A stretch of DNA of 64,000 bases, taken from contig NZ_JACOEA010000002.1 in the NCBI RefSeq assembly GCF_014281125.1, forward strand, positions 317,886 to 381,885. Direction: 5' to 3'. The stretch's first letter is position 1. Each line of letters begins with the position of its first letter. This document shows positions 1 to 64,000 of this stretch, one piece after another. The DNA is from Lawsonibacter celer (GTDB lineage Bacteria; Bacillota; Clostridia; Oscillospirales; Oscillospiraceae). The position numbers and the translations under genes are program-made. The notes beneath the pieces were generated by a model that had not been told where the DNA came from, searched no databases, and saw only the letters and a list, made by a program, of their open reading frames with translations.

Positions 1-141
1 GAGTCCACCCCCATCCACACCCTTACCCCCGTGGAGGTGCCCGCCGCCTATCCCCGCAGCCGGGAATGCCTGGCCCGCCCGGAGCTGGCGGAGCTGAAGG
101 AACAGCTGATCGCCATTCTGAGAAAGCAGGTGACGCCGTGA
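1..141 (+). CDS. ABC transporter ATP-binding protein, C-terminal end (partial)
   Basis: The first 46 codons read open from base 1 to a TGA at 139-141. The piece ends in a proline/arginine-rich stretch (VPAAYPRSRE) followed by a helix, which is how the nucleotide-binding subunits of nitrate/taurine/thiamine-precursor importers (SsuB/TauB/ThiZ) end. The Walker motifs lie upstream of the window, so the call rests on this tail and on position: the next gene, the permease, starts inside the stop codon (GTGA overlap at 138-141) and the binding protein follows. It would energise import by ATP hydrolysis on the cytoplasmic face. Confidence 0.75.
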   Translation, partial: ESTPIHTLTPVEVPAAYPRSRECLARPELAELKEQLIAILRKQVTP

Positions 142-896
142 AGAAGGCCAATCGGGGCAACCTGCCGGCCCTGCTCTTTCTGTTGGGGCTGCTCATGCTG
201 TGGCAGCTGGGGGCCATGAAGGTGAACGCCGCCTATATCCTGCCCACGCCGGTGCAGATCCTCCAGAAGCTGTGGCAGCTTCGGGGGCCCCTCTTCACCG
301 TCCATCTGCCCGCCACCATGGCGGTCACCGGCATCGGCCTTGCCATCTCCATCGCCCTGGGCCTGGCCCTGGCGGCCGGGATGGATGCCAGCCCCCTGCT
401 GCGCAAAACGGTATACCCGGTGGTAGTGGCCTCCCAGACCATCCCCACCACGGCCATCGCGCCCCTGTTTGTGCTGTGGTTCGGCTATGGCATCTGGAGC
501 AAGGTGCTGGTATGCGTGCTCATCACCTTTTTCCCCATCACCATCACGGTGTACGACGGACTGCGCTCGGCCAAGACCGAGATGGCCGAGCTGCTCTTTA
601 CCTACGGCGCCACCCGGTGGGAGGTGTTCCGTCTGGTAAAGGTACCCTGCGCCCTCCCCTACTTCTTCTCCGCCGTGAAGATGGCGGTACCCATGAGCGT
701 CATCGGCGCGGCCATCGGGGAGTGGCTGGGGGCCCAGAGCGGCCTGGGCTACTTTTCCCGCCGCATGATGACCCAGCTGGACGGGGCGGGGGTGTTCGCC
801 CCCATCGTCCTGCTCTCCGCCGTGGCCATGCTGGCCGTAGCCCTTCTGGGCGCGGCGGAGACCCGCCTGGTCAAGTGGCGGGGAGAGACTGAATAA
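138..896 (+). CDS. ABC transporter permease (ThiX/SsuC type)
   Basis: A 252-residue inner-membrane permease of the binding-protein-dependent transport family (BPD_transp_1). The GTG at 138 is chosen because it overlaps the stop of the ATPase gene (GTGA) and gives the family's usual length and a short charged N-terminus (VKKANRGNLP); an upstream ATG at 66 would extend into the ATPase gene. About six hydrophobic helices are visible, with the EAA-type cytoplasmic loop around residues 150-175 (EMAELLFTYGATRWEVFRLV) that contacts the ATPase. Its partner binding protein starts 15 bases downstream, so ATPase, permease and binding protein form one operon. The substrate is inferred from the binding protein. 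Confidence 0.88.
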   Translation: MKKANRGNLPALLFLLGLLMLWQLGAMKVNAAYILPTPVQILQKLWQLRGPLFTVHLPATMAVTGIGLAISIALGLALAAGMDASPLLRKTVYPVVVASQTIPTTAIAPLFVLWFGYGIWSKVLVCVLITFFPITITVYDGLRSAKTEMAELLFTYGATRWEVFRLVKVPCALPYFFSAVKMAVPMSVIGAAIGEWLGAQSGLGYFSRRMMTQLDGAGVFAPIVLLSAVAMLAVALLGAAETRLVKWRGETE

Positions 897-911
897 AAAA
901 GGAGTTTCGCT

Positions 912-1937
912 ATGAAAAGAATTTTTGCCCTTGCGCTGTGCGGGGTACTGCTGCTCTCCGGCTGCGGCGGGACCGGTCAGCCCCAGGTCTCCGGCGCCCC
1001 CGCCGGGGGATCGTCTCCCGCCGCCCTCAAGGAGCTGGACGTGGTGCTGGACTGGTACCCCAACGCCCTCCACGCCTTCCTGTACGTGGCCATGGAAAAG
1101 GGCTATTACGAGGAGGAGGGGCTGAAGGTCAACATCCGCTTCCCGTCCAACGCCAACGACGCCATCTCCCTGGTGGCCGCCGGGCAGGCGGACATCGGCC
1201 TCTACTATCAGCAGGACGTGATTCAGGCCAGGGCCCAGCAGAACGTGCCGGTGAAATCCATCGGCGCCGTGGTACAGGCCCCGCTGAACATCGTCCTCTC
1301 TCTGGCGGAGAAGGAGATCCGCTCCCCGGAGGATCTGGTGGGCAAGACCGTGGGCTACGCGGGCACCGAGCTGTCCGAGGCTCTGATCCGCAGCATCATG
1401 GCCTACGTGGGGGCTGATTACTCCGACGTGACCATGATCGACGTGGGCTTTGACCTGATGAGCTCCATGACCACCGGCAATGTGGATGCCACCATCGGCT
1501 GCCTGGTCAACCACGAGGTGCCCCAGATGGAGGAGGAGGGCTTCGACGTGGCCTGGTTCGACCTGGACGACTACGGCGTGCCCACCTATTACGAGGGGGT
1601 GTTCCTGGCCGGCGACGACGCCATTGAACGGGACAGCGACACCCTCGCCGCCTTCCTGCGGGCGTCCGCCAAAGGCTTTGCCGACATGAAGGCCGACCCG
1701 GAGGAGGCCCTGTCCATTCTGCTCAGCAACCAAAACGAGGAAAACTTTCCCCTCTCGGAGACGGTGGAGCGCCAGAGCATGGCCACGCTTCTCCCCCTGA
1801 TGGAGACGGAGGAGGCCGCTTTCCTCAGCCAGTCCGACGACTGCTGGCAGGAGAACATCGACTGGATGCTCTCCCAGGGCCTCATTGACCAGGCTCCCGC
1901 TCTGGACGACGTGCGGGTCAACCTGTCGTGGGAATAA
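912..1937 (+). CDS. NMT1/THI5-like ABC substrate-binding lipoprotein (ThiY type)
   Basis: 341 residues with a lipoprotein signal peptide ending in the lipobox LLSGC (Cys about 19), then a linker and a periplasmic-type binding fold. The start of the mature domain (LDWYPNALHAFLYVAMEKGY) is the signature of NMT1/THI5-like proteins that bind hydroxymethylpyrimidine or its formylamino precursor in ThiXYZ systems. A clear ribosome site (AAGGAG) precedes the ATG. The gene closes the ABC operon and is followed by a strong terminator. Pyrimidine (thiamine precursor) uptake is the family expectation. The adjacent pdxST genes are transcribed separately, so a link with vitamin B6 is only suggestive. Confidence 0.85.
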   Translation: MKRIFALALCGVLLLSGCGGTGQPQVSGAPAGGSSPAALKELDVVLDWYPNALHAFLYVAMEKGYYEEEGLKVNIRFPSNANDAISLVAAGQADIGLYYQQDVIQARAQQNVPVKSIGAVVQAPLNIVLSLAEKEIRSPEDLVGKTVGYAGTELSEALIRSIMAYVGADYSDVTMIDVGFDLMSSMTTGNVDATIGCLVNHEVPQMEEEGFDVAWFDLDDYGVPTYYEGVFLAGDDAIERDSDTLAAFLRASAKGFADMKADPEEALSILLSNQNEENFPLSETVERQSMATLLPLMETEEAAFLSQSDDCWQENIDWMLSQGLIDQAPALDDVRVNLSWE

Positions 1938-1953
1938 GCCCCGTTATAAAGCA

Positions 1954-1990
1954 GGGGCCCGGCGCAGTTCCCTCTGCGCCGGGCCCCCTT
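1954..1990 (+). terminator. Intrinsic terminator after the ABC operon
   Basis: A 14-bp GC-rich inverted repeat (GGGGCCCGGCGCAG / CTGCGCCGGGCCCC) with a six-base loop, followed by CTTTG, lies 16 bases after the binding-protein stop and ahead of the pdxS promoter region, where a TATACT hexamer sits at 2053-2058. Confidence 0.8.
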
Positions 1991-2095
1991 TGCCCCATTC
2001 TGATCCTATCAAAATTTTTAAATCTGGGTATTTTAATAATTCCAGAACTTGCTATACTGGCTTCATCATCCGAATATGAATGGGAGTGAACGGAA

Positions 2096-2971
2096 ATGGA
2101 AAAGAGCAGATATGAGCTCAACAAGGAGTTGGCCCAAATGCTCAAGGGCGGTGTAATTATGGATGTCACCACGCCGGAACAGGCTGAAATCGCCGAGGCG
2201 GCAGGCGCCTGTGCGGTGATGGCGCTGGAGCGGATCCCGGCAGACATCCGGGCCGCCGGAGGCGTTTCGCGCATGAGCGACCCAAAGATGATCCGGGGCA
2301 TTCAGGAGGCGGTCTCCATCCCCGTTATGGCCAAGTGCCGCATCGGCCACTTTGTGGAGGCTCAGATTCTGGAGGCCATTGAGATTGACTACATCGACGA
2401 GAGCGAGGTGCTCTCCCCGGCTGACGACATATACCATATTGACAAGACCAAGTTCCGGGTCCCCTTCGTATGCGGCGCCCGGGACCTGGGGGAAGCCCTG
2501 CGCCGGATTGCCGAGGGTGCCTCCATGATCCGCACCAAAGGCGAGCCCGGCACCGGTGACGTGGTGCAGGCGGTGCGCCACATGCGGGCCATGAATGCGG
2601 AAATCCGCCGGGTCCAGAATCTGCGGGAGGATGAGCTGTATGAGGCGGCCAAACAGCTCCAGGTCCCGGTGAGTCTGCTGCGCTGTGTCCACGAGCATGG
2701 CCGCCTGCCAGTGGTCAATTTCGCCGCAGGCGGCGTGGCCACCCCGGCAGACGCGGCGTTGATGATGCAGCTGGGGGCCGAGGGCGTGTTTGTAGGCTCA
2801 GGCATCTTCAAATCCGGCAATCCCGCGAAGCGGGCCGCAGCCATTGTCCAGGCGGTTGCCAACTACACCGATGCCAAACGCATTGCGGAGCTGTCCGCTG
2901 ATTTAGGTGAGGCCATGGTGGGCATCAACGAAAATGAGATCGCCCTGCTCATGGCGGAGCGGGGCAAATGA
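2096..2971 (+). CDS. pdxS: Pyridoxal 5'-phosphate synthase lyase subunit PdxS
   Basis: PdxS condenses ribulose/ribose 5-phosphate, glyceraldehyde 3-phosphate and ammonia into pyridoxal 5'-phosphate. It forms a dodecamer decorated by PdxT, which supplies the ammonia. The 291-residue length is standard. The two lysines that carry the sugar intermediates are recognisable in [10 protein letters not shown] (K80) and RTKGEPGTG (about K148), and the phosphate-binding glycine-rich end [13 protein letters not shown] is present. GGGAG lies nine bases before the ATG, and a TATACT box about 40 bases upstream is a plausible -10. pdxT follows one base after the stop, so the two subunits are translated from one message. 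Confidence 0.97.
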
Positions 2972-2972
2972 A

Positions 2973-3542
2973 ATGATTGTCGCCATTCTGGCCCTCCAGG
3001 GGGCCTTCGCCGAACACGCCGCCGCACTGGACCGGCTGGGCACAGATCACTTTGAGATCCGCCGCCCCCAGGACTTGGACCGCCCCTTTGACGCGCTGAT
3101 TCTTCCCGGCGGAGAAAGCACCGTAATGGGGAAGCTTCTGCGGGATCTGGACCTTTTTGAACCCCTGCGGGTGCGGATGGCCGAGGGACTGCCGGTATTC
3201 GGGACCTGCGCCGGGCTGATCCTGCTGGCCAGGACCGTGGAGGGCGGTACGCCCTGCTTTGCCGCCATGGACATCGCGGTCAAGCGCAATGCCTACGGCA
3301 GACAGCTGGGCAGCTTTTATACCCAGGCCCCCGTCCTGGGGATCGGCACGCTCCCTATGACCTTCATCCGCGCCCCCTATATTGCCTCCGCCGGGCCGGC
3401 GGTCCAGGTACTCGCCCAGGTGGACGGCCATATTGTGGCCGCCCGGCAGGGAAACCTCCTGGCGACCTCTTTCCATCCGGAGCTCAGTGCCGATCTTTCC
3501 GTCCACCGCTATTTTCTGGCCCTGGCAGGCCGGGCCCAATAG
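2973..3542 (+). CDS. pdxT: Pyridoxal 5'-phosphate synthase glutaminase subunit PdxT
   Basis: A class I glutamine amidotransferase of 189 residues that hydrolyses glutamine and channels ammonia into PdxS. The start at 2973 gives the conserved N-terminus MIVAILALQGAFAEH; an in-frame ATG at 2907 would only add residues overlapping pdxS. Visible landmarks are GGESTVMGKL (oxyanion region), the nucleophile in FGTCAGLILLA (about C78) and the His-Glu pair in SFHPELS near the end. It follows pdxS by a single base, probably by translational reinitiation, and ends just before a terminator. Confidence 0.96.
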   Translation: MIVAILALQGAFAEHAAALDRLGTDHFEIRRPQDLDRPFDALILPGGESTVMGKLLRDLDLFEPLRVRMAEGLPVFGTCAGLILLARTVEGGTPCFAAMDIAVKRNAYGRQLGSFYTQAPVLGIGTLPMTFIRAPYIASAGPAVQVLAQVDGHIVAARQGNLLATSFHPELSADLSVHRYFLALAGRAQ

Positions 3543-3548
3543 AGAACC

Positions 3549-3576
3549 ACCCCCGCCCGGAAAGCCGGGTGGGGGT
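3549..3576 (+). terminator. Terminator between pdxT and the convergent Rrf2 gene
   Basis: Inverted repeat ACCCCCGCCCGG / CCGGGTGGGGGT with a short loop, seven bases after the pdxT stop. It has one G-T pair and no long T run. It may serve both the pdx operon and the convergent regulator gene. Confidence 0.65.
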
Positions 3577-3598
3577 ATTCTGCGCAGGGGACCATGCC

Positions 3599-4030
3599 TC
3601 AAATGATATAGTCGTTCCCCGCCTGGTCCGGAGCCATCAGGTCCGCCAGGGTAATGCCGTCAAAAAATTCACGGATCATCTGGTCCAACTTCCGCCACAT
3701 AGGCAGGGTGCGGCAGCTGGCCATACGGGGGCAGTCCACCGGATCCTGCTCCAGACAGGCTACCGGTGCCAGGCTCCCCTCGGTCAGGCGCAGGATGGAC
3801 CCTACGGTATACTGCTCCGGCGCACGGGTCAGGCGGTAGCCGCCGCCCTTCCCCCGCAGGCCGGAGAGCAGCTTGCTCCGGACCAGCGTCTTCAGAATGC
3901 TCTCCAGATATTTTTCCGAAATCTCCTGCCGCTGAGCAATCTCCTTCAGGGGAAGATAGCCCTCCGACTGGTGTTCCGCCAGGTCGATCATCACCCGCAG
4001 GGCATAGCGGCCCTTGGTTGAAATCATCAT
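3599..4030 (-). CDS. Rrf2-family transcriptional regulator, IscR/CymR-like
   Basis: A 143-residue winged-helix regulator. The N-terminus MISTKGRYALRVMIDLA and the recognition segment around residues 28-60 are typical of Rrf2 proteins. Three cysteines at about 92, 100 and 106 (CLEQDPVDC then MASC) match the spacing by which IscR holds a [2Fe-2S] cluster, so it can be expected to sense Fe-S status rather than only O-acetylserine as CymR does. It is divergent from cysK-cysteine desulfurase-mnmA, and a palindrome sits just downstream of the cysK -10 box, which makes it the likely repressor of that operon. Target and ligand are inferred. Confidence 0.9.
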   Translation of the reverse strand: MMISTKGRYALRVMIDLAEHQSEGYLPLKEIAQRQEISEKYLESILKTLVRSKLLSGLRGKGGGYRLTRAPEQYTVGSILRLTEGSLAPVACLEQDPVDCPRMASCRTLPMWRKLDQMIREFFDGITLADLMAPDQAGNDYII

Positions 4031-4118
4031 AGCCGGTGTCCTCCATTTTTATTAAACCCATTATATAACAAGGTAAATAGGAATACAATGGAGAAGCAAA
4101 AAATTTTTCTTCCCCCTA

Positions 4119-4174
4119 TTGACAAAGCTTGGCAGCCGTACTATAATTCCAATAAACCTACTTAGAAAGTTGGT
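4119..4174 (+). promoter_or_regulatory. cysK promoter with overlapping palindromic operator
   Basis: TTGACA at 4119-4124 and TATAAT at 4142-4147 are both consensus, separated by exactly 17 bases. Nine bases after the -10 box comes the inverted repeat ACCTACTT-AGA-AAGTTGGT (4156-4174, seven of eight bases paired), placed across the expected transcription start. A repressor bound there would block initiation. The divergent Rrf2 gene is the obvious candidate. Confidence 0.85.
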
Positions 4175-4312
4175 AATTAAAATGAGTAAGGCTTTCCCGG
4201 CCGTCAGCCGGATCCGCATTCCATGCCGGCTGTGTTTGTGCTGGCACTGTCGCCAGGCAGGATAAACGCCGCTTTCCCACTACAAACACATGCTATTTTG
4301 GAGGTAATGAAC

Positions 4313-5245
4313 ATGAGCAATATTTATACATCCGCTGACCAGCTGATCGGCAAGACCCCCCTGCTGGAGCTGACCCACATCGAAAAGGAGCTGGGCCTGG
4401 AGGCCAGAATTCTGGGCAAATTGGAGTACTTCAATCCCGCCGGCTCGGTCAAGGACCGCATTGCAAAGGCCATGATCGACGACGCCGAGGCCAAGGGTTT
4501 GCTGAAGCCCGACTCGGTCATCATTGAGCCAACCTCCGGCAACACCGGTATTGGTCTGGCTTCCGTGGCCGCGGCCCGTGGCTACCGCATCATAATTGTC
4601 ATGCCTGAGACCATGAGCGTGGAGCGCCGGCAGCTGATGAAGGCCTACGGTGCGGAGCTGGTGCTCACAGAGGGCGCCAAGGGTATGAAGGGGGCCATCG
4701 CCAAGGCTGACGAGCTGGCGAAGGAAATTCCGAACAGCTTTATCCCCGGCCAGTTTGTCAACCCGGCCAACCCCGCTGCCCACAAGGCCACCACCGGCCC
4801 GGAAATCTGGGTGGATACCGACGGGAAGGTGGACCTTTTCGTCGCCGGCGTGGGTACCGGCGGCACAGTCACCGGCGTGGGTGAGTATCTGAAGGCCCGC
4901 AATCCCGAGGTCAAGGTGGTCGCGGTGGAGCCGGCCGCTTCCCCGGTCCTGAGCAAGGGCACCGCCGGTTCCCACAAGATTCAGGGCATCGGCGCGGGCT
5001 TTGTCCCGGATGTGCTCGACACCAAGGTGTATGATGAGATCATTGCCGTGGAAAACGACGACGCCTTTGCCACCGGCAGGCTGGTAGGCCGGAAGGAAGG
5101 CGTGCTGGTGGGCATCTCCTCCGGCGCCGCGGTATGGGCCGCCATTGAACTGGCCAAGCGCCCGGAAAACAAGGGCAAGACCATTGTGGTCCTGCTGCCC
5201 GACACCGGGGACCGCTACCTCTCCACCCCCCTGTTTGCCGACTGA
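4313..5245 (+). CDS. cysK: Cysteine synthase A (O-acetylserine sulfhydrylase)
   Basis: Makes cysteine from O-acetylserine and sulfide with pyridoxal phosphate. At 310 residues it has the normal size. The PLP lysine is K47 in [11 protein letters not shown], the substrate loop is [11 protein letters not shown] (about 72-82), and the phosphate is bound by GTGGTVTG. The ATG at 4313 is preferred because GGAGG (4300-4304) lies eight bases before it; an ATG two codons earlier is too close to that site, and a longer reading frame from 4223 lacks a ribosome site. It leads the operon controlled by the palindromic promoter and feeds cysteine to the desulfurase downstream. Confidence 0.97.
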
Positions 5246-5267
5246 CCGGATTGATGCCGCGCATACA

Positions 5268-5309
5268 GCGCCCAGGCCGCCGCGTGTTCCGATGCGGCGG
5301 CCTGGGCGC
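5268..5309 (+). terminator. Long hairpin between cysK and the desulfurase gene
   Basis: A 16-bp GC-rich inverted repeat (GCGCCCAGGCCGCCGC / GCGGCGGCCTGGGCGC) with a ten-base loop in the 96-base gap after cysK. There is no T run, so it may act as an mRNA-stabilising or attenuating hairpin rather than a full terminator. The gap holds no clear promoter of its own. Confidence 0.55.
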
Positions 5310-5341
5310 TTACGTATGAGCGTCAGGCGAGAAAGGAGTCC

Positions 5342-6493
5342 ATGATGATCTACGCGGACAACGCCGCCTCCACGGCGCTTCACCCCAGGGCGCTGGAGGC
5401 CATGCTGCCCTGGCTGACGCAGCACTGGGGCAATCCCGGCAGCATCCATACCGCCGGGGACACGGCGGCCCGGGCGGTGGCCCGGGCACGGGATCAGATC
5501 GCCTTCCGCCTGGGCTGCAGCCCCAGAGAGGTATACTTTACCTCCAGCGGCAGCGAGGCGGACAATCAGGCCGTCCTCACAGGCGCCGCCTGGGGGGCGG
5601 CGCGGGGCAGGCGGCATGTGTTGGCCGCAGCCTTTGAGCACCCCGCGGTGCTTCGGCCGCTGGAGCATCTGGCGTGCCTGGGAGAGATCGAACTCACCCT
5701 CCTGCCTCCGGACGGGCAGGGGCGCATCTCGATTGACCAGGCGGCCGCCGCATTACGGGAAGATACCGGCCTGGTCAGCGTCATGGCGGCCAACAACGAG
5801 GTCGGCACCCTTCAGCCTGTGGAGGAGCTGGCCGAACTGTGCCGGGCACGCGGAGCGCTATTCCACACCGACGCGGTACAGGCCGTGGGCGAGCTCCCGC
5901 TGGAGCGGGTAAAGGCCGATCTGCTCAGCCTTTCCGCCCATAAGTTTCACGGCCCAAAGGGCGTGGGTGCGCTTGTATGCCGCAACGGCCTGACTCCGGT
6001 TCCCCTGATCCGCGGCGGCGGGCAGGAGCGTGGCTGCCGGGCCGGGACGGAGCATGTGTCCGGCATTATGGGCATGGCCGCCGCCCTGGAGGAGGCCTGC
6101 ACTGGCGCGGAGGCCCGCCGCGCCTATGTATCGTCCCTACGGGACCGGCTGGCCGCCGGGCTGGCGCGTATTCCGGGGGCGCACCTCACCGCCGCCGGCG
6201 CGGCCCGTGTGTCCGGTATTGTCCATGTCTGCTTTGAAGCGGCGGACCGGGAGACCCTGCTCCTGCTTCTGGACCGAATGGGAGTCTGCGCCTCCGCCGG
6301 GGCGGCCTGCTCCGCCGGGGCGCTGGAGCCCAGCCACGTGCTGCGCAGCATGGGTATCCCGGAGGCCCTCGCCCGGGGCGCGCTGCGCTTCTCCCTGTGC
6401 GCGGACAATACGCCGGAGGAAGCAGACGCCATCGCAGATGCGGCCGCAGCTGCCGTTGCCCAGGCCGGGGCCGGAGAGGGGGTGCTGTCTTGA
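5342..6493 (+). CDS. Cysteine desulfurase (IscS/NifS family)
   Basis: A 383-residue PLP enzyme that removes sulfur from cysteine as an enzyme-bound persulfide. N-terminus MIYADNAASTALHP and SSGSEADNQAVL are family hallmarks. The PLP lysine is about K201 in SLSAHKFHGPKG, and the persulfide cysteine lies in CASAGAACSAG (C323 by position). The next gene, mnmA, starts inside its stop codon, so its sulfur very probably goes to tRNA 2-thiouridine. No iscU scaffold is present here, which argues against a general Fe-S role for this copy. The ATG ATG start follows GAAAGGAG. A selenocysteine lyase role is possible but not supported by position. Confidence 0.93.
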   Translation: MMIYADNAASTALHPRALEAMLPWLTQHWGNPGSIHTAGDTAARAVARARDQIAFRLGCSPREVYFTSSGSEADNQAVLTGAAWGAARGRRHVLAAAFEHPAVLRPLEHLACLGEIELTLLPPDGQGRISIDQAAAALREDTGLVSVMAANNEVGTLQPVEELAELCRARGALFHTDAVQAVGELPLERVKADLLSLSAHKFHGPKGVGALVCRNGLTPVPLIRGGGQERGCRAGTEHVSGIMGMAAALEEACTGAEARRAYVSSLRDRLAAGLARIPGAHLTAAGAARVSGIVHVCFEAADRETLLLLLDRMGVCASAGAACSAGALEPSHVLRSMGIPEALARGALRFSLCADNTPEEADAIADAAAAAVAQAGAGEGVLS

Positions 6494-7563
6494 AACGGAT
6501 TCTGGTGGCCATGAGCGGCGGCGTGGATTCTAGCGTGGCGGCCTGGCTGCTGCAGCAGCAGGGCTATGAGTGCGTGGGCGCCACGATGAAGCTCCTTCCG
6601 GTGTCCGCCGTGTCTCCCTCCGGGGGCCGCACCTGCTGCAGCCTGGAAGACATCGAGGACGCGCGCAGCGTAGCCTACCGCCTGGGAATCCCCTACCATG
6701 TCTTTGACTTCTCCCAGGAATTTGAGGAAAAGGTCATCCGCAAATTTGCGGACACCTATCAGCGGGGCGGTACGCCTAACCCCTGCATTGACTGCAACCG
6801 CTATCTGAAATTTGACCGCCTGCTCCGCCGTGCCCGTGCCCTGGGGTGTGACGGGGTGGCCACCGGACATTACGCGCGCATCCGCTGGATGGACGGCCGC
6901 TGGTCACTGTGCAAGGGGTCGGACGGCAGCCGGGACCAGAGTTACGTGCTCTGCAGCCTGACACAGGACCAACTGGCCCACACGCTCTTTCCCCTGGGCG
7001 GCCTGCACAAGGACCAGGTGCGCGCCATCGCGGCGGAGCAAGGGCTCTGCAACGCCCGCAAACGGGACAGTCAGGACCTCTGCTTTGTGCCCGGCGGGGA
7101 CTATGTGGCCTTTCTGGAGCGCTATACCGGGCAGCCCTGCCGGCCCGGGCCCATTTTGGACCGGACCGGCCGTGTTCTGGGCGCGCACAGGGGCACGGCG
7201 GCCTATACTATTGGCCAGCGGCGGGGTCTGGGTCTGGCTATGCCGGAGCCGGTCTATGTATGCGCCCTCTGCCCGGCGGAGAATACCGTTATTGTGGGCG
7301 CGGAACGCGACTTGTACGCCTCCGCCCTGCTGGCGGAGGACTGGAACTGGATTGCCGCACCTCCTGGGGCTGTCGCCCGGGCAAATGCGAAGATCCGCTA
7401 CCGCCAGGTGGAGCAGCCCGTCTCCGTGACCCCGCTGCCGGACGGCGGCGTCCGTCTGGAATTTGACGCGCCCCAGCGGGCTGTTACCCCCGGCCAGACG
7501 GCGGCGGTCTATCATGGAGACACGCTTCTGGGGGGCGGCACCATCACACGGGTGCTGTATTGA
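6490..7563 (+). CDS. mnmA: tRNA-specific 2-thiouridylase MnmA
   Basis: Thiolates U34 of glutamate, glutamine and lysine tRNAs using ATP and a persulfide donor. The PP-loop motif VAMSGGVDSSVAAWLL opens the protein. The two catalytic cysteines are in TPNPCIDCNRY and QDLCFVPGGDY, and the C-terminal domain keeps KIRYRQ and GQTAAVYHG. No ATG fits the N-terminus. The TTG at 6490 overlaps the preceding stop (TTGA), giving 357 residues, as expected for the family and for translational coupling to the cysteine desulfurase. A strong terminator follows, closing the cysK-desulfurase-mnmA unit. Confidence 0.96.
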   Translation: MKRILVAMSGGVDSSVAAWLLQQQGYECVGATMKLLPVSAVSPSGGRTCCSLEDIEDARSVAYRLGIPYHVFDFSQEFEEKVIRKFADTYQRGGTPNPCIDCNRYLKFDRLLRRARALGCDGVATGHYARIRWMDGRWSLCKGSDGSRDQSYVLCSLTQDQLAHTLFPLGGLHKDQVRAIAAEQGLCNARKRDSQDLCFVPGGDYVAFLERYTGQPCRPGPILDRTGRVLGAHRGTAAYTIGQRRGLGLAMPEPVYVCALCPAENTVIVGAERDLYASALLAEDWNWIAAPPGAVARANAKIRYRQVEQPVSVTPLPDGGVRLEFDAPQRAVTPGQTAAVYHGDTLLGGGTITRVLY

Positions 7564-7566
7564 GGG

Positions 7567-7598
7567 AAAAGGCCCCGCCGGAAGGCGGGGCCTTTTCC
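7567..7598 (+). terminator. Terminator after mnmA
   Basis: Thirteen-base inverted repeat AAAAGGCCCCGCC / GGCGGGGCCTTTT with a four-base loop, starting three bases after the mnmA stop. The flanking A and T tracts allow it to work in both directions. Confidence 0.9.
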
Positions 7599-7635
7599 AC
7601 CGTGCGCCTCAGGCGCGGGACGTCATTTCTTCCAT

Positions 7636-8316
7636 TCAGGGCTGTATGTAGCCGCCTGAGCGGGCCGCTCTATGTTTTCCTGCGCACACCGGGCAGCCGC
7701 ACTTATTGGCTCCGGCACGGGAATAGACGACCGCCTTCCAGGCATGCCCCTGCGCACACAGCCACCAAACCCGCTTATGGCTGTTGGGCGTCACCATCTC
7801 GGCGGTCAGTGCGCCGTTGAGGGTGGGATGCCACTGGGCGGCCACCTGCGGCTCCAGTGTCCGCAAATCGTTAAAGCCGGCCAGCACCTTTTTTCCAGCG
7901 CAGTAGGGACAGCTGCTGCCACTGTTGGTGCGGGCCCCCACGGCCGCCCGATAGGAATGTCCCCTTCCGCACCGCCACCAAACCACCCGATTGCTGAACA
8001 GTGTCACCTGTTCCGGAGTTAAACCGTCGTTTTTCTCTGTGTCCCATTGGACCGCCACCTCCGGGAACCGGGAGGCCAGGTCGTTTTCCCCGGTCAGCAG
8101 CATTCGGTTTGTGCACACCGGACAATTGCAGCCGTCCGTTCGAGACTTGACCAGCGACTGCCACTCATGGCCCTGCTCGCAGCGCCACCACACTTTTAGA
8201 CGGGAGCCATAGCTCACCATTTCAGGCGTGTAAGGTGCATTGCGCGCCGCGTCCCACTGTTCCAGCAGGTGTTCCATACCGCATTCCCTGCAATAGTCAT
8301 ATAGGGACCTTTTCAC
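7636..8316 (-). CDS. Zinc-ribbon repeat protein (DUF4379-like)
   Basis: 226 residues built from three to four copies of a zinc-ribbon unit: each has a VWWRC-GxGHxW half followed about 20 residues later by a CPxC knuckle (for example CEQGHEW and CNCPVCTNR, CGRGHSY and CPYCAGKK, CAQGHAW and CGCPVCAGK). Units are linked by segments with QWD/QWH and LTPEQV. Proteins of this type (probable zinc-ribbon domain, DUF4379) are of unknown function. The GTG at 8316 is chosen for its GAGGG ribosome site seven bases upstream; an upstream ATG at 8418 gives an unrelated extension. No operon partner is seen. Confidence 0.75.
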   Translation of the reverse strand: MKRSLYDYCRECGMEHLLEQWDAARNAPYTPEMVSYGSRLKVWWRCEQGHEWQSLVKSRTDGCNCPVCTNRMLLTGENDLASRFPEVAVQWDTEKNDGLTPEQVTLFSNRVVWWRCGRGHSYRAAVGARTNSGSSCPYCAGKKVLAGFNDLRTLEPQVAAQWHPTLNGALTAEMVTPNSHKRVWWLCAQGHAWKAVVYSRAGANKCGCPVCAGKHRAARSGGYIQP

Positions 8317-8635
8317 AGAAACACCCTCTTCCTGTCCTGGTACAGCCGTCCTGGAGGCTGGAAACGAAATTAACATTTCGCATACAGCCTTAAACGTGTC
8401 CTGCCATAGAGAGAACAAAAGATAGGAAGAGGGGCACTATTTATGTGCCGGATTGGAGCATGAAGGGCGCAGAAATGAAAGCCGCAAAAAAGTGTTTTTT
8501 CGCGGCCTGGATTTTTGTGCCCTCAACGTGGGAGTTTCTTGTGTTTTGTTAAATTTTGTGGTATGCTTTTTGAAAATATGTAGCTAAATCCGTCTTGTAC
8601 GATGGGCTTTTGCGTCAAAATGTTAATTTTGCCTA
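8317..8635. other. AT-rich gap without a gene
   Basis: About 320 bases between the zinc-ribbon gene and the recombinase, both on the minus strand. It is clearly richer in A+T than the neighbours and must hold the zinc-ribbon promoter, but no well-matched pair of promoter boxes, hairpin or reading frame stands out. Confidence 0.5.
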
Positions 8636-9478
8636 TCAGCTCACAAGCCTCAGCTGTTCTAGTTGGCGTGCGTGCTCCACACCAGTGCTCAGTAAATAAA
8701 TTCGGGTAGTTTCAATGGAGGAGTGTCCCAATATATCAGCCAGCCGGGCGATGTCTTTATAGACCCGATAATAGGTTGTGGCAAATAGATGCCGCAGATT
8801 ATGGGGAAATACCTTTCTGGCCTCCACTCCCGCATGTTTGCATAGCCGTTTCATCTCCGCCCAGATCTGGCGGCGGCTTAAACCGGTTCCGCTTCCCGTG
8901 AGAAAAATCTCACCGGAGGCGATTTTTTGTTTGCCGGCATATTTGGCCAGCTTACGGCAGAGTTTGCTGGACAGTAGAATGACGCGTATTTTACCCTTTA
9001 ACGCGATTTCCGCTCGGCCCCGCCGGACCGCTTCCACCGTGATATACGGAACTTCGCTCACCCGGATACCTGTAGCCCCCATGGTCTCAATCAGCAGAGC
9101 CAAACGCTCCTGTCCACGGCCCTGCGCGGCAGCAACCAGACGGTTGTATTCCTCCCGGCTCAGCTCCCGGCCCTTGTCCCGAAACAGCCGCCTCTGCACT
9201 TTTAAATACTTTACCCTGCAGTCTGTCCAGCCCCTAAGGGCAAAAAGCCGATGGACCGCGGCCAGCATGGAGTTGACCGTTACCGCCGCATACCCCCGCT
9301 TCAGCAGGGAATCCTTCCACTCCTTTACCCGCTCCCGTGTGACCGCGTGTCCCTCCAGCCACACCATAAACGCCAGCAGATCCCGCCGATATTTCTGTAT
9401 GGTCCCGGCGCTGCATTCCTCCTGCAGCAAATATGAGGTAAATTCCAACAGCAGCTCCTCTGTCATTAAGCGCTCCAT
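8636..9478 (-). CDS. Tyrosine recombinase (XerD/phage integrase family)
   Basis: 280 residues with a SAM-like N-terminal DNA-binding domain (1-95) and a complete catalytic domain: Arg139 in ATGIRVSE, Lys in the LKGKIR hairpin, His226 and Arg229 in PHNLRH, His252 in LGHSS and nucleophile Tyr261 in TTRIYL. The ATG is preceded by GGGAGGG. It is much shorter than typical tRNA-site integrases with an arm-binding domain and stands alone, so it may act on a local invertible or excisable site, or be left over from an older element. It lies outside the split tRNA-Leu gene and therefore outside the 22-kb element. Confidence 0.88.
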   Translation of the reverse strand: MERLMTEELLLEFTSYLLQEECSAGTIQKYRRDLLAFMVWLEGHAVTRERVKEWKDSLLKRGYAAVTVNSMLAAVHRLFALRGWTDCRVKYLKVQRRLFRDKGRELSREEYNRLVAAAQGRGQERLALLIETMGATGIRVSEVPYITVEAVRRGRAEIALKGKIRVILLSSKLCRKLAKYAGKQKIASGEIFLTGSGTGLSRRQIWAEMKRLCKHAGVEARKVFPHNLRHLFATTYYRVYKDIARLADILGHSSIETTRIYLLSTGVEHARQLEQLRLVS

Positions 9479-9795
9479 TTTGTAGCCCTCCCATTAAAAA
9501 GTTGCTTTTATTTTACCTTTTCCCACCGCTCTCATACAAAAAAACACGAAAATAAGCGGTTGATGGAGTGGCCCAACGAAGCAGATTCAATCTGGAAATA
9601 GGGCTCGGCAGAATGGGCACACAATGTGTTTTGCTATGAAATAGAAAAACTCGCCGAAAGCGATATGCCGCTTGCGGCGAGCTGGTCTGTGCTGACAAAA
9701 AAGATGCACCCATTAAAGCCCTGCGGCGCAAGGGTTTAGGGAAAAGGGATTTGACAAAGCCGAAGAGCTGTTGACCAGACAGCTCGTGCCCGCTT
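9479..9795. other. Gap with a possible decayed dispersed repeat
   Basis: No supported gene. Bases 9595-9745 on the plus strand read through AEWAHNVFCYEIEKLAESD and then LAASWSVLTKKMHPLKPCG before a stop, without a start. The stretch includes an imperfect inverted repeat around CTCGCCGAAAGCG / CGCTTGCGGCGAG-like bases. The style resembles anonymous repetitive fragments spread in Clostridia genomes, but this is an impression that needs a similarity search. Confidence 0.3.
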
Positions 9796-10467
9796 TTATT
9801 TTGCAAACTTGGGTGCGGTTACTTCATTTCCCGCGAATGCATTGGGCCCAGGGCTGGACAGGGAGAAATACATCTTTGCCGCCTTGGTCGTACCGAAGTC
9901 TTGATTGGAGCCGCTGTCCTGCACCTCATTAAAAGCATCCCGGAACATCTGGTTGTGTGCCTCCTCACGGTTGAGCAGGAAGTCGATGGTCTCCCGTACC
10001 TTTTTGTCCTCAATCTGGCGGTAGAGATATTCATACACCACCTTGGCCCGCTGCTCAGACGCGATATTGCTCAGCAGATCCGCGCAGAGATCTCCGGTGA
10101 CAGTGACATAGTCTGCCGTCCAAGAATAGCCGGAGGCGTTGATGAGACCGGGATTCAAACCCAGCAGAACGTGTGTTTCGATCTCGCCTGCCTGGACCTT
10201 GTCTGCCTCCACGTCATGACCGTTGAGCAAATTGATGGTCTGAGCCACCATCTCCATGTGGCTCAGCTCCTCCGCCGCGATATCCATGAACAGGTCCTTG
10301 ATTTTGGGGTTTTTGATGCGGAAACTCTGGGACATATACTGCATGGCGGCTTTTAGCTCGCCGTTGCCGCCGCCGAGCTGCTCCTGCAGCAGTGCCGCAT
10401 ACTGCGGATTGGGCCGCTCCACTTCTACTGGATGAAATAGTTGCTTTTCGTGCTTGAACAAGCACAT
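9796..10467 (-). CDS. Manganese catalase (CotJC-like)
   Basis: A ferritin-like four-helix protein of 223 residues that dismutates hydrogen peroxide at a di-manganese centre. The metal ligands are visible in order: AAMQYMSQ helix, then AAEELSHMEMVAQTI (Glu and His), IASEQRAKVVYEYLYRQ and LNREEAHNQMFRDAF. The start MCLFKHEKQLFHPVEV at 10467 has AAGGGGTG directly upstream; 36 extra codons in the open frame upstream are not family-like. Some relatives belong to the spore coat (CotJC), others are cytosolic. No cotJA/cotJB gene lies beside it, so the location is open. Confidence 0.9.
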   Translation of the reverse strand: MCLFKHEKQLFHPVEVERPNPQYAALLQEQLGGGNGELKAAMQYMSQSFRIKNPKIKDLFMDIAAEELSHMEMVAQTINLLNGHDVEADKVQAGEIETHVLLGLNPGLINASGYSWTADYVTVTGDLCADLLSNIASEQRAKVVYEYLYRQIEDKKVRETIDFLLNREEAHNQMFRDAFNEVQDSGSNQDFGTTKAAKMYFSLSSPGPNAFAGNEVTAPKFAK

Positions 10468-10833
10468 CACCCCTTCCATTTGGCTGGGGTTAGTTTTCCG
10501 CAATTTGGGAAAGCTATGCAGGATCTGTTCATTTTGTATAGCACAAACAGCAGATTGAAGTACCTTCATCATCAAAGAATACGATGCGCTTTTGTGCAGA
10601 GTAGCCGCGAAATATCATCCGTCAGCAGTTCCAGATAGATAGGCCCAATCAAGTTTGGGTTAACGATGCCACTTGTTTCAAGCTGGGAGAAATCTATTTA
10701 TATACCTGTGTGTACCTACCAATTATACGTTTTCTACTTCAATTTTTACCTGTTTGCATCTGACATCTGACAAAAGGTGTTGTATATAAAAGAACCTAAA
10801 ATCCTTGTAATGTAAGTGTTTCAGGCATAAAAC
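10468..10833. other. Gap upstream of the manganese catalase
   Basis: No gene found in 366 bases. It should hold the catalase promoter (a TATACA box lies near 10538-10545 on the minus strand, without a convincing -35). A short direct repeat CATCTGACATCTGAC is seen near 10755-10772. The region ends at the old terminator of the interrupted tRNA-Leu gene. Confidence 0.4.
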
Positions 10834-10885
10834 GACCCTACCCAGCCCGAACAATGACAAGCACTTGTTCAGATTGGGTAGGGTC
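10834..10885 (-). terminator. Terminator of the original tRNA-Leu gene
   Basis: A long hairpin, GACCCTACCCA..CCGAACAA pairing with TTGTTC..TGGGTAGGGTC, followed on the minus strand by GTTTTA. It lies nine bases beyond the 3' end (CCA) of the tRNA-Leu half, so it originally ended the host tRNA transcript. It now also ends transcripts leaving the Fic gene. Confidence 0.8.
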
Positions 10886-10893
10886 ATTCATTC

Positions 10894-10946
10894 TGGTGCG
10901 GGTATGGGGACTCGAACCCCAACGGATCGCTCCACGAGAACCTAAA
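10894..10946 (-). tRNA. tRNA-Leu(UAG), 3' half left by insertion (pseudo)
   Basis: On the minus strand this is the anticodon loop onward of a leucine tRNA: TTTAGGT loop, TCTCG stem strand, variable arm GGA-GCGA-TCC, T arm TGGGG-TTCGAGT-CCCCA, acceptor strand TACCCGC and encoded CCA. The 5' half is missing here; it lies 22.4 kb away at 33339-33377, and the two share the loop bases ACCTAAA (plus strand, 10940-10946). The acceptor strands of the two halves pair perfectly (GCGGGTA/TACCCGC). This marks the left junction of the integrated element. Confidence 0.9.
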
Positions 10947-10951
10947 GGTAA

Positions 10952-10968
10952 TGTAACCTCAGTGAAGG
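10952..10968 (+). repeat. Left terminal inverted arm of the element
   Basis: TGTAACCTCAGTGAAGG, five bases inside the left core. Its counterpart at the right end is the reverse complement with two mismatches. Placement and orientation fit recombinase-binding arms. Confidence 0.75.
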
Positions 10969-10971
10969 GTG

Positions 10972-11946
10972 TCACTTGGGCTCATATCCCCAGGACTTGC
11001 CTATGCGAATCTTCCGAATTATTCCTTCTTCTACCATCTTTGAGAGGATGCGATTTGCGGTAGCCGACGACACCCCGAACATCTCCCGTACATCGGCATT
11101 AGTGATAGTTCCGTTCTTTTTCAAGAAGCGCTCGATTTGATACCAACGCTGTTCCTCTGTACTCATACTTTCTACGCTGCCAGTCTGCACAGCCTCAATT
11201 AGAGCCTCCTTAATGGCAGAAAGCATAAACTCGATAAAAGCGGTGGACTCGGCTTCGTTGTTGGAGCGGTTGATGGCCTGGTAATATTCGTCCTGGCGGT
11301 CATGAATGATGGACTCCACCGGGAGCCAGGTGAACATCGGCTTCCACTGGGTCAGCAACAGGGTATGCCACAGGCGCCCAATACGTCCGTTGCCGTCTGC
11401 GAAGGGGTGAATGAGTTCCAGCTCATAGTGGAACACGCAGCTCTTGATGAGCATATGAAACTCGCTGTCACGTACCCAGTCCAGCAGTTCCATAACCAAT
11501 CCCGGTACATAATCGGGCAACGTGCCGAAATGCAGAACATTGCCCTGCTTGTCCACCACGCCCACAGAACGAGAGCGGAAACAGCCAGACTCTTCCACCA
11601 GACCTCTGGTCATTACTCCGTGGGCGTTCAGCAGATCATCCACAGAAAACGGATCCAGTGAATCCATCATTTCGTAGATCTCATAGGCGTTTTTGACTTC
11701 TGCAATATCCTTGGGCGGCGCTATGACCCGCTTACCGCTGAGAACGGCGGTGACTTGTTCCAGACTTAACGTATTCTGCTCAATGGCCAGAGAAGAATAA
11801 ATCGTCCGGATACGGTTGGTGCGGCGCAGCGTCGGGTTTGTAGACAAGCCCAGCGACGCATTCACATGACCGACCAGCTCGGCAATCTCAGCAACTTCAT
11901 CCAGAATTGCCGTTGTGACCTCAAACGGCGGTTTTTTGTTACGCAT
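10972..11946 (-). CDS. Fic family protein with C-terminal winged helix
   Basis: 324 residues. The Fic active motif HPFADGNGRIGR (about 180-191) is complete, so transfer of AMP from ATP to a target protein is expected. An N-terminal inhibitory-helix motif, SLAIEQN (about 52-58), corresponds to the S/T-x-x-x-E-G/N motif with Gln in the usual Gly place, so self-inhibition is probable. Residues about 275-320 form a winged helix (ITNADVREMFGVSSATANRIL). The ATG at 11946 follows GAGG by eight bases; earlier ATGs at 11952 and 11979 are less well placed. Its promoter contains a large palindrome, suggesting autorepression. It is the first gene inside the left end of the element. Confidence 0.9.
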   Translation of the reverse strand: MRNKKPPFEVTTAILDEVAEIAELVGHVNASLGLSTNPTLRRTNRIRTIYSSLAIEQNTLSLEQVTAVLSGKRVIAPPKDIAEVKNAYEIYEMMDSLDPFSVDDLLNAHGVMTRGLVEESGCFRSRSVGVVDKQGNVLHFGTLPDYVPGLVMELLDWVRDSEFHMLIKSCVFHYELELIHPFADGNGRIGRLWHTLLLTQWKPMFTWLPVESIIHDRQDEYYQAINRSNNEAESTAFIEFMLSAIKEALIEAVQTGSVESMSTEEQRWYQIERFLKKNGTITNADVREMFGVSSATANRILSKMVEEGIIRKIRIGKSWGYEPK

Positions 11947-11964
11947 GGCCATCACCTCATGGTC

Positions 11965-12023
11965 AGTATAACACTTCATCGCTCATTTATCAACACAAGG
12001 TGATTGATGAAATGAGCGATGAA
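11965..12023 (-). promoter_or_regulatory. fic promoter with a 19-base palindromic operator
   Basis: On the minus strand TTGATA (11993-11988) and TATACT (11970-11965) are spaced by 17 bases. The arms TTCATCGCTCATTTATCAA (11975-11993) and TTGATGAAATGAGCGATGAA (12004-12023) form an inverted repeat with a ten-base centre. One arm covers the -35 box and spacer, so a bound protein would block polymerase. Confidence 0.85.
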
Positions 12024-12065
12024 ATAGATTAATGATATTAAATTTCAGCTGACTAAAACGCTATG

Positions 12066-15000
12066 TTACTTTACAAAGAAGCGGTACAGGAAGGTCACCA
12101 TCTGCGCACGAGTGCAGATTTCGTTGGGGCTGAAGGTGGTGCCGTCGCCGGTGCCAAGCGTGATACCGTTCTCCACGGCCCACTGGACAGATTTGGCGTA
12201 ATAGGCATCAGCGCTGACGTCAGTAAAGCCAATTGCGCTGCTTGCAGCCTTGCCTCCTGCCATGCGGCAGAGGAACGCAGCCATCTGCGCACGGGTGCAA
12301 TCCGCTTCGGGGCTGAACGTGGTTTCGGAGGTGCCGTTGGTAATGCCCGTTTCCACGGCCCACAGAACGGCCTTTCCGTAGTAGCTGTCCATATTCACAT
12401 CGGTGAAGGGGCAGACATCTGTAACCGGCTTGGGAGAACCGGAGGCTCGCCACAGGAACGTGACCATCTGCGCACGGGTGCAGGGTGCATTCGGGCTGAA
12501 CGTGGTGGCGCTGGTTCCCTTGGTAACACCAGACTTAACCGCCCACATGACAGCATTGTAGAAGTAGTCGCTTTCCTTCACATCAATGAACGGATTGACC
12601 ATGGGCTGCTCGATCTCGACAAAGGTGCCGGTGACGGTAACCTTGGAGGCGGGCATGGTGAAGGTGTACTTTCCATCTTTCTCAGTGAGCTTCACCTTGT
12701 CGCCGTTCTTGTCAACGACCTTCAGGGTATCCAGCTCATAACCTGTATCGGGTTTGACTGTAATGGTCACGGTCGTGCCCTTGCTTGCAGACTTCGGACT
12801 GACGGAAATAGAGCCGTTATCTGTCTTATCTACGGTAACGCTATAAGTGGCAGGGGTATAACCGCCGCCGGCGGGATTGACGGTGAAGCTCACATCAAAG
12901 CTGGCATTGATGCTGTTGCCGCCGCTGACGGTCACGGTTGCCGTGTAGGTCTTGGCGGAAAGACCGGTGTTGGGTACAACGGTAAAGGTAGCGTTGCCGC
13001 CCACTGCAATGTCGGCAATGTTAGCCGTGCTCAGCGTGAAGCTGGCGGCATCGGTGCCGGAGAGCACCACGGTCAGAGGGCCGGTTGCGCTGTTGCCGGT
13101 GTTGCTTACTGTCACAGTTTTGGCTGCAATCGCGGCATAACCAACAGTCACCGCATCAAAGCTATATGTATTGTTAACATCGAGGTCAATTCCGTAAGTA
13201 GGTACTGCGCTGTAGGCGGGAACATTCACGGTCGCCGCTGCGCCGGCCTTTTGGGTAGCGGTTTCAGCCACACGGACATAGTAGGTGCCATTGGCGAGGT
13301 TGGTGATCTCTGTACCGGTGCAGGTGGTCTTGGAGTTAAAGTTGGAAGTAGTGGAATACTCCATCGCCGTCGTGACACCGGTGATCTTACCATCGTTGTT
13401 GCTGCCGTTTGTGCAGGCGACGGGGGTCACGCTGGGAGCAGCGGGGCCGTCGGCCTTTTCAATGGTCGCAGTGGCGGCGCTGGTGACGCTGCCAGTCTGG
13501 ACGCTGCTGGTCACAGTCACGGTGATGGTACTGTTAATATCGGCCTCAACAATTGTATAGGTCGCGCTGTTTGTGCCAATCTCAGTGTTGCCACGCTTCC
13601 ACTGATAGGACAGGGTACCGGTGTTGTTGGTAATGCCGGAGGTATCCGCAGTCAACTGTGCGTCGAACTTGGCATCGCCGGTAATTTCGACAGTGCCGGT
13701 CAGTTGCGCTACGCCGTAAGCAGCAATGTTGATGGTTTGGGGAATGCCGGCCAGATTGATGCTGCTTGCCTTGTAACGGACATAATAGGTTCCGGGGGTC
13801 AGGCCGGTGACATTACTTCCGTTGCCAGTAGTCCAACTATTAGCTCCGGATTTTTGCCATTCCATCTCGGAAGTTACATTCAAAATAGAGCCGTTGTTAT
13901 TGTTGGAATCAGAACAATTCGTGCTGTACAGGTTGGGAACGCTGTTATTCTTGTCCACGGGGTAGGGATGTGCATCGGAGTCGAGCTTGGTGTTGGTGTC
14001 GGTTGCTTTCTTTACGATATTCAGTGTTCCAGGCACAACATTGGTCAACTCGTGGGTTGTGCCGGATGCCGTAAATTCAGCAGTAGCCGCACCGGTAACG
14101 GAATAGGTCACGCCGTTTTCCAGGTTGCACAGATTGCCGGTATCGGCGCCGGTAGCCTCGAAAGTAACGGTGTTAGGCGTAGCTTCTTTTGTTTTGGCAT
14201 TCGGGCCGAACATGATGCTGACACCGCTGGTCGGTGTGCCGGAAATCGTTACCTGGGTATAGCTGTCTCTCGTTACGGTAACGCCGCTTCCTGCGCCCGA
14301 CACCTGGAGAGGATCGGGGAAATAATAACCGTCATTTGCCGTAACGATGATGTCGGTCATAGCCTGCCCCTGCGCCACATACTGCGTTGTGCTGTAGCTG
14401 CCGGACACACCGCAGACATTCGCAGAAGAGAAATTGACCGTGTGGTAGCTGGCGGGAATATTCTGCCAAAGGGCAGTCACGGTCGTATTGGCAGAAACAG
14501 TGATGGTTTGGCCAGGCTGCAGTTCCTGCCCGTTTACCTGCCAAGCCTTAAACTGCTTGCCGGAAGGTGCTGTAAAAGTACAAGCAGGCAAATGGTAAGT
14601 ACCGCTGGCGCCTGCGACGGAATTCATCGTACCTGTGCCTTCACCAGCAGCAAAGGTGATGGTATAGCCGGAAACAACGGGGAGGTCTTTCCAAAGAGCG
14701 GTCAGAACGATGTTGCCGGTCACGGTAATACTTTCACCGGGGTTCCTTTCTGCTCCGCCGTTTACCTGCCAAGCCTTAAACTCCTTGTTGGCGGGGGCGG
14801 TAAAGGCGCAGGTCGGAAGTTCATAGCTGCCGGAAACATTGTAAACAGAAGCCATCGAGCCGCTGCCGCCGTTTTTATCGAAGCTCACGGTATAGGTCGG
14901 AGCCTCAATGGTGATGGAGAGGCTGGCGGTCTTTTGTTCAAGCACATCGCTGCCATTGCTGCTTACCCAAACATTAACGGATTCATTGTGAGTACCGGCA

Positions 15001-18000
15001 GTGATGTCAGTCTTGGGGGTAAAGGTAAGGGTGTCATAGTTAGCTCCATGCCAGTGTTGCACATAAAAGTTTGTAGGGGTATCATATTTCAGTGTACCTG
15101 TCTTGGTGCCGGTGTACATGATTTTGATGGTCTTGGCGTACTCGTTGTAGCCATCAGTCTTTGCAACACTGCCCCAAGCGAGGCTGTCCTTGTCCATCTC
15201 GAAGGTGTAATCATCGACCCACTGAACGGTAAAGGATTCGCTGTATGTCCAGTTTCCGTCCTCCTGGATACCGATGCGATAAGTACCCGTTGTTTCAGCA
15301 TCCTGTGCGGGAACTACAGCCTGAGTAAAATAGACTTCGGAGGTGCTGATATTATCCCAATCATTCCCATTGTATTTTTGCAGCACCTTGTCGCCATCGT
15401 TTTGTGCATCGCCCTTATCAAAGGCATAGTTCACGGTGTAGGTTGCGTTAATCGCCACTTTGCCGTCAGCCGGCTGTACTGTAAACAGCGGGGTGGCCTT
15501 GTAGGTCACGGTAAATTCATTGCTGTAGAAAGCACTGCCACCGGCCATAGTTGCCTTAATGCGGAATGTCTGAGTGCTGTTGGCATAGCTGTCGTTCCAT
15601 GTGATTTTTCTGTCTGTGGCAGATCCCAATTCATCCCAATTATCACCGTTCTTGCGTTCCAGGTTGGCAGTAGCCGGTGTCTGAACACACGCCCAAGTAT
15701 AGTAATAGTCGGTGCCATTCTTGACGGTGCCGCTGGCAGGAGACATCGAGAAAGTGTTTTGCACAGCAGCCAGCCAAGTCACGGTAAATTCATTACAGTA
15801 AATAGATCCGCTGTTTCCGTAGGTCACGAGGATACGGTAAGTCTTCGTACCGGTTTGTGCAGCAATTGTGCCAGTTGTGTTGCCAACGGTCAAGGTATCA
15901 GCCGTTGCCCAGTCATTGCCACTTTTCACCTGGAGTTCCGCAGCAGTCGGCTGACCGGAAACTCCCCAGGTAAAGTTGTACGGCTCATTTTCGTTCACAG
16001 TGCCGCCCACCGGCTCGGTGGTAAAACCGACATTGTTGCCGCCTGCGGGGAAGTTGATGCAGATATCCACGGTGGTAGCAAGGTTATTCCAGGTATTCGT
16101 GGTTACGCCGACGCCATCAACGATCGCACGATATGTAACACCTGCTCTGACGCCGTGCTGTGCAGTCAGGCTGATGTTGGGAGCGAAGTAATAGCCATCC
16201 TGCAGCTTGACCGTGGTCACAACGGAATAGTCCTTGGAGGTATCGATGGTTTCCGCTCCGGTGACCTGACTGCCGTATGCGTTCAAGCCATTATAGACAG
16301 CATAAACCTTGCTGTTGACAACACCGTCCATATTCACGGCAGAAGAAGCGTTGATGTATTCGATTTCCGTATATCCGTTGACCAGAGCGGAGTTGGGGAT
16401 TTCAATGGCAGTGATAATTTTCTCATTTGCGATATTCGCTGCAGTCCAGCGGTCATAGAGGATGGTATAGCCGTTGAATACGGTATCCTCGGTGACCTTT
16501 TCACCGCCCACTTTCGCGGTGTACCAGCCGTCAAACTTAAGATCAAGATTGTCGGTGCGGTATACCAAAGGCAGCTTCATTGCTTTGCCGTTGCCGAAAA
16601 GATTCACGCGCATAAAGCCGGATTCATCGGTTTCGGCAAAGCAGACGTTGTTGTCCGTGGTCAAAAAGTCGATATAGCCGCCCACCACAGGGGGTATCTT
16701 CTGGAACACAGCGTACAAATACAGCTCTTCGTTGATATTAAAGGTATAAGACGCTGTTGTGGCGACGAAATCCTGAACGTAAGGGGATGCCTTTTTCCAG
16801 CCAAGGAATTCATAGCCGGAAGCTGCAACTGCATTAACGGTTACGGAAGAATTTCTGGTTGCCTTGAGCGACTGCGTAATTGTACCGCTGGCAGTACCTT
16901 TGTCGGTCTGAATGGAAACCGTTCCGCCCACATTATTTTGTCCGTTATTTATTCCGCCGGTGATATCAAAAGGAACACACTCGACCGTGCAGTCAGGGGT
17001 GTACTCGAAAACAGCATACATCCATACTGCTTCGGTAGCGGTAAACTGATACTCTGTGTTGGTAGAAACGGTGGCATTCGCATCAGTCGGAGTACTCTTT
17101 CTCCAGGCGACAAACTGATAGCCAGGCTCTGCAACTGCAATGAGTCTTACGGTTGTGTTTTCGGTTGCGTATTGTTGCTGCGAAGCGGCATAACCGGTAC
17201 CACCTTTATCGGTTTCGAGAAATACCTTTCCGCCTATCTCGTTACTCGAAAGATTGTGAGCAACACAGTTGATTAAATAAGTTGTTGCTTGCGGTTGTGT
17301 TTCCTGGAATACAGCATACAAAAACAGAAGCGGGGGATTTTCGTTAGTATCAACAACGCTCTCTGTCACAGTAAATGTGTAAGTCGCTTCTGTAGAGAAT
17401 GCAGTACTAACATACGGGGAAGACACTTTCCATGCAACAAACTCATATCCCTGTTTCGGCACCGCAGTTATTGTTACAGCAGTATTTTCAGTTGCACTCT
17501 TTGTCGCGCTTTGACCTGCAACGGAAGAGCCTTGATTTGTTTGAATAGATACTGTTCCTCCGTCAGTCGTTGTGTATGTACTATCAAAAATTGCTAACTC
17601 AATATTATATGATGTCGATGATATTGTTTCAAAGACAGCATACAAATACTTGTTTTCGCTTGCAGTAAACTGATAGTTTGCTTCAGTAGAAATCGTTGCT
17701 CCGCTGGTTCCTTGTCTCCATTCCACAAACTTGTAGCCGGTTGCCGGATTGGCATTTAATGTTACAGTAGTACCTTCGGTGGCTGTTTTGATATATCCAT
17801 CGCTTGACCAACCATCGGTACCTTCATCAGTAGTCAGATATACCTGACCGCCAGCTTGGGTTGCGTCAACGGTTGCATCATAAGGATAAGCGCCAATGCT
17901 GTAGGTCACCACAACATATTTCGGACCTTCGGCAGCGTTGCTGTCACGGTAATCCGCTGCTGTCGCAATAACCTCAAACCATCGACCGTCCGCAGCTTCG

Positions 18001-19088
18001 GTAGTCCAATCATACTGTGTTTCAGTTGTAGTTTTACTTAACTGAACAGATCCGCTGGAAGTATAAAGTATAACTTTATATTCGGTTGCATTGGCAACGC
18101 TGTCCCACTTGGCTACGGTTCCTTCCCAACGCAAATTCTGCGGGGCAGACAGCTTGGACTCCGGCGAAACATATCTAAAGCTGATCGTTCCCGAATTTGT
18201 GTCCGAATCGTTTGCCTTGATAGTGAAATAGTAAGTTCCATTTTCGAGCTTCAGAGTTTTGAAGCGATTGATCAAATTATATGTGTTTGTGTTGATGCTA
18301 TAAATATTGGTCACGGTACCACCCATTGCGGTTTCATCCACCTCAATGTCGTAACTCGCGCTGCCCATATCGTTCCATCTGAGCATACCATCGTCAGAGA
18401 GCGTAACGTTCCACTCTGCTTTACCGCCAGTAAGAGTCGGTGCTGTCCAAGAATAAGTGCCGTACTTCGGACCTTCGGCAGCATTACTGTTACGGTAGTT
18501 GTCAGCTGTTGCCACAACCTCAAACCAGAAACCATCGTTGTAAACGTTCGTACTCCAATCATACTGTGTTTCAGATGTCGTTTTACTTAACTGAAGAGAA
18601 CCGCTGTCACTATAAAGTTTTACTTCATATCCGGTTGCATTGGCAACACTGTCCCATTTAGCTACGGTTCCATCCCAACGCAAATTCTGCGGTGCGGACA
18701 ACTTTTCTTGCGGCGAAACATACTTAAAGCTGATCGTGTTCGAAGTTGTATCCGGACCGTTTGCCTTGATCTGGAAATAGTAAGTACCGTTTTCAATCTT
18801 CAATTCTTTGAAGCGATTGATCAGATTGTACGAGGTGCCGTTGATATTTTCAATTTTGGTCACGGTCACGCCCATTGCGGTTTCGTCCACCTCAATGGTG
18901 TAACTCGTGGCACTTTGCTGCTCGTTCCACGACAGCACACCTTCAGCAGAGAGCTGGATGTTCCACGTGCCGCCACCATCCCCTGAAAGGGTCGGCGCCG
19001 TCCATGCCAACGCCACAGTCGGCAGCAGACCGATCAGCATCACGCAGCAGAGCAGGATACTGAGCAGCCTGTTGGTTTTCTTCTTCAT
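12066..19088 (-). CDS. Giant SLH-anchored surface protein with InlB-type and Listeria-Bacteroides repeats
   Basis: 2340 residues, exported. A signal peptide (MKKKTNRLLSILLCCVMLIG, cleaved after VALA about 28) follows an AAGGAGGG site, which fixes the start at 19088 rather than 13 codons earlier. Next come two near-identical 183-residue units (about 29-395) with fibronectin-III-like segments (APQNLRWxGTVAKWDSVANA), several InlB B-like repeats (YxFVAWR..TYxFTATExxxLYAVF), Ig-like segments, Listeria-Bacteroides repeats (KxFKAWQVNG), a HYDIN/choice-of-anchor-like domain (about 2000) and three SLH domains at the C-terminus with TRAQMVTFL motifs. SLH domains bind pyruvylated secondary cell-wall polymer, so it sits on the cell surface, probably as an adhesin. 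Ligand unknown. Confidence 0.9.
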   Translation of the reverse strand: MKKKTNRLLSILLCCVMLIGLLPTVALAWTAPTLSGDGGGTWNIQLSAEGVLSWNEQQSATSYTIEVDETAMGVTVTKIENINGTSYNLINRFKELKIENGTYYFQIKANGPDTTSNTISFKYVSPQEKLSAPQNLRWDGTVAKWDSVANATGYEVKLYSDSGSLQLSKTTSETQYDWSTNVYNDGFWFEVVATADNYRNSNAAEGPKYGTYSWTAPTLTGGKAEWNVTLSDDGMLRWNDMGSASYDIEVDETAMGGTVTNIYSINTNTYNLINRFKTLKLENGTYYFTIKANDSDTNSGTISFRYVSPESKLSAPQNLRWEGTVAKWDSVANATEYKVILYTSSGSVQLSKTTTETQYDWTTEAADGRWFEVIATAADYRDSNAAEGPKYVVVTYSIGAYPYDATVDATQAGGQVYLTTDEGTDGWSSDGYIKTATEGTTVTLNANPATGYKFVEWRQGTSGATISTEANYQFTASENKYLYAVFETISSTSYNIELAIFDSTYTTTDGGTVSIQTNQGSSVAGQSATKSATENTAVTITAVPKQGYEFVAWKVSSPYVSTAFSTEATYTFTVTESVVDTNENPPLLFLYAVFQETQPQATTYLINCVAHNLSSNEIGGKVFLETDKGGTGYAASQQQYATENTTVRLIAVAEPGYQFVAWRKSTPTDANATVSTNTEYQFTATEAVWMYAVFEYTPDCTVECVPFDITGGINNGQNNVGGTVSIQTDKGTASGTITQSLKATRNSSVTVNAVAASGYEFLGWKKASPYVQDFVATTASYTFNINEELYLYAVFQKIPPVVGGYIDFLTTDNNVCFAETDESGFMRVNLFGNGKAMKLPLVYRTDNLDLKFDGWYTAKVGGEKVTEDTVFNGYTILYDRWTAANIANEKIITAIEIPNSALVNGYTEIEYINASSAVNMDGVVNSKVYAVYNGLNAYGSQVTGAETIDTSKDYSVVTTVKLQDGYYFAPNISLTAQHGVRAGVTYRAIVDGVGVTTNTWNNLATTVDICINFPAGGNNVGFTTEPVGGTVNENEPYNFTWGVSGQPTAAELQVKSGNDWATADTLTVGNTTGTIAAQTGTKTYRILVTYGNSGSIYCNEFTVTWLAAVQNTFSMSPASGTVKNGTDYYYTWACVQTPATANLERKNGDNWDELGSATDRKITWNDSYANSTQTFRIKATMAGGSAFYSNEFTVTYKATPLFTVQPADGKVAINATYTVNYAFDKGDAQNDGDKVLQKYNGNDWDNISTSEVYFTQAVVPAQDAETTGTYRIGIQEDGNWTYSESFTVQWVDDYTFEMDKDSLAWGSVAKTDGYNEYAKTIKIMYTGTKTGTLKYDTPTNFYVQHWHGANYDTLTFTPKTDITAGTHNESVNVWVSSNGSDVLEQKTASLSITIEAPTYTVSFDKNGGSGSMASVYNVSGSYELPTCAFTAPANKEFKAWQVNGGAERNPGESITVTGNIVLTALWKDLPVVSGYTITFAAGEGTGTMNSVAGASGTYHLPACTFTAPSGKQFKAWQVNGQELQPGQTITVSANTTVTALWQNIPASYHTVNFSSANVCGVSGSYSTTQYVAQGQAMTDIIVTANDGYYFPDPLQVSGAGSGVTVTRDSYTQVTISGTPTSGVSIMFGPNAKTKEATPNTVTFEATGADTGNLCNLENGVTYSVTGAATAEFTASGTTHELTNVVPGTLNIVKKATDTNTKLDSDAHPYPVDKNNSVPNLYSTNCSDSNNNNGSILNVTSEMEWQKSGANSWTTGNGSNVTGLTPGTYYVRYKASSINLAGIPQTINIAAYGVAQLTGTVEITGDAKFDAQLTADTSGITNNTGTLSYQWKRGNTEIGTNSATYTIVEADINSTITVTVTSSVQTGSVTSAATATIEKADGPAAPSVTPVACTNGSNNDGKITGVTTAMEYSTTSNFNSKTTCTGTEITNLANGTYYVRVAETATQKAGAAATVNVPAYSAVPTYGIDLDVNNTYSFDAVTVGYAAIAAKTVTVSNTGNSATGPLTVVLSGTDAASFTLSTANIADIAVGGNATFTVVPNTGLSAKTYTATVTVSGGNSINASFDVSFTVNPAGGGYTPATYSVTVDKTDNGSISVSPKSASKGTTVTITVKPDTGYELDTLKVVDKNGDKVKLTEKDGKYTFTMPASKVTVTGTFVEIEQPMVNPFIDVKESDYFYNAVMWAVKSGVTKGTSATTFSPNAPCTRAQMVTFLWRASGSPKPVTDVCPFTDVNMDSYYGKAVLWAVETGITNGTSETTFSPEADCTRAQMAAFLCRMAGGKAASSAIGFTDVSADAYYAKSVQWAVENGITLGTGDGTTFSPNEICTRAQMVTFLYRFFVK
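17895..19004 (-). repeat. Tandem duplication, about 550 bases, in the surface-protein gene
   Basis: Two adjacent copies of a roughly 183-codon unit, about 18450-19004 and 17895-18449. The proteins match closely (WTAPTL start, VDETAM, NLINRFK, LSAPQNLRW, TQYDW, AAEGPKY end) and the DNA is still clearly alignable, so the duplication is fairly recent and prone to slippage or recombination. Confidence 0.8.
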
Positions 19089-19185
19089 AAATGTTTCCCT
19101 CCTTGTTTTCCATAGAGTTTTCTTCAATCACTTCTGTTCAGAAGGCACTTTTATGCCGGTTGGGAAGTTCTTTCTTCTCATCGGC

Positions 19186-19488
19186 CTATCCGACCTCCCT
19201 TCGCAGGGGACGGGGAGTCCGCCGTGCCAGCCGCGTTCCGCACTCCGGGCAATAGGCCGAGGTGCTGGCTACCACCGTGCCGCATTTCGTGCAGGAAAGG
19301 TGGTGGGATTTATACAGGTCAAAGAGCGTTTCGCGGGGCAACTCTGCGCCGCAGTCGCTGCAATAGCGCTGCGCTGCATCCGCTGTGCCGCCGCACACAC
19401 GGCAGACCTTGGTCTGCTTCATCACATCGGGGCCGAAGCCAAAGCGTTTCATTCCCTCCAGACGGAGCGCCTGTATTCTGTCAGTCAT
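19186..19488 (-). CDS. Small double zinc-ribbon protein
   Basis: 100 residues with two treble-clef-like zinc ribbons: CRVCGGTADAAQRYCSDCG and CTKCGTVVASTSAYCPECG. The start ATG at 19488 follows GGGAGTGAG and overlaps the end of the upstream gene by eight bases, so the two are translationally coupled. No enzyme domain is visible. Such proteins are often scaffolds or chaperone-like; here the pair sits between the surface protein and the lipoprotein/LuxR module. Function unknown. Confidence 0.7.
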   Translation of the reverse strand: MTDRIQALRLEGMKRFGFGPDVMKQTKVCRVCGGTADAAQRYCSDCGAELPRETLFDLYKSHHLSCTKCGTVVASTSAYCPECGTRLARRTPRPLRREVG

Positions 19489-19852
19489 CGAACTCACTCC
19501 CTTCGTAAAGAAGCTTTGCCCCACACTTGGAGCAGAACCGCTCCGGTGAAGAAAGCCTCTTGCCGCATTGCGGACAGAACTTGGGGACATTCTCCCAGGG
19601 GGCGCAATCCACACATTCCATCACATCGGCGTTATACATCACATCCGATACCCACCTGCCGCATTTGTGGCAGTGGTTGAAGTGCTGCCTGCCCTCACGC
19701 TTCCAGGCGAGCATCAGCGCCTCCTCCGGCGTATCGGCGCGGACCGGCTCCGTGGTGCAGGCAAGCGCGCCGGACAGATCGCAGAAAAACTGAAAGCGGT
19801 TGCCCCCCGCGTCTGCAATGAGCTTGTAACTCGCTGTGGGTTTTCCTTTCAA
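19481..19852 (-). CDS. Zinc-ribbon protein, first gene of a coupled pair
   Basis: 123 residues. The N-terminal half (1-60) is a small alpha/beta segment (YKLIADAGGNRFQFFCDLSG) without cysteine clusters; the second half has CHKCGRWV..CVDC and CPQCGKRL..CSKCG, two zinc ribbons. The TTG at 19852 is accepted as start because GGAGG lies seven bases upstream and no ATG is available. The stop overlaps the start of the next zinc-ribbon gene. Upstream, divergent from it, is the promoter with an ATTGACT palindrome. Function unknown. Confidence 0.7.
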   Translation of the reverse strand: MKGKPTASYKLIADAGGNRFQFFCDLSGALACTTEPVRADTPEEALMLAWKREGRQHFNHCHKCGRWVSDVMYNADVMECVDCAPWENVPKFCPQCGKRLSSPERFCSKCGAKLLYEGSEFDD

Positions 19853-19914
19853 GGCTTAGCCTCCTTTCTCGCAAATCGTGGTTTCAAACGATGCCCTGTC
19901 TGCGACAGGCAGTA

Positions 19915-19944
19915 TTGACTAAGTCAATAGCAGACGCTATAATA
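19915..19944 (+). promoter_or_regulatory. Promoter with a palindrome over the -35 box
   Basis: TTGACT (19916-19921), 17-base spacer, TATAAT (19939-19944). The -35 box lies in the perfect palindrome ATTGACT-A-AGTCAAT (19915-19929), a likely operator. It points toward the lipoprotein-LuxR-XRE genes. Confidence 0.75.
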
Positions 19945-19992
19945 TAAATAAATAAGGGCGGCCTCTGTGTTCGTTGGCGCGTCGACAGAGGA

Positions 19993-20025
19993 CTTTATTT
20001 GGGAAACTTTGTTTCCCAAATAAAG
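19993..20025. repeat. Perfect 15-base hairpin in the leader
   Basis: CTTTATTTGGGAAAC - TTT - GTTTCCCAAATAAAG, then GGGGTACCCC. It lacks a following T run, so it is a stable leader hairpin or binding site rather than an obvious terminator. Confidence 0.6.
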
Positions 20026-20234
20026 GGGTACCCCATTCTTGTTTTTGTGAACGGCAAGGCTTATACCCTCCTTGATGTTCCCTTGCGGCTATCATTATAC
20101 GGATTTCCCCGATTTTGTCCCCTACCCAAACCCCCAAAAGGTAGGGATGGGAGCAAAAAAATTTGAAAATTTTCTTGATTTTCATTGGTTTTCGGGGAGA
20201 GAGCCATGCAACCCAACGAAGGAGGAACAAATCC

Positions 20235-21563
20235 ATGAAACGATCTCTCACACTTTTGCTTGCTGCACTGCTCACTCTGTGCGGTCTGACCGGCTGCGCT
20301 GAAAAGACGGCGCTTGACCCGAAGGAACCGGTCACGCTGACTCTGTGGCATGTCTATGGCGAACAGGCCGACTCCCCGATGAACCGGCTGGTGGAGGAAT
20401 TCAATTCCACGGTGGGTCAGGAGAAGGGCATCATCGTGACCGTCACCAATGTGTCCAGCAGCTCCAAGATCACAGCGCAGCTGCAGGAGGCAATGTCCGG
20501 AAAACCCGGCGCACCGGAAATGCCCGATCTGTTCTCCGGCAACTCCAGCACCGTAGCTGAACTGGGAGCCGACAATCTGCTGGACTGGAATACATATTTC
20601 AGCAAGGACGAGCTGGCGAGCTATGTACCGGAATTTCTGAATGACGGAACGATGGACGGAAAGCTGATGGTCTTTCCTGTGTCCAAGTCCACTTACGCAC
20701 TGTTTTTGAACGGCTCCCAGTTTGAGCGGTTTTCCGCCGATACCGGAGTGACCTATGACACCCTTTCCACCTGGGAAGGCTTCTTTGATGCCGCCGCCAG
20801 GTATTATGACTGGTCTGACGGCAAGCCTTTCTGCGCCTTTGACTACCTGATCCGCCATATCGAATTTGATGTCATGGCCAGTGGCGATGATCTGGAGTAC
20901 ACCGAGAACGGCTGGTACAACACCGAAAGTCCGGCCATCCAGCGCTCCTGGACGAAATTTGCCCAGCCGCTGGTGCAGGGGCATATCGCCATTTCGGATC
21001 AGTATTCCAACACCCAGGTCATGACCGGTGAAACCCTGTCCGGCATCGGCTCCACCGCTGCGATCATTTATTACAACGATACCGTCACCTATCCCGACAA
21101 CACCTCGGAGCCGATGAATCTGAAGGTGCTGCCCCTGCCCAGGACCGGCGAAGGCGAACAGTTTATGCCCATGACCGGCGTGGGTCTTTGCGCATATCAG
21201 ACCACCGAGCAGAAGGGCGAAGCCGCCGCTGTTTTTGTGCGCTGGCTGACCGAGGGTGAGCGCAATCTGGCCTTTGTTGCGGAAACGGGATATATGCCCG
21301 TGAACAACGATGCCTTTGCCGCGATTGAGAACTATGATTTTCCGGATGCGGGATACGCCAGTCTGTTTGACGCCATCAAGACCATGCGGGAAGGCTATAC
21401 CCCCGTGGTACGCCCCACGTTTAGCGGATACTATGATAAAATTGACGCACTGTACGGCGGGCTGCGGCAGATGATGCCTGCGCTGCGGGAGCGCAGCGCC
21501 AATGGCGAGAGCGTTGATGCGCTGGCAAAAGAAACCTGGGATTTCTTCTGCTCGATTCAGTAA
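20235..21563 (+). CDS. Extracellular solute-binding lipoprotein
   Basis: 442 residues with a lipoprotein signal (MKRSLTLLLAALLTLCGLTG, lipobox Cys at 21) and the bacterial type 1 binding fold used by sugar importers (VTLTLWHVYGEQADSPMN at the mature start; MPMTGVGLCAYQTT and EAAAVFVRWLT near the C-terminus). The ATG at 20235 has GAAGGAGG upstream; an open extension to 20163 is rejected. No permease or ATPase gene follows. Instead the next gene encodes a membrane-bound LuxR-type regulator, so this protein may hand its ligand to a sensor rather than to a transporter. Ligand unknown. Confidence 0.88.
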   Translation: MKRSLTLLLAALLTLCGLTGCAEKTALDPKEPVTLTLWHVYGEQADSPMNRLVEEFNSTVGQEKGIIVTVTNVSSSSKITAQLQEAMSGKPGAPEMPDLFSGNSSTVAELGADNLLDWNTYFSKDELASYVPEFLNDGTMDGKLMVFPVSKSTYALFLNGSQFERFSADTGVTYDTLSTWEGFFDAAARYYDWSDGKPFCAFDYLIRHIEFDVMASGDDLEYTENGWYNTESPAIQRSWTKFAQPLVQGHIAISDQYSNTQVMTGETLSGIGSTAAIIYYNDTVTYPDNTSEPMNLKVLPLPRTGEGEQFMPMTGVGLCAYQTTEQKGEAAAVFVRWLTEGERNLAFVAETGYMPVNNDAFAAIENYDFPDAGYASLFDAIKTMREGYTPVVRPTFSGYYDKIDALYGGLRQMMPALRERSANGESVDALAKETWDFFCSIQ

Positions 21564-21578
21564 AGCAGAGGTGATGTC

Positions 21579-23282
21579 ATGGGCATTTTCTCTGCATTTC
21601 GCTATTCCGAATGGTCATTAAAACGAAAGCTGTTCGGATATATGTTCCTTCTGGCAACGCTGCTTTTGCTGGCGCTGGTGACCGGCCTGTTCCTGTTCGG
21701 TCGCTTCGACAGCGCCGGTAAAAACACTTATGAAGCGCTGGATATTCAGCTGGAAGTCTTTGAAAAGGATGTTTCCACCCATTTTGATATGCTTGCCGCT
21801 GCCGGTATCCACCTCTCTGAAAGCACGACCGAGTTTCTGGAGGAATATCTTGCCGAACATGGTCTTTCCTTTGACCAATTAAACGACGCAGAGGCCGAGA
21901 TCGCCGGTATCCAGGAAGAATTGATCGAGAACCTGCGTCAAAAGATGCTTCAGGAAAACTGCTCCGGCATTTTTGTAATGCTGGATGTAACGGTCAACAG
22001 CTCCGTAGCCAATGCTGAATGCTCCCGCGCCGGTCTGTATCTTCAGCAAACTGGCTATCAAAACTCCGACGAAAGCATCCTGCTTTACCGTGGGCTTTCG
22101 GACACAGGCAAACGGCACGGCGTCATGCCCCATCGGAAATGGCGGCTGGAGTTTCGGACAGACCTGTTCCCCAATTACAGTGAGATCCGCACCCTTGGTT
22201 CTGCTCGGCCGGAGGATGCCTATTATCTGACGGATTGCTTCACGCTGCCGGGAACCTCAGAGAGAGCCATGCTGATGGTGGTTCCCATCATCGGAACAGA
22301 CGGAACCTTCTACGGCGTGTGTGGCTATGAGGTCAGTGAAAGCTATTTCATGACCTACCACGCCCAGCCTACCAAGATCAGGCATTTGACCTGCCTGCTG
22401 ACCCGAGAAGAAGCATCGTTAGACGCAGCGGCAGGTTTGAGCTGCGGCGTATCCAGCGGATACTACCGCGCTCCGGCAGGAATCTTGCGCGCAGCAGACG
22501 CAGACGATGGGCTGACCTGTTTTACCGGCGACGGTATCTCTTATGTGGGCGTATCCCGCAGTCTTGCGCTCACGCCCAACAATGCTCCCTATGCCATAGC
22601 GGTGATGATGCTCAAGTCGGATTACGACAGAGAGGTCACGAAAACAGCCCTGCAAAACATTGTCCTCTGGTCGCTTTTGCTGTTCTTTGCCGTAAGCTGC
22701 TGCATCTTTTTCAGTCGGAGATACCTTTCCCCGATTTTGAAAGGCCTGGAACAGATTAAGTCGGACAAACGGGCCCAGGCGCAGTCTCCCATCCCGGAGA
22801 TCAACGACCTGTTTGTATTCCTGGCGGAGCAGGATCGAAAGCATGAGGCGTCGCTGGATGCACTGACGCAGGAAAAGCATACCGTGCAGAGCGAAAACAT
22901 TCGCTTACAGTTCAAATTTGAGCAGGCTCAAGTGGCATATCAGAAGGCACAGGCCGAGTACGACAAGGCACAGGAAGATTTGTCGGCTGCCAAGCAGGAG
23001 CTTGACCGCCTTTCCTATTCCAGAAAGACCGAGATCGACCCCGATGACTATCAGGCGTTCCTGGACGGTGTACAGATGCTGACCAAGGCGGAGCGTGAAA
23101 TCTTTGAATGGTATCTGGAAGGGAAAACGGCAAATGAGATTCTGGAGCTGGCCGGCATCAAGCAAGGCACTCTGAAATTCCACAACCATAACATTCTGGG
23201 CAAGCTGGGCGTATCGTCACGAAAGCAAATGCTCCGCTATGCCGCACTGATGAAGCAACAGGAACAAGGAGGCTTGCTATGA
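21579..23282 (+). CDS. Membrane-bound one-component regulator: extracellular sensor plus LuxR-type helix-turn-helix
   Basis: 567 residues. A basic N-terminus is followed by a membrane helix (about 20-42), an outside domain of about 310 residues, a second membrane helix (about 360-380, ALQNIVLWSLLLFFAVSCCI), a coiled coil (about 420-485, rich in QKAQAEYDKAQ) and a LuxR/GerE helix-turn-helix at about 500-560 (LTKAEREIFEWYLEGKTANEILELAGI). There is no kinase or receiver domain, so the sensor is joined directly to the DNA-binding domain. It follows the lipoprotein gene by 15 bases and overlaps the next gene by ATGA. Which promoter it controls is unknown; the upstream palindrome is one candidate. 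Confidence 0.85.
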   Translation: MGIFSAFRYSEWSLKRKLFGYMFLLATLLLLALVTGLFLFGRFDSAGKNTYEALDIQLEVFEKDVSTHFDMLAAAGIHLSESTTEFLEEYLAEHGLSFDQLNDAEAEIAGIQEELIENLRQKMLQENCSGIFVMLDVTVNSSVANAECSRAGLYLQQTGYQNSDESILLYRGLSDTGKRHGVMPHRKWRLEFRTDLFPNYSEIRTLGSARPEDAYYLTDCFTLPGTSERAMLMVVPIIGTDGTFYGVCGYEVSESYFMTYHAQPTKIRHLTCLLTREEASLDAAAGLSCGVSSGYYRAPAGILRAADADDGLTCFTGDGISYVGVSRSLALTPNNAPYAIAVMMLKSDYDREVTKTALQNIVLWSLLLFFAVSCCIFFSRRYLSPILKGLEQIKSDKRAQAQSPIPEINDLFVFLAEQDRKHEASLDALTQEKHTVQSENIRLQFKFEQAQVAYQKAQAEYDKAQEDLSAAKQELDRLSYSRKTEIDPDDYQAFLDGVQMLTKAEREIFEWYLEGKTANEILELAGIKQGTLKFHNHNILGKLGVSSRKQMLRYAALMKQQEQGGLL

Positions 23283-23494
23283 CACTTGCAGACCGCTTAA
23301 ATCAGATTATTGAGGAACAGAAACTGTCCAAGCGGGAGTTTGCCAAGCGCATCGGAGTTTCTGAAAACTATCTCTACATTCTGACCGGTAACAGCAGACG
23401 GGGCAGCGACAGGAACAAGACGATCTCGCCCTCCCTGGCAAAACTCATTGCCCTTGAATTCGGCTACGACGCCGATTGGATCATGAACGGATAA
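23279..23494 (+). CDS. Small XRE-type helix-turn-helix protein
   Basis: 71 residues, almost wholly a lambda-repressor-like helix-turn-helix: LNQIIEEQKLSKREFAKRIG, then VSENYLYILTGNSRRG and SLAKLIALEFGYDADWIMNG. It begins in the ATGA overlap with the LuxR-type gene, so the two are co-translated, and it ends just before a strong terminator. It may regulate the module or the element. Confidence 0.85.
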   Translation: MTLADRLNQIIEEQKLSKREFAKRIGVSENYLYILTGNSRRGSDRNKTISPSLAKLIALEFGYDADWIMNG

Positions 23495-23502
23495 CCCTAT
23501 GT

Positions 23503-23535
23503 ATGGAGCAGCCTTGCCGGCTGCTCCATTTTTTA
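23503..23535 (+). terminator. Terminator after the lipoprotein-LuxR-XRE operon
   Basis: ATGGAGCAGCC / GGCTGCTCCAT stem with a short loop followed by TTTTTT, nine bases after the XRE stop. Confidence 0.92.
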
Positions 23536-23559
23536 ATATGCTGGAGTACCATATAAAAG

Positions 23560-23702
23560 CTGGATAAGACAGAGAGAAAACTGGCCCTGCAGATTACTGA
23601 CTGCAAAGACCAGATTGCCGAGGAGCTGTCCTTGTATAGTTTTATCGCCGGTTTCCGTCTGGCGTGGAACCTGAGTACGGAACTGAATATGTACGAAAAA
23701 GA
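23560..23702 (+). pseudogene. Remnant of a DUF6809-like small gene
   Basis: An open frame without a usable start reads LDKTERKLALQITDCKDQIA, EELSLYSFIAGFRLAWNL and STELNMYEKE before running into the terminator hairpin. The pattern KLALQI..CKDQIAEE..FIAGFRLA resembles the end of short hypothetical proteins of Clostridial mobile elements (DUF6809 type). The front part is absent, so it is probably a deletion remnant. Confidence 0.45.
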
Positions 23703-23746
23703 GCACCCTGCATCAACGAACGATTTCGTTGATGCAGGGTGCTCTT
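23699..23746 (-). terminator. Terminator of the DUF6076 gene, 22-bp stem
   Basis: Left arm 23699-23720 and right arm 23725-23746 pair perfectly over 22 bases (GAGCACCCTGCATCAACGAA at its core) with a four-base loop. On the minus strand the stem is followed by TTTTTCG. It lies 50 bases beyond the stop at 23798. Confidence 0.88.
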
Positions 23747-23797
23747 GCTATGTCTGGGGCAGTATTCGCAATAGGAATCCTGCCTCTACTTTTGTGT

Positions 23798-24070
23798 TTA
23801 ATCCGGCCTGAAATATGCATCCCGGTCAAGTTCCAGACTGGTGGCATAGTCATACTGCTTTTGTAGAAAGTTCAGATAATAGTTTTTCGCAGTATTCCAA
23901 CGAATAAGGGCAAACCCATCGGGTTCTTTTACATTTACCTCTCTGTACACATCACGCAGTGTGTTCATATACTCCGCATTCTCGCTGTAAAACTCCTTCA
24001 AGACGTCTTTGGGTTTAACCCATGTATCGGGATCGGCGGTACTAACATAAGGCAACTGCAGTTTTTTCAT
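23798..24070 (-). pseudogene. 3' part of a frameshifted DUF6076-like gene
   Basis: 90 codons from an internal ATG (MKKLQLPYVSTADPDTWVKP). The same frame is open further upstream and overlaps the end of the 5' part, reading EFRTLYKRIVANLTDKDARM, which joins naturally to this segment. The two parts would form one protein of about 355 residues if one base were added in the run of six A (plus strand 24137-24142). There is no ribosome site for a separate start, so it is probably not an independent gene. Confidence 0.6.
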
Positions 24071-24087
24071 GCGGGCATCCTTGTCGG

Positions 24088-24873
24088 TCAGGTTTGCAAC
24101 GATACGTTTGTACAGTGTCCGAAACTCAGGGACTCCAAAAAACTGTCCTCTTCTCTCTGTTTGCTGGCGCAGGCATCGGAGCAGTATTTTTTTGTGTTTC
24201 GTTTCGGGACAAAGTAACGTCCGCAGAATTCACATTTCTTGATGTATTTGTCTTTCTCCATCACATGGCGCAGAAGCCATATGATCAATTCATCCGGCGT
24301 CGCGAACATATAGGACGTCCCGTTGGCGAGAGCGATTCCGTGTTCCTGCAAGAACTGACAGGCATGGCTGAAATCCTCCTGCAAAGTAACACTGCCGGTT
24401 TTCATCAAAAGCATGAAACTCTCAAGTTCATACTTAGCACTTAGCTCCGGAGTGCGACTCAAGGTAACTTCCATCTGAGATATCGCCTGTTCTGTCAGCG
24501 AGGTCACAAGTGCGTCCTGATAAAAGTTCAAGTAGATTTGAAGCCGCTGGCTTGGCTTCAGTGCCTCTACATACTTATCGTCAGAAAGATAAATGTCATG
24601 GACTATCCGCAAATAACGCTCGCGGTCATAATCCCCCAACCACTCGCGAAACGCCTCTTCGTTTTTGATGATTGCTCCGTGAGAGGCTGCAAACTTGGCA
24701 TCGCTTTCGGGAGCGAGTTTTTCGACATGTTCGCCGTTCAGGAATATGCACAGGAGCTCACCGACAGTCTGAAACATATTGAACGTGTTGTATTTACTGT
24801 CAGCATGGTAAAGCATCAGACAGCACACATCACCAATCACCTGCAGCATGAGAGGAGCATTGTTTTCGTTCAT
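24088..24873 (-). CDS. DUF6076-like protein, 5' part (frameshifted at its end)
   Basis: About 260 residues from the ATG at 24873, which has GAGGTG seven bases upstream (an in-frame ATG at 24930 has none). The protein is mostly helical, with a zinc-knuckle near the end, CEFCGRYFVPKRNTKKYCSD then ACASKQRE, as in DUF6076-type proteins of Clostridial elements. The last 17 residues (after KQREEDSF) are out of frame with the downstream continuation. The function of the family is not known to me; the zinc motif resembles CGNR-type RNA/DNA-contact motifs. Transcribed opposite to its neighbours. Confidence 0.6.
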   Translation of the reverse strand: MNENNAPLMLQVIGDVCCLMLYHADSKYNTFNMFQTVGELLCIFLNGEHVEKLAPESDAKFAASHGAIIKNEEAFREWLGDYDRERYLRIVHDIYLSDDKYVEALKPSQRLQIYLNFYQDALVTSLTEQAISQMEVTLSRTPELSAKYELESFMLLMKTGSVTLQEDFSHACQFLQEHGIALANGTSYMFATPDELIIWLLRHVMEKDKYIKKCEFCGRYFVPKRNTKKYCSDACASKQREEDSFLESLSFGHCTNVSLQT

Positions 24874-25290
24874 ACTACACCTCAAAAAGCTATATAGGAT
24901 AAAATAATTTTTCTTGTTATAGCTTATCACCTTAGAAAGCTGACTGCAATCTCAAATTACGTTATTCTGGTTACGAAAGAGGAATCTCCGCTGTCTGCAC
25001 CTTGAAAATTGAATACCCGTCATCGGAGTTCATACTCTCCCGGCGAAGCACCGCCACGATCCTCGTATGAGGTGAGCGTGCCAAGGGAGATGACAACGCA
25101 GCTCGGTCAATTCAGTCCCTGCTGCAGGAAGGTGTACGATGTTCGGCCAACACTTTTTGAAAACAGCGAAAGATTCCCGGGGGGTAGTCTACGCTTTTTT
25201 GCCCTCTGAACTATATAAGAAAGGAGAAAAATCCAATGTACACTCTGCTCCCGAAAACACAAATCTAAAAACCACAAGGAGGAAACACAA
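24874..25290. other. Leader region before the mobilization genes
   Basis: 417 bases without a supported gene. It must hold the promoters of the divergent DUF6076 and ATPase genes. A short stem CCTC-GTAT-GAGG lies near 25062-25073 and a G-run (CCCGGGGGG) near 25178-25187. GGAGGAAACACAA directly precedes the ATPase start. The GC-rich stretch 25020-25200 looks structured, but I cannot assign it. Confidence 0.4.
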
Positions 25291-26271
25291 ATGAACAATG
25301 AACTCAAACTCATTTCCATGGACACCGTGGAAACTGAAACTGTCCAGTGGCTGTGGTATCCCTACATTCCGCTGGGCAAGATCACCATCGTCCAGGGTGA
25401 TCCCGGTGAGGGAAAAACCACGTTCGCTCTCGCTGTCATTGCGGCGCTGACGAAGGGAGAACCTCTCCCAGAATGTGAAGATGCCATGGAGCCCATGAAC
25501 GTGATCTATCAGACTGCCGAGGACGGTCTGGCAGATACCATTAAGCCAAGGCTCGTTGCATCCGGTGCCGACTGCTCCCGCGTTCTGGTGATTGATGAAA
25601 CCAACAAAGAACTCACCCTTATTGATGAGCGGCTGGAATCCGCCATCAATGAAACCGGCGCTCGGCTCATCGTCCTCGATCCGATCCAGGCATATCTCGG
25701 TGATGATGTGGACATGCACCGTGCCAACGAAGTGCGTCCGGTGCTGAAGCGTGTTGCAGCCATGGCAGAGCGCACGCATTGTGCTGTCCTACTGGTTGGT
25801 CACATGAACAAAGCGCAGGGACAGAAATCCAGCTACCGCGGTCTCGGCTCCATCGACTTCCGCGCGGCGGCGCGAAGTGTGCTGGTAGTCGGTCGGCTGA
25901 AAGACAACGAGCGCATCCGTATTGTCGCTCAGGACAAAAACAGTCTCGCTCCCGAGGGCAGCTCCATTGCATTCGAACTGAATGAGCAGACCGGCTTCTG
26001 CTGGAAGGGTGCCTGCGACGCGACTGTGGACGATGTTCTCAACGGCACCGGTAAGATACAGACAAAGACCATGCTGATGGAGGAAGAACTCAAGCGTATG
26101 CTCAGCGGCAGAGTTCCCGCAGAGGAAGTGCAGAAACGAGCCAAGAGCATGGGTGTGTCCAAGCGCACGTTGGATATCGCGAAGAAAAATCTCGGTATCA
26201 TTTCCGAAAAGGTTGGCGACCAGTGGTTCTGGAAACTACCGGAGGAAGGATGTAAGGATGTAGAGTTCTAA
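25291..26271 (+). CDS. AAA/RecA-like ATPase (RepA-type helicase domain)
   Basis: 326 residues of the AAA_25 / RepA hexameric-helicase type found in replication or mobilization cassettes. Walker A is GDPGEGKTTFA (about 36-46), Walker B RLIVLDPIQAYLG, and the sensor region is LLVGHMNKAQG followed by SSYRGLGSIDFRAAARSV. A C-terminal winged-helix part (about 255-315, VQKRAKSMGVSKRTLDIAKK) may bind DNA. It precedes mobC and the relaxase, so it probably serves replication or processing of the excised element. AGGAGG gives a clear start. Confidence 0.85.
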   Translation: MNNELKLISMDTVETETVQWLWYPYIPLGKITIVQGDPGEGKTTFALAVIAALTKGEPLPECEDAMEPMNVIYQTAEDGLADTIKPRLVASGADCSRVLVIDETNKELTLIDERLESAINETGARLIVLDPIQAYLGDDVDMHRANEVRPVLKRVAAMAERTHCAVLLVGHMNKAQGQKSSYRGLGSIDFRAAARSVLVVGRLKDNERIRIVAQDKNSLAPEGSSIAFELNEQTGFCWKGACDATVDDVLNGTGKIQTKTMLMEEELKRMLSGRVPAEEVQKRAKSMGVSKRTLDIAKKNLGIISEKVGDQWFWKLPEEGCKDVEF

Positions 26272-26681
26272 GGACATTGCACCCTTGCAACCTTTTCCCT
26301 CTGCGCTGAAATCTCCGCCGTGTGCGCCCACAGGAGCGGCTGTGTGCGGCTTTTGCTGCAGGGAAGAGTAACACCCCACAGCAGGGCAGTCAGCAGTTTT
26401 GACACCCATGTTCGGCAAAAAGGAGGCGGAACGGAGACGAGGGAATTTTCTCCCATAACAGGGCTCCCGCCGAAGCCCAGCGACAGCGGGTTCGGTGGGA
26501 AGAGGACGAGCGACAGAGAGTACGAGCCTTACCGCTTGCGGGGAGGCGAGGGATTCGTCGTCCGCTCGGACGACGGCCAGCATCGCGTTTGTCTGGTCTG
26601 CGGCAATGCCGCTGTCTGGCTTCCGCATGTTGGCGGGGCGTTGCCCCACACCCCATTCTTGCGAAATTTGGAGGAATCATC
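26272..26681. promoter_or_regulatory. Probable origin of transfer upstream of mobC
   Basis: 410 bases with no supported gene between the ATPase and mobC, the place where mobilizable elements keep oriT. The end of it holds GGGGC-GTT-GCCCC (26635-26647) followed by ACACCCC, a hairpin-plus-C-rich arrangement common beside MOBP-type nick sites, 35 bases before mobC. Other short inverted repeats (CGTCGTCCG / CGGACGACG near 26557-26575) lie inside. Nick site not proven. Confidence 0.45.
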
Positions 26682-26996
26682 ATGAAAAAGAAAGATATCA
26701 AATTCAGCACCAGGATGGCTGTAGAAGACCGTACTACTATCAAAGCGTTGGCAAAGCAGGCTCATATGTCCATGAGCAACTATGTTACCGCCTGCTGTCT
26801 TGGTCAGCAGATCGTCATCATCGAAGGGCTGAAGGAAGTACTGAAAGAGCTCAAGGCCATCGGCAATAACCTCAACCAGCTGGTAACGCTGGCGCACATG
26901 GGCAAAATCACCGTGATCAATCTCACTGAGGTGCGTCAGCTCCTCACTGACATCCTCATCGCCGTCCGTGAGATCGCGGAACGAAAGCGATGGTGA
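26682..26996 (+). CDS. mobC: Mobilization protein MobC (ribbon-helix-helix relaxosome component)
   Basis: 104 residues. The N-terminus (IKFSTRMAVEDRTTIKALAK) is a ribbon-helix-helix-like DNA-binding segment, and the C-terminal half carries the MobC pattern LKELKAIGNNLNQLVTLAH. It binds near oriT and helps the relaxase open the DNA. The ATG at 26682 follows GGAGG; an extension to 26589 would run through the presumed oriT. It overlaps the relaxase start by a few bases. Confidence 0.88.
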   Translation: MKKKDIKFSTRMAVEDRTTIKALAKQAHMSMSNYVTACCLGQQIVIIEGLKEVLKELKAIGNNLNQLVTLAHMGKITVINLTEVRQLLTDILIAVREIAERKRW

Positions 26997-28396
26997 CCAT
27001 GGCAATCATAAGCTTCACAAATTACAAACGTGGTCAGACCCGTGGGGGCATGGGAGCGGTGCTGCGATACACCGCTCAGGACTGGAAGACGGAGTTCAAC
27101 GGTCGGCAGTTGGTCACAGGAATCAACTGTCAACCGGAAACGGTCTGCGGAGATTTCATGACTACGAAGTATCTGCACCACAAAACCGATGGCACGATGT
27201 TCTATCACATGGTGCAGAGCTTCTCGAAGGGGGCTGATGTCGATCCTGCGGTTGCACATTCGGCGGCACAAAAGCTGGCAGAGTACTTTGCCGGTCATGA
27301 AGTTTTAGTCTGTACGCATACCGACCGTGAGCATATCCACTCACACTTCATCATCAACTCGGTCAGCTTCGACACCGGCAAGAAACTACACATCGCAAAG
27401 GAACAGCTCCAGGAACTGCGCCAGCGAAACGATGCGGTGTGCATGGAGTTCTCACTGCCGGTGTTCGTTCCGAACCCCAACCGACAGAAGTCCAAGCACA
27501 TGACCATCGGAGAGTATCATACTGCCGCCCGTGGTCAGAGCAAGAAACTGCAGCTCATGAATATCATCAATGACTGTATGCGCCATGCTGCCAACCGCGA
27601 AGAGTTCATCGCTCTGATGGAAAGCGAAGGCTGCAAAGTCCGCTGGGAAAAGTCCCGGCAAAACATCACCTACACCACACCGAGCGGCTGGCAGTGTCGT
27701 GACCGCCTGCTGTTTGGTGACAAATACTTAAAGGAGAATATGGAACATGAATTTGAGATCCGAGCAGAACTTATCCATGGACGAGCTCATGGAGAGAAAT
27801 CGTCACCCGCATATACGACAGATGGATCCGGAACAGACCACACCGCCGATGCCGTCCGAGCCGCAAGTACAGGAGCATCATGTGGTGGTCAACTGGACGA
27901 TGCCCGAGTCGATGGACCGCATCGAGAACCGGTTACAGACGCTGGAGGAGCAGAGCAACTTGCAGCGGGCGTACCTGCGCAGACTGTGCGAGAGGTCGAC
28001 TACATACCCGACGCAGGCGCAGATGGACGAACTGCTGAAGGCGGTGAAGCATTTGGAGCAGATGACCGAACAGGTTGGGAAACCGAAAGAGAAGCGTTTC
28101 TCTCTTCCGAAGTTCAGACTGCCCAGGCTGCAACTGCATCTCCCGGAGTGGGACTGGCCGACAGTGGTCACGGTGGCAATGGCGCTGGCTATGGCGGCGT
28201 TGCTTCTGCTCTGGTTCAAGTCGGGCGGCGGCTGGAACAATCTCAGTCTGCTGCGCCGGTGATGGACAGCACCACCATGCGTCACCACACCGACAGCAAA
28301 ACGCTCCGTAAGGAGCGTGAAAAGAAAATCGCCCTCGGGCATAAATCAGATGACCACGAGGACGAAGAAACCTATACTTGGCAACAGACCATGTGA
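26990..28396 (+). CDS. Relaxase/mobilization nuclease (MOBP type)
   Basis: 468 residues. The N-terminal relaxase domain has the nucleophile region near the start (ISFTNYKRGQTRGGMGAVLR, with Tyr), and the three-histidine metal site in HTDREHIHSHFIINS (about 110-124). It nicks oriT and pilots the strand into a recipient cell. The start is either ATG 26990 (overlapping mobC) or ATG 26999; neither has a strong ribosome site, which fits coupling to mobC. The C-terminal 220 residues are low-complexity, but end in a family-like tail (KEREKKIALGHKSDDHED). A second gene is nested out of frame in this region. Confidence 0.85.
   Translation: MVTMAIISFTNYKRGQTRGGMGAVLRYTAQDWKTEFNGRQLVTGINCQPETVCGDFMTTKYLHHKTDGTMFYHMVQSFSKGADVDPAVAHSAAQKLAEYFAGHEVLVCTHTDREHIHSHFIINSVSFDTGKKLHIAKEQLQELRQRNDAVCMEFSLPVFVPNPNRQKSKHMTIGEYHTAARGQSKKLQLMNIINDCMRHAANREEFIALMESEGCKVRWEKSRQNITYTTPSGWQCRDRLLFGDKYLKENMEHEFEIRAELIHGRAHGEKSSPAYTTDGSGTDHTADAVRAASTGASCGGQLDDARVDGPHREPVTDAGGAEQLAAGVPAQTVREVDYIPDAGADGRTAEGGEAFGADDRTGWETEREAFLSSEVQTAQAATASPGVGLADSGHGGNGAGYGGVASALVQVGRRLEQSQSAAPVMDSTTMRHHTDSKTLRKEREKKIALGHKSDDHEDEETYTWQQTM
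27747..28262 (+). CDS. Membrane protein nested out of frame in the relaxase gene (MobB-like position)
   Basis: 171 residues wholly inside the relaxase reading frame, one frame over. It has AAAGGAG ten bases before its ATG, a coherent design (charged N-terminus, coiled-coil MDRIENRLQTLEEQSNLQRA at about 55-74 and another at about 90-108, basic linker, one membrane helix TVVTVAMALAMAALLLLWF near 140-158) and no stop. The coding quality of this frame looks better than that of the relaxase tail it overlaps. ColE1-type plasmids likewise nest the membrane protein MobB inside the relaxase gene. Similar role inferred from position and layout, not from sequence identity. Confidence 0.7.
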   Translation: MNLRSEQNLSMDELMERNRHPHIRQMDPEQTTPPMPSEPQVQEHHVVVNWTMPESMDRIENRLQTLEEQSNLQRAYLRRLCERSTTYPTQAQMDELLKAVKHLEQMTEQVGKPKEKRFSLPKFRLPRLQLHLPEWDWPTVVTVAMALAMAALLLLWFKSGGGWNNLSLLRR

Positions 28397-28430
28397 CGGT
28401 CTGCTGTCTTCACTTTCCAAGGAGGTACAA

Positions 28431-28619
28431 ATGACCTATAAAAAGCGCAACAACATTTCCGAAGTCAGCTTCACCTATGTGGGAACCGACGCTCAGTTCA
28501 ACGAGTTCCTGAAAATGATGATTCATGATTATCTGGCGGTGGACAATCCCTACGCGATGAAAGAAACCGAAGCCGTGGAAATCGCCGAAGAGGATCAGAA
28601 GCGTCAGCAAGCCATGTGA
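28431..28619 (+). CDS. Small conserved-looking protein between relaxase and recombinases
   Basis: 62 residues from an ATG with CAAGGAGG eight bases upstream; open extension to 28317 overlaps the relaxase and is not needed. Acidic, helical (FNEFLKMMIHDYLAVDNPY), no cysteine or membrane segment. Genes of this size and place occur in mobilizable elements of Clostridia next to serine recombinases. No function can be assigned. Confidence 0.65.
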   Translation: MTYKKRNNISEVSFTYVGTDAQFNEFLKMMIHDYLAVDNPYAMKETEAVEIAEEDQKRQQAM

Positions 28620-28771
28620 ACTATAGGTGTTCTGCACACAAATCTCAGGGCATGTCCTGTTGCTTAGGTAGAACTTCTGCGCCGTGGGATTGTTCTGTTC
28701 GCTATTGAAAAACGTGTGTGCTATGGTGTGTCGTGAATAATCCGGCACACCATAGCAGAAAGGAGAAGGCC

Positions 28772-30430
28772 ATGAAAGTCTGGCTGTATTATCGACTGTC
28801 ACGAGATGAAGACGAAGAGCTGAACTCGCTGACAAACCAGAGAAAAATCATCTGTGAATATGCGCTGGCCAACGGTCACGAAATCGTCGGCGAGTCCTCC
28901 GATGACAACGTCAGCGGCATGCACTTCAACCGTGAGGGCATCAACAAAATCTACGAAGCGGTGGAAGCTGGCATCATCGAAGCCATCATCGTCAAAGACC
29001 TATCCCGCCTGGGCCGCCATCGCACGCAGACGGCACTGTTCATCGATTATCTGCGCGAACACAACGTGCGAGTGCTCTCCGCCACAGAGAGTATCGATAC
29101 CTTCAACGAGAACGACGACCTCATCATCGGATTCAAGGGATTGGTCAATGACTTCTACGCCCGCGACGGCAGCCGCCGTGTCCGCACAGGTTATCGGCAG
29201 AAGCAGAAAGAAGGTCTGGTGGCTATCCCGCCCTTTGGATACTTCAAGGATAAAAACACGAAGAAAGTCGTTATCGTGGAGGAAGCTGCTGAAACCGTTC
29301 GCCTGATCTATACCGAGTACGTTGGCGGCAGAGGGCTCAAAGCCATTGCCAGAATGCTCAATGAGCAGAAACGCAAAACACCGGCGCTGATGCAGCTGGA
29401 GCTGCTGAACAAAAAGCAGCCCTGTACCTTTGACGGTATCAAGAAGAAACATATCTGGGACGCCACCATGGTGAGCCGCATCCTTCAGGACGAGAGCTAC
29501 ATCGGCACGCTCATCTGCCATAAGAGCGACACCAACAAAATCAATAAGACCTTCCGCCTCACCGAGCCGGAGGAGCAGTTCCGTCACGAGGATTTCTTCC
29601 CGGCCATCGTCAGCCGTGACCTGTGGGAGCAGGTGCAGGAACTGAAGGCGGCACGCAAAGAAAAGAATGTCCGCGCCGGTGCCGACAAAAAGGTGCATCG
29701 GTACAGTGGCCTGCTCCAATGTCAGGACTGCGGGCGCTCCTTTCTCGGTAAACGCATCAAGCTAAAAGACAGAGAGCGGGTCGAGTATGTCTGCGATACC
29801 TACCACCGCTACGGCAAGGAGCACTGTACCGCCCATGCGGTGCGGGAGGAAACACTGGACGAGCTCATTATCAAAGAACTGGGCGAAACCAAGGCTATGT
29901 ACCAAATGAACTGGGATATGCTTGAGAAGGTCATTGAAAAATGGACGCCCAAGGCATCTTTCGCCGATGCTCAGATATCCAAGCTCCGTGACCGCATCGC
30001 CGGTCTGGAAGAAGATGTGGAGGTGATCCTGATGGAGCGTATTCGGGACAAAGCCAACGCCGAGCGCTATGACCGCATGCTTGAAAAGCGTGAAGCGGAG
30101 ATTGCGGCGGCGAAAAAGCAGATTGAGGAGCTGCAAAATATCTCTGAGGTGCTTCGGAGCCGTCAGGCCAAGCTGAAAAAGGATATCAGCCTTATTGATG
30201 AAATTCTCAAGGAAGGTAAGATGACCGAAGCACACCTGCGGCTTCTGGTGGACAAGATCCTGGTCCATGAGCATGACGGCAAAATCGACCTGGACATCCG
30301 CATCAAGGCGCCGTTCCGCGGTCACACCGACTACTATGAGAATGGCGAGTTGGTAGAGCGCTATGGCGATCTGGACTTCGATTGGGACAGATTGGCCGCT
30401 GCCATCTACGGCGATTACGCGGAGAAGTGA
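28772..30430 (+). CDS. Large serine recombinase 1
   Basis: 552 residues. The resolvase domain (1-150) has the nucleophile Ser10 in YYRLSRDEDE and the arginine motif KDLSRLGRHRTQT. It is followed by the recombinase domain (about 165-290, PPFGYFKDKN and ILQDESYIGTL), a zinc ribbon (CQDCGRSFLG then VCDTYHRYGKEHCTAH, about 325-375) and a long coiled coil (about 400-480) that large serine integrases use to control direction. The ATG at 28772 follows AAAGGAGAAGG. The second recombinase starts one base after its stop, so the pair are co-translated. Such enzymes excise and integrate mobilizable elements. Confidence 0.95.
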   Translation: MKVWLYYRLSRDEDEELNSLTNQRKIICEYALANGHEIVGESSDDNVSGMHFNREGINKIYEAVEAGIIEAIIVKDLSRLGRHRTQTALFIDYLREHNVRVLSATESIDTFNENDDLIIGFKGLVNDFYARDGSRRVRTGYRQKQKEGLVAIPPFGYFKDKNTKKVVIVEEAAETVRLIYTEYVGGRGLKAIARMLNEQKRKTPALMQLELLNKKQPCTFDGIKKKHIWDATMVSRILQDESYIGTLICHKSDTNKINKTFRLTEPEEQFRHEDFFPAIVSRDLWEQVQELKAARKEKNVRAGADKKVHRYSGLLQCQDCGRSFLGKRIKLKDRERVEYVCDTYHRYGKEHCTAHAVREETLDELIIKELGETKAMYQMNWDMLEKVIEKWTPKASFADAQISKLRDRIAGLEEDVEVILMERIRDKANAERYDRMLEKREAEIAAAKKQIEELQNISEVLRSRQAKLKKDISLIDEILKEGKMTEAHLRLLVDKILVHEHDGKIDLDIRIKAPFRGHTDYYENGELVERYGDLDFDWDRLAAAIYGDYAEK

Positions 30431-30431
30431 T

Positions 30432-31730
30432 ATGCGGGTGTGGCTTTACGCAAGACTGTCCAACGACGATGATCGGAAGATGAACTCCCTGCTCAATCAG
30501 CAGGAGATCTGCCGTGCCTATGCGGAAAAGCATGGGCATACCGTCGTTGGCAGTTCCTTCGATGATAATGTCAGCGGCATGAAATTCAGCCGCCGTGGGC
30601 TGGACGAACTCACGGCGGCTGTGGATGCGAAAAGCATAGATGCGGTTATCGTGAAAGACCTCTCCCGACTGGGACGGCACAAAACGCAGACAGGGCTGCT
30701 CATCGACTACCTGCGGCAATGTCGGGTGCGGGTGCTGTCGGTGACGGAGGGTATTGACACCTTCTGCGATGAAGATGACCTTATCATCGGTGTGCGCGGC
30801 CTGATGAACGATTTCTATGCCAGGGACATCGGCAATAAAATCCGTGCGGGATACCGGCAGAAGCAGCGGGAAGGCATTGTGATCACGCCGCCCTTCGGCT
30901 ACTGGAAGGATAAGAACAGGAACGAAATCCGAATCAATTCCGAAGCGGCGGTCACGGTGCAAATCATCTATTCTCTGTACTTACAGGGCTGTGGGCAGAA
31001 AGAAATCGCCCGCCGGCTCAATGCCATGGGGCGAAAGACCCCGGCGCAGCTCCGAGCCGAGAAATGCGGCATAGAGTTTCAGCCGACGCACAAAACCCGT
31101 GATGGGCAGTTCCTCTGGACATATGCCAGCGTGAAAAATGTGCTGGTGGAGGAGGCTTACACAGGTGTGTTGAACAACCATCGCAGTGAAACCACCAGCG
31201 GTAAAGTCAAACGGCTTGCCTCCGACAACTGGTATCGCCATGAAAACTTCTTCCCGGTCATCATAGAGCGGGAAGAATGGGAGCAGGTGCAGGAACTTTT
31301 GAGAATGCAAGCTCGACCTGCCAATGGGAATCAGGCCAAGCACCGCTATGCGGGACTGCTGACCTGCTGGGAATGCGGCAATGTGTTTATCCCTATGATT
31401 CGGTACTGGAACGGCAAGCGCCGTGTGGAATATGTCTGCCGTGGGTATCATCGCAATGGCAAAAGCTATTGCACCTCCCACCGTATCCATGAAGAGGTGC
31501 TGGACGCAGCTGTGCAGACCTATGTGGAATCCATACGTGAACAGTATGCCGTAGAACTGAAACAACTTGTGAAGATGCAAAAAATGTGGGCGTTGAGGAA
31601 GGCAATCCTCGACGCCCACATTTTGTCGTTGCAGGAGAAAGTGCAGGGGCTGGAACATGAGATAGATGCGATTGTGATGGAACACGTTCGGGCTTTATCA
31701 AACATTAATCTCAAAGCAAATGGCGTCTGA
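30432..31730 (+). CDS. Large serine recombinase 2, C-terminally truncated
   Basis: 432 residues, clearly a paralog of the previous gene (MRVWLYARLSNDDDRKMNSL with Ser10; KDLSRLGRHKTQT; PPFGYWKDKN; zinc ribbon CWECGNVF with VCRGYHRNGKSYCTSH). It stops about 120 residues short of its neighbour, early in the coiled coil (VQGLEHEIDAIVMEHVRALS), and its last 11 codons overlap the end of the convergent cargo gene, whose base composition is much poorer in G+C. The 3' end was probably replaced by that cargo segment. Catalytic residues are intact, but loss of the coiled coil may affect control of direction or make it depend on its neighbour. Confidence 0.9.
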   Translation: MRVWLYARLSNDDDRKMNSLLNQQEICRAYAEKHGHTVVGSSFDDNVSGMKFSRRGLDELTAAVDAKSIDAVIVKDLSRLGRHKTQTGLLIDYLRQCRVRVLSVTEGIDTFCDEDDLIIGVRGLMNDFYARDIGNKIRAGYRQKQREGIVITPPFGYWKDKNRNEIRINSEAAVTVQIIYSLYLQGCGQKEIARRLNAMGRKTPAQLRAEKCGIEFQPTHKTRDGQFLWTYASVKNVLVEEAYTGVLNNHRSETTSGKVKRLASDNWYRHENFFPVIIEREEWEQVQELLRMQARPANGNQAKHRYAGLLTCWECGNVFIPMIRYWNGKRRVEYVCRGYHRNGKSYCTSHRIHEEVLDAAVQTYVESIREQYAVELKQLVKMQKMWALRKAILDAHILSLQEKVQGLEHEIDAIVMEHVRALSNINLKANGV

Positions 31731-32747
31731 TCCAAATGGACGCCGAGTATATCGCTTATATTCAGTTTTGATTGGTTCAAATACTTCTTGTGGATTTCTG
31801 CTATATACTGTATTTGCAATATCTTCTGCAAAATGAATTTTTGATCCAGTTGCCAAAACATATAACGTATCTACGAGCTTTTCATCAATTGCCTTCTGAG
31901 CGATTTCAACTGGTGCCTGGATATCGGAATAGGCAAAATCAGAAATTGCCAAAATAACTTTCACATTTATCCCATTTTCACGGAAAGTTAGTTTTGTGTC
32001 ATCTCCCAATGTATGAGATGCAATTCCGTAAATAAAATCCATAAAATGAACAATTGTCTTAAAGACTTCGTCGGACGGTGGCGCAGGAAAAACTCTGCTT
32101 GCGTATTTATCTATCTCGTTAAATAGGACAGGGAGAAACAAACCATCTTTATCAATTTTTCTCAGTTTGTCAAACACCGCGACAAATGTTTTATCCGTCT
32201 TCAATTGCTCTGGAATGTATTCGCGATTAAAGTAATCATAAATATTGCGGCCAGCATATTGAGCTAACTTTTGTGTTACTATTAAGTCTGATGATTTGCA
32301 AACACTTGCAGGCATATATGTCTTTGCGTTTTGGCCAAAGCCTTTCGCACAATAATTATGTAATATACCTACGGCTTGTTTGACTTCGTCCTTATATGAA
32401 TTAACATATACTACCACTTGATTATCTTCAAAAAACGAATCCGTTGTTTCGGCCTCAGACACCCATTCCACCTTCAAATCATAAGGAAGAAATTTTTTCA
32501 ACGCTGGTGGTGCAGATTCGTCAAATTTGAGTTTTGCAGCATCAATTGTCATGCATAAGCGCTTTTCAAAAGCTTTCTTTCTTTTCTTAGGTGCAAACGC
32601 TGCAATCCACACAGTTATCTGTGTGTTCCACTCCCTTACAGTTTGTGGGTGGGAAAGAAGCCATAGGATCACAACGATAGCACCAATCAGAAGTGTCCAT
32701 GAAAGTCCTTTGTCAATAAATTGGCTCACAACATCCCAGAATGTCAT
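31698..32747 (-). CDS. Unrecognised membrane-anchored protein
   Basis: 349 residues with one membrane helix near the N-terminus (about 13-32, LSWTLLIGAIVVILWLLSHP) and a soluble domain of about 310 residues inside the cell. The soluble part has a helical central region (about 165-240) and a C-terminal region with SDLIVTQKLAQYAGRNIYDY and KVILAISDFAYSDI segments, but no motif I recognise. It is markedly AT-richer than its neighbours, a sign of separate transfer. Its start codon directly follows the stop of the small cysteine protein gene (TAAATG), so the two form an operon between the recombinases and the replacement tRNA, a usual place for defence or exclusion cargo. Function not assigned. 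Confidence 0.65.
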   Translation of the reverse strand: MTFWDVVSQFIDKGLSWTLLIGAIVVILWLLSHPQTVREWNTQITVWIAAFAPKKRKKAFEKRLCMTIDAAKLKFDESAPPALKKFLPYDLKVEWVSEAETTDSFFEDNQVVVYVNSYKDEVKQAVGILHNYCAKGFGQNAKTYMPASVCKSSDLIVTQKLAQYAGRNIYDYFNREYIPEQLKTDKTFVAVFDKLRKIDKDGLFLPVLFNEIDKYASRVFPAPPSDEVFKTIVHFMDFIYGIASHTLGDDTKLTFRENGINVKVILAISDFAYSDIQAPVEIAQKAIDEKLVDTLYVLATGSKIHFAEDIANTVYSRNPQEVFEPIKTEYKRYTRRPFGSDAICFEINV

Positions 32748-32981
32748 TTATTTCGCCTCCTCAGAGAGAGATAGCACACAGTCTGGCCTGTTGCAACACA
32801 TATCAACGTTTTTATCCGGCATAGGAATAATCGCATAGAGATTGTTTCTTGTAATAACTTCTTTGCAATATTTGCAAGTGAACTTGCCTTGATTAAACTG
32901 TTCGAGGACTTCAAGTTTGGCCAAAAAAGTATCAATGTCTGATGAGTACACCGCTTTTAAGTGATCGTCTTTTGTAAGCAT
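32748..32981 (-). CDS. Small CxxC protein, partner of the membrane protein
   Basis: 77 residues from ATG 32981 (GGTGG upstream); an in-frame ATG ten codons earlier is also possible. A four-cysteine cluster, CKYCKEVITRNNLYAI then CCNRPDC, suggests a zinc finger. The stop is immediately followed by the ATG of the membrane protein, so expression is coupled. It is AT-rich, like its partner. No family recognised. Confidence 0.6.
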   Translation of the reverse strand: MLTKDDHLKAVYSSDIDTFLAKLEVLEQFNQGKFTCKYCKEVITRNNLYAIIPMPDKNVDMCCNRPDCVLSLSEEAK

Positions 32982-33141
32982 AAATCCACCATGTCCTTTC
33001 GTCGTTATCACCCCCCATAAAACGGAATTTATACTTGAGGGGAGTATAACATAATTTGTTGCACGATTTTGTCAAACTCTATACATAAATTCTTGTTATA
33101 TTCTATACTATTTTTCAAGTTTTGACAACATACTCATAAGT

Positions 33142-33175
33142 AAAGACGCTGTCGGAACAAACCAACAGCGTCTTT
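33142..33175 (-). terminator. Terminator after the replacement tRNA-Leu
   Basis: AAAGACGCTGT / ACAGCGTCTTT stem (11 bp) with a 12-base loop directly at the 3' end of the tRNA on the minus strand, followed by TACTTATG. The T run is short. Confidence 0.75.
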
Positions 33176-33260
33176 GGTGCGGGCGGCGGGACTCGAACCC
33201 GCACACCACTGAGGTAACGGAACCTAAATCCGTCGAGTCTACCAATTCCACCACGCCCGC
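33175..33260 (-). tRNA. tRNA-Leu(UAG), intact copy carried by the element
   Basis: 86 bases with encoded CCA. Acceptor GCGGGCG/CGCCCGC, anticodon stem ACGGA/TCCGT with loop TTTAGGT (anticodon TAG at the third to fifth loop bases), variable arm ACC-TCAGT-GGT, T arm GCGGG-TTCGAGT-CCCGC all pair. The D stem GTG/CTC has one T-T mismatch. It lies 78 bases inside the right core of the element and reads the same codon as the tRNA gene the element broke, but differs from it in every stem. Confidence 0.95.
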
Positions 33261-33269
33261 ATATATAAG

Positions 33270-33296
33270 TCGGTGCCAGGCACCGGCTGTTTTTTA
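33270..33296 (+). terminator. Hairpin with T run between core and replacement tRNA
   Basis: CGGTGCC-A-GGCACCG followed by GCTGTTTTTT on the plus strand. It would stop plus-strand transcription leaving the element, while on the minus strand (toward the tRNA) it lacks a T run. Confidence 0.6.
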
Positions 33297-33319
33297 TGAT
33301 AATTGTACGCCCTGAAAAT

Positions 33320-33336
33320 CCTTCACTAAGGTGACA
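33320..33336 (-). repeat. Right terminal inverted arm of the element
   Basis: On the minus strand TGTCACCTTAGTGAAGG, two bases inside the right core, matching the left arm at 15 of 17 positions in inverted orientation. Confidence 0.75.
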
Positions 33337-33338
33337 CG

Positions 33339-33377
33339 ACCTAAATCTCGCATGTCTACCAATTCCATCATACCCGC
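33339..33377 (-). tRNA. tRNA-Leu(UAG), 5' half left by insertion (pseudo)
   Basis: On the minus strand: acceptor strand GCGGGTA, D arm ATG..CAT with GGAATTGGTAGA loop, anticodon stem strand CGAGA and loop TTTAGGT, then element sequence. It joins with 10894-10946 at the loop to give an 85-base tRNA in which acceptor, D, anticodon, variable and T stems all pair without mismatch. It marks the right junction of the element. Confidence 0.9.
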
Positions 33378-33392
33378 GTAGAAGTAATATTT

Positions 33393-33421
33393 ATTTTACC
33401 ATTTGCCGTGCAAAAAGTCAA
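33393..33421 (-). promoter_or_regulatory. Original tRNA-Leu promoter, now driving the element's tRNA
   Basis: On the minus strand TTGACT (33421-33416), 17-base spacer and TAAAAT (33398-33393), 16 bases before the first base of the broken tRNA. Its transcript would run through the stranded 5' half, the core and arm, and into the intact tRNA-Leu at 33260-33175. No comparable promoter is seen between the core and the intact tRNA. Confidence 0.8.
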
Positions 33422-33488
33422 TTGCGCTGAACCCGCACGGAGGCTATAATAGGTACCATGAAAAACCGTAGCAAAAGGGGGAAGCGCC

Positions 33489-34334
33489 ATGAACTGCGCG
33501 CCGAAAATTGCCGTAATCCAGGACATCTCCGGGTTCGGCCGCTGCTCTATGACGGTGGCGCTGCCTGTAATGAGCGCCATGGGCGGACAGTGCTGTCCGC
33601 TGCCCACTGCCTACCTGTCTGCCCACACGGCCTTCCCGGCCTCGGACAACGCCGCATTTCTGGACTTGACGGAGCAGATGCAGCGGACCAGCCGCCACTG
33701 GCGGGAGCTGAGCGTCACATTTGACGCCGTCTACAGCGGGTTTCTGGGCAGTCTTGCGCAGATTGATCTGATTGCGCAGTTTACCGCCGACTTCCGGCAG
33801 AGCCACACCCTGGTGCTGACTGACCCGGTCATGGGCGACCACGGGAAGCCTTACCGCACCTATACACCGTCCATGTGCCGCCGCATGGGGGAACTGGCCA
33901 GCCGGGCGGATGTGATTACCCCCAACTTGACGGAGGCCGCCCTGCTGCTGGGGGAGGATTATGCCGACGCGCCCCGGAGTGAGGCGGGGATGCGGGAATG
34001 GCTGAGGCGCCTGTCGCTGAATGGAAAGCGCTCGGTGGTCATCACTGGCGTCAGCCTCGCGTCCGAGCAGCTGGGCGCCGGCTGCTTTGACCGGGAGAGC
34101 GGACGAACGCATTTTGCCATGGCCCGTCAGGAACCAGGACAATTCCCGGGCACCGGAGACCTGTTTGCCAGCGTGGTGCTGGGTGATCTGCTCCGGGGGC
34201 AGACTCTGCCCCACGGGGTGGAGCTGGCGGTGGCCTTTGTACAGCAGTGTGTGCACCGTACCCTGGCCCTGGGAACGCCCACGCTGGAGGGCGTTCAGTT
34301 TGAGCAGCTGCTGGGAGAGCTGATCCGGAAATAG
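33489..34334 (+). CDS. Pyridoxamine/pyridoxal kinase (PfkB-like fold)
   Basis: 281 residues. Phosphorylates B6 vitamers (pyridoxal, pyridoxamine, pyridoxine), salvaging what PdxST makes de novo. Hallmarks are AVIQDISGFGRCSMTVALPV (substrate loop), LVLTDPVMGDHGK, ITPNLTEAALLLG and the anion-hole FPGTGDLFASVVLG with the catalytic Asp near 228. GGGGAAGCG precedes the ATG. It stands alone on the plus strand just outside the right end of the mobile element. Distinguishing PdxY from the Clostridial pyridoxamine kinase branch needs a tree. Confidence 0.9.
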   Translation: MNCAPKIAVIQDISGFGRCSMTVALPVMSAMGGQCCPLPTAYLSAHTAFPASDNAAFLDLTEQMQRTSRHWRELSVTFDAVYSGFLGSLAQIDLIAQFTADFRQSHTLVLTDPVMGDHGKPYRTYTPSMCRRMGELASRADVITPNLTEAALLLGEDYADAPRSEAGMREWLRRLSLNGKRSVVITGVSLASEQLGAGCFDRESGRTHFAMARQEPGQFPGTGDLFASVVLGDLLRGQTLPHGVELAVAFVQQCVHRTLALGTPTLEGVQFEQLLGELIRK

Positions 34335-34438
34335 GTCCGAAGGGGCGCTCTTGGGCGTCCCTTCCCCTTGTATTTGGGACTGTTTCCCGCCAATCGTGGT
34401 ATACTATAGCCAAGCCACACAGGAAAGGAATTCGTGTT

Positions 34439-36511
34439 ATGACCAATGAAAAACAGCCCGCTGGGACGGTGACAGGCGTATACCAGGCCGCCAGCCGCGG
34501 CTTTGGCTTTGTGACTCCGGAGGGATCGGCCGGCCGGGAGGCGGACTTTTTCATCCCGCCCAGAGCGGAGGGCGGCGCCTGGAACGGGGACAAGGTGACC
34601 GTCCTGCCTGAAAAGGTGCCGGCCGGGGAGGGGGCCAAACGCGCCGCCCGGGTGATCCGCGTGCTGGAACGGGCCAACCGAACCGTCACCGGCGTCATCC
34701 ACAAGCACAACCGGGAGACCTGGCTCCAGCCGGACAGCGACCGCCTCCCCGGCCCCATTCAGGTGGTCGGAAAGGGCAGCCGGGCCCGGGCGGGCGACAA
34801 GGCCGCCGTGGCCATGACCAGCTTCGGCAGCGCCAAGCATCCGCCCATGGGCACCCTGCGGGAGGTCTTTGGCCGGGACGGCAGCCGTCAGGCCGCCGTG
34901 GCCGCGATCCTCTACAACTATGAAATTGACCCGGAATTTCCGGCGGCGGTGCTGGCTCAGGCCGAGGAGGCCCCCCAGTCCGTACCGCCGGAGGCCCTGG
35001 ACGGGCGGCTGGACCTGCGCGGGAAAGTCGTCATCACCATTGACGGGGCCTCCTCCAAGGATCTGGACGACGCGGTGAGCCTGGAGCGGGACGAGGAGGG
35101 CCGCCGGGTGCTGGGAGTCCATATCGCGGACGTGAGCCACTATGTGCCGGCGGGCTCTCCCCTGGACCTGGAGGCCTGGGAGCGGGGGACCTCCGTGTAT
35201 TTCGCCGACCAGGTGGTGCCCATGCTGCCCAGGCAGCTCTCCAACGGCATCTGCTCCCTCAACCCCCAGGTGGACCGGCTGACCCTGTCCTGCCTGATGA
35301 CGCTGGACGCGGATGGGGCTGTGGTCGGGCATACCATCGTAAAGAGCGTCATCCGCACCGCAGAGCGCATGACCTATGAGGACTGCAACGTGCTGCTGGA
35401 CCCGGAGCGCCTGGCGGAGTCTCCCTCCCTGGGGGAGCGGTACGCCCGGATTCTGCCCATGCTGAAGGACATGGCCGTCCTGGCCGGGGTGCTGGAGCGC
35501 CGCCGGAAGCTGCGGGGCAGCCTGGATCTGGAGAGCAGCGAGAGCTATATCGTCTGCGACGGGTCCGGCGCGCCGGTGGAGGTGCGCACCCGCCGCCAGG
35601 GGGTGAGCGAGCGGCTCATTGAATCCTTTATGCTCTCCGCCAACGAGTGCGTGGCCGAGCATCTGAACCGGCTGGAAAAGCCCGCCGTCTACCGGGTCCA
35701 TGAGAAGCCCTCCCCGGATAAGACGGAGACCCTGCGCGCCATGCTCGCCCCCCTGGGCTATACCCTGCGCCAGGCTGACCAGTTCTCCCTGCAGAAGCTG
35801 CTGGAGCAGGTCAGGGACAAGCAGGAGGGGCCGGCGGTGTCCACCATGGTGCTCCGCTCCCTGATGAAGGCCCGGTACGACGCCGCCAACCTGGGTCACT
35901 TCGGCCTGGCCGCGGAGTACTACTGCCACTTCACCTCCCCCATCCGCCGCTATCCCGACCTGATGGTCCACCGCATCCTCACCGCCCTGCTGGAGGGTAG
36001 ACTCAGGGGTGGCACGGAGAAGAAGCTGGCCGCCGCGGCCCAAAAGGCGGCGGTACAGTCCTCCCAGCGGGAGCTGGCCGCCCAGGCCGCTGAACGTGAG
36101 ATCGAAAAGCGCTATATGGCCGAATATATGGCCGGGCATGTGGGGGAGACCTTCCCCGGTGCCGTGTCCGGCGTGACCCGCTTCGGGCTGTTCATTATGC
36201 TGGAAAATGGTGTGGAGGGGCTGCTCCCCGCAGAGGTCCTTCCCGACGACGCCTATCACTATGACGAGACCCGCATGTGCCTCACCGGAGAGCGGACGGG
36301 CGCGGCGTTCTCCTTTGGGATGCCTCTGGAGGTCCTGTGCGCCGCCGCCGACCCGGGCAGCGGGCAGATCGACTTCCGTCTGGCCGGATCAGAGGCGCCC
36401 CGCCCGTCCCCGGGCCGGCGGGAGAAGAAGTCCGCCCCCCTGCCCGCGCAGAAGCGGCGGGGACGGGCCATGCATGTGCCCAAGGGCCGCAGGGGGCGAA
36501 AGCGTCGCTGA
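34439..36511 (+). CDS. rnr: Ribonuclease R
   Basis: 690 residues, a processive 3'-to-5' exoribonuclease able to digest structured RNA. N-terminal OB/cold-shock segments (GFGFVTPEGSAGREADFFIP), then the RNB catalytic domain with its metal-binding aspartates in ITIDGASSKDLDDAVSLE and the VHIADVSHYVPAGSPLD strand, HFTSPIRRYPDLMVHR near 490, and a C-terminal S1 domain (GAVSGVTRFGLFIMLENGVE) followed by a basic tail (KRRGRAMHVPKGRRGRKRR). AAAGGAATT precedes the ATG. smpB and ssrA, its usual partners, are not in the window. Confidence 0.96.
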   Translation: MTNEKQPAGTVTGVYQAASRGFGFVTPEGSAGREADFFIPPRAEGGAWNGDKVTVLPEKVPAGEGAKRAARVIRVLERANRTVTGVIHKHNRETWLQPDSDRLPGPIQVVGKGSRARAGDKAAVAMTSFGSAKHPPMGTLREVFGRDGSRQAAVAAILYNYEIDPEFPAAVLAQAEEAPQSVPPEALDGRLDLRGKVVITIDGASSKDLDDAVSLERDEEGRRVLGVHIADVSHYVPAGSPLDLEAWERGTSVYFADQVVPMLPRQLSNGICSLNPQVDRLTLSCLMTLDADGAVVGHTIVKSVIRTAERMTYEDCNVLLDPERLAESPSLGERYARILPMLKDMAVLAGVLERRRKLRGSLDLESSESYIVCDGSGAPVEVRTRRQGVSERLIESFMLSANECVAEHLNRLEKPAVYRVHEKPSPDKTETLRAMLAPLGYTLRQADQFSLQKLLEQVRDKQEGPAVSTMVLRSLMKARYDAANLGHFGLAAEYYCHFTSPIRRYPDLMVHRILTALLEGRLRGGTEKKLAAAAQKAAVQSSQRELAAQAAEREIEKRYMAEYMAGHVGETFPGAVSGVTRFGLFIMLENGVEGLLPAEVLPDDAYHYDETRMCLTGERTGAAFSFGMPLEVLCAAADPGSGQIDFRLAGSEAPRPSPGRREKKSAPLPAQKRRGRAMHVPKGRRGRKRR

Positions 36512-36540
36512 GCCCCGTCCAAAATACCTGCAGACAAGAA

Positions 36541-36580
36541 CGCGCGCCGCCCGGCAGGATGCCGGGCGGCGCGCGTTTTC
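36541..36580 (+). terminator. Bidirectional terminator between rnr and icd
   Basis: Fifteen-base stem CGCGCGCCGCCCGGC / GCCGGGCGGCGCGCG, five-base loop, followed by TTTTC, lying between the convergent genes. Confidence 0.92.
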
Positions 36581-36588
36581 ATCTGTAT

Positions 36589-37806
36589 TTATCCAGCCAG
36601 GGCCTTGTCCAGATTCTCCCTGATGGCCTGGAGGAACTCGGCGGTGGTCACCGATTTGGCGGGAGCCGCTCCCTCCCACAGCCCGGCCAGGTCCTTGGTC
36701 ATAACGCCGCTTTCAATGGTGGCGATGCTGGCCCGCTCCAGCTTGCGGGCAAAGTCCGCCAGGGCGGGAATGCCGTCCAGCTCGCCCCGTTTGGCCAGGG
36801 CGCCCGTCCAGGCGAAGAGGGTGGCCATGGGGTTGGTGGAGGGATTCTCCCCCTCCAGATAGCGGTAGTAGTGGCGGGTCACCGTGCCGTGGGCCGCCTC
36901 GTACTCATACTTGCCGTCGGGTGAGACCAACACAGAGGTCATCATGGCCAAACTGCCGAAGGCGGTGGAGACCATATCGCTCATCACATCGCCGTCGTAG
37001 TTCTTGCACGCCCAGATAAAGCCGCCCTGGGAGCGGATCACCCGGGCCACCGCGTCGTCAATGAGGGTATAGAAATATTCAATGCCCAGGCGCTCAAACT
37101 GGTCCTTATATTCGGCGTCGTAGATGTCCTGGAAAATGTCCTTGAAGGTATGGTCGTACTTTTTGGAAATGGTGTCCTTGGTGGAGAACCACAGGTCCTG
37201 CCGGGTGTCAATGGCGTACTGGAAGCAGGAGCGGGCAAAGGAGGTGATGGAGCTGTCCTTATTGTACTGGCCCTGGAGCACACCGGCGCACTCGAAATTG
37301 TAAATGGTCTGGCGGAAGTCCTTTCCGTCGGCGCCGGAGAACACCAGCTCCGCCACGCCGGGGCCGGGCACCCGGTACTCCGTGGCCCGATAGACGTCGC
37401 CATAGGCGTGACGGGCAATGGTAATGGGCTGCTTCCAGGTCTTGACCACCGGAGAGATGCCCTTGACCATGATGGGGGCGCGGAACACGGTGCCGTCCAG
37501 GATCGCCCGGATGGTGCCGTTGGGGGACTTCCACATTTCGGTCAGGTTATACTCATCCAACCGCTGGGCGTTGGGGGTGATGGTGGCGCACTTGACGGCC
37601 ACGCCGTACTTTTTCGTTGCCTCAGCGGAATCCACCGTCACCTGGTCGGCGGTGCGCTCCCGCTCGGGCAGACCCAGGTCGTAATATTCGGTCTTGAGCT
37701 CAATATAGGGAAGGAGCAGCACGTCCTTGATGTCCTTCCACAGGATACGGGTCATCTCGTCTCCGTCCATCTCCACCAGGGGAGTGGTCATTTGAATCTT
37801 TTCCAT
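36589..37806 (-). CDS. icd: NADP-dependent isocitrate dehydrogenase, eukaryote-like type
   Basis: 405 residues. Oxidatively decarboxylates isocitrate to 2-oxoglutarate. The sequence is the homodimeric eukaryote-like (type II) kind: [20 protein letters not shown] at the start, [17 protein letters not shown] (substrate phosphate-loop region), [20 protein letters not shown] and the NADP-selecting [19 protein letters not shown] lies seven bases before the ATG at 37806. Its promoter is divergent from that of the MATE gene. It supplies 2-oxoglutarate for glutamate synthesis and NADPH. Confidence 0.96.
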
Positions 37807-37849
37807 GTACGGGCCTCCTAAGCACGTTTGCTCTCTCAAAGGATGTTTT

Positions 37850-37878
37850 ATTATACTCGTTTCCCTGTAAAAAGGCAA
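37850..37878 (-). promoter_or_regulatory. icd promoter
   Basis: On the minus strand TTGCCT (37878-37873), 17-base spacer, consensus TATAAT (37855-37850). Confidence 0.8.
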
Positions 37879-37909
37879 GGGAGCGGCCGTTTTTTCACAG
37901 TTTCCACAA

Positions 37910-37938
37910 TTGCTTTTTCCTTACCGGCGCAGTATTCT
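37910..37938 (+). promoter_or_regulatory. MATE gene promoter
   Basis: TTGCTT (37910-37915), 17-base spacer, TATTCT (37933-37938). It implies transcription from about 37945, which excludes the ATGs at 37828-37843 and favours the GTG at 37975. Confidence 0.65.
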
Positions 37939-37974
37939 ATTGAAACGAGACAGATGATTGGGAGATGCGCATCC

Positions 37975-39294
37975 GTGTTTGACAACCGTTCCCTGAAAAA
38001 ATTGATTGTTCCTCTGGTGATTGAGCAGTTCCTGGCCGTTCTGGTGGGCATGGCGGATATTATGATGGTATCCTCCGCCGGGGAGGCAGCGGTATCCAGC
38101 GTAGCTCTGGTGGATCTGATCAACGTACTGATCATCAATGTGTTCTCCGCCCTGGCCACCGGCGGCGCCGTGGTGGCCGCCCAGGCCATCGGCGCCCAGG
38201 ACCTGGACCGGGCCGGTCGGGTGGCCAATCAGCTTCTGTACATCGTCTGCGCCATCTCCCTGGCCGTGATGGCCCTGGTGCTCTGCTTTAAAACTCCCCT
38301 GCTGGGCCTTCTCTTTGGCCGGGTGGAGCCGGCGGTGATGGAGGGCGCGGTCACCTATTTTGTCATCTCCGCCTGGTCCTATCCCTTTATCGCCATTTAC
38401 AACGCCTGCGCGGCCCTGCTGCGCGCCATGGGCAACTCCAGGGCCTCCATGTATGTCTCCGCCCTGATGAACGGCCTGAATGTGGCGGGCAACGCGCTTC
38501 TGGTCTATGGGTTCCACATGGGCGTGGCCGGAGTAGCCCTGCCCTCTCTCTTCTCCCGGGCCGTGGCGTCGGTCATTATGCTGGCCCTGCTCCACTCCGT
38601 CCATAACCCTGTGCGCGTGCAGCACCTGCTCCGCTTTCGTTTTGAGCCGCCTATCATGGGGAAAATCCTCCGCATCGGGGTCCCCAACGGCCTGGAAAAC
38701 AGCATGTTCCAGCTGGGCCGTGTGCTGCTGGTGAGTATGATCTCCACCTTCGGCACCGCCCAGATTGCCGCCAACGCCGTGGCCAACAACATCGACGCCT
38801 TCGGGATTCTGCCCGCCCAAGCCATCGGTCTGGCTCTCATTACCGTGGTCGGTCAATGCGTGGGCGCAGAGAACTGGGACCAGGTACGGCTGTACACCAA
38901 GAAGCTGATGAAGCTGGCCTACGGGTGCATGATCGCCCTTGACATTCCCCTGCTGCTGGCCCTTCCCCTGATCCTGCGGGTCTACAACCTCTCCCCGGAG
39001 GCCTACCGCTGCGCGTTCCTGCTCATCTGCATCCATAACGGCTGCGGCATGGTGCTCTGGCCCGCCTCCTTTACGCTTCCAAACGCCCTGCGGGCCGCCG
39101 GCGATGTGAAGCTGCCCATGGTGGTCTCCATCGCCTCCATGGCCGCTGTGCGGCTGGGCTTCAGCTATGTGCTGGGCGTCCACTTTGGTCTGGGCGTGAT
39201 CGGCGTATGGATCGCCATGGTGTGCGACTGGGTGGTGCGGGTTGTCTGTTTCCTGCTGCGGGTGCGCCGCAAGCTCTGGAAAAATCACCCCTGA
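37975..39294 (+). CDS. MATE family efflux transporter
   Basis: 439 residues, about twelve membrane helices in two pseudo-symmetrical halves; exports drugs or metabolites with Na+ or H+. Family segments are LIVPLVIEQFLAVLVGMADI, the first-half YNACAALLRAMGNSR and the second-half GIPNGLE-like RIGVPNGLENSMFQ. The GTG at 37975 (VFDNRSLKKLI) is used: GGGAG lies ten bases upstream and it follows the predicted promoter sensibly. An ATG at 37954 would leave a leader of only about nine bases. Substrate unknown. Confidence 0.9.
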   Translation: MFDNRSLKKLIVPLVIEQFLAVLVGMADIMMVSSAGEAAVSSVALVDLINVLIINVFSALATGGAVVAAQAIGAQDLDRAGRVANQLLYIVCAISLAVMALVLCFKTPLLGLLFGRVEPAVMEGAVTYFVISAWSYPFIAIYNACAALLRAMGNSRASMYVSALMNGLNVAGNALLVYGFHMGVAGVALPSLFSRAVASVIMLALLHSVHNPVRVQHLLRFRFEPPIMGKILRIGVPNGLENSMFQLGRVLLVSMISTFGTAQIAANAVANNIDAFGILPAQAIGLALITVVGQCVGAENWDQVRLYTKKLMKLAYGCMIALDIPLLLALPLILRVYNLSPEAYRCAFLLICIHNGCGMVLWPASFTLPNALRAAGDVKLPMVVSIASMAAVRLGFSYVLGVHFGLGVIGVWIAMVCDWVVRVVCFLLRVRRKLWKNHP

Positions 39295-39301
39295 AATATT
39301 A

Positions 39302-39335
39302 AAAAAGGACCGCTTCTCCGGAAGCGGTCCTTTTT
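39302..39335 (+). terminator. Bidirectional terminator between the MATE and hydrogenase genes
   Basis: AGGACCGCTTC / GAAGCGGTCCT stem flanked by A6 on the left and T5 on the right, so it can stop both convergent transcripts. Confidence 0.93.
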
Positions 39336-39340
39336 ATGCG

Positions 39341-40777
39341 TCATTTACCCACCTTGGCGCTCTCTCCCGCGCACTCCAGCGCGGCGGCGATGGTACGCCC
39401 CTCCGCCTGTTTGGCATGGCGGTCCACATCCCCCTGGTTCTTGGGGCTGCGGATCAGCTGGGCCGGCCCCTGAACACAGCCGCCCTCACAGGCCATGCCC
39501 TCAATAAAATTGAAGTCTCCAACGCCCTTGGCGGCCTTCAGGAATGCCACCCGGCAGGCGTCCAGTCCGCTGCAGGGCATGGGCCTGAGGGTGAAATCCG
39601 CGCCCTGCTCCTTGAGCACCTCGGCCACAGCCGCGCTCACGCCGCCGCTGCGGGCAAAGCTGCGACCGAAGCCGCTGGCCTGATCCAGCTCCGCCTCCTC
39701 CAGCTGGGATACTTCGATGTCCCTGGATTCAAACAGAGCGTACAGCTCCTCAAAGGTAAGGGCGCAATCCACCGCCCCCATGGTCTTGCCCAGCTTAATC
39801 TCCTTCTTCTTGGCCACACAGGGGCCGATAAAGACCACTTTGCACGCCGGGTCCTGTTTTTTCAGATGGCGGGCCGCCATGACCATGGGCGAGGGGGTGG
39901 CGGAGATCAGGTGGGCCTGCTCCGGAAAATTCTTCTCCACAAATTCCACAAAGGCCGGGCAGCAGGAGGAGGCCAGCATCCCCTTCTCCACCAGCTCCTC
40001 CGCCTCCTGCTTAGCGGTCATGTCGGCGCCCAGCGCCACCTCCACCACATCGTGGAAGCCGAGCATCTTCAGCCCCGTGACCACCTGTCCCAGCTCAGCG
40101 GGGGCGAACTGCCCGGCAATGGAGGGCGCCACGGCGGCATACACCCGGTAATTCCAGCGCTCCGCTCCCTGAAGCATGGCGATCGTGTCCACAATATAGG
40201 ACTTGTCCATAATGGCGCCGAAGGGGCACTGGTACACACAGGCGCCGCAGGAGGTACACTTAGAGGGATCCACAGAGGCCTTCTTGTCCTCCCCCATGGA
40301 GATGGCCCCGGCCTTACAGCTGCGCTCACAGGGGCGCTGATGCTTTTCAATCGCGCCATAGGGGCAGGCGCTGACACATCGGCCGCAGGAGATGCACTTG
40401 CTGTGGTCGATCACTGCCCGGTGGTTGACGATGGTGATGGCGTCCTTAGGGCAGGTATGGACACAGCGGGTGGCAATACAGCCCCGGCAGGCAGGCCCCA
40501 CGGCAATCTCCGTCACCGGGCACTCGTCGCAGGCAATGGGGAGCACCTCCACCATGCTGGGACTGGTCTGGTCCCCGCCCATGGCCACCTTCACCCGCTG
40601 GGAAATGATGGCCCGCTCTTTATAAATACAGCAGCGCATCAGGGCCTCCGGTCCGGGGATAATCTCCTCCGGAATATCCAGTACGCCCATCTGCAGATTG
40701 TTTTTCCATGCCTGGCGGGCCACGGCCACCAGCACATCGTTCTTCAGTTCCTGTACGCTGGTCTCAAATACCCGCAT
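39341..40777 (-). CDS. Monomeric [FeFe] hydrogenase (group B-like)
   Basis: 478 residues. Ferredoxin-type clusters occupy about 80-210, with CISCGRCVSACPYGAI and CTSCGACVYQCPFGAI giving two [4Fe-4S] sites and extra cysteines (CDECP, CRGCIATRCVHTCP) before them. The H-cluster domain follows with all three motifs: L1 SSCCPAFVEFVEKNFPE, L2 IGPCVAKKKE and L3 EGMACEGGCVQGPAQLI. It evolves or takes up H2 with ferredoxin, disposing of electrons from the fermentation to butyrate. The TSCCP-type L1 and the domain order fit the monomeric group B enzymes of gut Clostridia. HydEFG maturases are not in the window. Confidence 0.93.
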   Translation of the reverse strand: MRVFETSVQELKNDVLVAVARQAWKNNLQMGVLDIPEEIIPGPEALMRCCIYKERAIISQRVKVAMGGDQTSPSMVEVLPIACDECPVTEIAVGPACRGCIATRCVHTCPKDAITIVNHRAVIDHSKCISCGRCVSACPYGAIEKHQRPCERSCKAGAISMGEDKKASVDPSKCTSCGACVYQCPFGAIMDKSYIVDTIAMLQGAERWNYRVYAAVAPSIAGQFAPAELGQVVTGLKMLGFHDVVEVALGADMTAKQEAEELVEKGMLASSCCPAFVEFVEKNFPEQAHLISATPSPMVMAARHLKKQDPACKVVFIGPCVAKKKEIKLGKTMGAVDCALTFEELYALFESRDIEVSQLEEAELDQASGFGRSFARSGGVSAAVAEVLKEQGADFTLRPMPCSGLDACRVAFLKAAKGVGDFNFIEGMACEGGCVQGPAQLIRSPKNQGDVDRHAKQAEGRTIAAALECAGESAKVGK

Positions 40778-40829
40778 AAAAGCACTCCTTCCGCGCCGTC
40801 ACAGTTTTTGTTATATTTTTAACATGGTT

Positions 40830-40859
40830 ATTGTATCTCGTTTCCGCTCCTTCTGTCAA
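40830..40859 (-). promoter_or_regulatory. Hydrogenase promoter
   Basis: On the minus strand consensus TTGACA (40859-40854), 18-base spacer, TACAAT (40835-40830), about 50 bases before the start codon. Confidence 0.75.
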
Positions 40860-40985
40860 TTGTAAGGATTTCTTGCTTTCTCAGAATTTCCCCGGCTATT
40901 TTGGAAAACGCGCGGGTTTATACCCAACAGTTCTGGGAAATGTGGTACAATAGCAGCACAGATTCTCTTTTCCGAGGAGGCCCCT

Positions 40986-42377
40986 ATGAACCAGGAACTG
41001 CTCTCTCATCTGCCAAAAATGGACGTGCTGCTGACGCAGCCCCTTCTGGCGGGCAGCGGTCTGCCCCGCGCCGCCCTGAAGGCCGCCGCCCGGTCGGAGC
41101 TGGACGCTCTGCGCCGGCGCATCCAGTCCGGCCAACCGGCCCCCGCGCCGTCCATGGAGGAGATTGCCCGCGCCGTGCTGGTCCGGGCGCAGACCCTCTC
41201 CCGCCCCAGTCTGCGCCCGGTGATTAACGCCACCGGCGTGGTGCTCCACACCAACCTGGGGCGCGCCCCCATGAGTCCGGCCGCGGCAGAGGCGGCCTGT
41301 GCGGCGGCGGCGCACTACACCAACCTGGAGTACGACCTGGACAGCCGGTGCCGGAGCAGCCGAGGCGCCCATGTGGAGGAGCTCGTCTGCGCCCTCACCG
41401 GAGCGGAGTCCGCCCTGGTGGTCAACAACAACGCCGCAGCGGTGCTGCTGATGCTCTGTGTGCTGGCTGCGGGCAAGGGGGTCGCCCTCTCCCGGGGGGA
41501 GCTGGTGGAAATCGGCGGCTCCTTCCGGATGCCGGACATCATGGCCCGCAGCGGTGTGCGCCTGGTTGAGGTGGGCACCACCAACAAGACCCGCCTGTCC
41601 GACTACGAGGGGGCCCTGGCCGCCGGGACAGCCCAGGTACTGTTGAAGGTACACCCCAGCAATTTCAAGGTGGTGGGTTTCACGGAGGAGGTGCCGCTGG
41701 CGGAGCTTGCCGCTCTGGCCCGGCGGCACGGCGTGCCTGTGCTGTGTGATCTGGGCAGCGGCGCGCCCGACGGGGACGGCCCCTGGCCCCCGGATTACCC
41801 CACCGCCGCCGGGACGGCGGGCCTGGCCGACGTGATGTGCTTCTCCGGGGACAAGCTGCTGGGCGGACCCCAGGCCGGCATTCTAGCCGGCCGTAAGGAG
41901 TACATCGACCGGCTGCGCTCCGATCCCCTGGCCCGGGCCCTGCGTATCGACAAGCTCTCTCTGGCCGCCCTGGAGGTCACCCTCCGTGCCTGGACCGACC
42001 CGGAGGGGCGCGCCGCCCTCCCCGGACCCGCCATGCTCTCTGCCGGGCTGGCCCAGCTGCGGCCCAGGGCGGAGGCCCTGGCCGGGCGGCTGGCCCCCCT
42101 GTGCGCCGGTTGGTGCGCGGTCCGGGCCGTAGAGAGCGCGGGGGAGGCCGGGGGAGGCGCCCTCCCCGGCGTAGCCCTGCCCGGCGCCGCGGTGGAGCTG
42201 CGCCCCGCGGACGGAGATGCGGAGGCCCTGGAACGTGCCCTGCGCGCCCACTGCCCCCCCATCCTGGGTCGGCTCCACAGGGGCGCGCTGCTGCTGGACG
42301 TGCGCACCCTGCTGCCCGGGGATGAGGAGGAGATTGTCCGCGCCCTGGCCGGCCGCACTCCGGTGGAGCAGCTGTGA
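40986..42377 (+). CDS. selA: L-seryl-tRNA(Sec) selenium transferase SelA
   Basis: 463 residues. Converts seryl-tRNA(Sec) to selenocysteyl-tRNA(Sec) using selenophosphate and PLP. The N-terminal tRNA-binding helices (1-65) are followed by RPVINATGVVLHTNLGRAPM, HYTNLEYDLDSR and the PLP lysine K290 in FSGDKLLGGPQAG. GAGGCCCCT precedes the ATG. selB starts inside its stop (GTGA) and selC follows selB, so the whole decoding set is one unit. A TACAAT box lies about 40 bases upstream without a clear -35. Confidence 0.97.
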   Translation: MNQELLSHLPKMDVLLTQPLLAGSGLPRAALKAAARSELDALRRRIQSGQPAPAPSMEEIARAVLVRAQTLSRPSLRPVINATGVVLHTNLGRAPMSPAAAEAACAAAAHYTNLEYDLDSRCRSSRGAHVEELVCALTGAESALVVNNNAAAVLLMLCVLAAGKGVALSRGELVEIGGSFRMPDIMARSGVRLVEVGTTNKTRLSDYEGALAAGTAQVLLKVHPSNFKVVGFTEEVPLAELAALARRHGVPVLCDLGSGAPDGDGPWPPDYPTAAGTAGLADVMCFSGDKLLGGPQAGILAGRKEYIDRLRSDPLARALRIDKLSLAALEVTLRAWTDPEGRAALPGPAMLSAGLAQLRPRAEALAGRLAPLCAGWCAVRAVESAGEAGGGALPGVALPGAAVELRPADGDAEALERALRAHCPPILGRLHRGALLLDVRTLLPGDEEEIVRALAGRTPVEQL

Positions 42378-44218
42378 GGCCCCTCATCATCGGCACCGCC
42401 GGGCACGTGGACCACGGCAAGACCGCCCTGACCCGGGCCCTCACCGGGGTGGACACCGACCGGCTGACCGAAGAGAAGCGACGGGGCCTGACCATTGAGC
42501 TGGGCTTTGCCCCCCTTCCTCTGCCCGGCGGACGGCCGGCCAGCATTGTGGATGTGCCCGGCCATGAGGCATTTGTGCCCACCATGCTCTCCGGTGCATC
42601 GGGGATAGATCTGGCGCTGCTGGTCATCGCCGCCGACGAGGGGGTGATGCCCCAGACCCGGGAGCACCTGGCCATCCTCTCCCTGCTGGGGATACGGGGG
42701 GGCGTTTTGGTCCTCACCAAGGCCGACCGGGTGGACGGACGCCGCCTGGCCCAGGCCGAAGCCCAGGTCCGCGCCGCGGCACAGGGCACCTTTCTGGAGG
42801 ATGCGCCTGTTCTGGCCGTGTCCGCCGCCACGGGGGAGGGCATGGAGGCCCTGCGGGAGCAGCTGGCCGCCCTGGCGGACCAGTGGAGCGCGCCGCCGGA
42901 GCAGGGTCCCTTCCGCCTGAACGTGGACCGCTCCTTCTCCGTGGAAGGCAGCGGCGCCGTGGTCACCGGCACCCTGACCGGCGGTCCCCTGGCCCGGGGC
43001 AATGTCCTCACGGTTTACCCGGCGGGGATCTCCGCCCGGGTCCGAGGGCTCCAGAGGCATGGACAGCCTGCAGAGCGGCTGGAGCCGGGCAGCCGGACGG
43101 CGGTCAATCTGGCGGGGATCAAGTCCGGTCAGGTGCGCCGGGGGGACACCCTGGCCACCCCCGGCTCCCTGGTCCTCACCAATCGGGCAGACGTATCCCT
43201 GACTCTCCTGCCCGACGCCCCCTTCGGGGTGAAGCACAACGCACAACTGCACTTGTACCACGGGGCCCGGTCCATGGTGTGCCGCTGCGTCCTCCTCGGG
43301 CGGGACGAGCTGACACCGGGGCAGTCCGGCTTTGCCCAGCTGCGCCTGCCCCGCCCCCTGGCCGCCTTGCCGGGGGACCGCTTCGTGGTCCGCTTTTTCT
43401 CCCCGGAGGTCACGCTGGGGGGCGGGGTGCTACTGGACCTGGCCCCGCCCCTCCGGGGCCGGAACGCGTCGGAGCGGACACAGGCCCTGGAAACGCTGGC
43501 CCGGGGCGCCCCGGAGGCCCGGGCCGCTCTGCTGCTGAAGCGGGCCGGGACGATCCCCCTCCCCGTCGAGAACCTGGTCCGGGACGCCCGGCTGGAGCCG
43601 GAGGCCCTGCCCGGTCTGCTGGAGCGGGTGCATGCGGCGGAGGCGGGGGGACATGTGCTGGGATATGAGACTCTGGAGGCCCTGGAGGCACAGACCCGGA
43701 GCCTGCTGACCGAACAGCCCGGCCTGAACCAGGGGGCGCTGCTGGCCCGGCTCTTTCCCGGCGGGGCGGAGGGCGGGACCGCCTTTCTGGCCCGGCTGAC
43801 CCGCTGCCTGCGCCTGGAGCAGGCGGAAGGCGGCTTCTACCTGCCCGGGACGCTGCCCTCCGGTGGGCCGGAGGAGGCGTCGCTCCTTGCGCGCTATGTC
43901 TCCGCCGGGCTGTGTCCCCCCTCCGACCGGGAGCTGGAGGGGCAATTCCCTGCCGGCCCGGCGGCCTTCCGCCGGGCAGTCCGCGCCCTGACCCAGCGGG
44001 GCTCGCTGGCCGTCCTCTCTCCCCAATACCGGGTGCATGCCCCGGCGGCCGCCGAAGCCTTGGCCGCCCTGCGCCTCCGTTTCGGCGCCGCCCCCTTTAC
44101 CCTGGCTCAGGTGCGGGACCAGCTGGGCGTCAGCCGGAAATACGCCTTGCTTTTTGCGGAATATTGGGATAAGCTAGGAATTACCCGGAAAACCGGGGAT
44201 GCGCGGGTGTTCTGCTGA
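42374..44218 (+). CDS. selB: Selenocysteine-specific elongation factor SelB
   Basis: 614 residues. Delivers Sec-tRNA(Sec) to UGA codons marked by a SECIS hairpin. The GTPase domain shows G1 AGHVDHGKTAL, switch KRRGLTIELGFA, DVPGHEAFV and the NKXD-type TKADR. After beta-barrel domains II-III come C-terminal winged helices (about 390-614, ending LGVSRKYALLFAEYWDKLGI) that bind the SECIS RNA. The GTG start overlaps the selA stop by four bases. GC content is very high, like the neighbours. Confidence 0.97.
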   Translation: MRPLIIGTAGHVDHGKTALTRALTGVDTDRLTEEKRRGLTIELGFAPLPLPGGRPASIVDVPGHEAFVPTMLSGASGIDLALLVIAADEGVMPQTREHLAILSLLGIRGGVLVLTKADRVDGRRLAQAEAQVRAAAQGTFLEDAPVLAVSAATGEGMEALREQLAALADQWSAPPEQGPFRLNVDRSFSVEGSGAVVTGTLTGGPLARGNVLTVYPAGISARVRGLQRHGQPAERLEPGSRTAVNLAGIKSGQVRRGDTLATPGSLVLTNRADVSLTLLPDAPFGVKHNAQLHLYHGARSMVCRCVLLGRDELTPGQSGFAQLRLPRPLAALPGDRFVVRFFSPEVTLGGGVLLDLAPPLRGRNASERTQALETLARGAPEARAALLLKRAGTIPLPVENLVRDARLEPEALPGLLERVHAAEAGGHVLGYETLEALEAQTRSLLTEQPGLNQGALLARLFPGGAEGGTAFLARLTRCLRLEQAEGGFYLPGTLPSGGPEEASLLARYVSAGLCPPSDRELEGQFPAGPAAFRRAVRALTQRGSLAVLSPQYRVHAPAAAEALAALRLRFGAAPFTLAQVRDQLGVSRKYALLFAEYWDKLGITRKTGDARVFC

Positions 44219-44228
44219 CCCGCGCCAT

Positions 44229-44324
44229 GGGGGCGGAAGGGTGCCTGGTGGACCCCGCGGTCTTCAAAACCGCTGCGGGCGGCGTTCCCGCCCGGGTGTG
44301 TTCGATCCACACCCGCCCTCGCCA
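44229..44324 (+). tRNA. selC: tRNA-Sec(UCA)
   Basis: 96 bases with encoded CCA, ten bases after the selB stop. It has the bacterial tRNA-Sec build: eight-base-pair acceptor stem (GGGGGCGG/CCGCCCTC with one G-T), anticodon stem GCGGT/ACCGC with loop containing TCA, a long variable arm (GCGGGCGGCGTTCCCGC-like), and a GTTCGATC T loop. Discriminator G and CCA follow. Confidence 0.95.
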
Positions 44325-44349
44325 TTTTGATGAAAAAGGAGCGACAGCC

Positions 44350-44634
44350 ATGGAATTTCAGAAAGAAGCCAACCGTATCTTTGCCCAGGCTGCGGACGGC
44401 ACGCTCATCGCAGAGATCACCTTTCCGGCCTGCGGCGACGGCGTGGTGGACATCAACCGCACCTTCGTGGACGACTCCCTGCGGGGCCAAGGGGTTGCCG
44501 CCCAGCTGGCCCAGGCGGCCGCCGAGCAGGTACGCGCCCGGGGTCTGAAGGCCATAGCCTCCTGTTCCTATGCCAAAAAGTGGTTTGCCAAGCACCCGGA
44601 GCAGGCCGACCTGCTGTCCGGGCAAGCGTGTTAG
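44350..44634 (+). CDS. Small GNAT-type N-acetyltransferase (YjdJ-like)
   Basis: 94 residues from ATG 44350, which has AAAAGGAG upstream. The fold is a short GNAT: EITFPACGDGVVDINRTFVD strand, then the acetyl-CoA loop DDSLRGQGVAAQLAQAAAEQ and IASCSYAKKWFAKHPEQADL at the end, the pattern of YjdJ/YidJ proteins. Substrate unknown. It follows selC by 25 bases; linkage to selenium use is probably only positional. Confidence 0.85.
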   Translation: MEFQKEANRIFAQAADGTLIAEITFPACGDGVVDINRTFVDDSLRGQGVAAQLAQAAAEQVRARGLKAIASCSYAKKWFAKHPEQADLLSGQAC

Positions 44635-44653
44635 ACTTACGAGAGGCAAACCT

Positions 44654-45043
44654 TTGGCGGAATATCCCTACGGCTACTTCGGAATGCCCTGCGCCCGTCT
44701 GGGAAGGATGGGCGGCTTCCGCGACTTGAACACCGGCCGGGCCAATCAGCGGACCTGCGCCGCCGTGGCCTCCTCTGGCTTTGAGGCGTGGCATGCGGAC
44801 TATGTACAGCGCGCACACCTGCTCACCAAGGCGCTGGAACGGTACAGCAACGGACGAATGAAGCGCTTTCTCTGCGAATTGTTTCTTCAGCAGGAGCTGC
44901 CTGTGCTCCAGGAGCTCATGTGCCGGGCAGAGGCCTTGACCGGCGATCTGAAGGAGCGTTCCACCGCTTTCCGCGCCCTGGCCTCTGCCATCCTCGCGGC
45001 CAGGGAGTTCCAACAGGTGGAGACCGGCCTCCCGGCAACGTAA
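44654..45043 (+). CDS. Hypothetical protein with cysteines and a helical C-terminus
   Basis: 129 residues. No ATG fits; TTG at 44654 has GAGAGG ten bases upstream. N-terminal LAEYPYGYFGMPCARLGRMG and then DLNTGRANQRTCAAVASSGF, followed by long helices (LTKALERYSNGRMKRFLCEL, ELMCRAEALTGDLKERSTAF). The start is uncertain. No family recognised. It sits 19 bases after the GNAT gene and ends at a double terminator, so it closes the sel operon. Confidence 0.6.
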   Translation: MAEYPYGYFGMPCARLGRMGGFRDLNTGRANQRTCAAVASSGFEAWHADYVQRAHLLTKALERYSNGRMKRFLCELFLQQELPVLQELMCRAEALTGDLKERSTAFRALASAILAAREFQQVETGLPAT

Positions 45044-45045
45044 AC

Positions 45046-45123
45046 AAGGGCCCCCCTCGTTTGAGCGGGGCCCTTGGATCAAAAACATCCTGCCCGTTCA
45101 TTTCATGGGGCAGGATGTTTTTA
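45046..45123 (+). terminator. Double terminator after the sel operon
   Basis: Two hairpins in tandem: AAGGGCCCC / GGGGCCCTT (45046-45075) and AAAAACATCCTGCCC / GGGCAGGATGTTTTT (45081-45122), the second with an A tract before and a T tract after. Confidence 0.9.
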
Positions 45124-45174
45124 TGGTCTTTAGCCGCGCGATAAATACAGATCTGACGTGTCCGATCTGATGGC

Positions 45175-45202
45175 TTGACAGGGCCATGAAATGGGTTAAA
45201 AT
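45175..45202 (+). promoter_or_regulatory. yjdF promoter
   Basis: Consensus TTGACA (45175-45180), 16-base spacer, TAAAAT (45197-45202), placed so that transcription starts at the riboswitch-like leader. Confidence 0.8.
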
Positions 45203-45206
45203 AGGG

Positions 45207-45295
45207 AGGCAAAGATAAAAACACGTCCCGGTCGGTAGTCCGGGAGCGGTGAAAGCCGTCAGTAACCTGCCTCCTTGGTTGTCCGTTCTTTGCCT
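45207..45295 (+). ncRNA. yjdF riboswitch (leader RNA of yjdF)
   Basis: An 89-base structured leader closed by GGCAAAGA (45208-45215) pairing with TCTTTGCC (45287-45294), with inner stems such as TCCCGG/CCGGGA and ACGGC-like CGGT..GCCG pairs. It starts right after the promoter and ends 27 bases before yjdF. The yjdF motif is a known class of RNA upstream of yjdF genes in Firmicutes that binds azaaromatic compounds. Assignment is by gene context plus fold; I could not test the consensus. Confidence 0.75.
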
Positions 45296-45321
45296 GTCAG
45301 CACATTTAAGGAGGAACCGGT

Positions 45322-45741
45322 ATGAATCAGGGCAAGGCAAAGTTAACGGTGTTTTTTGAGGAGCCATTTTGGGCAGGTCTGTACGAGCGCCAATGGGGCG
45401 GAAAGTATGAGGTGTGCAGGATCATCTTCGGCGCAGAGCCAAAGGACCAAGAGGTCTACCAATATTTTCTCGACCACTGGCGCACCCTCCGCTTCAGCCC
45501 GAGCATTGAAGGCGCTTCCAGGGATGAGCGCCGGAAAAATCCGAAGCGCATGCAGCGCCAGGCCCATAGGGCGACCCAGAGCACCGGGATCGGCACCAAA
45601 GCCCAACAGGCCCTGAAGCTCCTGCAGGAGCAGGGCAGGCTGGAGCGCAGGGCCAGATCAAGGCATCGGCGTGAAGCCGAGGAACAGCGCCAGTTTGAGC
45701 TCCGGCAGGAGAAGCGCAAGGAGAAGCATAGGGGGCACTAA
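45322..45741 (+). CDS. yjdF: YjdF family protein (DUF2992)
   Basis: 139 residues: KLTVFFEEPFWAGLYERQWG, then VCRIIFGAEPKDQEVYQYFL and FSPSIEG, exactly the YjdF/DUF2992 pattern, with a basic, helical C-terminus (KALKLLQEQG.. and RREAEEQRQFELRQEKRKEK). Its role is unknown, but its control by an azaaromatic-binding riboswitch suggests a part in tolerance to, or modification of, such compounds. AAGGAGG precedes the ATG. The last codons lie inside the terminator hairpin. Confidence 0.92.
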   Translation: MNQGKAKLTVFFEEPFWAGLYERQWGGKYEVCRIIFGAEPKDQEVYQYFLDHWRTLRFSPSIEGASRDERRKNPKRMQRQAHRATQSTGIGTKAQQALKLLQEQGRLERRARSRHRREAEEQRQFELRQEKRKEKHRGH

Positions 45742-45765
45742 TCTGCCCCCTATGCTTCTCCTTTT
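45720..45765 (+). terminator. Bidirectional terminator overlapping the yjdF stop
   Basis: Eighteen-base perfect stem GGAGAAGCATAGGGGGCA / TGCCCCCTATGCTTCTCC with a six-base loop, then TTTTAC. The left arm includes the last codons of yjdF. Confidence 0.92.
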
Positions 45766-45794
45766 ACGTCCCCTGTTTCTGAGCGGGGCGCTTG

Positions 45795-46037
45795 TTATGC
45801 CTCTTCGTTTTCAAACAGCAGACGGTAGCCGCCCGCCTCCACAGCGTACACCGCCTCCAGATCCTCGTCCGACAAGGCGGCCGGATCGAAGGGACGGGTA
45901 AAACGCACACAGGTGCCGCAGGAGGCGGAGAGCTTCCGGGGTACCGGGGCCATCACTCCGTCCTCCCCCAGCGCCTTCAGCCGGCGCTGGAAGCTCAGGG
46001 CCCCAAAATGGGTGTGAAAAGTGGCGATCTGTTCCAT
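45795..46037 (-). CDS. DUF3343 protein (putative Se/S carrier)
   Basis: 80 residues. The DUF3343 family travels with selenium-use genes and is thought to carry or help mobilise selenium or sulfur; SASCGTCVRF holds two cysteines. Its start overlaps the yedF stop by one base (TGATG), and yedE lies upstream, so yedE-yedF-DUF3343 form one operon on the minus strand. Function by genomic association; biochemistry not established. Confidence 0.85.
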   Translation of the reverse strand: MEQIATFHTHFGALSFQRRLKALGEDGVMAPVPRKLSASCGTCVRFTRPFDPAALSDEDLEAVYAVEAGGYRLLFENEEA

Positions 46038-46243
46038 CAGGAGATCACAATCTCATATTCCTCGTCCCCCAGGCTGCGGCTGGCCACCGTATGGCCACTG
46101 TTCCGGGCGAAACGGGTGATGTTCTGCAGCGGGGTCTCGCTGTCCACCAGCACCGTGAGGGGCTTACCCAGCTCCTTCAGGGCCTTTTTGGTCATCAATA
46201 CGGGTTCGGGACAGGAATAGCCCCGGGCATCGATCTGATTCAT
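46037..46243 (-). CDS. yedF: TusA-like sulfurtransferase YedF, selenium-linked
   Basis: 68 residues of the TusA/SirA fold. The persulfide (or perselenide) cysteine is in IDARGYSCPEPVLMTKKALK, the CPxP motif, at residue 11. In organisms that use selenium this short protein pairs with YedE and DUF3343 and is proposed to handle reactive selenium on its way to SelD. It lies 12 bases after yedE and overlaps DUF3343. AGGAGG precedes the start. Confidence 0.9.
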   Translation of the reverse strand: MNQIDARGYSCPEPVLMTKKALKELGKPLTVLVDSETPLQNITRFARNSGHTVASRSLGDEEYEIVIS

Positions 46244-46255
46244 AGCGCTTCCTCC

Positions 46256-47332
46256 TTATTTTTTCCGGTTCAGGTTCAGCCCGCCGATGGCGGCGGCCAC
46301 CGCAAGGCCGATGAGCACGGCGATCTTCCCCGCGCCGGTAGGTCCCTCGGCAGAAGATGCCAGGCCAAAGTTATGGCAGAAGGCCGCGCCCACCACCATA
46401 CCCAGCACGGCCACGGCGGAGTCGCTGTTGCCGCTGCCGGCAAGGATCAGCTGCCGCAGGGGGCAGCCGCCCAGCAGCACGGAGGCCAGTCCCACCAGCA
46501 CCATGCCCAGCAGGTTCCACAGCCCGTCGGTGTGGGCCACGGGCTGCCCCGCAAAGCCAGGGGTAAAGCCGCCCCGCGCGCCAGCGGCGCCCACAATCAG
46601 ATTGCCCACCAGCACGGCGGCGAAAATCGCGAGAAAGCCCATGAGCAGGTGCCAGTCCCGAAAGAGCATCACATCCCGGATGCCCCCCACCATGCACAGG
46701 CGGGTCCGCTGGGCCAGGGCGCCCACGATCAGGCCGCCCGCCAGGGCCAGCAGCAAAGGCGCGCGCATAGAGCCAGGACCCTCCTGCGAGAAAAACAGGA
46801 AGGCCGGGGCCGCGGCCACCAGCACCAGCAGTGCCGCCGCGACAGCGGGCATCAGGGTCCCCTCCACCCTGTTCTGGGGCTGGGATTTTTTCAGGGAAAA
46901 TCCCTTCTTCAAAAACAGAGTGCCGATGAAAATACCCAGGATAAAGCCGATCAGGCCCAGAATGGCGTTCCCGTCCCCGCCTCCCAGGCGGATGACCATG
47001 CGCAGGGGACATCCCAGGAACATCAGCGCCCCCACCATCACGCAGAAGCCCAGCACGAACCGGGCCATGGGGGACGAGCCGCCCCGCACCTTGAACTCCT
47101 TCCCCGCCAGCGCCATAATCAGCGCGCCCAAGACCAGGCCGATGATCTCCGGCCGGATGTACTGCACCGCCGCCGCCCGGTGCAGGCCCACGCCCCCCGC
47201 GATGTCCCGCAGAAAGCAGGCAATGCAGAAGCCCATGTTCAGCGGGTTGCCGAAGGCCACCAGCACCACCGACACGGCGCCCACAATCAAGCCGGTCAGG
47301 ATAATGCCCAAATGACTTTTGATTTTTTCCAT
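46256..47332 (-). CDS. yedE: YedE family selenium transporter
   Basis: 358 residues with about nine to ten membrane helices in two repeated halves. Each half has the conserved cysteine motif of the YeeE/YedE family: FLGCPLRMVIRLGGGDGNAI and LGGCPLRQLILAGSGNSDSA. The selenium-linked YedE branch is proposed to import a selenium species. The ATG at 47332 follows GAGGAG; an open extension of 37 residues upstream is rejected. It heads the operon with yedF and DUF3343, next to selD. Confidence 0.92.
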   Translation of the reverse strand: MEKIKSHLGIILTGLIVGAVSVVLVAFGNPLNMGFCIACFLRDIAGGVGLHRAAAVQYIRPEIIGLVLGALIMALAGKEFKVRGGSSPMARFVLGFCVMVGALMFLGCPLRMVIRLGGGDGNAILGLIGFILGIFIGTLFLKKGFSLKKSQPQNRVEGTLMPAVAAALLVLVAAAPAFLFFSQEGPGSMRAPLLLALAGGLIVGALAQRTRLCMVGGIRDVMLFRDWHLLMGFLAIFAAVLVGNLIVGAAGARGGFTPGFAGQPVAHTDGLWNLLGMVLVGLASVLLGGCPLRQLILAGSGNSDSAVAVLGMVVGAAFCHNFGLASSAEGPTGAGKIAVLIGLAVAAAIGGLNLNRKK

Positions 47333-47501
47333 CTCTCTTTTCTCCTCTCGCTGTCGCGTCCGGCATGACCCGCCGGCCCACCTTCTCCTTGATTGTAGAC
47401 CACAGCAAGAGAAAAAGGAAATCTTCTTTTTCGATATTATCACTGAATTTTATTTGTTTTTTCTATAAAATACGGTATACTGAATTTATCCCGGACAAAC
47501 A

Positions 47502-47530
47502 GAGGCCCGGGCTTTATCCGCCCGGGCCTC
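47502..47530 (-). terminator. Terminator after selD
   Basis: GAGGCCCGGGC / GCCCGGGCCTC stem with a seven-base loop, nine bases past the selD stop on the minus strand, then TGTTTG. Confidence 0.75.
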
Positions 47531-47539
47531 CGCTCCAGC

Positions 47540-48583
47540 TTATGGTTTGACGCGCAGCAGACGCTCCCCCCTGGGACCCACCCGGCCGATGGCCGCGGCG
47601 GGCACGCCGGCGTCGCTCAGGCGGGAGAGCAGCTCCGCCCCTCGCGCCTCGGGCACCGCGATCACCAGGCCGCCGGCGGTCTGCGGATCGTAGAGCACGT
47701 CCAGGATTTCCTGGGGCACCGCCCCGTCCGCCTGGACGTCGTCCCCCACAAAATCCATGTTCCGGTAGGCCCCGCCGGGAATGATCCCGTCCCGGGCCAG
47801 CTCTAGCGCCTTGGGCACGATGGGGATCGCCCTCGCCCAAAGTTCCAGGCTGCTGCCGCAGCCCTCCGCCATCTCCTTCAGGTGGCCCAGCAGGCCGAAG
47901 CCCGTTACGTCCGTGCAGGCGTGGGCCTCCACCGGGGCCACGGCCTCCGCCGCCGCCCGGTTCAGGGTGGTCATCAGCCCGGCCATCTCCCGGTACTCCT
48001 CCGGCGTGAGCAGTTCCGCCTTGGCGGCGGTGGAAAGAATCCCGGTGCCCAGCGCTTTGGTGAGCACCAGCAGGTCCCCCTCCCGCGCGCCGGAATTGGT
48101 GAGAATGGCCTTGGGGTGGGCGTAGCCTGTGACACACAGGCCGTATTTCGGCTCCTGATCCTCGATGCTGTGGCCGCCGGCGATGACCGCCCCGGCCTCC
48201 GTCACCTTGGACGCCCCCCCCTCCAAAATGGCACCCACCACGTCCAGGGGCAGGCAGGAGGGGAAGGCCAGCAGGTTCATGGCCAGCTTGGGCGTGCCGC
48301 CCATGGCGTACACGTCTGAAAGGGCGTTGGTTGCCGCGATTTGGCCAAAGGTATAGGGGTCGTCCACCACGGGCGGGAAGAAATCCACCGTTTGGATCAT
48401 GGCCAGCTCGTCGCTGATCCGGTAGACTGCCGCATCGTCGCTGGAGTCAAAGCCAACCATCAGGTTGGGATCGCTGTTCCGGGGCAGCCCGGACAGCACG
48501 TTCCTTAGGACACCCGGCCCTATCTTTGCCCCTCACCCACCGGCCGCGGTCATGGCGGTCAGGCGCAGCTTTTCATACGGCAT
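47540..48583 (-). CDS. selD: Selenide, water dikinase SelD, itself a selenoprotein (Sec17)
   Basis: Makes selenophosphate from selenide and ATP. The frame from the ATG at 48583 (GGGGGGTG upstream) reads MPYEKLRLTAMTAAGG, then UGA at 48535-48533, then GAKIGPGVLRNVLSGLPRN and onward for 347 residues. UGA falls on the residue that is Cys or Sec in the GCxAKIGP active loop of all SelD, so it is Sec17 and not a stop. Later motifs are VGFDSSDDAAVYR, QTVDFFPPVVDDPY (ATP/metal aspartates) and AGGHSIEDQEPKYG. A start at the ATG 48499 would cut off the catalytic loop. Divergent from the LysR gene. Confidence 0.95.
48492..48535 (-). promoter_or_regulatory. Sec UGA codon and candidate SECIS hairpin in selD
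   Basis: On the minus strand the UGA (48535-48533) is followed within 45 bases by a GC-rich stretch with pairing options (GGGC..GCCC closing a region with a TCC-TAA-GGA tip). Bacterial SECIS elements start directly after the UGA with an apical loop about 16-37 bases on. Position fits; the exact fold is not verified. Confidence 0.6.
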
Positions 48584-48658
48584 CTCTTCACCCCCCTGCA
48601 TTTTGATTATCCACAGTGTACCCCATTTCTGCGAAAAAGGCAATCGGGAGGAACCCCT

Positions 48659-49573
48659 ATGCAGCTCAAACAGCTGGAAATTTTTATCCAGGTGGCCGCC
48701 CTGCGCAGCTTCTCCAAGGCCGCCGAGGCCCTCTATCTGACCCAGCCCACCGTGAGCGCCCATATCAGCGCCCTGGAGCAGGAGCTGGGGGTGCGTCTGG
48801 TGGTTCGTTCCACCAAGGCCCTGCGCCTGACCCCGTCGGGCGCGGTGCTGGAGCGATATGCATCCCAGATCCTGTCCCTGTGCCGCCGGGCCGAGCAGGA
48901 GGCCCGCGCCGCCGCAGCAGAGGTAACGGGGACCCTGTGCGTGGCCGCCTCCACCGTGCCAGCCCAGTATCTGCTGCCCCAAATCCTTCCTCTGTTGCGC
49001 CGGCAGTATTCCCAGGTGTTCTTCCAGGTACGGCAGGGAGACAGCGCCCAGGCGGTACAGTGGCTGAGCGAAGGCAGCGCAGAGGTGGCCGTGGTAGGCT
49101 CCCCGGCGGCCCGGCCCGGTCTGGCCTGCGCGCCCTTTCTCACAGAGCGGCTGGTGATTCTCACCCCGAACACGGCGGAATACCGGGCGCTGAACGGGGT
49201 GATAACCCCTCAAGTCCTCCGCCGGGCCCCCTTTCTGGTGCGGGAGCCCGGCTCCGGCACCCGTCGGCGGGGAGAGGAATTCCTGCGCAGCATCGGCCTG
49301 GACCCCCGCTCCCTCCCCCTGGCCGCCCAGCTGGAGAGCACAGAGAGCATCCTCCAGGGGGTGGCCCACGGGCTGGGCATGGCCATCGTCTCCGGCTATG
49401 CCGCCCAGGAAGGGATCCGGGCGGGCCGATTCCTGGCCTTTGATTACGCGAGTCCCTTTCTGGACCGGACCTTCTACCTGCTGCACCGAAAGAGTGGTCC
49501 GGTTTCCCCCGCCGCGGCCATGCTACTGGAAGCGCTGCCCGGCTTTTTTCAAGCAAACGACACATCGCGGTGA
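48659..49573 (+). CDS. LysR family regulator, selenium-associated type
   Basis: 304 residues. N-terminal winged helix (MQLKQLEIFIQVAALRSFSK, then AAEALYLTQPTVSAHISALE) and a C-terminal effector-binding domain (ASTVPAQYLLPQILPLL, REPGSGTRRRGEEFLRS). This CysB/CysL-like branch is repeatedly found beside selD and yedE and has been named selenium-metabolism-associated LysR. It is divergent from selD with a 75-base gap that must hold both promoters, so selD is the likely target. Effector unknown. GGGAGG precedes the ATG. Confidence 0.9.
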   Translation: MQLKQLEIFIQVAALRSFSKAAEALYLTQPTVSAHISALEQELGVRLVVRSTKALRLTPSGAVLERYASQILSLCRRAEQEARAAAAEVTGTLCVAASTVPAQYLLPQILPLLRRQYSQVFFQVRQGDSAQAVQWLSEGSAEVAVVGSPAARPGLACAPFLTERLVILTPNTAEYRALNGVITPQVLRRAPFLVREPGSGTRRRGEEFLRSIGLDPRSLPLAAQLESTESILQGVAHGLGMAIVSGYAAQEGIRAGRFLAFDYASPFLDRTFYLLHRKSGPVSPAAAMLLEALPGFFQANDTSR

Positions 49574-49632
49574 AATAAAACGCCCACACCGGGCGTTATC
49601 AAACTGAAAGGGATCGAAAGGAGGAGGCTTCC

Positions 49633-50223
49633 TTGCTTTTCGCCATGGCAATAGAGGGCGGCGCGCTTGTGGAGCGGAGCCGCCAGGCTCCAGTGGACGA
49701 AGCCCTGTTTCCCCGCATCGGGCAGGGAGACCAGGCTGCCTTTGAGGCGCTTTACCGCCAGACCGAGCGGGCGGTGTACACCTTTGCCCTCTCTCTGCTG
49801 AAGAACCCCCACGACGCCCTGGACGTGACCCAGGAGACCTATCTGAAGGTACGCGCCAGCGCCCATCTGTACCAACCCCAGGGCAAGCCTCTGGCCTGGC
49901 TGTTCACCATTGCCCGCAATCTGTCCAACAGCCTGCTACGCCAATCAGGCCGCAGCGTCTCTGCGGAAGAATATTTCAGCGCAGACGGCCCCGGCTGCGC
50001 CTATCTGGAGGACCCCAGTGACCGGCTGGCCCTAACGGCGGCCCTGGACGGCTTGGAAGAGCTGGACCGGCAAGTGGTGCTGCTCCACGTGGTCTCCGGC
50101 CTGAAGCACCGGGAGATCGCCCAGGACCTGGGCCTGCCCCTGGGCACGGTGCTCACCCGCTACCACCGGGCGCTGAAAAAACTCCGGCATATTCTCTCGG
50201 AAGGGGGTGCTCTCCATGGATAA
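49633..50223 (+). CDS. ECF-type RNA polymerase sigma factor
   Basis: 196 residues. Region 2 (about 30-95: AFEALYRQTERAVYTFALSL, then KNPHDALDVTQETYLKV) binds the -10 element and core polymerase; region 4 (about 130-185: LDRQVVLLHVVSGLKHREIA, then LPLGTVLTRYHRALKKLR) binds the -35. The start TTG at 49633 follows GGAGGAGG by five bases; an ATG four codons later has no site at the right distance. The anti-sigma gene overlaps its end, so the two are made together. Confidence 0.9.
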   Translation: MLFAMAIEGGALVERSRQAPVDEALFPRIGQGDQAAFEALYRQTERAVYTFALSLLKNPHDALDVTQETYLKVRASAHLYQPQGKPLAWLFTIARNLSNSLLRQSGRSVSAEEYFSADGPGCAYLEDPSDRLALTAALDGLEELDRQVVLLHVVSGLKHREIAQDLGLPLGTVLTRYHRALKKLRHILSEGGALHG

Positions 50224-51091
50224 ACAGCTCAAGCAGCGGCTCAACCGCGCGGTGGACCGCCTACCTCAGCCGGATGCCCAAGCTCTGTGGCACACACCCG
50301 TACCCCGGATGGAGGTGCACGACGCGGTTACCATGCCGCCCCGGACACCTCCCCCCCGGCGGCGCGGTCCCGGAGGCCGTATGCTTCTGGCGTTTGTTTG
50401 CCTGGCCGTGGTTGTGCTGGGCGGTCTGCTCTGGTATCGCTCTGCCGGTCGGATCCAGGCGGCAATCACTCTGGACATCAACCCCAGCTTCTCCATTCTC
50501 GTGGGCCCCCGTGGCGTGCGCTCCGTCACCGGCGGCAATCAGGAGGCTGAGACCCTTCTGGAGGGACGGGACTACCGGGGCTGGACGGCAGAGGATACTG
50601 CCGCAGATCTGCTGCGAGCTGCGTCAGACGGCGGCTATCTGACCCCGGGCACAGAAACCACAGTGCTGGTATCCGTGGCCGCCCGGGACGGGGACGACGC
50701 CGCATTGCTGGCCGGTCAGCTGTCCCGCCGCATCCGGGACGAACTGGACAGCGCGCAAACGCCCCTCACGGTCCTGCGACAGAGCTTTGAGCTGGGCGAC
50801 GATGAGGAGGACGGCACCGGCCGTCGGCGGCTGATTCTTCTTCTGGCCGACGAGCTGGAAACCAGCCCGGAGCGTCTCTCCGCCCTCTCCCTGGAGGAGC
50901 TGGGCCGGCTGGCGCTCACTGTGGACGAGGATGAGCTCTCGGTGGACCGCTCCGCCTGGCTGTCCTCCTCCGAAGGAGAGTCGGCTTCCCCGTCTGTTCC
51001 CCATACTCCCTCCCATGGGCCCCGGGAGGACTGGGATGACGAGGATGACGACAAGGAGGACGAGGACAAGGATGATGACGAGGACGACTAA
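50216..51091 (+). CDS. RsgI-like anti-sigma factor
   Basis: 291 residues. Cytosolic N-terminus (1-55) that should hold the sigma factor, one membrane helix (about 57-74, MLLAFVCLAVVVLGGLLWYR), then an outside domain starting AAITLDINPSFSILVGPRGV, the conserved DINPS segment of RsgI-type proteins that undergo autoproteolysis near an Asn-Pro bond. The C-terminal 30 residues are almost all Asp, Glu and Lys, possibly cation-binding. ATG 50216 (GGGGGTG upstream) overlaps the sigma gene by eight bases. No carbohydrate-binding domain is present, unlike cellulosome-sensing RsgI. Confidence 0.85.
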   Translation: MDKQLKQRLNRAVDRLPQPDAQALWHTPVPRMEVHDAVTMPPRTPPPRRRGPGGRMLLAFVCLAVVVLGGLLWYRSAGRIQAAITLDINPSFSILVGPRGVRSVTGGNQEAETLLEGRDYRGWTAEDTAADLLRAASDGGYLTPGTETTVLVSVAARDGDDAALLAGQLSRRIRDELDSAQTPLTVLRQSFELGDDEEDGTGRRRLILLLADELETSPERLSALSLEELGRLALTVDEDELSVDRSAWLSSSEGESASPSVPHTPSHGPREDWDDEDDDKEDEDKDDDEDD

Positions 51092-51100
51092 GCTCCTGTC

Positions 51101-51153
51101 AACCAACGCGCCCCTGTTTCCGGTTTTCCGCCGGGAACAGGGGCGCGTTGGTT
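51101..51153 (+). terminator. Terminator between the anti-sigma and GIY-YIG genes
   Basis: Eighteen-base stem AACCAACGCGCCCCTGTT / AACAGGGGCGCGTTGGTT with an inner TTCCGG/CCGGGAA stem. It touches the stop codon of the convergent GIY-YIG gene. No T run. Confidence 0.7.
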
Positions 51154-51406
51154 ACTCCGGCGGGTTTCCTGCGATCAGGGCCAGCTTTTCCGCACGGCTG
51201 AGCCGCTTGATCTCCCACTCCCGTCGCAGCGCCGCCGGTTTGTCCTCCGCCGCTTCCCGGTAGACCAGCTCCACCGGGAAGCGGCCGCAGGTATATTTGG
51301 CGCCTCGCCCGCTGTTGTGGGCGGCCAGCCTCCGCTCCAGGTCGTTGGTGATCCCTGTATAAAGGGTTGCGTCCACACAGCGGAGAATATAAACCCAATA
51401 GGCCAT
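51152..51406 (-). CDS. GIY-YIG domain protein (YhbQ/UPF0213-like)
   Basis: 84 residues: WVYILRCVDATLYTGITNDL is the GIY-YIG core (here VYI..YTG), followed by ERRLAAHNSGRGAKYTCGR with the catalytic Arg, then VELVYREAAEDKPAALRREW and a basic end. Small stand-alone GIY-YIG proteins of this kind are probable nucleases acting on branched or damaged DNA; the role is not established. ATG 51406 follows GGGAGG; a 31-residue extension upstream is rejected. Confidence 0.9.
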   Translation of the reverse strand: MAYWVYILRCVDATLYTGITNDLERRLAAHNSGRGAKYTCGRFPVELVYREAAEDKPAALRREWEIKRLSRAEKLALIAGNPPE

Positions 51407-51501
51407 GATTTTCCTCCCATTCCTGTCTTTTGGGGACGCACCCCCGCCCCTGCCGCCGCATACCCTGGGATTGAGCAATTTGAATTCTTGGAGGGTCAAT
51501 T

Positions 51502-52584
51502 ATGGCAGCGGAACCTGACGTGCGCTTTTATTTGGGGGCCAACTCCCCCAGCGGATTCTACTCCCTTTACGATCAGCTCATCGACCCCGCCCAGGCGGAG
51601 GATCTTTTTCTTTTAAAGGGTGGGCCGGGCTGCGGCAAATCCTCACTGATGCGCCGGGTGGCGCGCACCCTGTCCGACCAGGGTCTGGAGGTGGAGTACA
51701 TCCAGTGCTCCGGCGATCCGGACTCTCTGGATGCCATCCGCATTCCCGCTCTGGGCGCGGCCATTGCAGACGCCACCGCGCCCCACGTGCTGGAGCCAAA
51801 ATTTCCCGGCGCTGCGGAACGCTATGTAAACCTGGGAGAGTTTTATGATACCCCGGCCCTGAAGACCATAAAAGGGGACATTATGGCCTGCATGAGCGGC
51901 TATAAGGGCTGTTACAGCCGGGCCTACCGCTGTCTGAATGCAGCGGCTCAGATTGGCGAGGACATGCGCGCCATCCTGCTCACCCCCGCGCTGGAGGCCA
52001 AAATGGCCAAGCGGGCCAAGGGCATTCTCTCCCGGGAGGTGAAGAAGAGCGGCCGGGAGCCGGGCCGGGCGGTACAACGCTTTTTGGGCGCCGTCACCTG
52101 GCAGGGCCCTGTCTGCAATTATACCACGGCGGAGGTGCTCTGCCGGCGTATTTATGAGCTCGCCGACACCTATGGGCTGGCCCACAACATGCTCACCCAT
52201 CTGGCCGCGGGGGCCATGGCCGCCGGGTATGATGTGATCGTGTGCCCCTCCCCCATGGCGCCGGACCGCATGGAGCACCTGCTCATCCCCACTCTGTCTC
52301 TGGGTTTTTTGTCTGTCTCCCCCGCCCTGCCCTGGGGTAAGCACCCCTACCGGCGCATCCGCATTGACGCCATGGCCGATCCGGAGCTGCTGCATCGGAA
52401 CAAGGCCAGGCTGAAATTCTCCCGCAAGGTATCCGCCGCCCTGGTGGAGGAGGGGGTGGAGTCCCTAGCCCAGGCCAAGGCCATACACGACGACCTGGAG
52501 GCACTCTACAACCCCCACGTGGACTTTGACGGGGTATACCGCACCGCGGATGAGATTGCGGCGGAGCTGCTGGCGCGGGCGTAG
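51502..52584 (+). CDS. P-loop ATPase of the PRK06851 type
   Basis: 360 residues. Walker A GGPGCGKSSLMRRVA at about 40-54, near the N-terminus after FYLGANSPSGFYSLYDQLI. A second similar region (about 200-260) repeats the fold (FLGAVTWQGPVCNYT..). Conserved segments IQCSGDPDSLDAIRIPALG and VCPSPMAPDRMEHLLIPTL match a family of uncharacterised ATPases common in Firmicutes. Substrate unknown. TTGGAGGG precedes the ATG. It is monocistronic and ends at a strong terminator. Confidence 0.8.
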   Translation: MAAEPDVRFYLGANSPSGFYSLYDQLIDPAQAEDLFLLKGGPGCGKSSLMRRVARTLSDQGLEVEYIQCSGDPDSLDAIRIPALGAAIADATAPHVLEPKFPGAAERYVNLGEFYDTPALKTIKGDIMACMSGYKGCYSRAYRCLNAAAQIGEDMRAILLTPALEAKMAKRAKGILSREVKKSGREPGRAVQRFLGAVTWQGPVCNYTTAEVLCRRIYELADTYGLAHNMLTHLAAGAMAAGYDVIVCPSPMAPDRMEHLLIPTLSLGFLSVSPALPWGKHPYRRIRIDAMADPELLHRNKARLKFSRKVSAALVEEGVESLAQAKAIHDDLEALYNPHVDFDGVYRTADEIAAELLARA

Positions 52585-52600
52585 CCCTACCCGCGGAAAG

Positions 52601-52632
52601 AAGGCCCGCGCCTGTCCCGGCGCGGGCCTTTT
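52601..52632 (+). terminator. Bidirectional terminator between the ATPase and GatD-like genes
   Basis: AAGGCCCGCGCC / GGCGCGGGCCTT stem followed by TTCTC, between convergent genes. Confidence 0.9.
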
Positions 52633-52634
52633 CT

Positions 52635-53357
52635 CTATGTCTCCGACGGCACATCCCTGCGGGCCATGAGCGCCTCATACGTCACCTTCCAGGCCTTTTC
52701 CTCATAGGGGTAGGACACCGGCTCCGGCTCCCGCCCCAGCATCCGGCCCACAAGCCAGGCATGAAAGGCCGGATTCTTCACCAGCACCGGGCCGATCAGG
52801 TGCGTGCCCAGCAGGGTGCCCTGGCGGAAGCCCTCGTCTCCACCCTCCCCGCGGTTGCCCCGGCCCATCACCATCCGAAAGAGAGGGGGGACCCTTCCCG
52901 TCCAATCGTCGCATTTGTTGATAAAGCCCACCAGAGGCGGCTCGATCTCCGGGAAGGCGGCGACCGCGTCTCCGGTGTAGCGCACGCCGGCCTGCTCCCG
53001 GGCGGTGAAGTCAAGCAGGCCCAGGCCGGACCAGATTTTACCCAGCCCGTCCACGATCTCCCGGCCCGCCATGGAGGCGGCGTTTCCGGTAAGCAGGGCG
53101 TGCATCCCGCCGTCCAGAGCCTCCTTCAACGCCCCGGCATAAGGGCGCAGGTGCTCCAGCGCCGCCTTCTGGCTGCGCTCGGTCCCGGCGCCGATATACA
53201 GAAAGTCGTACCCGTCAAAGCAGAGCGCGTCCCCCAGGGTCCTGCGGTCCACGGACACTTCCTCCCCCTGGTCGGCCAGATGGCGCTCCAGAGCGCGGAG
53301 GTTGCCGCTCTCCCCATAGAGGTTCATTAAATCGTGATACAGATAGAGGATCTTCAT
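52635..53357 (-). CDS. GatD-like glutamine amidotransferase subunit, catalytic residues altered
   Basis: 240 residues. By fold and place it is the partner of MurT, forming the enzyme that amidates the glutamate of lipid II. N-terminus KILYLYHDLMNLYGESGNLR and YDFLYIGAGTERSQ are GatD-like. The usual nucleophile loop (ICGGYQ-type, with Cys) reads LLTGNAASMAG at about 89-98, without Cys, and the usual GTYLHGP with catalytic His reads GTHLIGP at about 185-191. It may therefore not hydrolyse glutamine in the classic way, or may use another donor. Its ATG overlaps the murT stop by four bases. Confidence 0.85.
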   Translation of the reverse strand: MKILYLYHDLMNLYGESGNLRALERHLADQGEEVSVDRRTLGDALCFDGYDFLYIGAGTERSQKAALEHLRPYAGALKEALDGGMHALLTGNAASMAGREIVDGLGKIWSGLGLLDFTAREQAGVRYTGDAVAAFPEIEPPLVGFINKCDDWTGRVPPLFRMVMGRGNRGEGGDEGFRQGTLLGTHLIGPVLVKNPAFHAWLVGRMLGREPEPVSYPYEEKAWKVTYEALMARRDVPSET

Positions 53358-54694
53358 GCCTGTCCCTCCCTCTCCGGCTCCACCCGCGAGAGCAGCTTGT
53401 CCTTGTCCGAGAAGCAGGTGATGGCGTAGATATAGCCCGCGGCGTTGGCGCCCAGCCAGTCCACGGCCCGGCCGACGTCCGCCTCGATGTGGATGCGCTC
53501 CGGGTCGATGCCGGCGTAGTCAAAGCGGGCGGCCAAGTCCCAGCAGTACCGGCCGGCCAGGACGATCTGCTTCACCGACGGGGCGGAGAGCCGCTCAAAG
53601 TCGATGTCCCACAGCCAGGAGGTCTCGCTGGTGAAATATTTGCGGCTGATGGCGTCCACCAGGACCAGCACCGTCACGTCCCGGCCGTCCCCCACGGCCA
53701 CGCGGATGGACTGGTCGTAGGAGACGGAGTTCTCGTGCTTGGAGGCCAGCAGAGTGCCCGGCCGGTCTCCGGCCCGGAAGGAGACGATGCGGCCGCTGCG
53801 CAGGGCGTAGCCGCTGAGGGCGCGGGCGACGGCCTCCCCCTCCAGCCCCAGCTCCCGGCAGGCGGCGTAGGCCGCCAGGGTGTTGTACATATGGTAAATG
53901 CCCGCGAAGGACATGTCCACCCGGTATTCTCCGTCCAGCACCAGGTACTTTTCCGCCAGGCTGGCCTGGGTGACCGCGTACTTGGTCTCGTGCCGGTGAT
54001 GGCCGCAGGCGGGGCAGCGGTAGGAGCCGATGTGGTTGTAATGGCAGAAATCGTACTCCATGGGGCCCTTGCAGTGGGGGCAGTAGGCCCCGTCCCGGTA
54101 GCGGCCGGAGGGCGTCTCCTCGGAGAAGGGCAGCCGGTCCACCCCGAACCACACCACCGGGTTGTCCCGCCCCATGGGGAAGCAGGACACCAGCGGGTCA
54201 TCCGCGTTGAGGATGAGCTCCGTTCCCGGGTGGATGCTGTCCTGGAGGATGTCAAAAATCCACTCCGGGTGGCCGTTTCGGGTGAGCTGATCCCGATAGA
54301 GATTGGTTATCACGTAGTGGGTGGGGCGGAAATGGCGGAAGGTATGCCGGGCAAACCGCTCGTCGCTCTCCAGCAGGATCACGTCGCTGCGCACCCTGCC
54401 GCCCAGGGTGCAGTCGGAGAGCAGGAACGTGGTCACGCCCTCGATCTGGTTGGAGCCCTCCTTGTTGTAGGAAACTTTCAGCCCGTTTTCCCGCAGGACA
54501 TGGGCGATCATCTCCACCGTGGAGGTCTTGCCATTGCTGCCGGTGACCGCCAGGATGCGGTCGGGCAGGGTCAGCTTCTGCAGGATGTTGGGGTCCAGCT
54601 TCAGGGCTACCCGCCCGGGCAGGCTGCTGCCCTTGCCCATGAGCTTGCCTGCGAAGCGCAGCAGCTTGCAGGCCAAAATCGCAATGAGTTTCAT
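53354..54694 (-). CDS. murT: MurT-type lipid II isoglutaminyl synthase subunit (Mur ligase)
   Basis: 446 residues. ATP-dependent Mur-ligase fold: P-loop AVTGSNGKTSTVEMIAHVL (about 58-76), DVILLESDERFARHTF, and the Clostridial/Gram-positive MurT zinc ribbon CPHCKGPMEYDFCHYN with YRCPACGHH (about 215-245). The central domain is followed by the C-terminal DUF1727 domain (DVTVLVLVDAISRKYFTSET, WLWDIDFERL). It activates the D-glutamate carboxylate of lipid II for amidation. ATG 54694 follows AAGGAG; a long open extension upstream is not family-like. Operon with the GatD-like gene. Confidence 0.92.
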   Translation of the reverse strand: MKLIAILACKLLRFAGKLMGKGSSLPGRVALKLDPNILQKLTLPDRILAVTGSNGKTSTVEMIAHVLRENGLKVSYNKEGSNQIEGVTTFLLSDCTLGGRVRSDVILLESDERFARHTFRHFRPTHYVITNLYRDQLTRNGHPEWIFDILQDSIHPGTELILNADDPLVSCFPMGRDNPVVWFGVDRLPFSEETPSGRYRDGAYCPHCKGPMEYDFCHYNHIGSYRCPACGHHRHETKYAVTQASLAEKYLVLDGEYRVDMSFAGIYHMYNTLAAYAACRELGLEGEAVARALSGYALRSGRIVSFRAGDRPGTLLASKHENSVSYDQSIRVAVGDGRDVTVLVLVDAISRKYFTSETSWLWDIDFERLSAPSVKQIVLAGRYCWDLAARFDYAGIDPERIHIEADVGRAVDWLGANAAGYIYAITCFSDKDKLLSRVEPEREGQA

Positions 54695-54782
54695 ATGCAG
54701 ACTCCTTGGGGGCGAATCAAAGCCGCTCCATGAATTGCTAACAGAATAGCACATTTCCCCGCATCTTGCAACGGGCCAAAGC

Positions 54783-54822
54783 AGGCCCCCGGAAAAAGAG
54801 TTCTCCTCTTCTCCGGGGGCCT
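54783..54822 (-). terminator. Terminator of the FAD/Rieske gene
   Basis: AGGCCCCCGGA / TCCGGGGGCCT stem with additional pairing in the loop (GAAAAAGAG / CTCTTCTC), directly after the oxidoreductase stop on the minus strand. Confidence 0.7.
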
Positions 54823-54825
54823 GTG

Positions 54826-56265
54826 TCAATTGCGTTCCAGGGGGATCTGGGCCGGGCCGCTGAGCAGCTCTCCCCGGTAGTCGAAGCGGGAGCCGTGGCA
54901 GGGGCAGTCCCAGCTCTTTTCGTCCGGATTCCACTCCAGCTGGCAGCCTAGATGGGGGCAGCGGGTGGACACCAGGAACAGCTCTCCGCTCTCCGTCCGG
55001 TAGGCGCCCACTTTTTCCCCGTCCAGCTCTACCACGCCTCCGTGGCCGGCAGGCAGCTCCTCCGCCAGGGCCCTGCCCTTGGCGAATAGCTGCCGGGAGA
55101 GCCCCTTCACCGTCTGCTTGCCGTCGGCCATCAGGCTTTTGGCGCTGGCGGGCAGGTCAAAGCGCTGAGGTGAAAACACCGCCCGATCCGGATGCTCCCG
55201 CCCGGCAATCTGGTCGCTGAGGAGCATGGCCGCGGCCATGGAGCCGGTCATGCCCCACTTCCGAAAGCCCGTGGCCACATACCACCCCTCCCGGTCCGAT
55301 GCGTAACGGCCGATATAGGGCACCGAGTCCATGGGCATGCAGTCTTGGGCGGACCAGTGGGCCACCTCCCGGCTCTGGGGCCAATACCGCTCTGCCTCCC
55401 GGCGCAGCAGGCGGTAGCGCCCTCCGGCCGAATTTTCCCCGGTGCGGTGCCCGCCGCCCCCCAGCAGCAGGCAGTGCTCCGCCTGGCGCAGGGATAGGCC
55501 GTCCGGGTCCACGCCATAGTACAGTCCCTGGGGCAGGAGGGCGTTTTCCAGGGCCAGCACATAGCTGCGCTCCTGGTGCATCCGCAGAAAATAATACCCC
55601 GGGAAGTTGACAAAGGGAAAGTGGGTGGCAAAGACAATGTGTTTTGCCCGCACCGTCCCCCGGTCCGTCCGAATCTCGTCCCCCTGGACCTCCAGCGCCC
55701 GGGTCTGCTCATATACCGTCACCCGCTTGGCCGCCTCCTCCAGGAAGCGCAGCGGGTGAAAGCGGGCCTGTCCGTCAAAGCGTACCGCGCCCTTGATAGG
55801 AACGGGCAGCTCGGTCTCCAGGGTAAACTCCGCCGGCAGACCCAGGCTCTGGGCCGCGTGGGCCTCCTCCAGCAGGGCGTCCTCGCTCTGAGTGGAGTAG
55901 AGATAGGCCGGACAGCGCTCCAGCTGGCACGCCGCGCCCCAATCCTCCGTCAGGCGGCAGTATTCCTCCACCGCCCGCTGGCTGACCCGGGCATACTGTC
56001 CCGCCAGCTCCTGGCCGAATTTTTCTGTCAGCGCGGCGTAGATCAGCCCGTGCTGGGACGTGATCTTCGCCGTGGTGTTTTTCGTCTGGCCGCCGCCGAT
56101 GCGCTCCGCCTCCAGCACCACGCTCTCCACGCCCTTTTCCTGCAGCAGGCAGGCGGTGAGTATCCCCGCCATCCCCCCGCCGATCACCGCCGCTTCCACC
56201 TTCAGATCCCCCGGCAGGGGCGGGTGGGGCGGCAGCTCCGCCGTTTTGCTCCAAATCGATTGCAT
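54826..56265 (-). CDS. FAD-dependent oxidoreductase with C-terminal Rieske domain
   Basis: 479 residues. A DadA/GlcD-like FAD domain begins with VEAAVIGGGMAGILTACLLQ (GxGxxG) and ends with GWYVATGFRKWGMTGSMAAA. Residues about 395-478 form a Rieske [2Fe-2S] domain with both ligand pairs, CPHLGC and CPCHGSRFD. Such fused proteins occur in many Firmicutes; the substrate is not known, an amine or amino acid is likely from the FAD domain. ATG 56265 lies eight bases after GAGG; a GTG three codons earlier is an alternative. Single gene. Confidence 0.9.
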   Translation of the reverse strand: MQSIWSKTAELPPHPPLPGDLKVEAAVIGGGMAGILTACLLQEKGVESVVLEAERIGGGQTKNTTAKITSQHGLIYAALTEKFGQELAGQYARVSQRAVEEYCRLTEDWGAACQLERCPAYLYSTQSEDALLEEAHAAQSLGLPAEFTLETELPVPIKGAVRFDGQARFHPLRFLEEAAKRVTVYEQTRALEVQGDEIRTDRGTVRAKHIVFATHFPFVNFPGYYFLRMHQERSYVLALENALLPQGLYYGVDPDGLSLRQAEHCLLLGGGGHRTGENSAGGRYRLLRREAERYWPQSREVAHWSAQDCMPMDSVPYIGRYASDREGWYVATGFRKWGMTGSMAAAMLLSDQIAGREHPDRAVFSPQRFDLPASAKSLMADGKQTVKGLSRQLFAKGRALAEELPAGHGGVVELDGEKVGAYRTESGELFLVSTRCPHLGCQLEWNPDEKSWDCPCHGSRFDYRGELLSGPAQIPLERN

Positions 56266-56360
56266 ATGCTTCACCTCTGGAACAGCTTTTGCAGGAAAAC
56301 GGGGTTTATTCCTCCCTTTACCCCGTCGGCGACCGCTCTTTCCCGAAACACTTCTAAAAA

Positions 56361-56392
56361 CAGGGCGGCAAGCGAATTCGCTTGCCGCCCTG
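56361..56392 (-). terminator. Terminator of the NSS transporter gene
   Basis: A perfect 32-base palindrome (CAGGGCGGCAAGCGAA / TTCGCTTGCCGCCCTG) followed on the minus strand by TTTTTAG, 15 bases after the stop. Confidence 0.9.
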
Positions 56393-56406
56393 CCATCCTC
56401 TTGTGT

Positions 56407-57801
56407 TTAGCCCTTGGGCCCGAATTTTTCCCAATAGCCCATCACAAAAATAAACAGCACGATAAAGGGCAGAACCCAGGTCATATAAAAGCGCACCCTT
56501 CGGGGAAAGCGCAGCCCCTCGCCCTCATCGCACTCCCCCAGAAAGCGGTCCCAGCCCCATCCCCGCCGGGAGACGCAAAAAAGCAGATAGACCAGCGACC
56601 CCAGGGGCAGCAAATTGTTGGAGAGGATAAAGTCCTCCAAATCCAGCACCGTGCTGCCCGCGCCCAGGGGCTGAAACCCCGACCACAGATTAAAGCCCAG
56701 CAGACAGGGCAGGGACAGCAGAAAAATGGCCGTCAAATTCACCAGTACTGATTTTTTGCGGCTCCAGCCGTGCTTATCCATGGCAAAGCTGATGATATTC
56801 TGGAACACGGCGATCACCGTGGACAGCGCCGCAAAGGACATAAACACAAAGAAGAGTGCGCCCCATAGCCGCCCGCCGGGCATGGCGTTGAATACATTGG
56901 GCAGCGTGATAAAGATCAGGTTGGGCCCCGCGTCCGGCGTGACGCCGAAGGCAAAGGCGGAGGGGAAGATCACCAGCCCCACCACAAACGCCACAAAGGT
57001 ATCCAGAATGCCGACGCTGATGGCCTCTCCCATCAGGCGACGCTCTCTTCCGATATAGCTGCCGAAAATGGCCATCGCGCCAATCCCCAGGGAGAGGGTA
57101 AAGAAGGCCTGTCCCATCGCGGCGAAGATTGCCTCTCCCAGGCGGACATTCCCCTCCCCGTCGTACATCAGGTTGTGAAAATTGGGCTTGAGATAAAACT
57201 CCAGGCCCGCCGCGGCGCCGGGCAGGGTGACCGCCCGCACTGCCAGCACCATCAGAATCGCCAGCAGACAGAGCATCATCACCTTGGTGATGCGCTCCAC
57301 GCCGTTCTGCAGGCCCAGGGCACAGATGCCCATGCACAGGAGCACCACCAGGACCATAAAGATCAGCATGGTCACCGGTTCCCCCATCAGGGCGCCGAAC
57401 TGCTCCTCCACGCCGGCCGCATCCGCCCCCACAAAGTCTCCCCGGGCCATCTTGACAAAATAGTAGACCATCCAGCCTGCCACAGTGGTATAGAACATCA
57501 TCAGCATGTAGTTGCCGGCCATGCCAAACCAGCTGTACCAGTGCCACTTGCTTCCCTTCGGCTCCAGCGTCTGGAACGACGTGGCAATGCTCTGCCGGCT
57601 GGCACGGCCCACGGAGAACTCCATGGCCATAATAGGCAGGCCCATGATGACCAGAAACACCAGATAAATTACCACAAAGGCCGCACCGCCGTACTGCCCT
57701 ACAATGTAGGGAAAGCGCCACACGTTGCCCAGGCCGATGGCACACCCGGCGGAAATGAGCACAAAGCCCAGCCGTGATGCAAATGTCTCTCTTTCCTTCA
57801 A
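56407..57801 (-). CDS. Sodium-dependent neurotransmitter-symporter family transporter
   Basis: 464 residues, eleven to twelve membrane helices (LeuT fold), imports an amino acid or related solute with Na+. The first helix has the signature RLGFVLISAGCAIGLGNVWR, and later FFTLSLGIGAMAIFGSYI and SFAALSTVIAVFQNIISF line the substrate and sodium sites. No ATG suits the family N-terminus. TTG at 57801 (LKERETFASRLGF) has GGGAGG upstream. Twelve-helix and eleven-helix forms both exist; substrate unknown, but tryptophan/tyrosine-type carriers (TnaT, Tyt1) are the nearest characterised kind. Confidence 0.92.
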   Translation of the reverse strand: MKERETFASRLGFVLISAGCAIGLGNVWRFPYIVGQYGGAAFVVIYLVFLVIMGLPIMAMEFSVGRASRQSIATSFQTLEPKGSKWHWYSWFGMAGNYMLMMFYTTVAGWMVYYFVKMARGDFVGADAAGVEEQFGALMGEPVTMLIFMVLVVLLCMGICALGLQNGVERITKVMMLCLLAILMVLAVRAVTLPGAAAGLEFYLKPNFHNLMYDGEGNVRLGEAIFAAMGQAFFTLSLGIGAMAIFGSYIGRERRLMGEAISVGILDTFVAFVVGLVIFPSAFAFGVTPDAGPNLIFITLPNVFNAMPGGRLWGALFFVFMSFAALSTVIAVFQNIISFAMDKHGWSRKKSVLVNLTAIFLLSLPCLLGFNLWSGFQPLGAGSTVLDLEDFILSNNLLPLGSLVYLLFCVSRRGWGWDRFLGECDEGEGLRFPRRVRFYMTWVLPFIVLFIFVMGYWEKFGPKG

Positions 57802-57899
57802 ACCATAACCTCCCTTAACTATTCCCAACCCATTGTAATTATTTATTATAGGGTACGGCTCCGCTTTCGTCAATCCTTGCCCCTCCAAGCGCTGTAAAA

Positions 57900-57927
57900 A
57901 GGCGCCCGGACAGCAGCCCGGGCGCCT
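57900..57927 (-). terminator. Terminator of the DUF6514 gene
   Basis: AGGCGCCCGG / CCGGGCGCCT stem; on the minus strand followed by TTTTTAC, 15 bases after the stop. Confidence 0.92.
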
Positions 57928-57941
57928 CAAATCCGTTCTTG

Positions 57942-58217
57942 TTACAGCCAATCCTCCACCACATCCCGCAGTGTGACCGGAGTGACCAAGTTGCGGATCA
58001 GCAAATCAATCAGTTCATCAATCCGAGAGACGCTCACTGTGATATTGGGTACGGATTCCGCTTCTCCGCGCGCCAGGTCCGCCACCTTCACGCCGTAGCT
58101 CTCACAGGAAAATCCCTCCGCCACTTCCATCTCATCCACCAAAATGTAATAAGAATATTGCCCTACCTGCCCGGCGGAAATTTCCGTCTCGCAGGTGTCC
58201 ACCAAAAGCTCCCGCAT
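57942..58217 (-). CDS. DUF6514 family small protein
   Basis: 91 residues, acidic. Pattern YSYYILVDEMEVAEGFSCES, YGVKVADLARGEAESVPNIT and SRIDELIDLLIRNLVTPVTL, DVVEDWL at the end, typical of the DUF6514 proteins of Oscillospiraceae and relatives. Function unknown. GGAGG lies ten bases before the ATG, and it has its own terminator, so it is a single-gene unit. Confidence 0.8.
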   Translation of the reverse strand: MRELLVDTCETEISAGQVGQYSYYILVDEMEVAEGFSCESYGVKVADLARGEAESVPNITVSVSRIDELIDLLIRNLVTPVTLRDVVEDWL

Positions 58218-58484
58218 CTTGTACTTTCCTCCTTTTTATTGGCCCTTCTGTCACATTATATTGTATTTCCCGTTTCTTGCAAAGCTTAACATTTCGCAGA
58301 TTTCGACACCATATCCGGGCTTATGTAACCTCCTGTGCCTTTCTGTAAACCGGCTGTCTCTGTTCTTGTCGACTGGTGTCGAGCCATGTCGTGCTTTTTT
58401 TACCGCAGCTGGCAGAAATTTATCCTTGCGGGGCGGGAAATAGTCCTGTTATGATACCTTTAAAAGGCCGGAGAGGGGGGTATC

Positions 58485-58727
58485 ATGCATTTTTCCTGGA
58501 AAACCTTTGAGATGGAGTGTTTATCCTATCGCGTACTGACCGGTGGTGTGGCCGCCTGCTGCGTCCTGCTGATCTACACGCTGCTGCTGCTGGTATGGAC
58601 CGGACCGGTTTCCTATGCCGCCGCCCCGGTCTACGCCTATGCGGCGCAGCTTCAGGACTGCGCTGTTGTCCTTCTGGCCGCAGGCGTCTTCGGCGCGCTT
58701 GGGCTGGAGACGCTCTTACATCCATAA
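58485..58727 (+). CDS. Small membrane protein
   Basis: 80 residues with two membrane helices (about 17-38, VLTGGVAACCVLLIYTLLLL; about 55-76, QDCAVVLLAAGVFGALGLET). GGAGAGGGGGG precedes the ATG, and a terminator overlaps the stop codon, both signs of a real gene. A TATGAT box lies about 35 bases upstream. No family recognised. Confidence 0.7.
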   Translation: MHFSWKTFEMECLSYRVLTGGVAACCVLLIYTLLLLVWTGPVSYAAAPVYAYAAQLQDCAVVLLAAGVFGALGLETLLHP

Positions 58728-58763
58728 ACCGGGCCCCGCCGCAGCTGCGGCGGGGCCCGGTTT
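58726..58763 (+). terminator. Bidirectional terminator, perfect palindrome
   Basis: AAACCGGGCCCCGCCGCAG / CTGCGGCGGGGCCCGGTTT, a 19-base perfect inverted repeat without a loop spacer, lying between convergent genes and starting within the stop codon of the small membrane protein. Confidence 0.88.
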
Positions 58764-58781
58764 CCCTTTGAGCAGGGCAGT

Positions 58782-59642
58782 TTACGCTTCCGCCCGGGTA
58801 TAGAGCAGCACGCCCGCCAGAACCAGCACACTGCCAAAGACCTGCACTCCGCCGGGGATCTCCCCAAACAGCGGAATCCCCAACAGCGAGGCAAAGATCG
58901 GCTCACACAGCTTGGCGGCCGAGACATAGGAGGGACTGAGATACTTCAGACTGTAACTGAACAGGCTGTGCCCCAGCAGGGTACAGGCCACCGCCAGTCC
59001 CAGGCCGATGAGCACCTCCTTCCAGCCGTAGCCCACCACCGGTGTAAGGGTGGCCCAGTCTAAAACCAGCAGGGTCAGCAGGCATGCGCTGTAGGTCAGA
59101 AAGGTATAGACCGTGGTAGACAGGTGGTCCCGCTGCACCCGTCCGATCAGGGTATAGAGGGACACGAATACCGCTGCCGCCAGGGCCAGCAGGTCTCCGT
59201 ACAGGGCGCCTCTCCCACCGCCGTCGGCCAGGGCCAGCGCGGCACTGCCCGCAAAGGAGAGGGCAATGGCCGCCATGCCCAGCCTGGGGATGCGCCCCTT
59301 GAGAAAGAGGGCAAAGCCCAGGGCGGTAAAGATGACCTCTGTGCTCACCAGCACCGTGGAGCTGGCGATGCTGGTCCACTTGAGGGACTCAAACCAGGTG
59401 GCAAAGTGGAGCGCCAGCAGCACGCCGCTCAGTCCGCACAGCAGCAGGTCCCTTCCTCTGACCCGCCGCAGCTCTGCCCGGAAGCGCAGCAGCACCATAG
59501 GCAGCAGAAGCAGCACCGTCCATCCCAGCCGGTAGGTGGCCGTCACCAGGGAGGGGGCGGATGCGGCGCGTACCAGCAGGGAGGATACCGAAACCCCCAG
59601 CACACCCAGCATCAGAATCAGTTTTGGACTGCCTTTTTTCAC
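58782..59642 (-). CDS. EamA/DMT family transporter
   Basis: 286 residues, ten membrane helices formed by two EamA repeats (1-140 and 145-286; SPSYVSAAKLCEPIFASLLG is the second-repeat signature). Exporters of amino acids and metabolites. The GTG at 59642 (VKKGSPKLILMLG) follows GCGAGG. An open extension of 40 residues upstream has no ribosome site. Substrate unknown. Confidence 0.88.
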   Translation of the reverse strand: MKKGSPKLILMLGVLGVSVSSLLVRAASAPSLVTATYRLGWTVLLLLPMVLLRFRAELRRVRGRDLLLCGLSGVLLALHFATWFESLKWTSIASSTVLVSTEVIFTALGFALFLKGRIPRLGMAAIALSFAGSAALALADGGGRGALYGDLLALAAAVFVSLYTLIGRVQRDHLSTTVYTFLTYSACLLTLLVLDWATLTPVVGYGWKEVLIGLGLAVACTLLGHSLFSYSLKYLSPSYVSAAKLCEPIFASLLGIPLFGEIPGGVQVFGSVLVLAGVLLYTRAEA

Positions 59643-59721
59643 CTGTCCTCGCCTCTTTTCTTCCAACGCACACCAGTATACCGCCCCTGCGTGGCCTGAC
59701 GCAAGCCCCCGGGCGAAAAAA

Positions 59722-59753
59722 ATCCCGGTCCGTCCCAAAAGACGGACCGGGAT
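59722..59753 (-). terminator. Terminator of the butyrate operon
   Basis: ATCCCGGTCCGTC / GACGGACCGGGAT stem; on the minus strand followed by seven T. It closes the crt-hbd-bcd-etfB-etfA transcript. Confidence 0.95.
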
Positions 59754-59773
59754 GAAACGCAAAGGGGGAAAGC

Positions 59774-60877
59774 TTATTTGGCAGCCATAGCGGCCTTGAC
59801 GGCGTCGGTGATCATGGGGGTGACCTTGAACAGGTCGCCCACAATGCCGTAGGTGGCAACCTCAAAGATGGGGGCGTCGGCATTCTTGTTCACCGCGATG
59901 ATGCACTCGGAATCCTGCATGCCGGCGCGGTGCTGGATGGCACCGGAGATGCCCAGGGCCACATAGATGCGGGGATGCACGGTCTTGCCGGTCTGGCCCA
60001 CCTGGTGGTCCGCGCTGATGTAGCCGGCATCCACCACCGCACGGGAGGCACCTACCACGCCGCCCAAAGCGTTAGCCAGATCCTGGGCCAGGGCGATGCC
60101 CTTCTCGGGATCCTTGCTGATACCGCGGCCCACGGACACCACCACGTCGGCGCCGATCAGGTCCACCATCTCCTTGGCGGCCTTCACGATCTCGACGATC
60201 TGGACCTTGATGTCGGAGGCGTCCAGCTTCACGTCCACCTTCTCCACGACAGTCTTGGCGGCGCCGGCCTCGTCAAAGGCCTGGGTCTGCATCACGCCGG
60301 GGCGCACGGTGGACATCTGGGGACGGAACCGGGGGCAGATAATGGTTGCCATCAGGTGGCCGCCGAAGGCGGGACGGGTCATCTTCAGGTTGGTGTTCTC
60401 CTCGAACACGGTGTTGTCCACGTCGATGGTAGAGGTGGTCTTCAGGAACTCCTTGTACTTGGCCACGTCCACGTCGAGGTGGGTGCAGTCGGCAGTCAGA
60501 CCGGTGTGCAGCCGGGCCGCGCAGCGGGGGCCCAGGTCACGGCCGATGTTGGTGGCGCCGATGAGGAAGATCTCGGGCTTCTTGTCCTCCACCAGGTCAC
60601 AGATGACCTTGGTGTAGGCGTCGGTGGTGTAGTCCTTCAGCAGGGGGTGGTCGCAGTTGTACACCCGGTCCGCGCCGTAGCCGCCCAGAGCCTTGATGTA
60701 CTCTTCCTTCACGCCGCTGCCCAGCACCACGCCGCACAGCTCCACGCCCAGATCGTTGGCCAGCTTGCGGCCCTCGCTCAGCAGCTGATAGCTGGTGGTC
60801 ATGATCACGCCGTCGCGTTGCTCACAAAATACCCACACGCCCTTGAAGGCGGCAGTGTCTTTAGAATCAAAAGCCAT
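59774..60877 (-). CDS. etfA: Electron transfer flavoprotein alpha subunit
   Basis: 367 residues. With EtfB and the acyl-CoA dehydrogenase it reduces crotonyl-CoA with NADH and, in Clostridia, couples this to ferredoxin reduction (electron bifurcation). C-terminal FAD-binding domain: [85 protein letters not shown] before the ATG. Last gene of the operon. Bifurcation is inferred from the close gene linkage with bcd. Confidence 0.96.
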
Positions 60878-60897
60878 TTGTTCTCTCTCCTTTCAAA

Positions 60898-61698
60898 TTA
60901 GATCAGGTGCTTGCCGTTCAGAATGTCGACCAGCTTCTCGCAGGTGGCCTTGTCGGCGCCCTCGAGCATCATGCCGGCACCCTTGACCGGGGGAGAGAAG
61001 GACTTATAAACGTTGGTGGGGGAGCCCTTCAGGCCGATGGTATCCACATCGATCAGGGGATCGTTCTTCAGGGTCTCGTAGTCAAATACCGCCAGAGGCT
61101 TCTGGTAACACTCCATGATGCCGCCCACGCTCATGTAACGGGCCTCGTTGAGCTCCTTCACACAGGTGATCAGGCAGGGGGTCTGAACCTTCAGGGTCAT
61201 ATAGCCGTCCTCCAGCAGACGCTTCACGGTGACGGTCTTGCCCTCCACCTTGATATCGGCCGCGTAGGACACCTGGGGAACGTTGATCTTCTCGGCGATC
61301 TGGGGCCCCACCTGGGCGGTGTCGCCGTCGATGGCCTGACGGCCGCAGAAGATGATATCGTCGTCATCCACGCCCACCTTCTTCACAGCGGCGGCGAGGA
61401 TCTGGGAGGTGGCGTAGGTATCGCTGCCGCCGAACTCACGGGCGGAGACCAGCACGGCCTCATCCGCACCCATGGCCAGCAGCTCACGCAGCATGCCCTC
61501 CGCGGGAGGAGGACCCATGGAGACCACCACGACCTTGCAGCCGGTGGCGTCCTTGATTCTCAGAGCCGCCTCAACAGCGGCCAGGTCGTCGTGGTTGGTG
61601 ATGGTGGCCATGGCCGCACGGTCCATGGTGCCATCCGCCTTAACAGCGACCACGCCGGACGTATCCGGCACCTGCTTGACACAAACGATGCATTTCAT
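60898..61698 (-). CDS. etfB: Electron transfer flavoprotein beta subunit
   Basis: 266 residues: MKCIVCVKQVPDTSGVVAVK, then VVVVSMGPPPAEGMLRELLA and IIFCGRQAIDGDTAQVGPQI, the nucleotide-binding segments of EtfB, here the longer form typical of bifurcating complexes, which binds the extra FAD/NADH. GGAGGG ten bases before the ATG. It lies 20 bases upstream of etfA and 25 after bcd. Confidence 0.96.
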   Translation of the reverse strand: MKCIVCVKQVPDTSGVVAVKADGTMDRAAMATITNHDDLAAVEAALRIKDATGCKVVVVSMGPPPAEGMLRELLAMGADEAVLVSAREFGGSDTYATSQILAAAVKKVGVDDDDIIFCGRQAIDGDTAQVGPQIAEKINVPQVSYAADIKVEGKTVTVKRLLEDGYMTLKVQTPCLITCVKELNEARYMSVGGIMECYQKPLAVFDYETLKNDPLIDVDTIGLKGSPTNVYKSFSPPVKGAGMMLEGADKATCEKLVDILNGKHLI

Positions 61699-61723
61699 AT
61701 CGTAATTTCCCTCCAGTTCCTTA

Positions 61724-62887
61724 TTATTTAATGCCCAGACCGCCGGAAATAACCATGCGCTGGACCTCGCTGGTACCCTCGTAGATCTCGGTGATCTTCG
61801 CGTCGCGCATCATGCGCTCCATGGGGTACTCACGGGTGTAGCCGTAGCCGCCGAACAGCTGCAGGCAGCGCCGGGTCACGTCGCTGGCCGTCTCGGAGGC
61901 CACCAGCTTGGCCATGGCGGCATCCATGCTGTAGGGCTCATGGTTCTGCTTCTTCATAGCGGCGGAATAGACCAGCCACTTGGCAGCCTGCGTCTTGGCA
62001 TACATGTCAGCCAGCTGGAATTGGGTGTTCTGGAACTGGGAGATGCGCTTGCCGAACTGCACGCGCTCCTTGGTGTACTTGATGCACTCCTCGATGGCGC
62101 CCTCGGCCAGGCCCAGAGCCTGAGCCGCGATGCCGATACGGCCGCCGTCCAGGGTCTTCATGGCCAAGGCAAAGCCCTTGCCCTTCTTGCCCAGCATGCG
62201 GTCCTTGGGAATCACGCAGTCCTCCATGATCAGCTCACAGGTGGAGGAGCCGCGGATACCCATCTTCCGCTCGTGTTTACCCACGGAGAAGCCGGGATCG
62301 GTGCGCTCCACGATGAAGGCGGAGATTTCCTTGCTCTTGCGGCCGCGCTTGTCGACCACTGTGCCGGTGATGGCGATGATGATGAACACATCGGCGTAGC
62401 CGGCGTTGGTGATAAAGATCTTGGAACCATTCAGGATGTAGTTCTCGCCGGACTCGTCCAGCACGGCGGTGGTCTGCTGGCCCTGGGCGTCGGTGCCGGC
62501 GCCGGGCTCGGTCAGGCCGAAGGCGCCCAGCCACTCGCCGGTGCACAGCTTGGGCAGGTACTTGGCCTTCTGCTCTTCGGTGCCGTTCTCAAAAATGGGA
62601 GCGGCGCACAGAGAGGTGTGGGCGGAAATAATCACACTGGTGGTGCCGCAGACCTTGGCCATCTCTTCCACAGCCATGACGTAGCTGAGCACATCGCCGC
62701 CCGCGCCGCCATACTCCTTGGGGAAGTAGATGCCCAGCATGCCCAGCTTGGCCATCTTCTTGACAGTCTCTTCCGGGAAACGCTCGTTCTCGTCCACGTC
62801 CTCCGCCAGGGGCTTTACTTCGTTCTCTGCAAAATCACGGTACATTTTGCGGAGCATTTCTTGCTCTTTCGACAGATGAAAATCCAT
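61724..62887 (-). CDS. bcd: Butyryl-CoA dehydrogenase (acyl-CoA dehydrogenase)
   Basis: 387 residues. Reduces crotonyl-CoA to butyryl-CoA, the committed step of butyrate synthesis, with electrons from EtfAB. Family marks are FGLTEPGAGTDAQGQQTTAV (FAD site), FGKRISQFQNTQFQLADMYA, CLQLFGGYGYTREYPMERMM and the catalytic Glu in EIYEGTSEVQRMVISGGL. AGGAGG eight bases before the ATG. Short-chain specificity is inferred from operon context (hbd, crt, etf). Confidence 0.95.
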   Translation of the reverse strand: MDFHLSKEQEMLRKMYRDFAENEVKPLAEDVDENERFPEETVKKMAKLGMLGIYFPKEYGGAGGDVLSYVMAVEEMAKVCGTTSVIISAHTSLCAAPIFENGTEEQKAKYLPKLCTGEWLGAFGLTEPGAGTDAQGQQTTAVLDESGENYILNGSKIFITNAGYADVFIIIAITGTVVDKRGRKSKEISAFIVERTDPGFSVGKHERKMGIRGSSTCELIMEDCVIPKDRMLGKKGKGFALAMKTLDGGRIGIAAQALGLAEGAIEECIKYTKERVQFGKRISQFQNTQFQLADMYAKTQAAKWLVYSAAMKKQNHEPYSMDAAMAKLVASETASDVTRRCLQLFGGYGYTREYPMERMMRDAKITEIYEGTSEVQRMVISGGLGIK

Positions 62888-62976
62888 TTTTGTGCCTTCC
62901 TCCTAAGATTGTATTTCAGAACGCACGGGCGGAGGCGGCCCTCCGCCCGTTCGCTGCACACAGGAATCGGGGGTAT

Positions 62977-63825
62977 TTACTTGCGGTAATCGAAGAAGCC
63001 GATGCCGGTCTTGCGGCCCAGCTTACCGGCGCGGACCATCTTCCGCAGCAGCAGGGAGCAGCGGTACTTGGGATCATGGGTCTCGGCAAAGAGAACGTCC
63101 ATAATGGCAACGACCACGTCCAGGCCAATCAGGTCGCCCAGAGCCAGGGGGCCCATGGGGTGGTTGGCGCCCAGCTTCATGGCGGTGTCAATGCCCTCGG
63201 CGGAAGCCACGCCGGTGTACAGCAGGTCGGCCGCCTCGTTAATCATGGGAACCAGGATCTTGTTGACCACAAAGCCGGGGGCCTCGTTCACCTCAACAGG
63301 CTCCTTGCCGATCTCCACGCTCAGATCGCTGATGATCTTGGTGGTCTCGTCAGAGGTGTTGGCGCCGCGGATGACCTCCACCAGCTTCATGACCGTGGCG
63401 GGGTTAAAGAAGTGCATGCCGATGAACTTGTCCTGGCGCTGCGTCGCGGCAGCGATGGCGGTGATGGAGATGGAAGAGGTGTTGGAGGCCAGAATGGTCT
63501 CGGGCTTGCAGATTTTGTCCAGGTCGGCAAAGATGCTCTTCTTGATCTCCAGGTTCTCAATGGCAGCCTCCACCACCAGATCGGCGTCAGCGGCCTGATT
63601 CAGGTCGGTGGTAAAGCTCATGTGGGCGAGGATATCAGCCTTCTTGGCCTCATCCATCTTACCCTTGGCCACCAGCTTCTCCAGGCCCTTGTTCAGGCGG
63701 GCCTCGGAAGCGGCGATAATCTCGTCCTTGATGTCGCGGACGACCACGTCAAAGCCCTTTTTGGCAAAGACCTGCGCAATGTCCAGGCCCATGGTGCCGC
63801 CACCGATAACTACGATCTTCTTCAT
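62977..63825 (-). CDS. hbd: 3-hydroxybutyryl-CoA dehydrogenase
   Basis: 282 residues. Reduces acetoacetyl-CoA to 3-hydroxybutyryl-CoA. Rossmann motif [20 protein letters not shown] at the start, catalytic His in [20 protein letters not shown], and the C-terminal domain with [20 protein letters not shown] and [25 protein letters not shown] precedes the ATG. It lies between crt and bcd. Confidence 0.96.
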
Positions 63826-63886
63826 GGTTATGTACCTCCGAATTTATTATTTTTTGAGTTTATTCAGCTGAATCCCTGAGGCGCGC

Positions 63887-64000
63887 TTACTTGCCTTTGA
63901 AATGCTTCTCCTTGCGCTTCTCCAAAAACGCGCCCATGCCCTCGTCCTTGTCCTCGGTGCCGCAGCAGACGCCGAAGGCCTCGGCCTCAAAGGCGGAGCC
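63887..64000 (-). CDS. crt: Crotonase (3-hydroxybutyryl-CoA dehydratase), C-terminal end (partial)
   Basis: The last 37 codons only, reading GSAFEAEAFGVCCGTEDKDE then GMGAFLEKRKEKHFKGK and a TAA at 63889-63887. E-x-x-x-F..C-x-T-x-D-x-x-x-G-x-x-A/G-F-x-E-K-R is the C-terminal pattern of enoyl-CoA hydratases/crotonases. It is the expected first step partner of hbd and bcd; the rest of the gene, and probably thiolase, lies beyond the window. Confidence 0.92.
   Translation of the reverse strand, partial: GSAFEAEAFGVCCGTEDKDEGMGAFLEKRKEKHFKGK

Follow-up and report, generated by a model that had tools for sequence, protein, structure and literature searches.

Insertion into a tRNA gene that is not rebuilt, with the element supplying a tRNA in its place, has its closest described counterpart in the tRNA-dependent lysogeny of actinobacteriophages, for which the same logic has been proven with tyrosine integrases (Guerrero-Bustamante and Hatfull 2024, PMC10865867). 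According to the sections of that paper available to us, several tRNA isotypes are used, and how common tRNA-dependent lysogeny is elsewhere is raised as a question. The same sections describe the Lactobacillus johnsonii prophage Lj965, in which the tRNA is not rebuilt and the cognate tRNA is encoded. Mobilizable elements with site-specific serine recombinases are described as using dispensable target genes (PMC5704250, in the part available), and gene disruption is described for streptococcal mobilizable elements (PMC5357655, likewise). In a partial set of literature, consisting mostly of titles and abstract openings, we found no description of a replacement tRNA on an element that is non-phage or uses a serine recombinase. 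The word tRNA is absent from the main text, as available, of a survey of large serine recombinases (LSRs; PMC10083194).

In the window, the 64,000-nucleotide stretch of DNA analyzed here, a 22-kb element is seated in a leucine tRNA gene, which is cut at the anticodon. The reading favored here, with a probability of roughly 0.86, is that an LSR-borne mobilizable element broke the host tRNA-Leu(UAG) gene at the anticodon loop and that its own tRNA likely replaces that of the host. It is also probable that such LSR elements in Clostridia use a self-renewing site, where the host's only tRNA-Leu for that anticodon is broken and replaced serially and the 5' halves record the invasions.

The split tRNA gene and the element within it

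The features of the locus are as follows.

10894..10946, minus strand: 3' half of the host tRNA-Leu(UAG) gene, at attL (ARAGORN reads the rejoined gene)
10940..10946, no strand: att core ACCTAAA, left copy (anticodon loop)
10947..10968, plus strand: left attP arm, inverted repeat of the right arm
10972..11979, minus strand: Fic-domain protein at the left end, cargo
12066..19127, minus strand: 2353-aa surface protein with InlB-type repeats and SLH domains, cargo
20163..21563, plus strand: extracellular solute-binding protein, cargo
21579..23282, plus strand: protein with a LuxR-type DNA-binding domain, cargo
25291..26271, plus strand: AAA_25 ATPase
26589..26996, plus strand: NikA/MobC-like accessory mobilization protein
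26990..28396, plus strand: MobA/VirD2-type relaxase (PF03432)
28772..30430, plus strand: large serine recombinase 1 (LSR1), 552 aa; the ORF runs from 28718, with a conserved start at 28772
30363..31730, plus strand: large serine recombinase 2 (LSR2), 455 aa, a paralogue of LSR1
31698..32747, minus strand: 349-aa protein, no Pfam or PHROG match
33175..33260, minus strand: carried complete tRNA-Leu(UAG) with encoded CCA, followed by a terminator-like hairpin (by eye)
33271..33285, minus strand: hairpin just upstream of the carried tRNA, terminator-like, with a weak T tail
33317..33338, plus strand: right attP arm
33339..33345, no strand: att core ACCTAAA, right copy
33339..33377, minus strand: 5' half of the host tRNA-Leu(UAG) gene, at attR (ARAGORN on the rejoined site)
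33393..33421, minus strand: sigma-70-type promoter-like host site TTGACT-17-TAAAAT, upstream of the broken 5' half (consensus match)
33489..34334, plus strand: flanking host gene, used as the marker for the same site in kin

A preliminary description of this DNA had proposed that a tRNA-Leu(UAG) gene is split at the anticodon loop, and ARAGORN confirmed this. When 10940-33338 was removed (10939 joined to 33339), the halves, which share ACCTAAA, rejoined as an 85-nt tRNA-Leu(tag) with every stem paired. This 7-bp core was the longest word common to the 150-bp stretches around the two junctions. Across the unrejoined junctions, ARAGORN detected no tRNA at 10500-11300 and only the carried tRNA at 33000-33800. 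The rebuilt host gene was absent from both junctions, which bears out the further proposal that the insertion breaks its target rather than rebuilding it. Rejoined halves also gave tRNA-Leu(tag) in 5/5 family split loci tried (the window and G001-G004), and in G774. The recurrence of the same split with the same ends in other genomes indicates that the arrangement is not due to chance.

The predicted 51-bp attP was self-complementary at 38 positions, and none of 10,000 shuffles was as good. Inverted-repeat ends around a core are as expected for the attP of a serine recombinase. The commonest form of the left arm among relatives was GGTGATGTCACCTTAGTGA.

Both LSRs carry resolvase/recombinase domains, and neither reached the cut-off of any NCBIfam model. 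The XisF model scored highest (90 for LSR1 and 100 for LSR2, cut-off 375), and the best Ccr models were CcrB for LSR1 (85 bits, cut-off 900) and CcrA for LSR2 (86, cut-off 700). A PHROGs scan of 10 element proteins gave no phage structural family, and there was no conjugation ATPase among the element proteins scanned, a subset of the ORFs. From the two LSRs, the relaxase and the MobC-like protein, the element is predicted to be an integrative mobilizable element. Viral contigs yielded four LSR2 matches at 26-29% identity and no confirmed LSR1 match, and phage records yielded three LSR1 matches, all below 30% identity; matches this distant fit a non-phage element. Plasmid records contained seven LSR1 matches, one at 54.6% (Subdoligranulum) and six at 26-31%. 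A tyrosine integrase at 8636-9478 lies outside the element.

Intact sites, scars and stacked halves in related genomes

The same site in kin was located through the flanking gene at 33489-34334, which we take to be pyridoxal-kinase-like, and 28 of 79 fetched loci were scanned for tRNAs. These were assigned to Flavonifractor, Pseudoflavonifractor, Intestinimonas, Oscillibacter or, more broadly, Oscillospiraceae, Clostridiales, Eubacteriales and Clostridia; the best protein match was 73%, to an uncultured Flavonifractor, which points to a relative as the most likely source of the window. The uninterrupted tRNA that the preliminary description expected in related genomes was found beside the same flanking gene at 14/28 loci, as a contiguous tRNA-Leu(UAG) whose position and orientation agree with the window and beside which no extra half was detected. 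At five further loci, a complete tRNA-Leu(UAG) stood behind one to three extra 5' halves. The other nine had no tRNA-Leu at this position; among their contigs, two stop at the loop core and one stops amid extra halves. The genomes of L002 and L018, with contigs that stop at the core, yielded no scar.

Close homologs of LSR2 (67-74% identity), each beside a 46-48% paralogue, were present in 4/17 kin genomes; all four carry additional 5' halves, and each has a 3' half at the distal side. Additional halves also occur in G005 and G006, where no LSR2 homolog exceeded 36% identity; in G006, an attL with the 3' half is retained on another contig. The recombinase pair was found in 6 of 300 drawn family genomes, including the four already found, and in G325 the pair is present with a more distant LSR2 (54%).

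A search pattern for the element ends, which holds no tRNA content beyond part of the loop, matched in 19/400 family genomes, and the reversed-pattern control matched in none. All 22 attR-type matches were preceded by a tRNA-Leu 5' half, and all seven attL-type matches abutted a 3' half, one of them diverged. Of the 16 genomes with attR, 14 contain, no more than about 1 kb from a scar, a complete tRNA-Leu(UAG) encoded on the same strand; the contigs of the remaining two, G133 and G184, stop 73-110 bp from the scar. In G256, G082, G263, G348, G174 and G087, no recombinase pair above 35% identity was found in the 12-40 kb fetched, and G087 retains an 83-aa LSR2 fragment beside the tRNA.

The number of broken 5' halves per site was three in G002 and G047, two in G001, G186 (one diverged), G082, G087 and the L008 contig, and one in the window, G003, G004 and L019 (mutated in L019). 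One unit of G002, consisting of leader and 5' half, matched the corresponding part of the G001 locus, where the carried tRNA is complete, at 165/166 nt; in G002, the end of the next element truncates this unit at the anticodon. The match marks the unit as a carried tRNA that itself became a target. G001 and G002 have two and three 5' halves, respectively, but a single 3' half each, with which all of these 5' halves pair; no 3' half was found in the 55 kb of G047 and 25 kb of G186 read. With so few 3' halves, stacking requires later deletion or cross-excision. From the pairing of all 5' halves with one 3' half, we infer that nested element bodies were lost via recombination between element copies or between unlike att sites.

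Alternatively, the stacked halves might have arisen by local tandem duplication of the leader-plus-half unit instead of successive integrations. This would account for the single 3' half per locus in G001 and G002, the identity of the halves within each of these loci, and the same 173-bp spacing of two G002 units. Against it, these two units match at only 190/211 nt, while one of them matches the G001 element end at 165/166 nt over leader and 5' half. The leaders in G001 are also unequal (80 and 128 nt), 763 nt separate the outermost two halves of G002, and the halves of G047 have different acceptor stems. Tandem duplication is therefore considered unlikely, and successive integration is the preferred origin of the stacks.

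Probable replacement of the host tRNA

The divergent intact tRNA-Leu(UAG) reported 78 bp inside the right end was confirmed by ARAGORN as an 86-nt tRNA-Leu(tag) on the same strand as the host gene. The anticodon stems of the carried and host tRNAs differ, and their 7-nt anticodon loops are identical.

To count tRNA-Leu(UAG) genes, a covariance model of these tRNAs was run on six scarred genomes, two of which (G142, 2.9 Mb, and G174, 3.7 Mb) consist of one contig each. Scoring covered the best 150 candidates per genome, and ARAGORN was used to type every match that reached 69 bits (35 in total). Among these candidates, each of the six genomes had exactly one complete tRNA-Leu(UAG), located behind the broken half; the CAG, GAG, UAA and CAA isoacceptors were also present in all six. 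The copy number in the host of the window is inferred from these kin and would be the same. A loop-to-T-arm pattern applied to 17 and then 15 genomes agreed on the whole with a single copy. The surplus pattern matches checked, which leave out G325 C45 and G184 C36, were 3' halves or non-tRNAs: ARAGORN rejected the third G002 match and the second G014 match as tRNAs, and the second G345 match was rejected as a complete gene, being a partial copy. The 84-nt tRNA-Leu(UAG) of G325 was overlooked by the pattern and found by ARAGORN. The pattern found no complete tRNA-Leu(UAG) in the scarred genomes G006, G133, G147 and G184. The missing tRNA is attributed to assembly gaps, since the scars of G006, G133 and G184 are at contig ends and G147 has the attL side only.

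Among 345 genomes drawn from the order and 391 drawn from the class, relatives of LSR1 at 40-54% identity were found at 16 places besides G001 and G004. A complete tRNA-Leu was present in the stretch fetched at 14 of these places (11 CAG and 3 UAG); of the other two recombinases, one lies on a contig of 3,991 bp and the other has 117 bp left to the contig end. At 13/16 places, the tRNA-Leu was within 1.5 kb, whereas none of 22 control loci of less related LSRs in kin genomes had a tRNA over that distance or as far as the contig reached. G001 and G004 themselves have the tRNA more than 1.5 kb from the LSR genes. A broken 5' half lay upstream at 12 of the 14 places with a tRNA-Leu, that of G677 at 6.6 kb; G432 and G883 have an LSR and a tRNA but no upstream 5' half. 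The CAG anticodon is gone from the upstream halves of G911, G871 C9 and G677, and from two of the three in G543. The carried isoacceptor follows the target, UAG at UAG targets and CAG at CAG targets; G871 has one locus of each type.

In G774, one LSR, two small ORFs and a tRNA occupy a 2.6-kb interval whose flanking halves rejoin as tRNA-Leu(tag), which suggests that the minimal module may be a recombinase and a tRNA. The tRNAs of G992, G871 and G774 are identical and the host 5' halves differ, indicating that the tRNA travels with the element. An ML tree placed the LSR1 group, the LSR2 group and seven order-level LSR1 relatives in one clade (100/100) against six other LSRs; the order-level relatives grouped weakly (80/21), with a long-branch warning from the tool.

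Record OY725838.1 (Subdoligranulum variabile, labelled plasmid), of which bases 1-100000 of 109843 were examined, contains a 39-kb CAG version with both halves, which rejoin as tRNA-Leu(cag). Its LSR1 homolog had been a candidate for a recombinase lacking a tRNA, with none within 12 kb; this was rejected when a CAG tRNA, a broken 5' half and a 3' half 39 kb off were found. The record supports the reading of tRNA replacement.

If the host had another tRNA-Leu(UAG), or if another isoacceptor read CUA, the carried tRNA could be a mere passenger. CUA codons are indeed rare, at 0 to 4 per gene in the eight genes counted. The single complete copy in the six scarred genomes argues against this, as do the match between carried isoacceptor and target and the persistence of the tRNA at sites whose fetched sequence showed no recombinase pair. 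Moreover, E. coli leuW (UAG) is in an essential transcription unit and is predicted to be essential, according to the available part of PMC11480407. A passenger role is accordingly given only a slim chance. A role as a shield against anticodon nucleases, as suggested for phage tRNAs (PMC10865867, in the sections available), instead of the mending of the insertion is highly improbable, because in the window the host gene and the carried tRNA share the anticodon loop, and the isoacceptor tracks the target. That the halves are joined in trans or spliced and still yield the host tRNA can practically be dismissed: their rejoined stems pair perfectly, but 22 kb of DNA separates them, both junctions carry element ends, a complete tRNA of this anticodon exists alongside, and we know of nothing of the kind in bacteria.

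Compensation by a whole replacement gene, as originally proposed, is supported as the best reading of these comparisons by the contiguous tRNA in kin, the sole copy in 6/6 scarred genomes and the agreement of isoacceptor and target. The accompanying proposal that the host depends on the element held in part. Precise excision would restore the host gene, so the thing that cannot be lost is the carried tRNA; six genomes retain the tRNA with no pair visible in the sequence fetched.

Under the replacement reading, LSR1 and LSR2 would join attP to the anticodon stem-loop and insert the element. The host tRNA gene would die, and the host promoter-like site would stay upstream of the carried tRNA, whose expression could depend on read-through from that site or on a promoter belonging to the tRNA itself. 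Measurements at seven family loci placed the carried tRNA 79 to 477 bp downstream of the broken loop, with both on one strand. In the window, no promoter-like match was found on the tRNA's strand between the broken half and the carried tRNA. Terminator-like hairpins lie in this gap and in the leaders of relatives, which makes read-through uncertain. By eye, promoter-like sequences similar to that of the host site are upstream of the outermost half in G001-G004 and L019, extended -10-like sequences occur in some leaders (G001 and G186), and G677 has a strong promoter-like sequence immediately before the tRNA. The gap hairpins speak against simple read-through. A CTCC.CCTCGG...CCG.GTAAAAAT..GAGG-like motif was common to 14/20 leaders. 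Consensus folding of the leaders gave three invariant pairs and no covariation, with one leader misaligned, and no RNA structure is therefore claimed; in a comparison of eight loci with Rfam, only the tRNA family was above the cut-off.

Each insertion would kill one target and bring a fresh hittable tRNA, and the site would thereby renew itself. Successive elements would leave a stack of 5' halves between the host promoter and the newest tRNA, and the carried tRNA would outlast a decayed element because translation needs it.

Comparison with known systems

If this reading is correct, it would extend tRNA-dependent integration from tyrosine-integrase phages to serine-recombinase elements in Clostridia. 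It would provide a way for a nonredundant tRNA gene to be a safe target, a reason for a mobile element to keep a tRNA, and a natural record of successive insertions at one site. A core tRNA gene would be open to horizontal replacement, and the LSRs would come supplied with a predicted attB (the tRNA anticodon stem-loop) and paired attP sites.

The adjacent LSR pair, of about 450 and 550 aa, resembles CcrA/CcrB of SCCmec; Ccr proteins act as a pair. The two LSRs differ from them in scoring far below the NCBIfam cut-offs and in their target.

As described in the available parts of PMC5704250 and PMC5357655, Tn4451 and the streptococcal IMEs are likewise mobilizable, with a serine recombinase, very short direct repeats and a disrupted target. 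In contrast to the dispensable targets of serine IMEs, an essential-type tRNA is hit and replaced here. Classical tRNA islands also target a tRNA gene, but, according to the available part of the Islander report (PMC4383910), they use tyrosine integrases and island sequence restores the gene, whereas there is no restoration here. Prophage Lj965, compared by description only, shares the unrebuilt target and the cognate tRNA but is a prophage.

The likeness to tRNA-dependent lysogeny, as presented in the available sections of PMC10865867, lies in the short att core (7 bp here), the unreconstructed target tRNA gene and the lack of any other supply of the disrupted tRNA (here, in six scarred kin genomes). 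The differences are two LSRs instead of a tyrosine integrase, a relaxase and MobC with no phage structural family in the 10 proteins scanned instead of a temperate phage, and hosts among the Clostridia instead of the Actinobacteria. This family is further set apart by its stacks of broken halves and by tRNAs with no recombinase pair in view. Since recombinase and element type differ, the element is not a member of tRNA-dependent lysogeny as defined. Judged from its predicted genes and sites, it is an apparent LSR-based, non-phage, serially stacking variant of the same logic, and the serial stacking and the use on two isoacceptors are its surprising parts.

Cargo and size of the elements

In the window, the gene of an SLH-domain repeat protein accounts for nearly one third of the element's length. 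Features of the window considered here are as follows.

8636-9478, tyrosine recombinase gene, about 1.4 kb beyond the left end of the element, adjoined by a manganese-catalase-like gene
12066-19127, SLH-domain repeat protein, 2353 aa, within the element
44229-44324, tRNA-SeC (tca), predicted by ARAGORN, outside the element

Because a tRNA-SeC was predicted, selenocysteine is probably in use by the host.

In the related genome G142, which is a single contig, the two halves of the target tRNA, the broken 5' one and the 3' one, enclose a vanG-type gene cluster (L242:1029-7502). The cluster comprises a VanR-type regulator, a sensor kinase, a VanG ligase, a VanXY-like protein and the catalytic part of VanT. 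The NCBIfam cut-offs were reached by the VanG, VanT and VanR models; the VanXY model scored below its cut-off.

A 39-kb element splits a tRNA-Leu(CAG) locus at 16507-55841 of the circular record OY725838.1, whose label reads plasmid 4 of Subdoligranulum variabile. The correctness of this plasmid label may be worth verifying. A minimal element, in G774 (L260), is 2.6 kb long and bounded by two tRNA halves. Besides one large serine recombinase (LSR) it contains a tRNA-Leu(UAG) and two small ORFs, of 67 and 121 aa. In G186 (L139:4424-6081), LSR1 is split over two ORFs, and LSR2 is one continuous ORF.

Leaders of the carried tRNAs

A motif resembling CTCC.CCTCGG...CCG.GTAAAAAT..GAGG was common to 14 of the 20 leaders compared, from elements targeting tRNA-Leu(UAG) and tRNA-Leu(CAG) alike, for example L253:8485-8609, G774 (L260), G001 and G004. 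It was absent from the window's own leader.

Contig ends at the target site

Three MAG contigs (L002:1, L018:1 and L270:1-39) break off precisely at the loop core or where a 5' half ends. The genomes of L002 and L018 were searched for the scar, and none was found. Such breaks would be expected of a sample in which the site is present in both occupied and empty, or in differing, versions.
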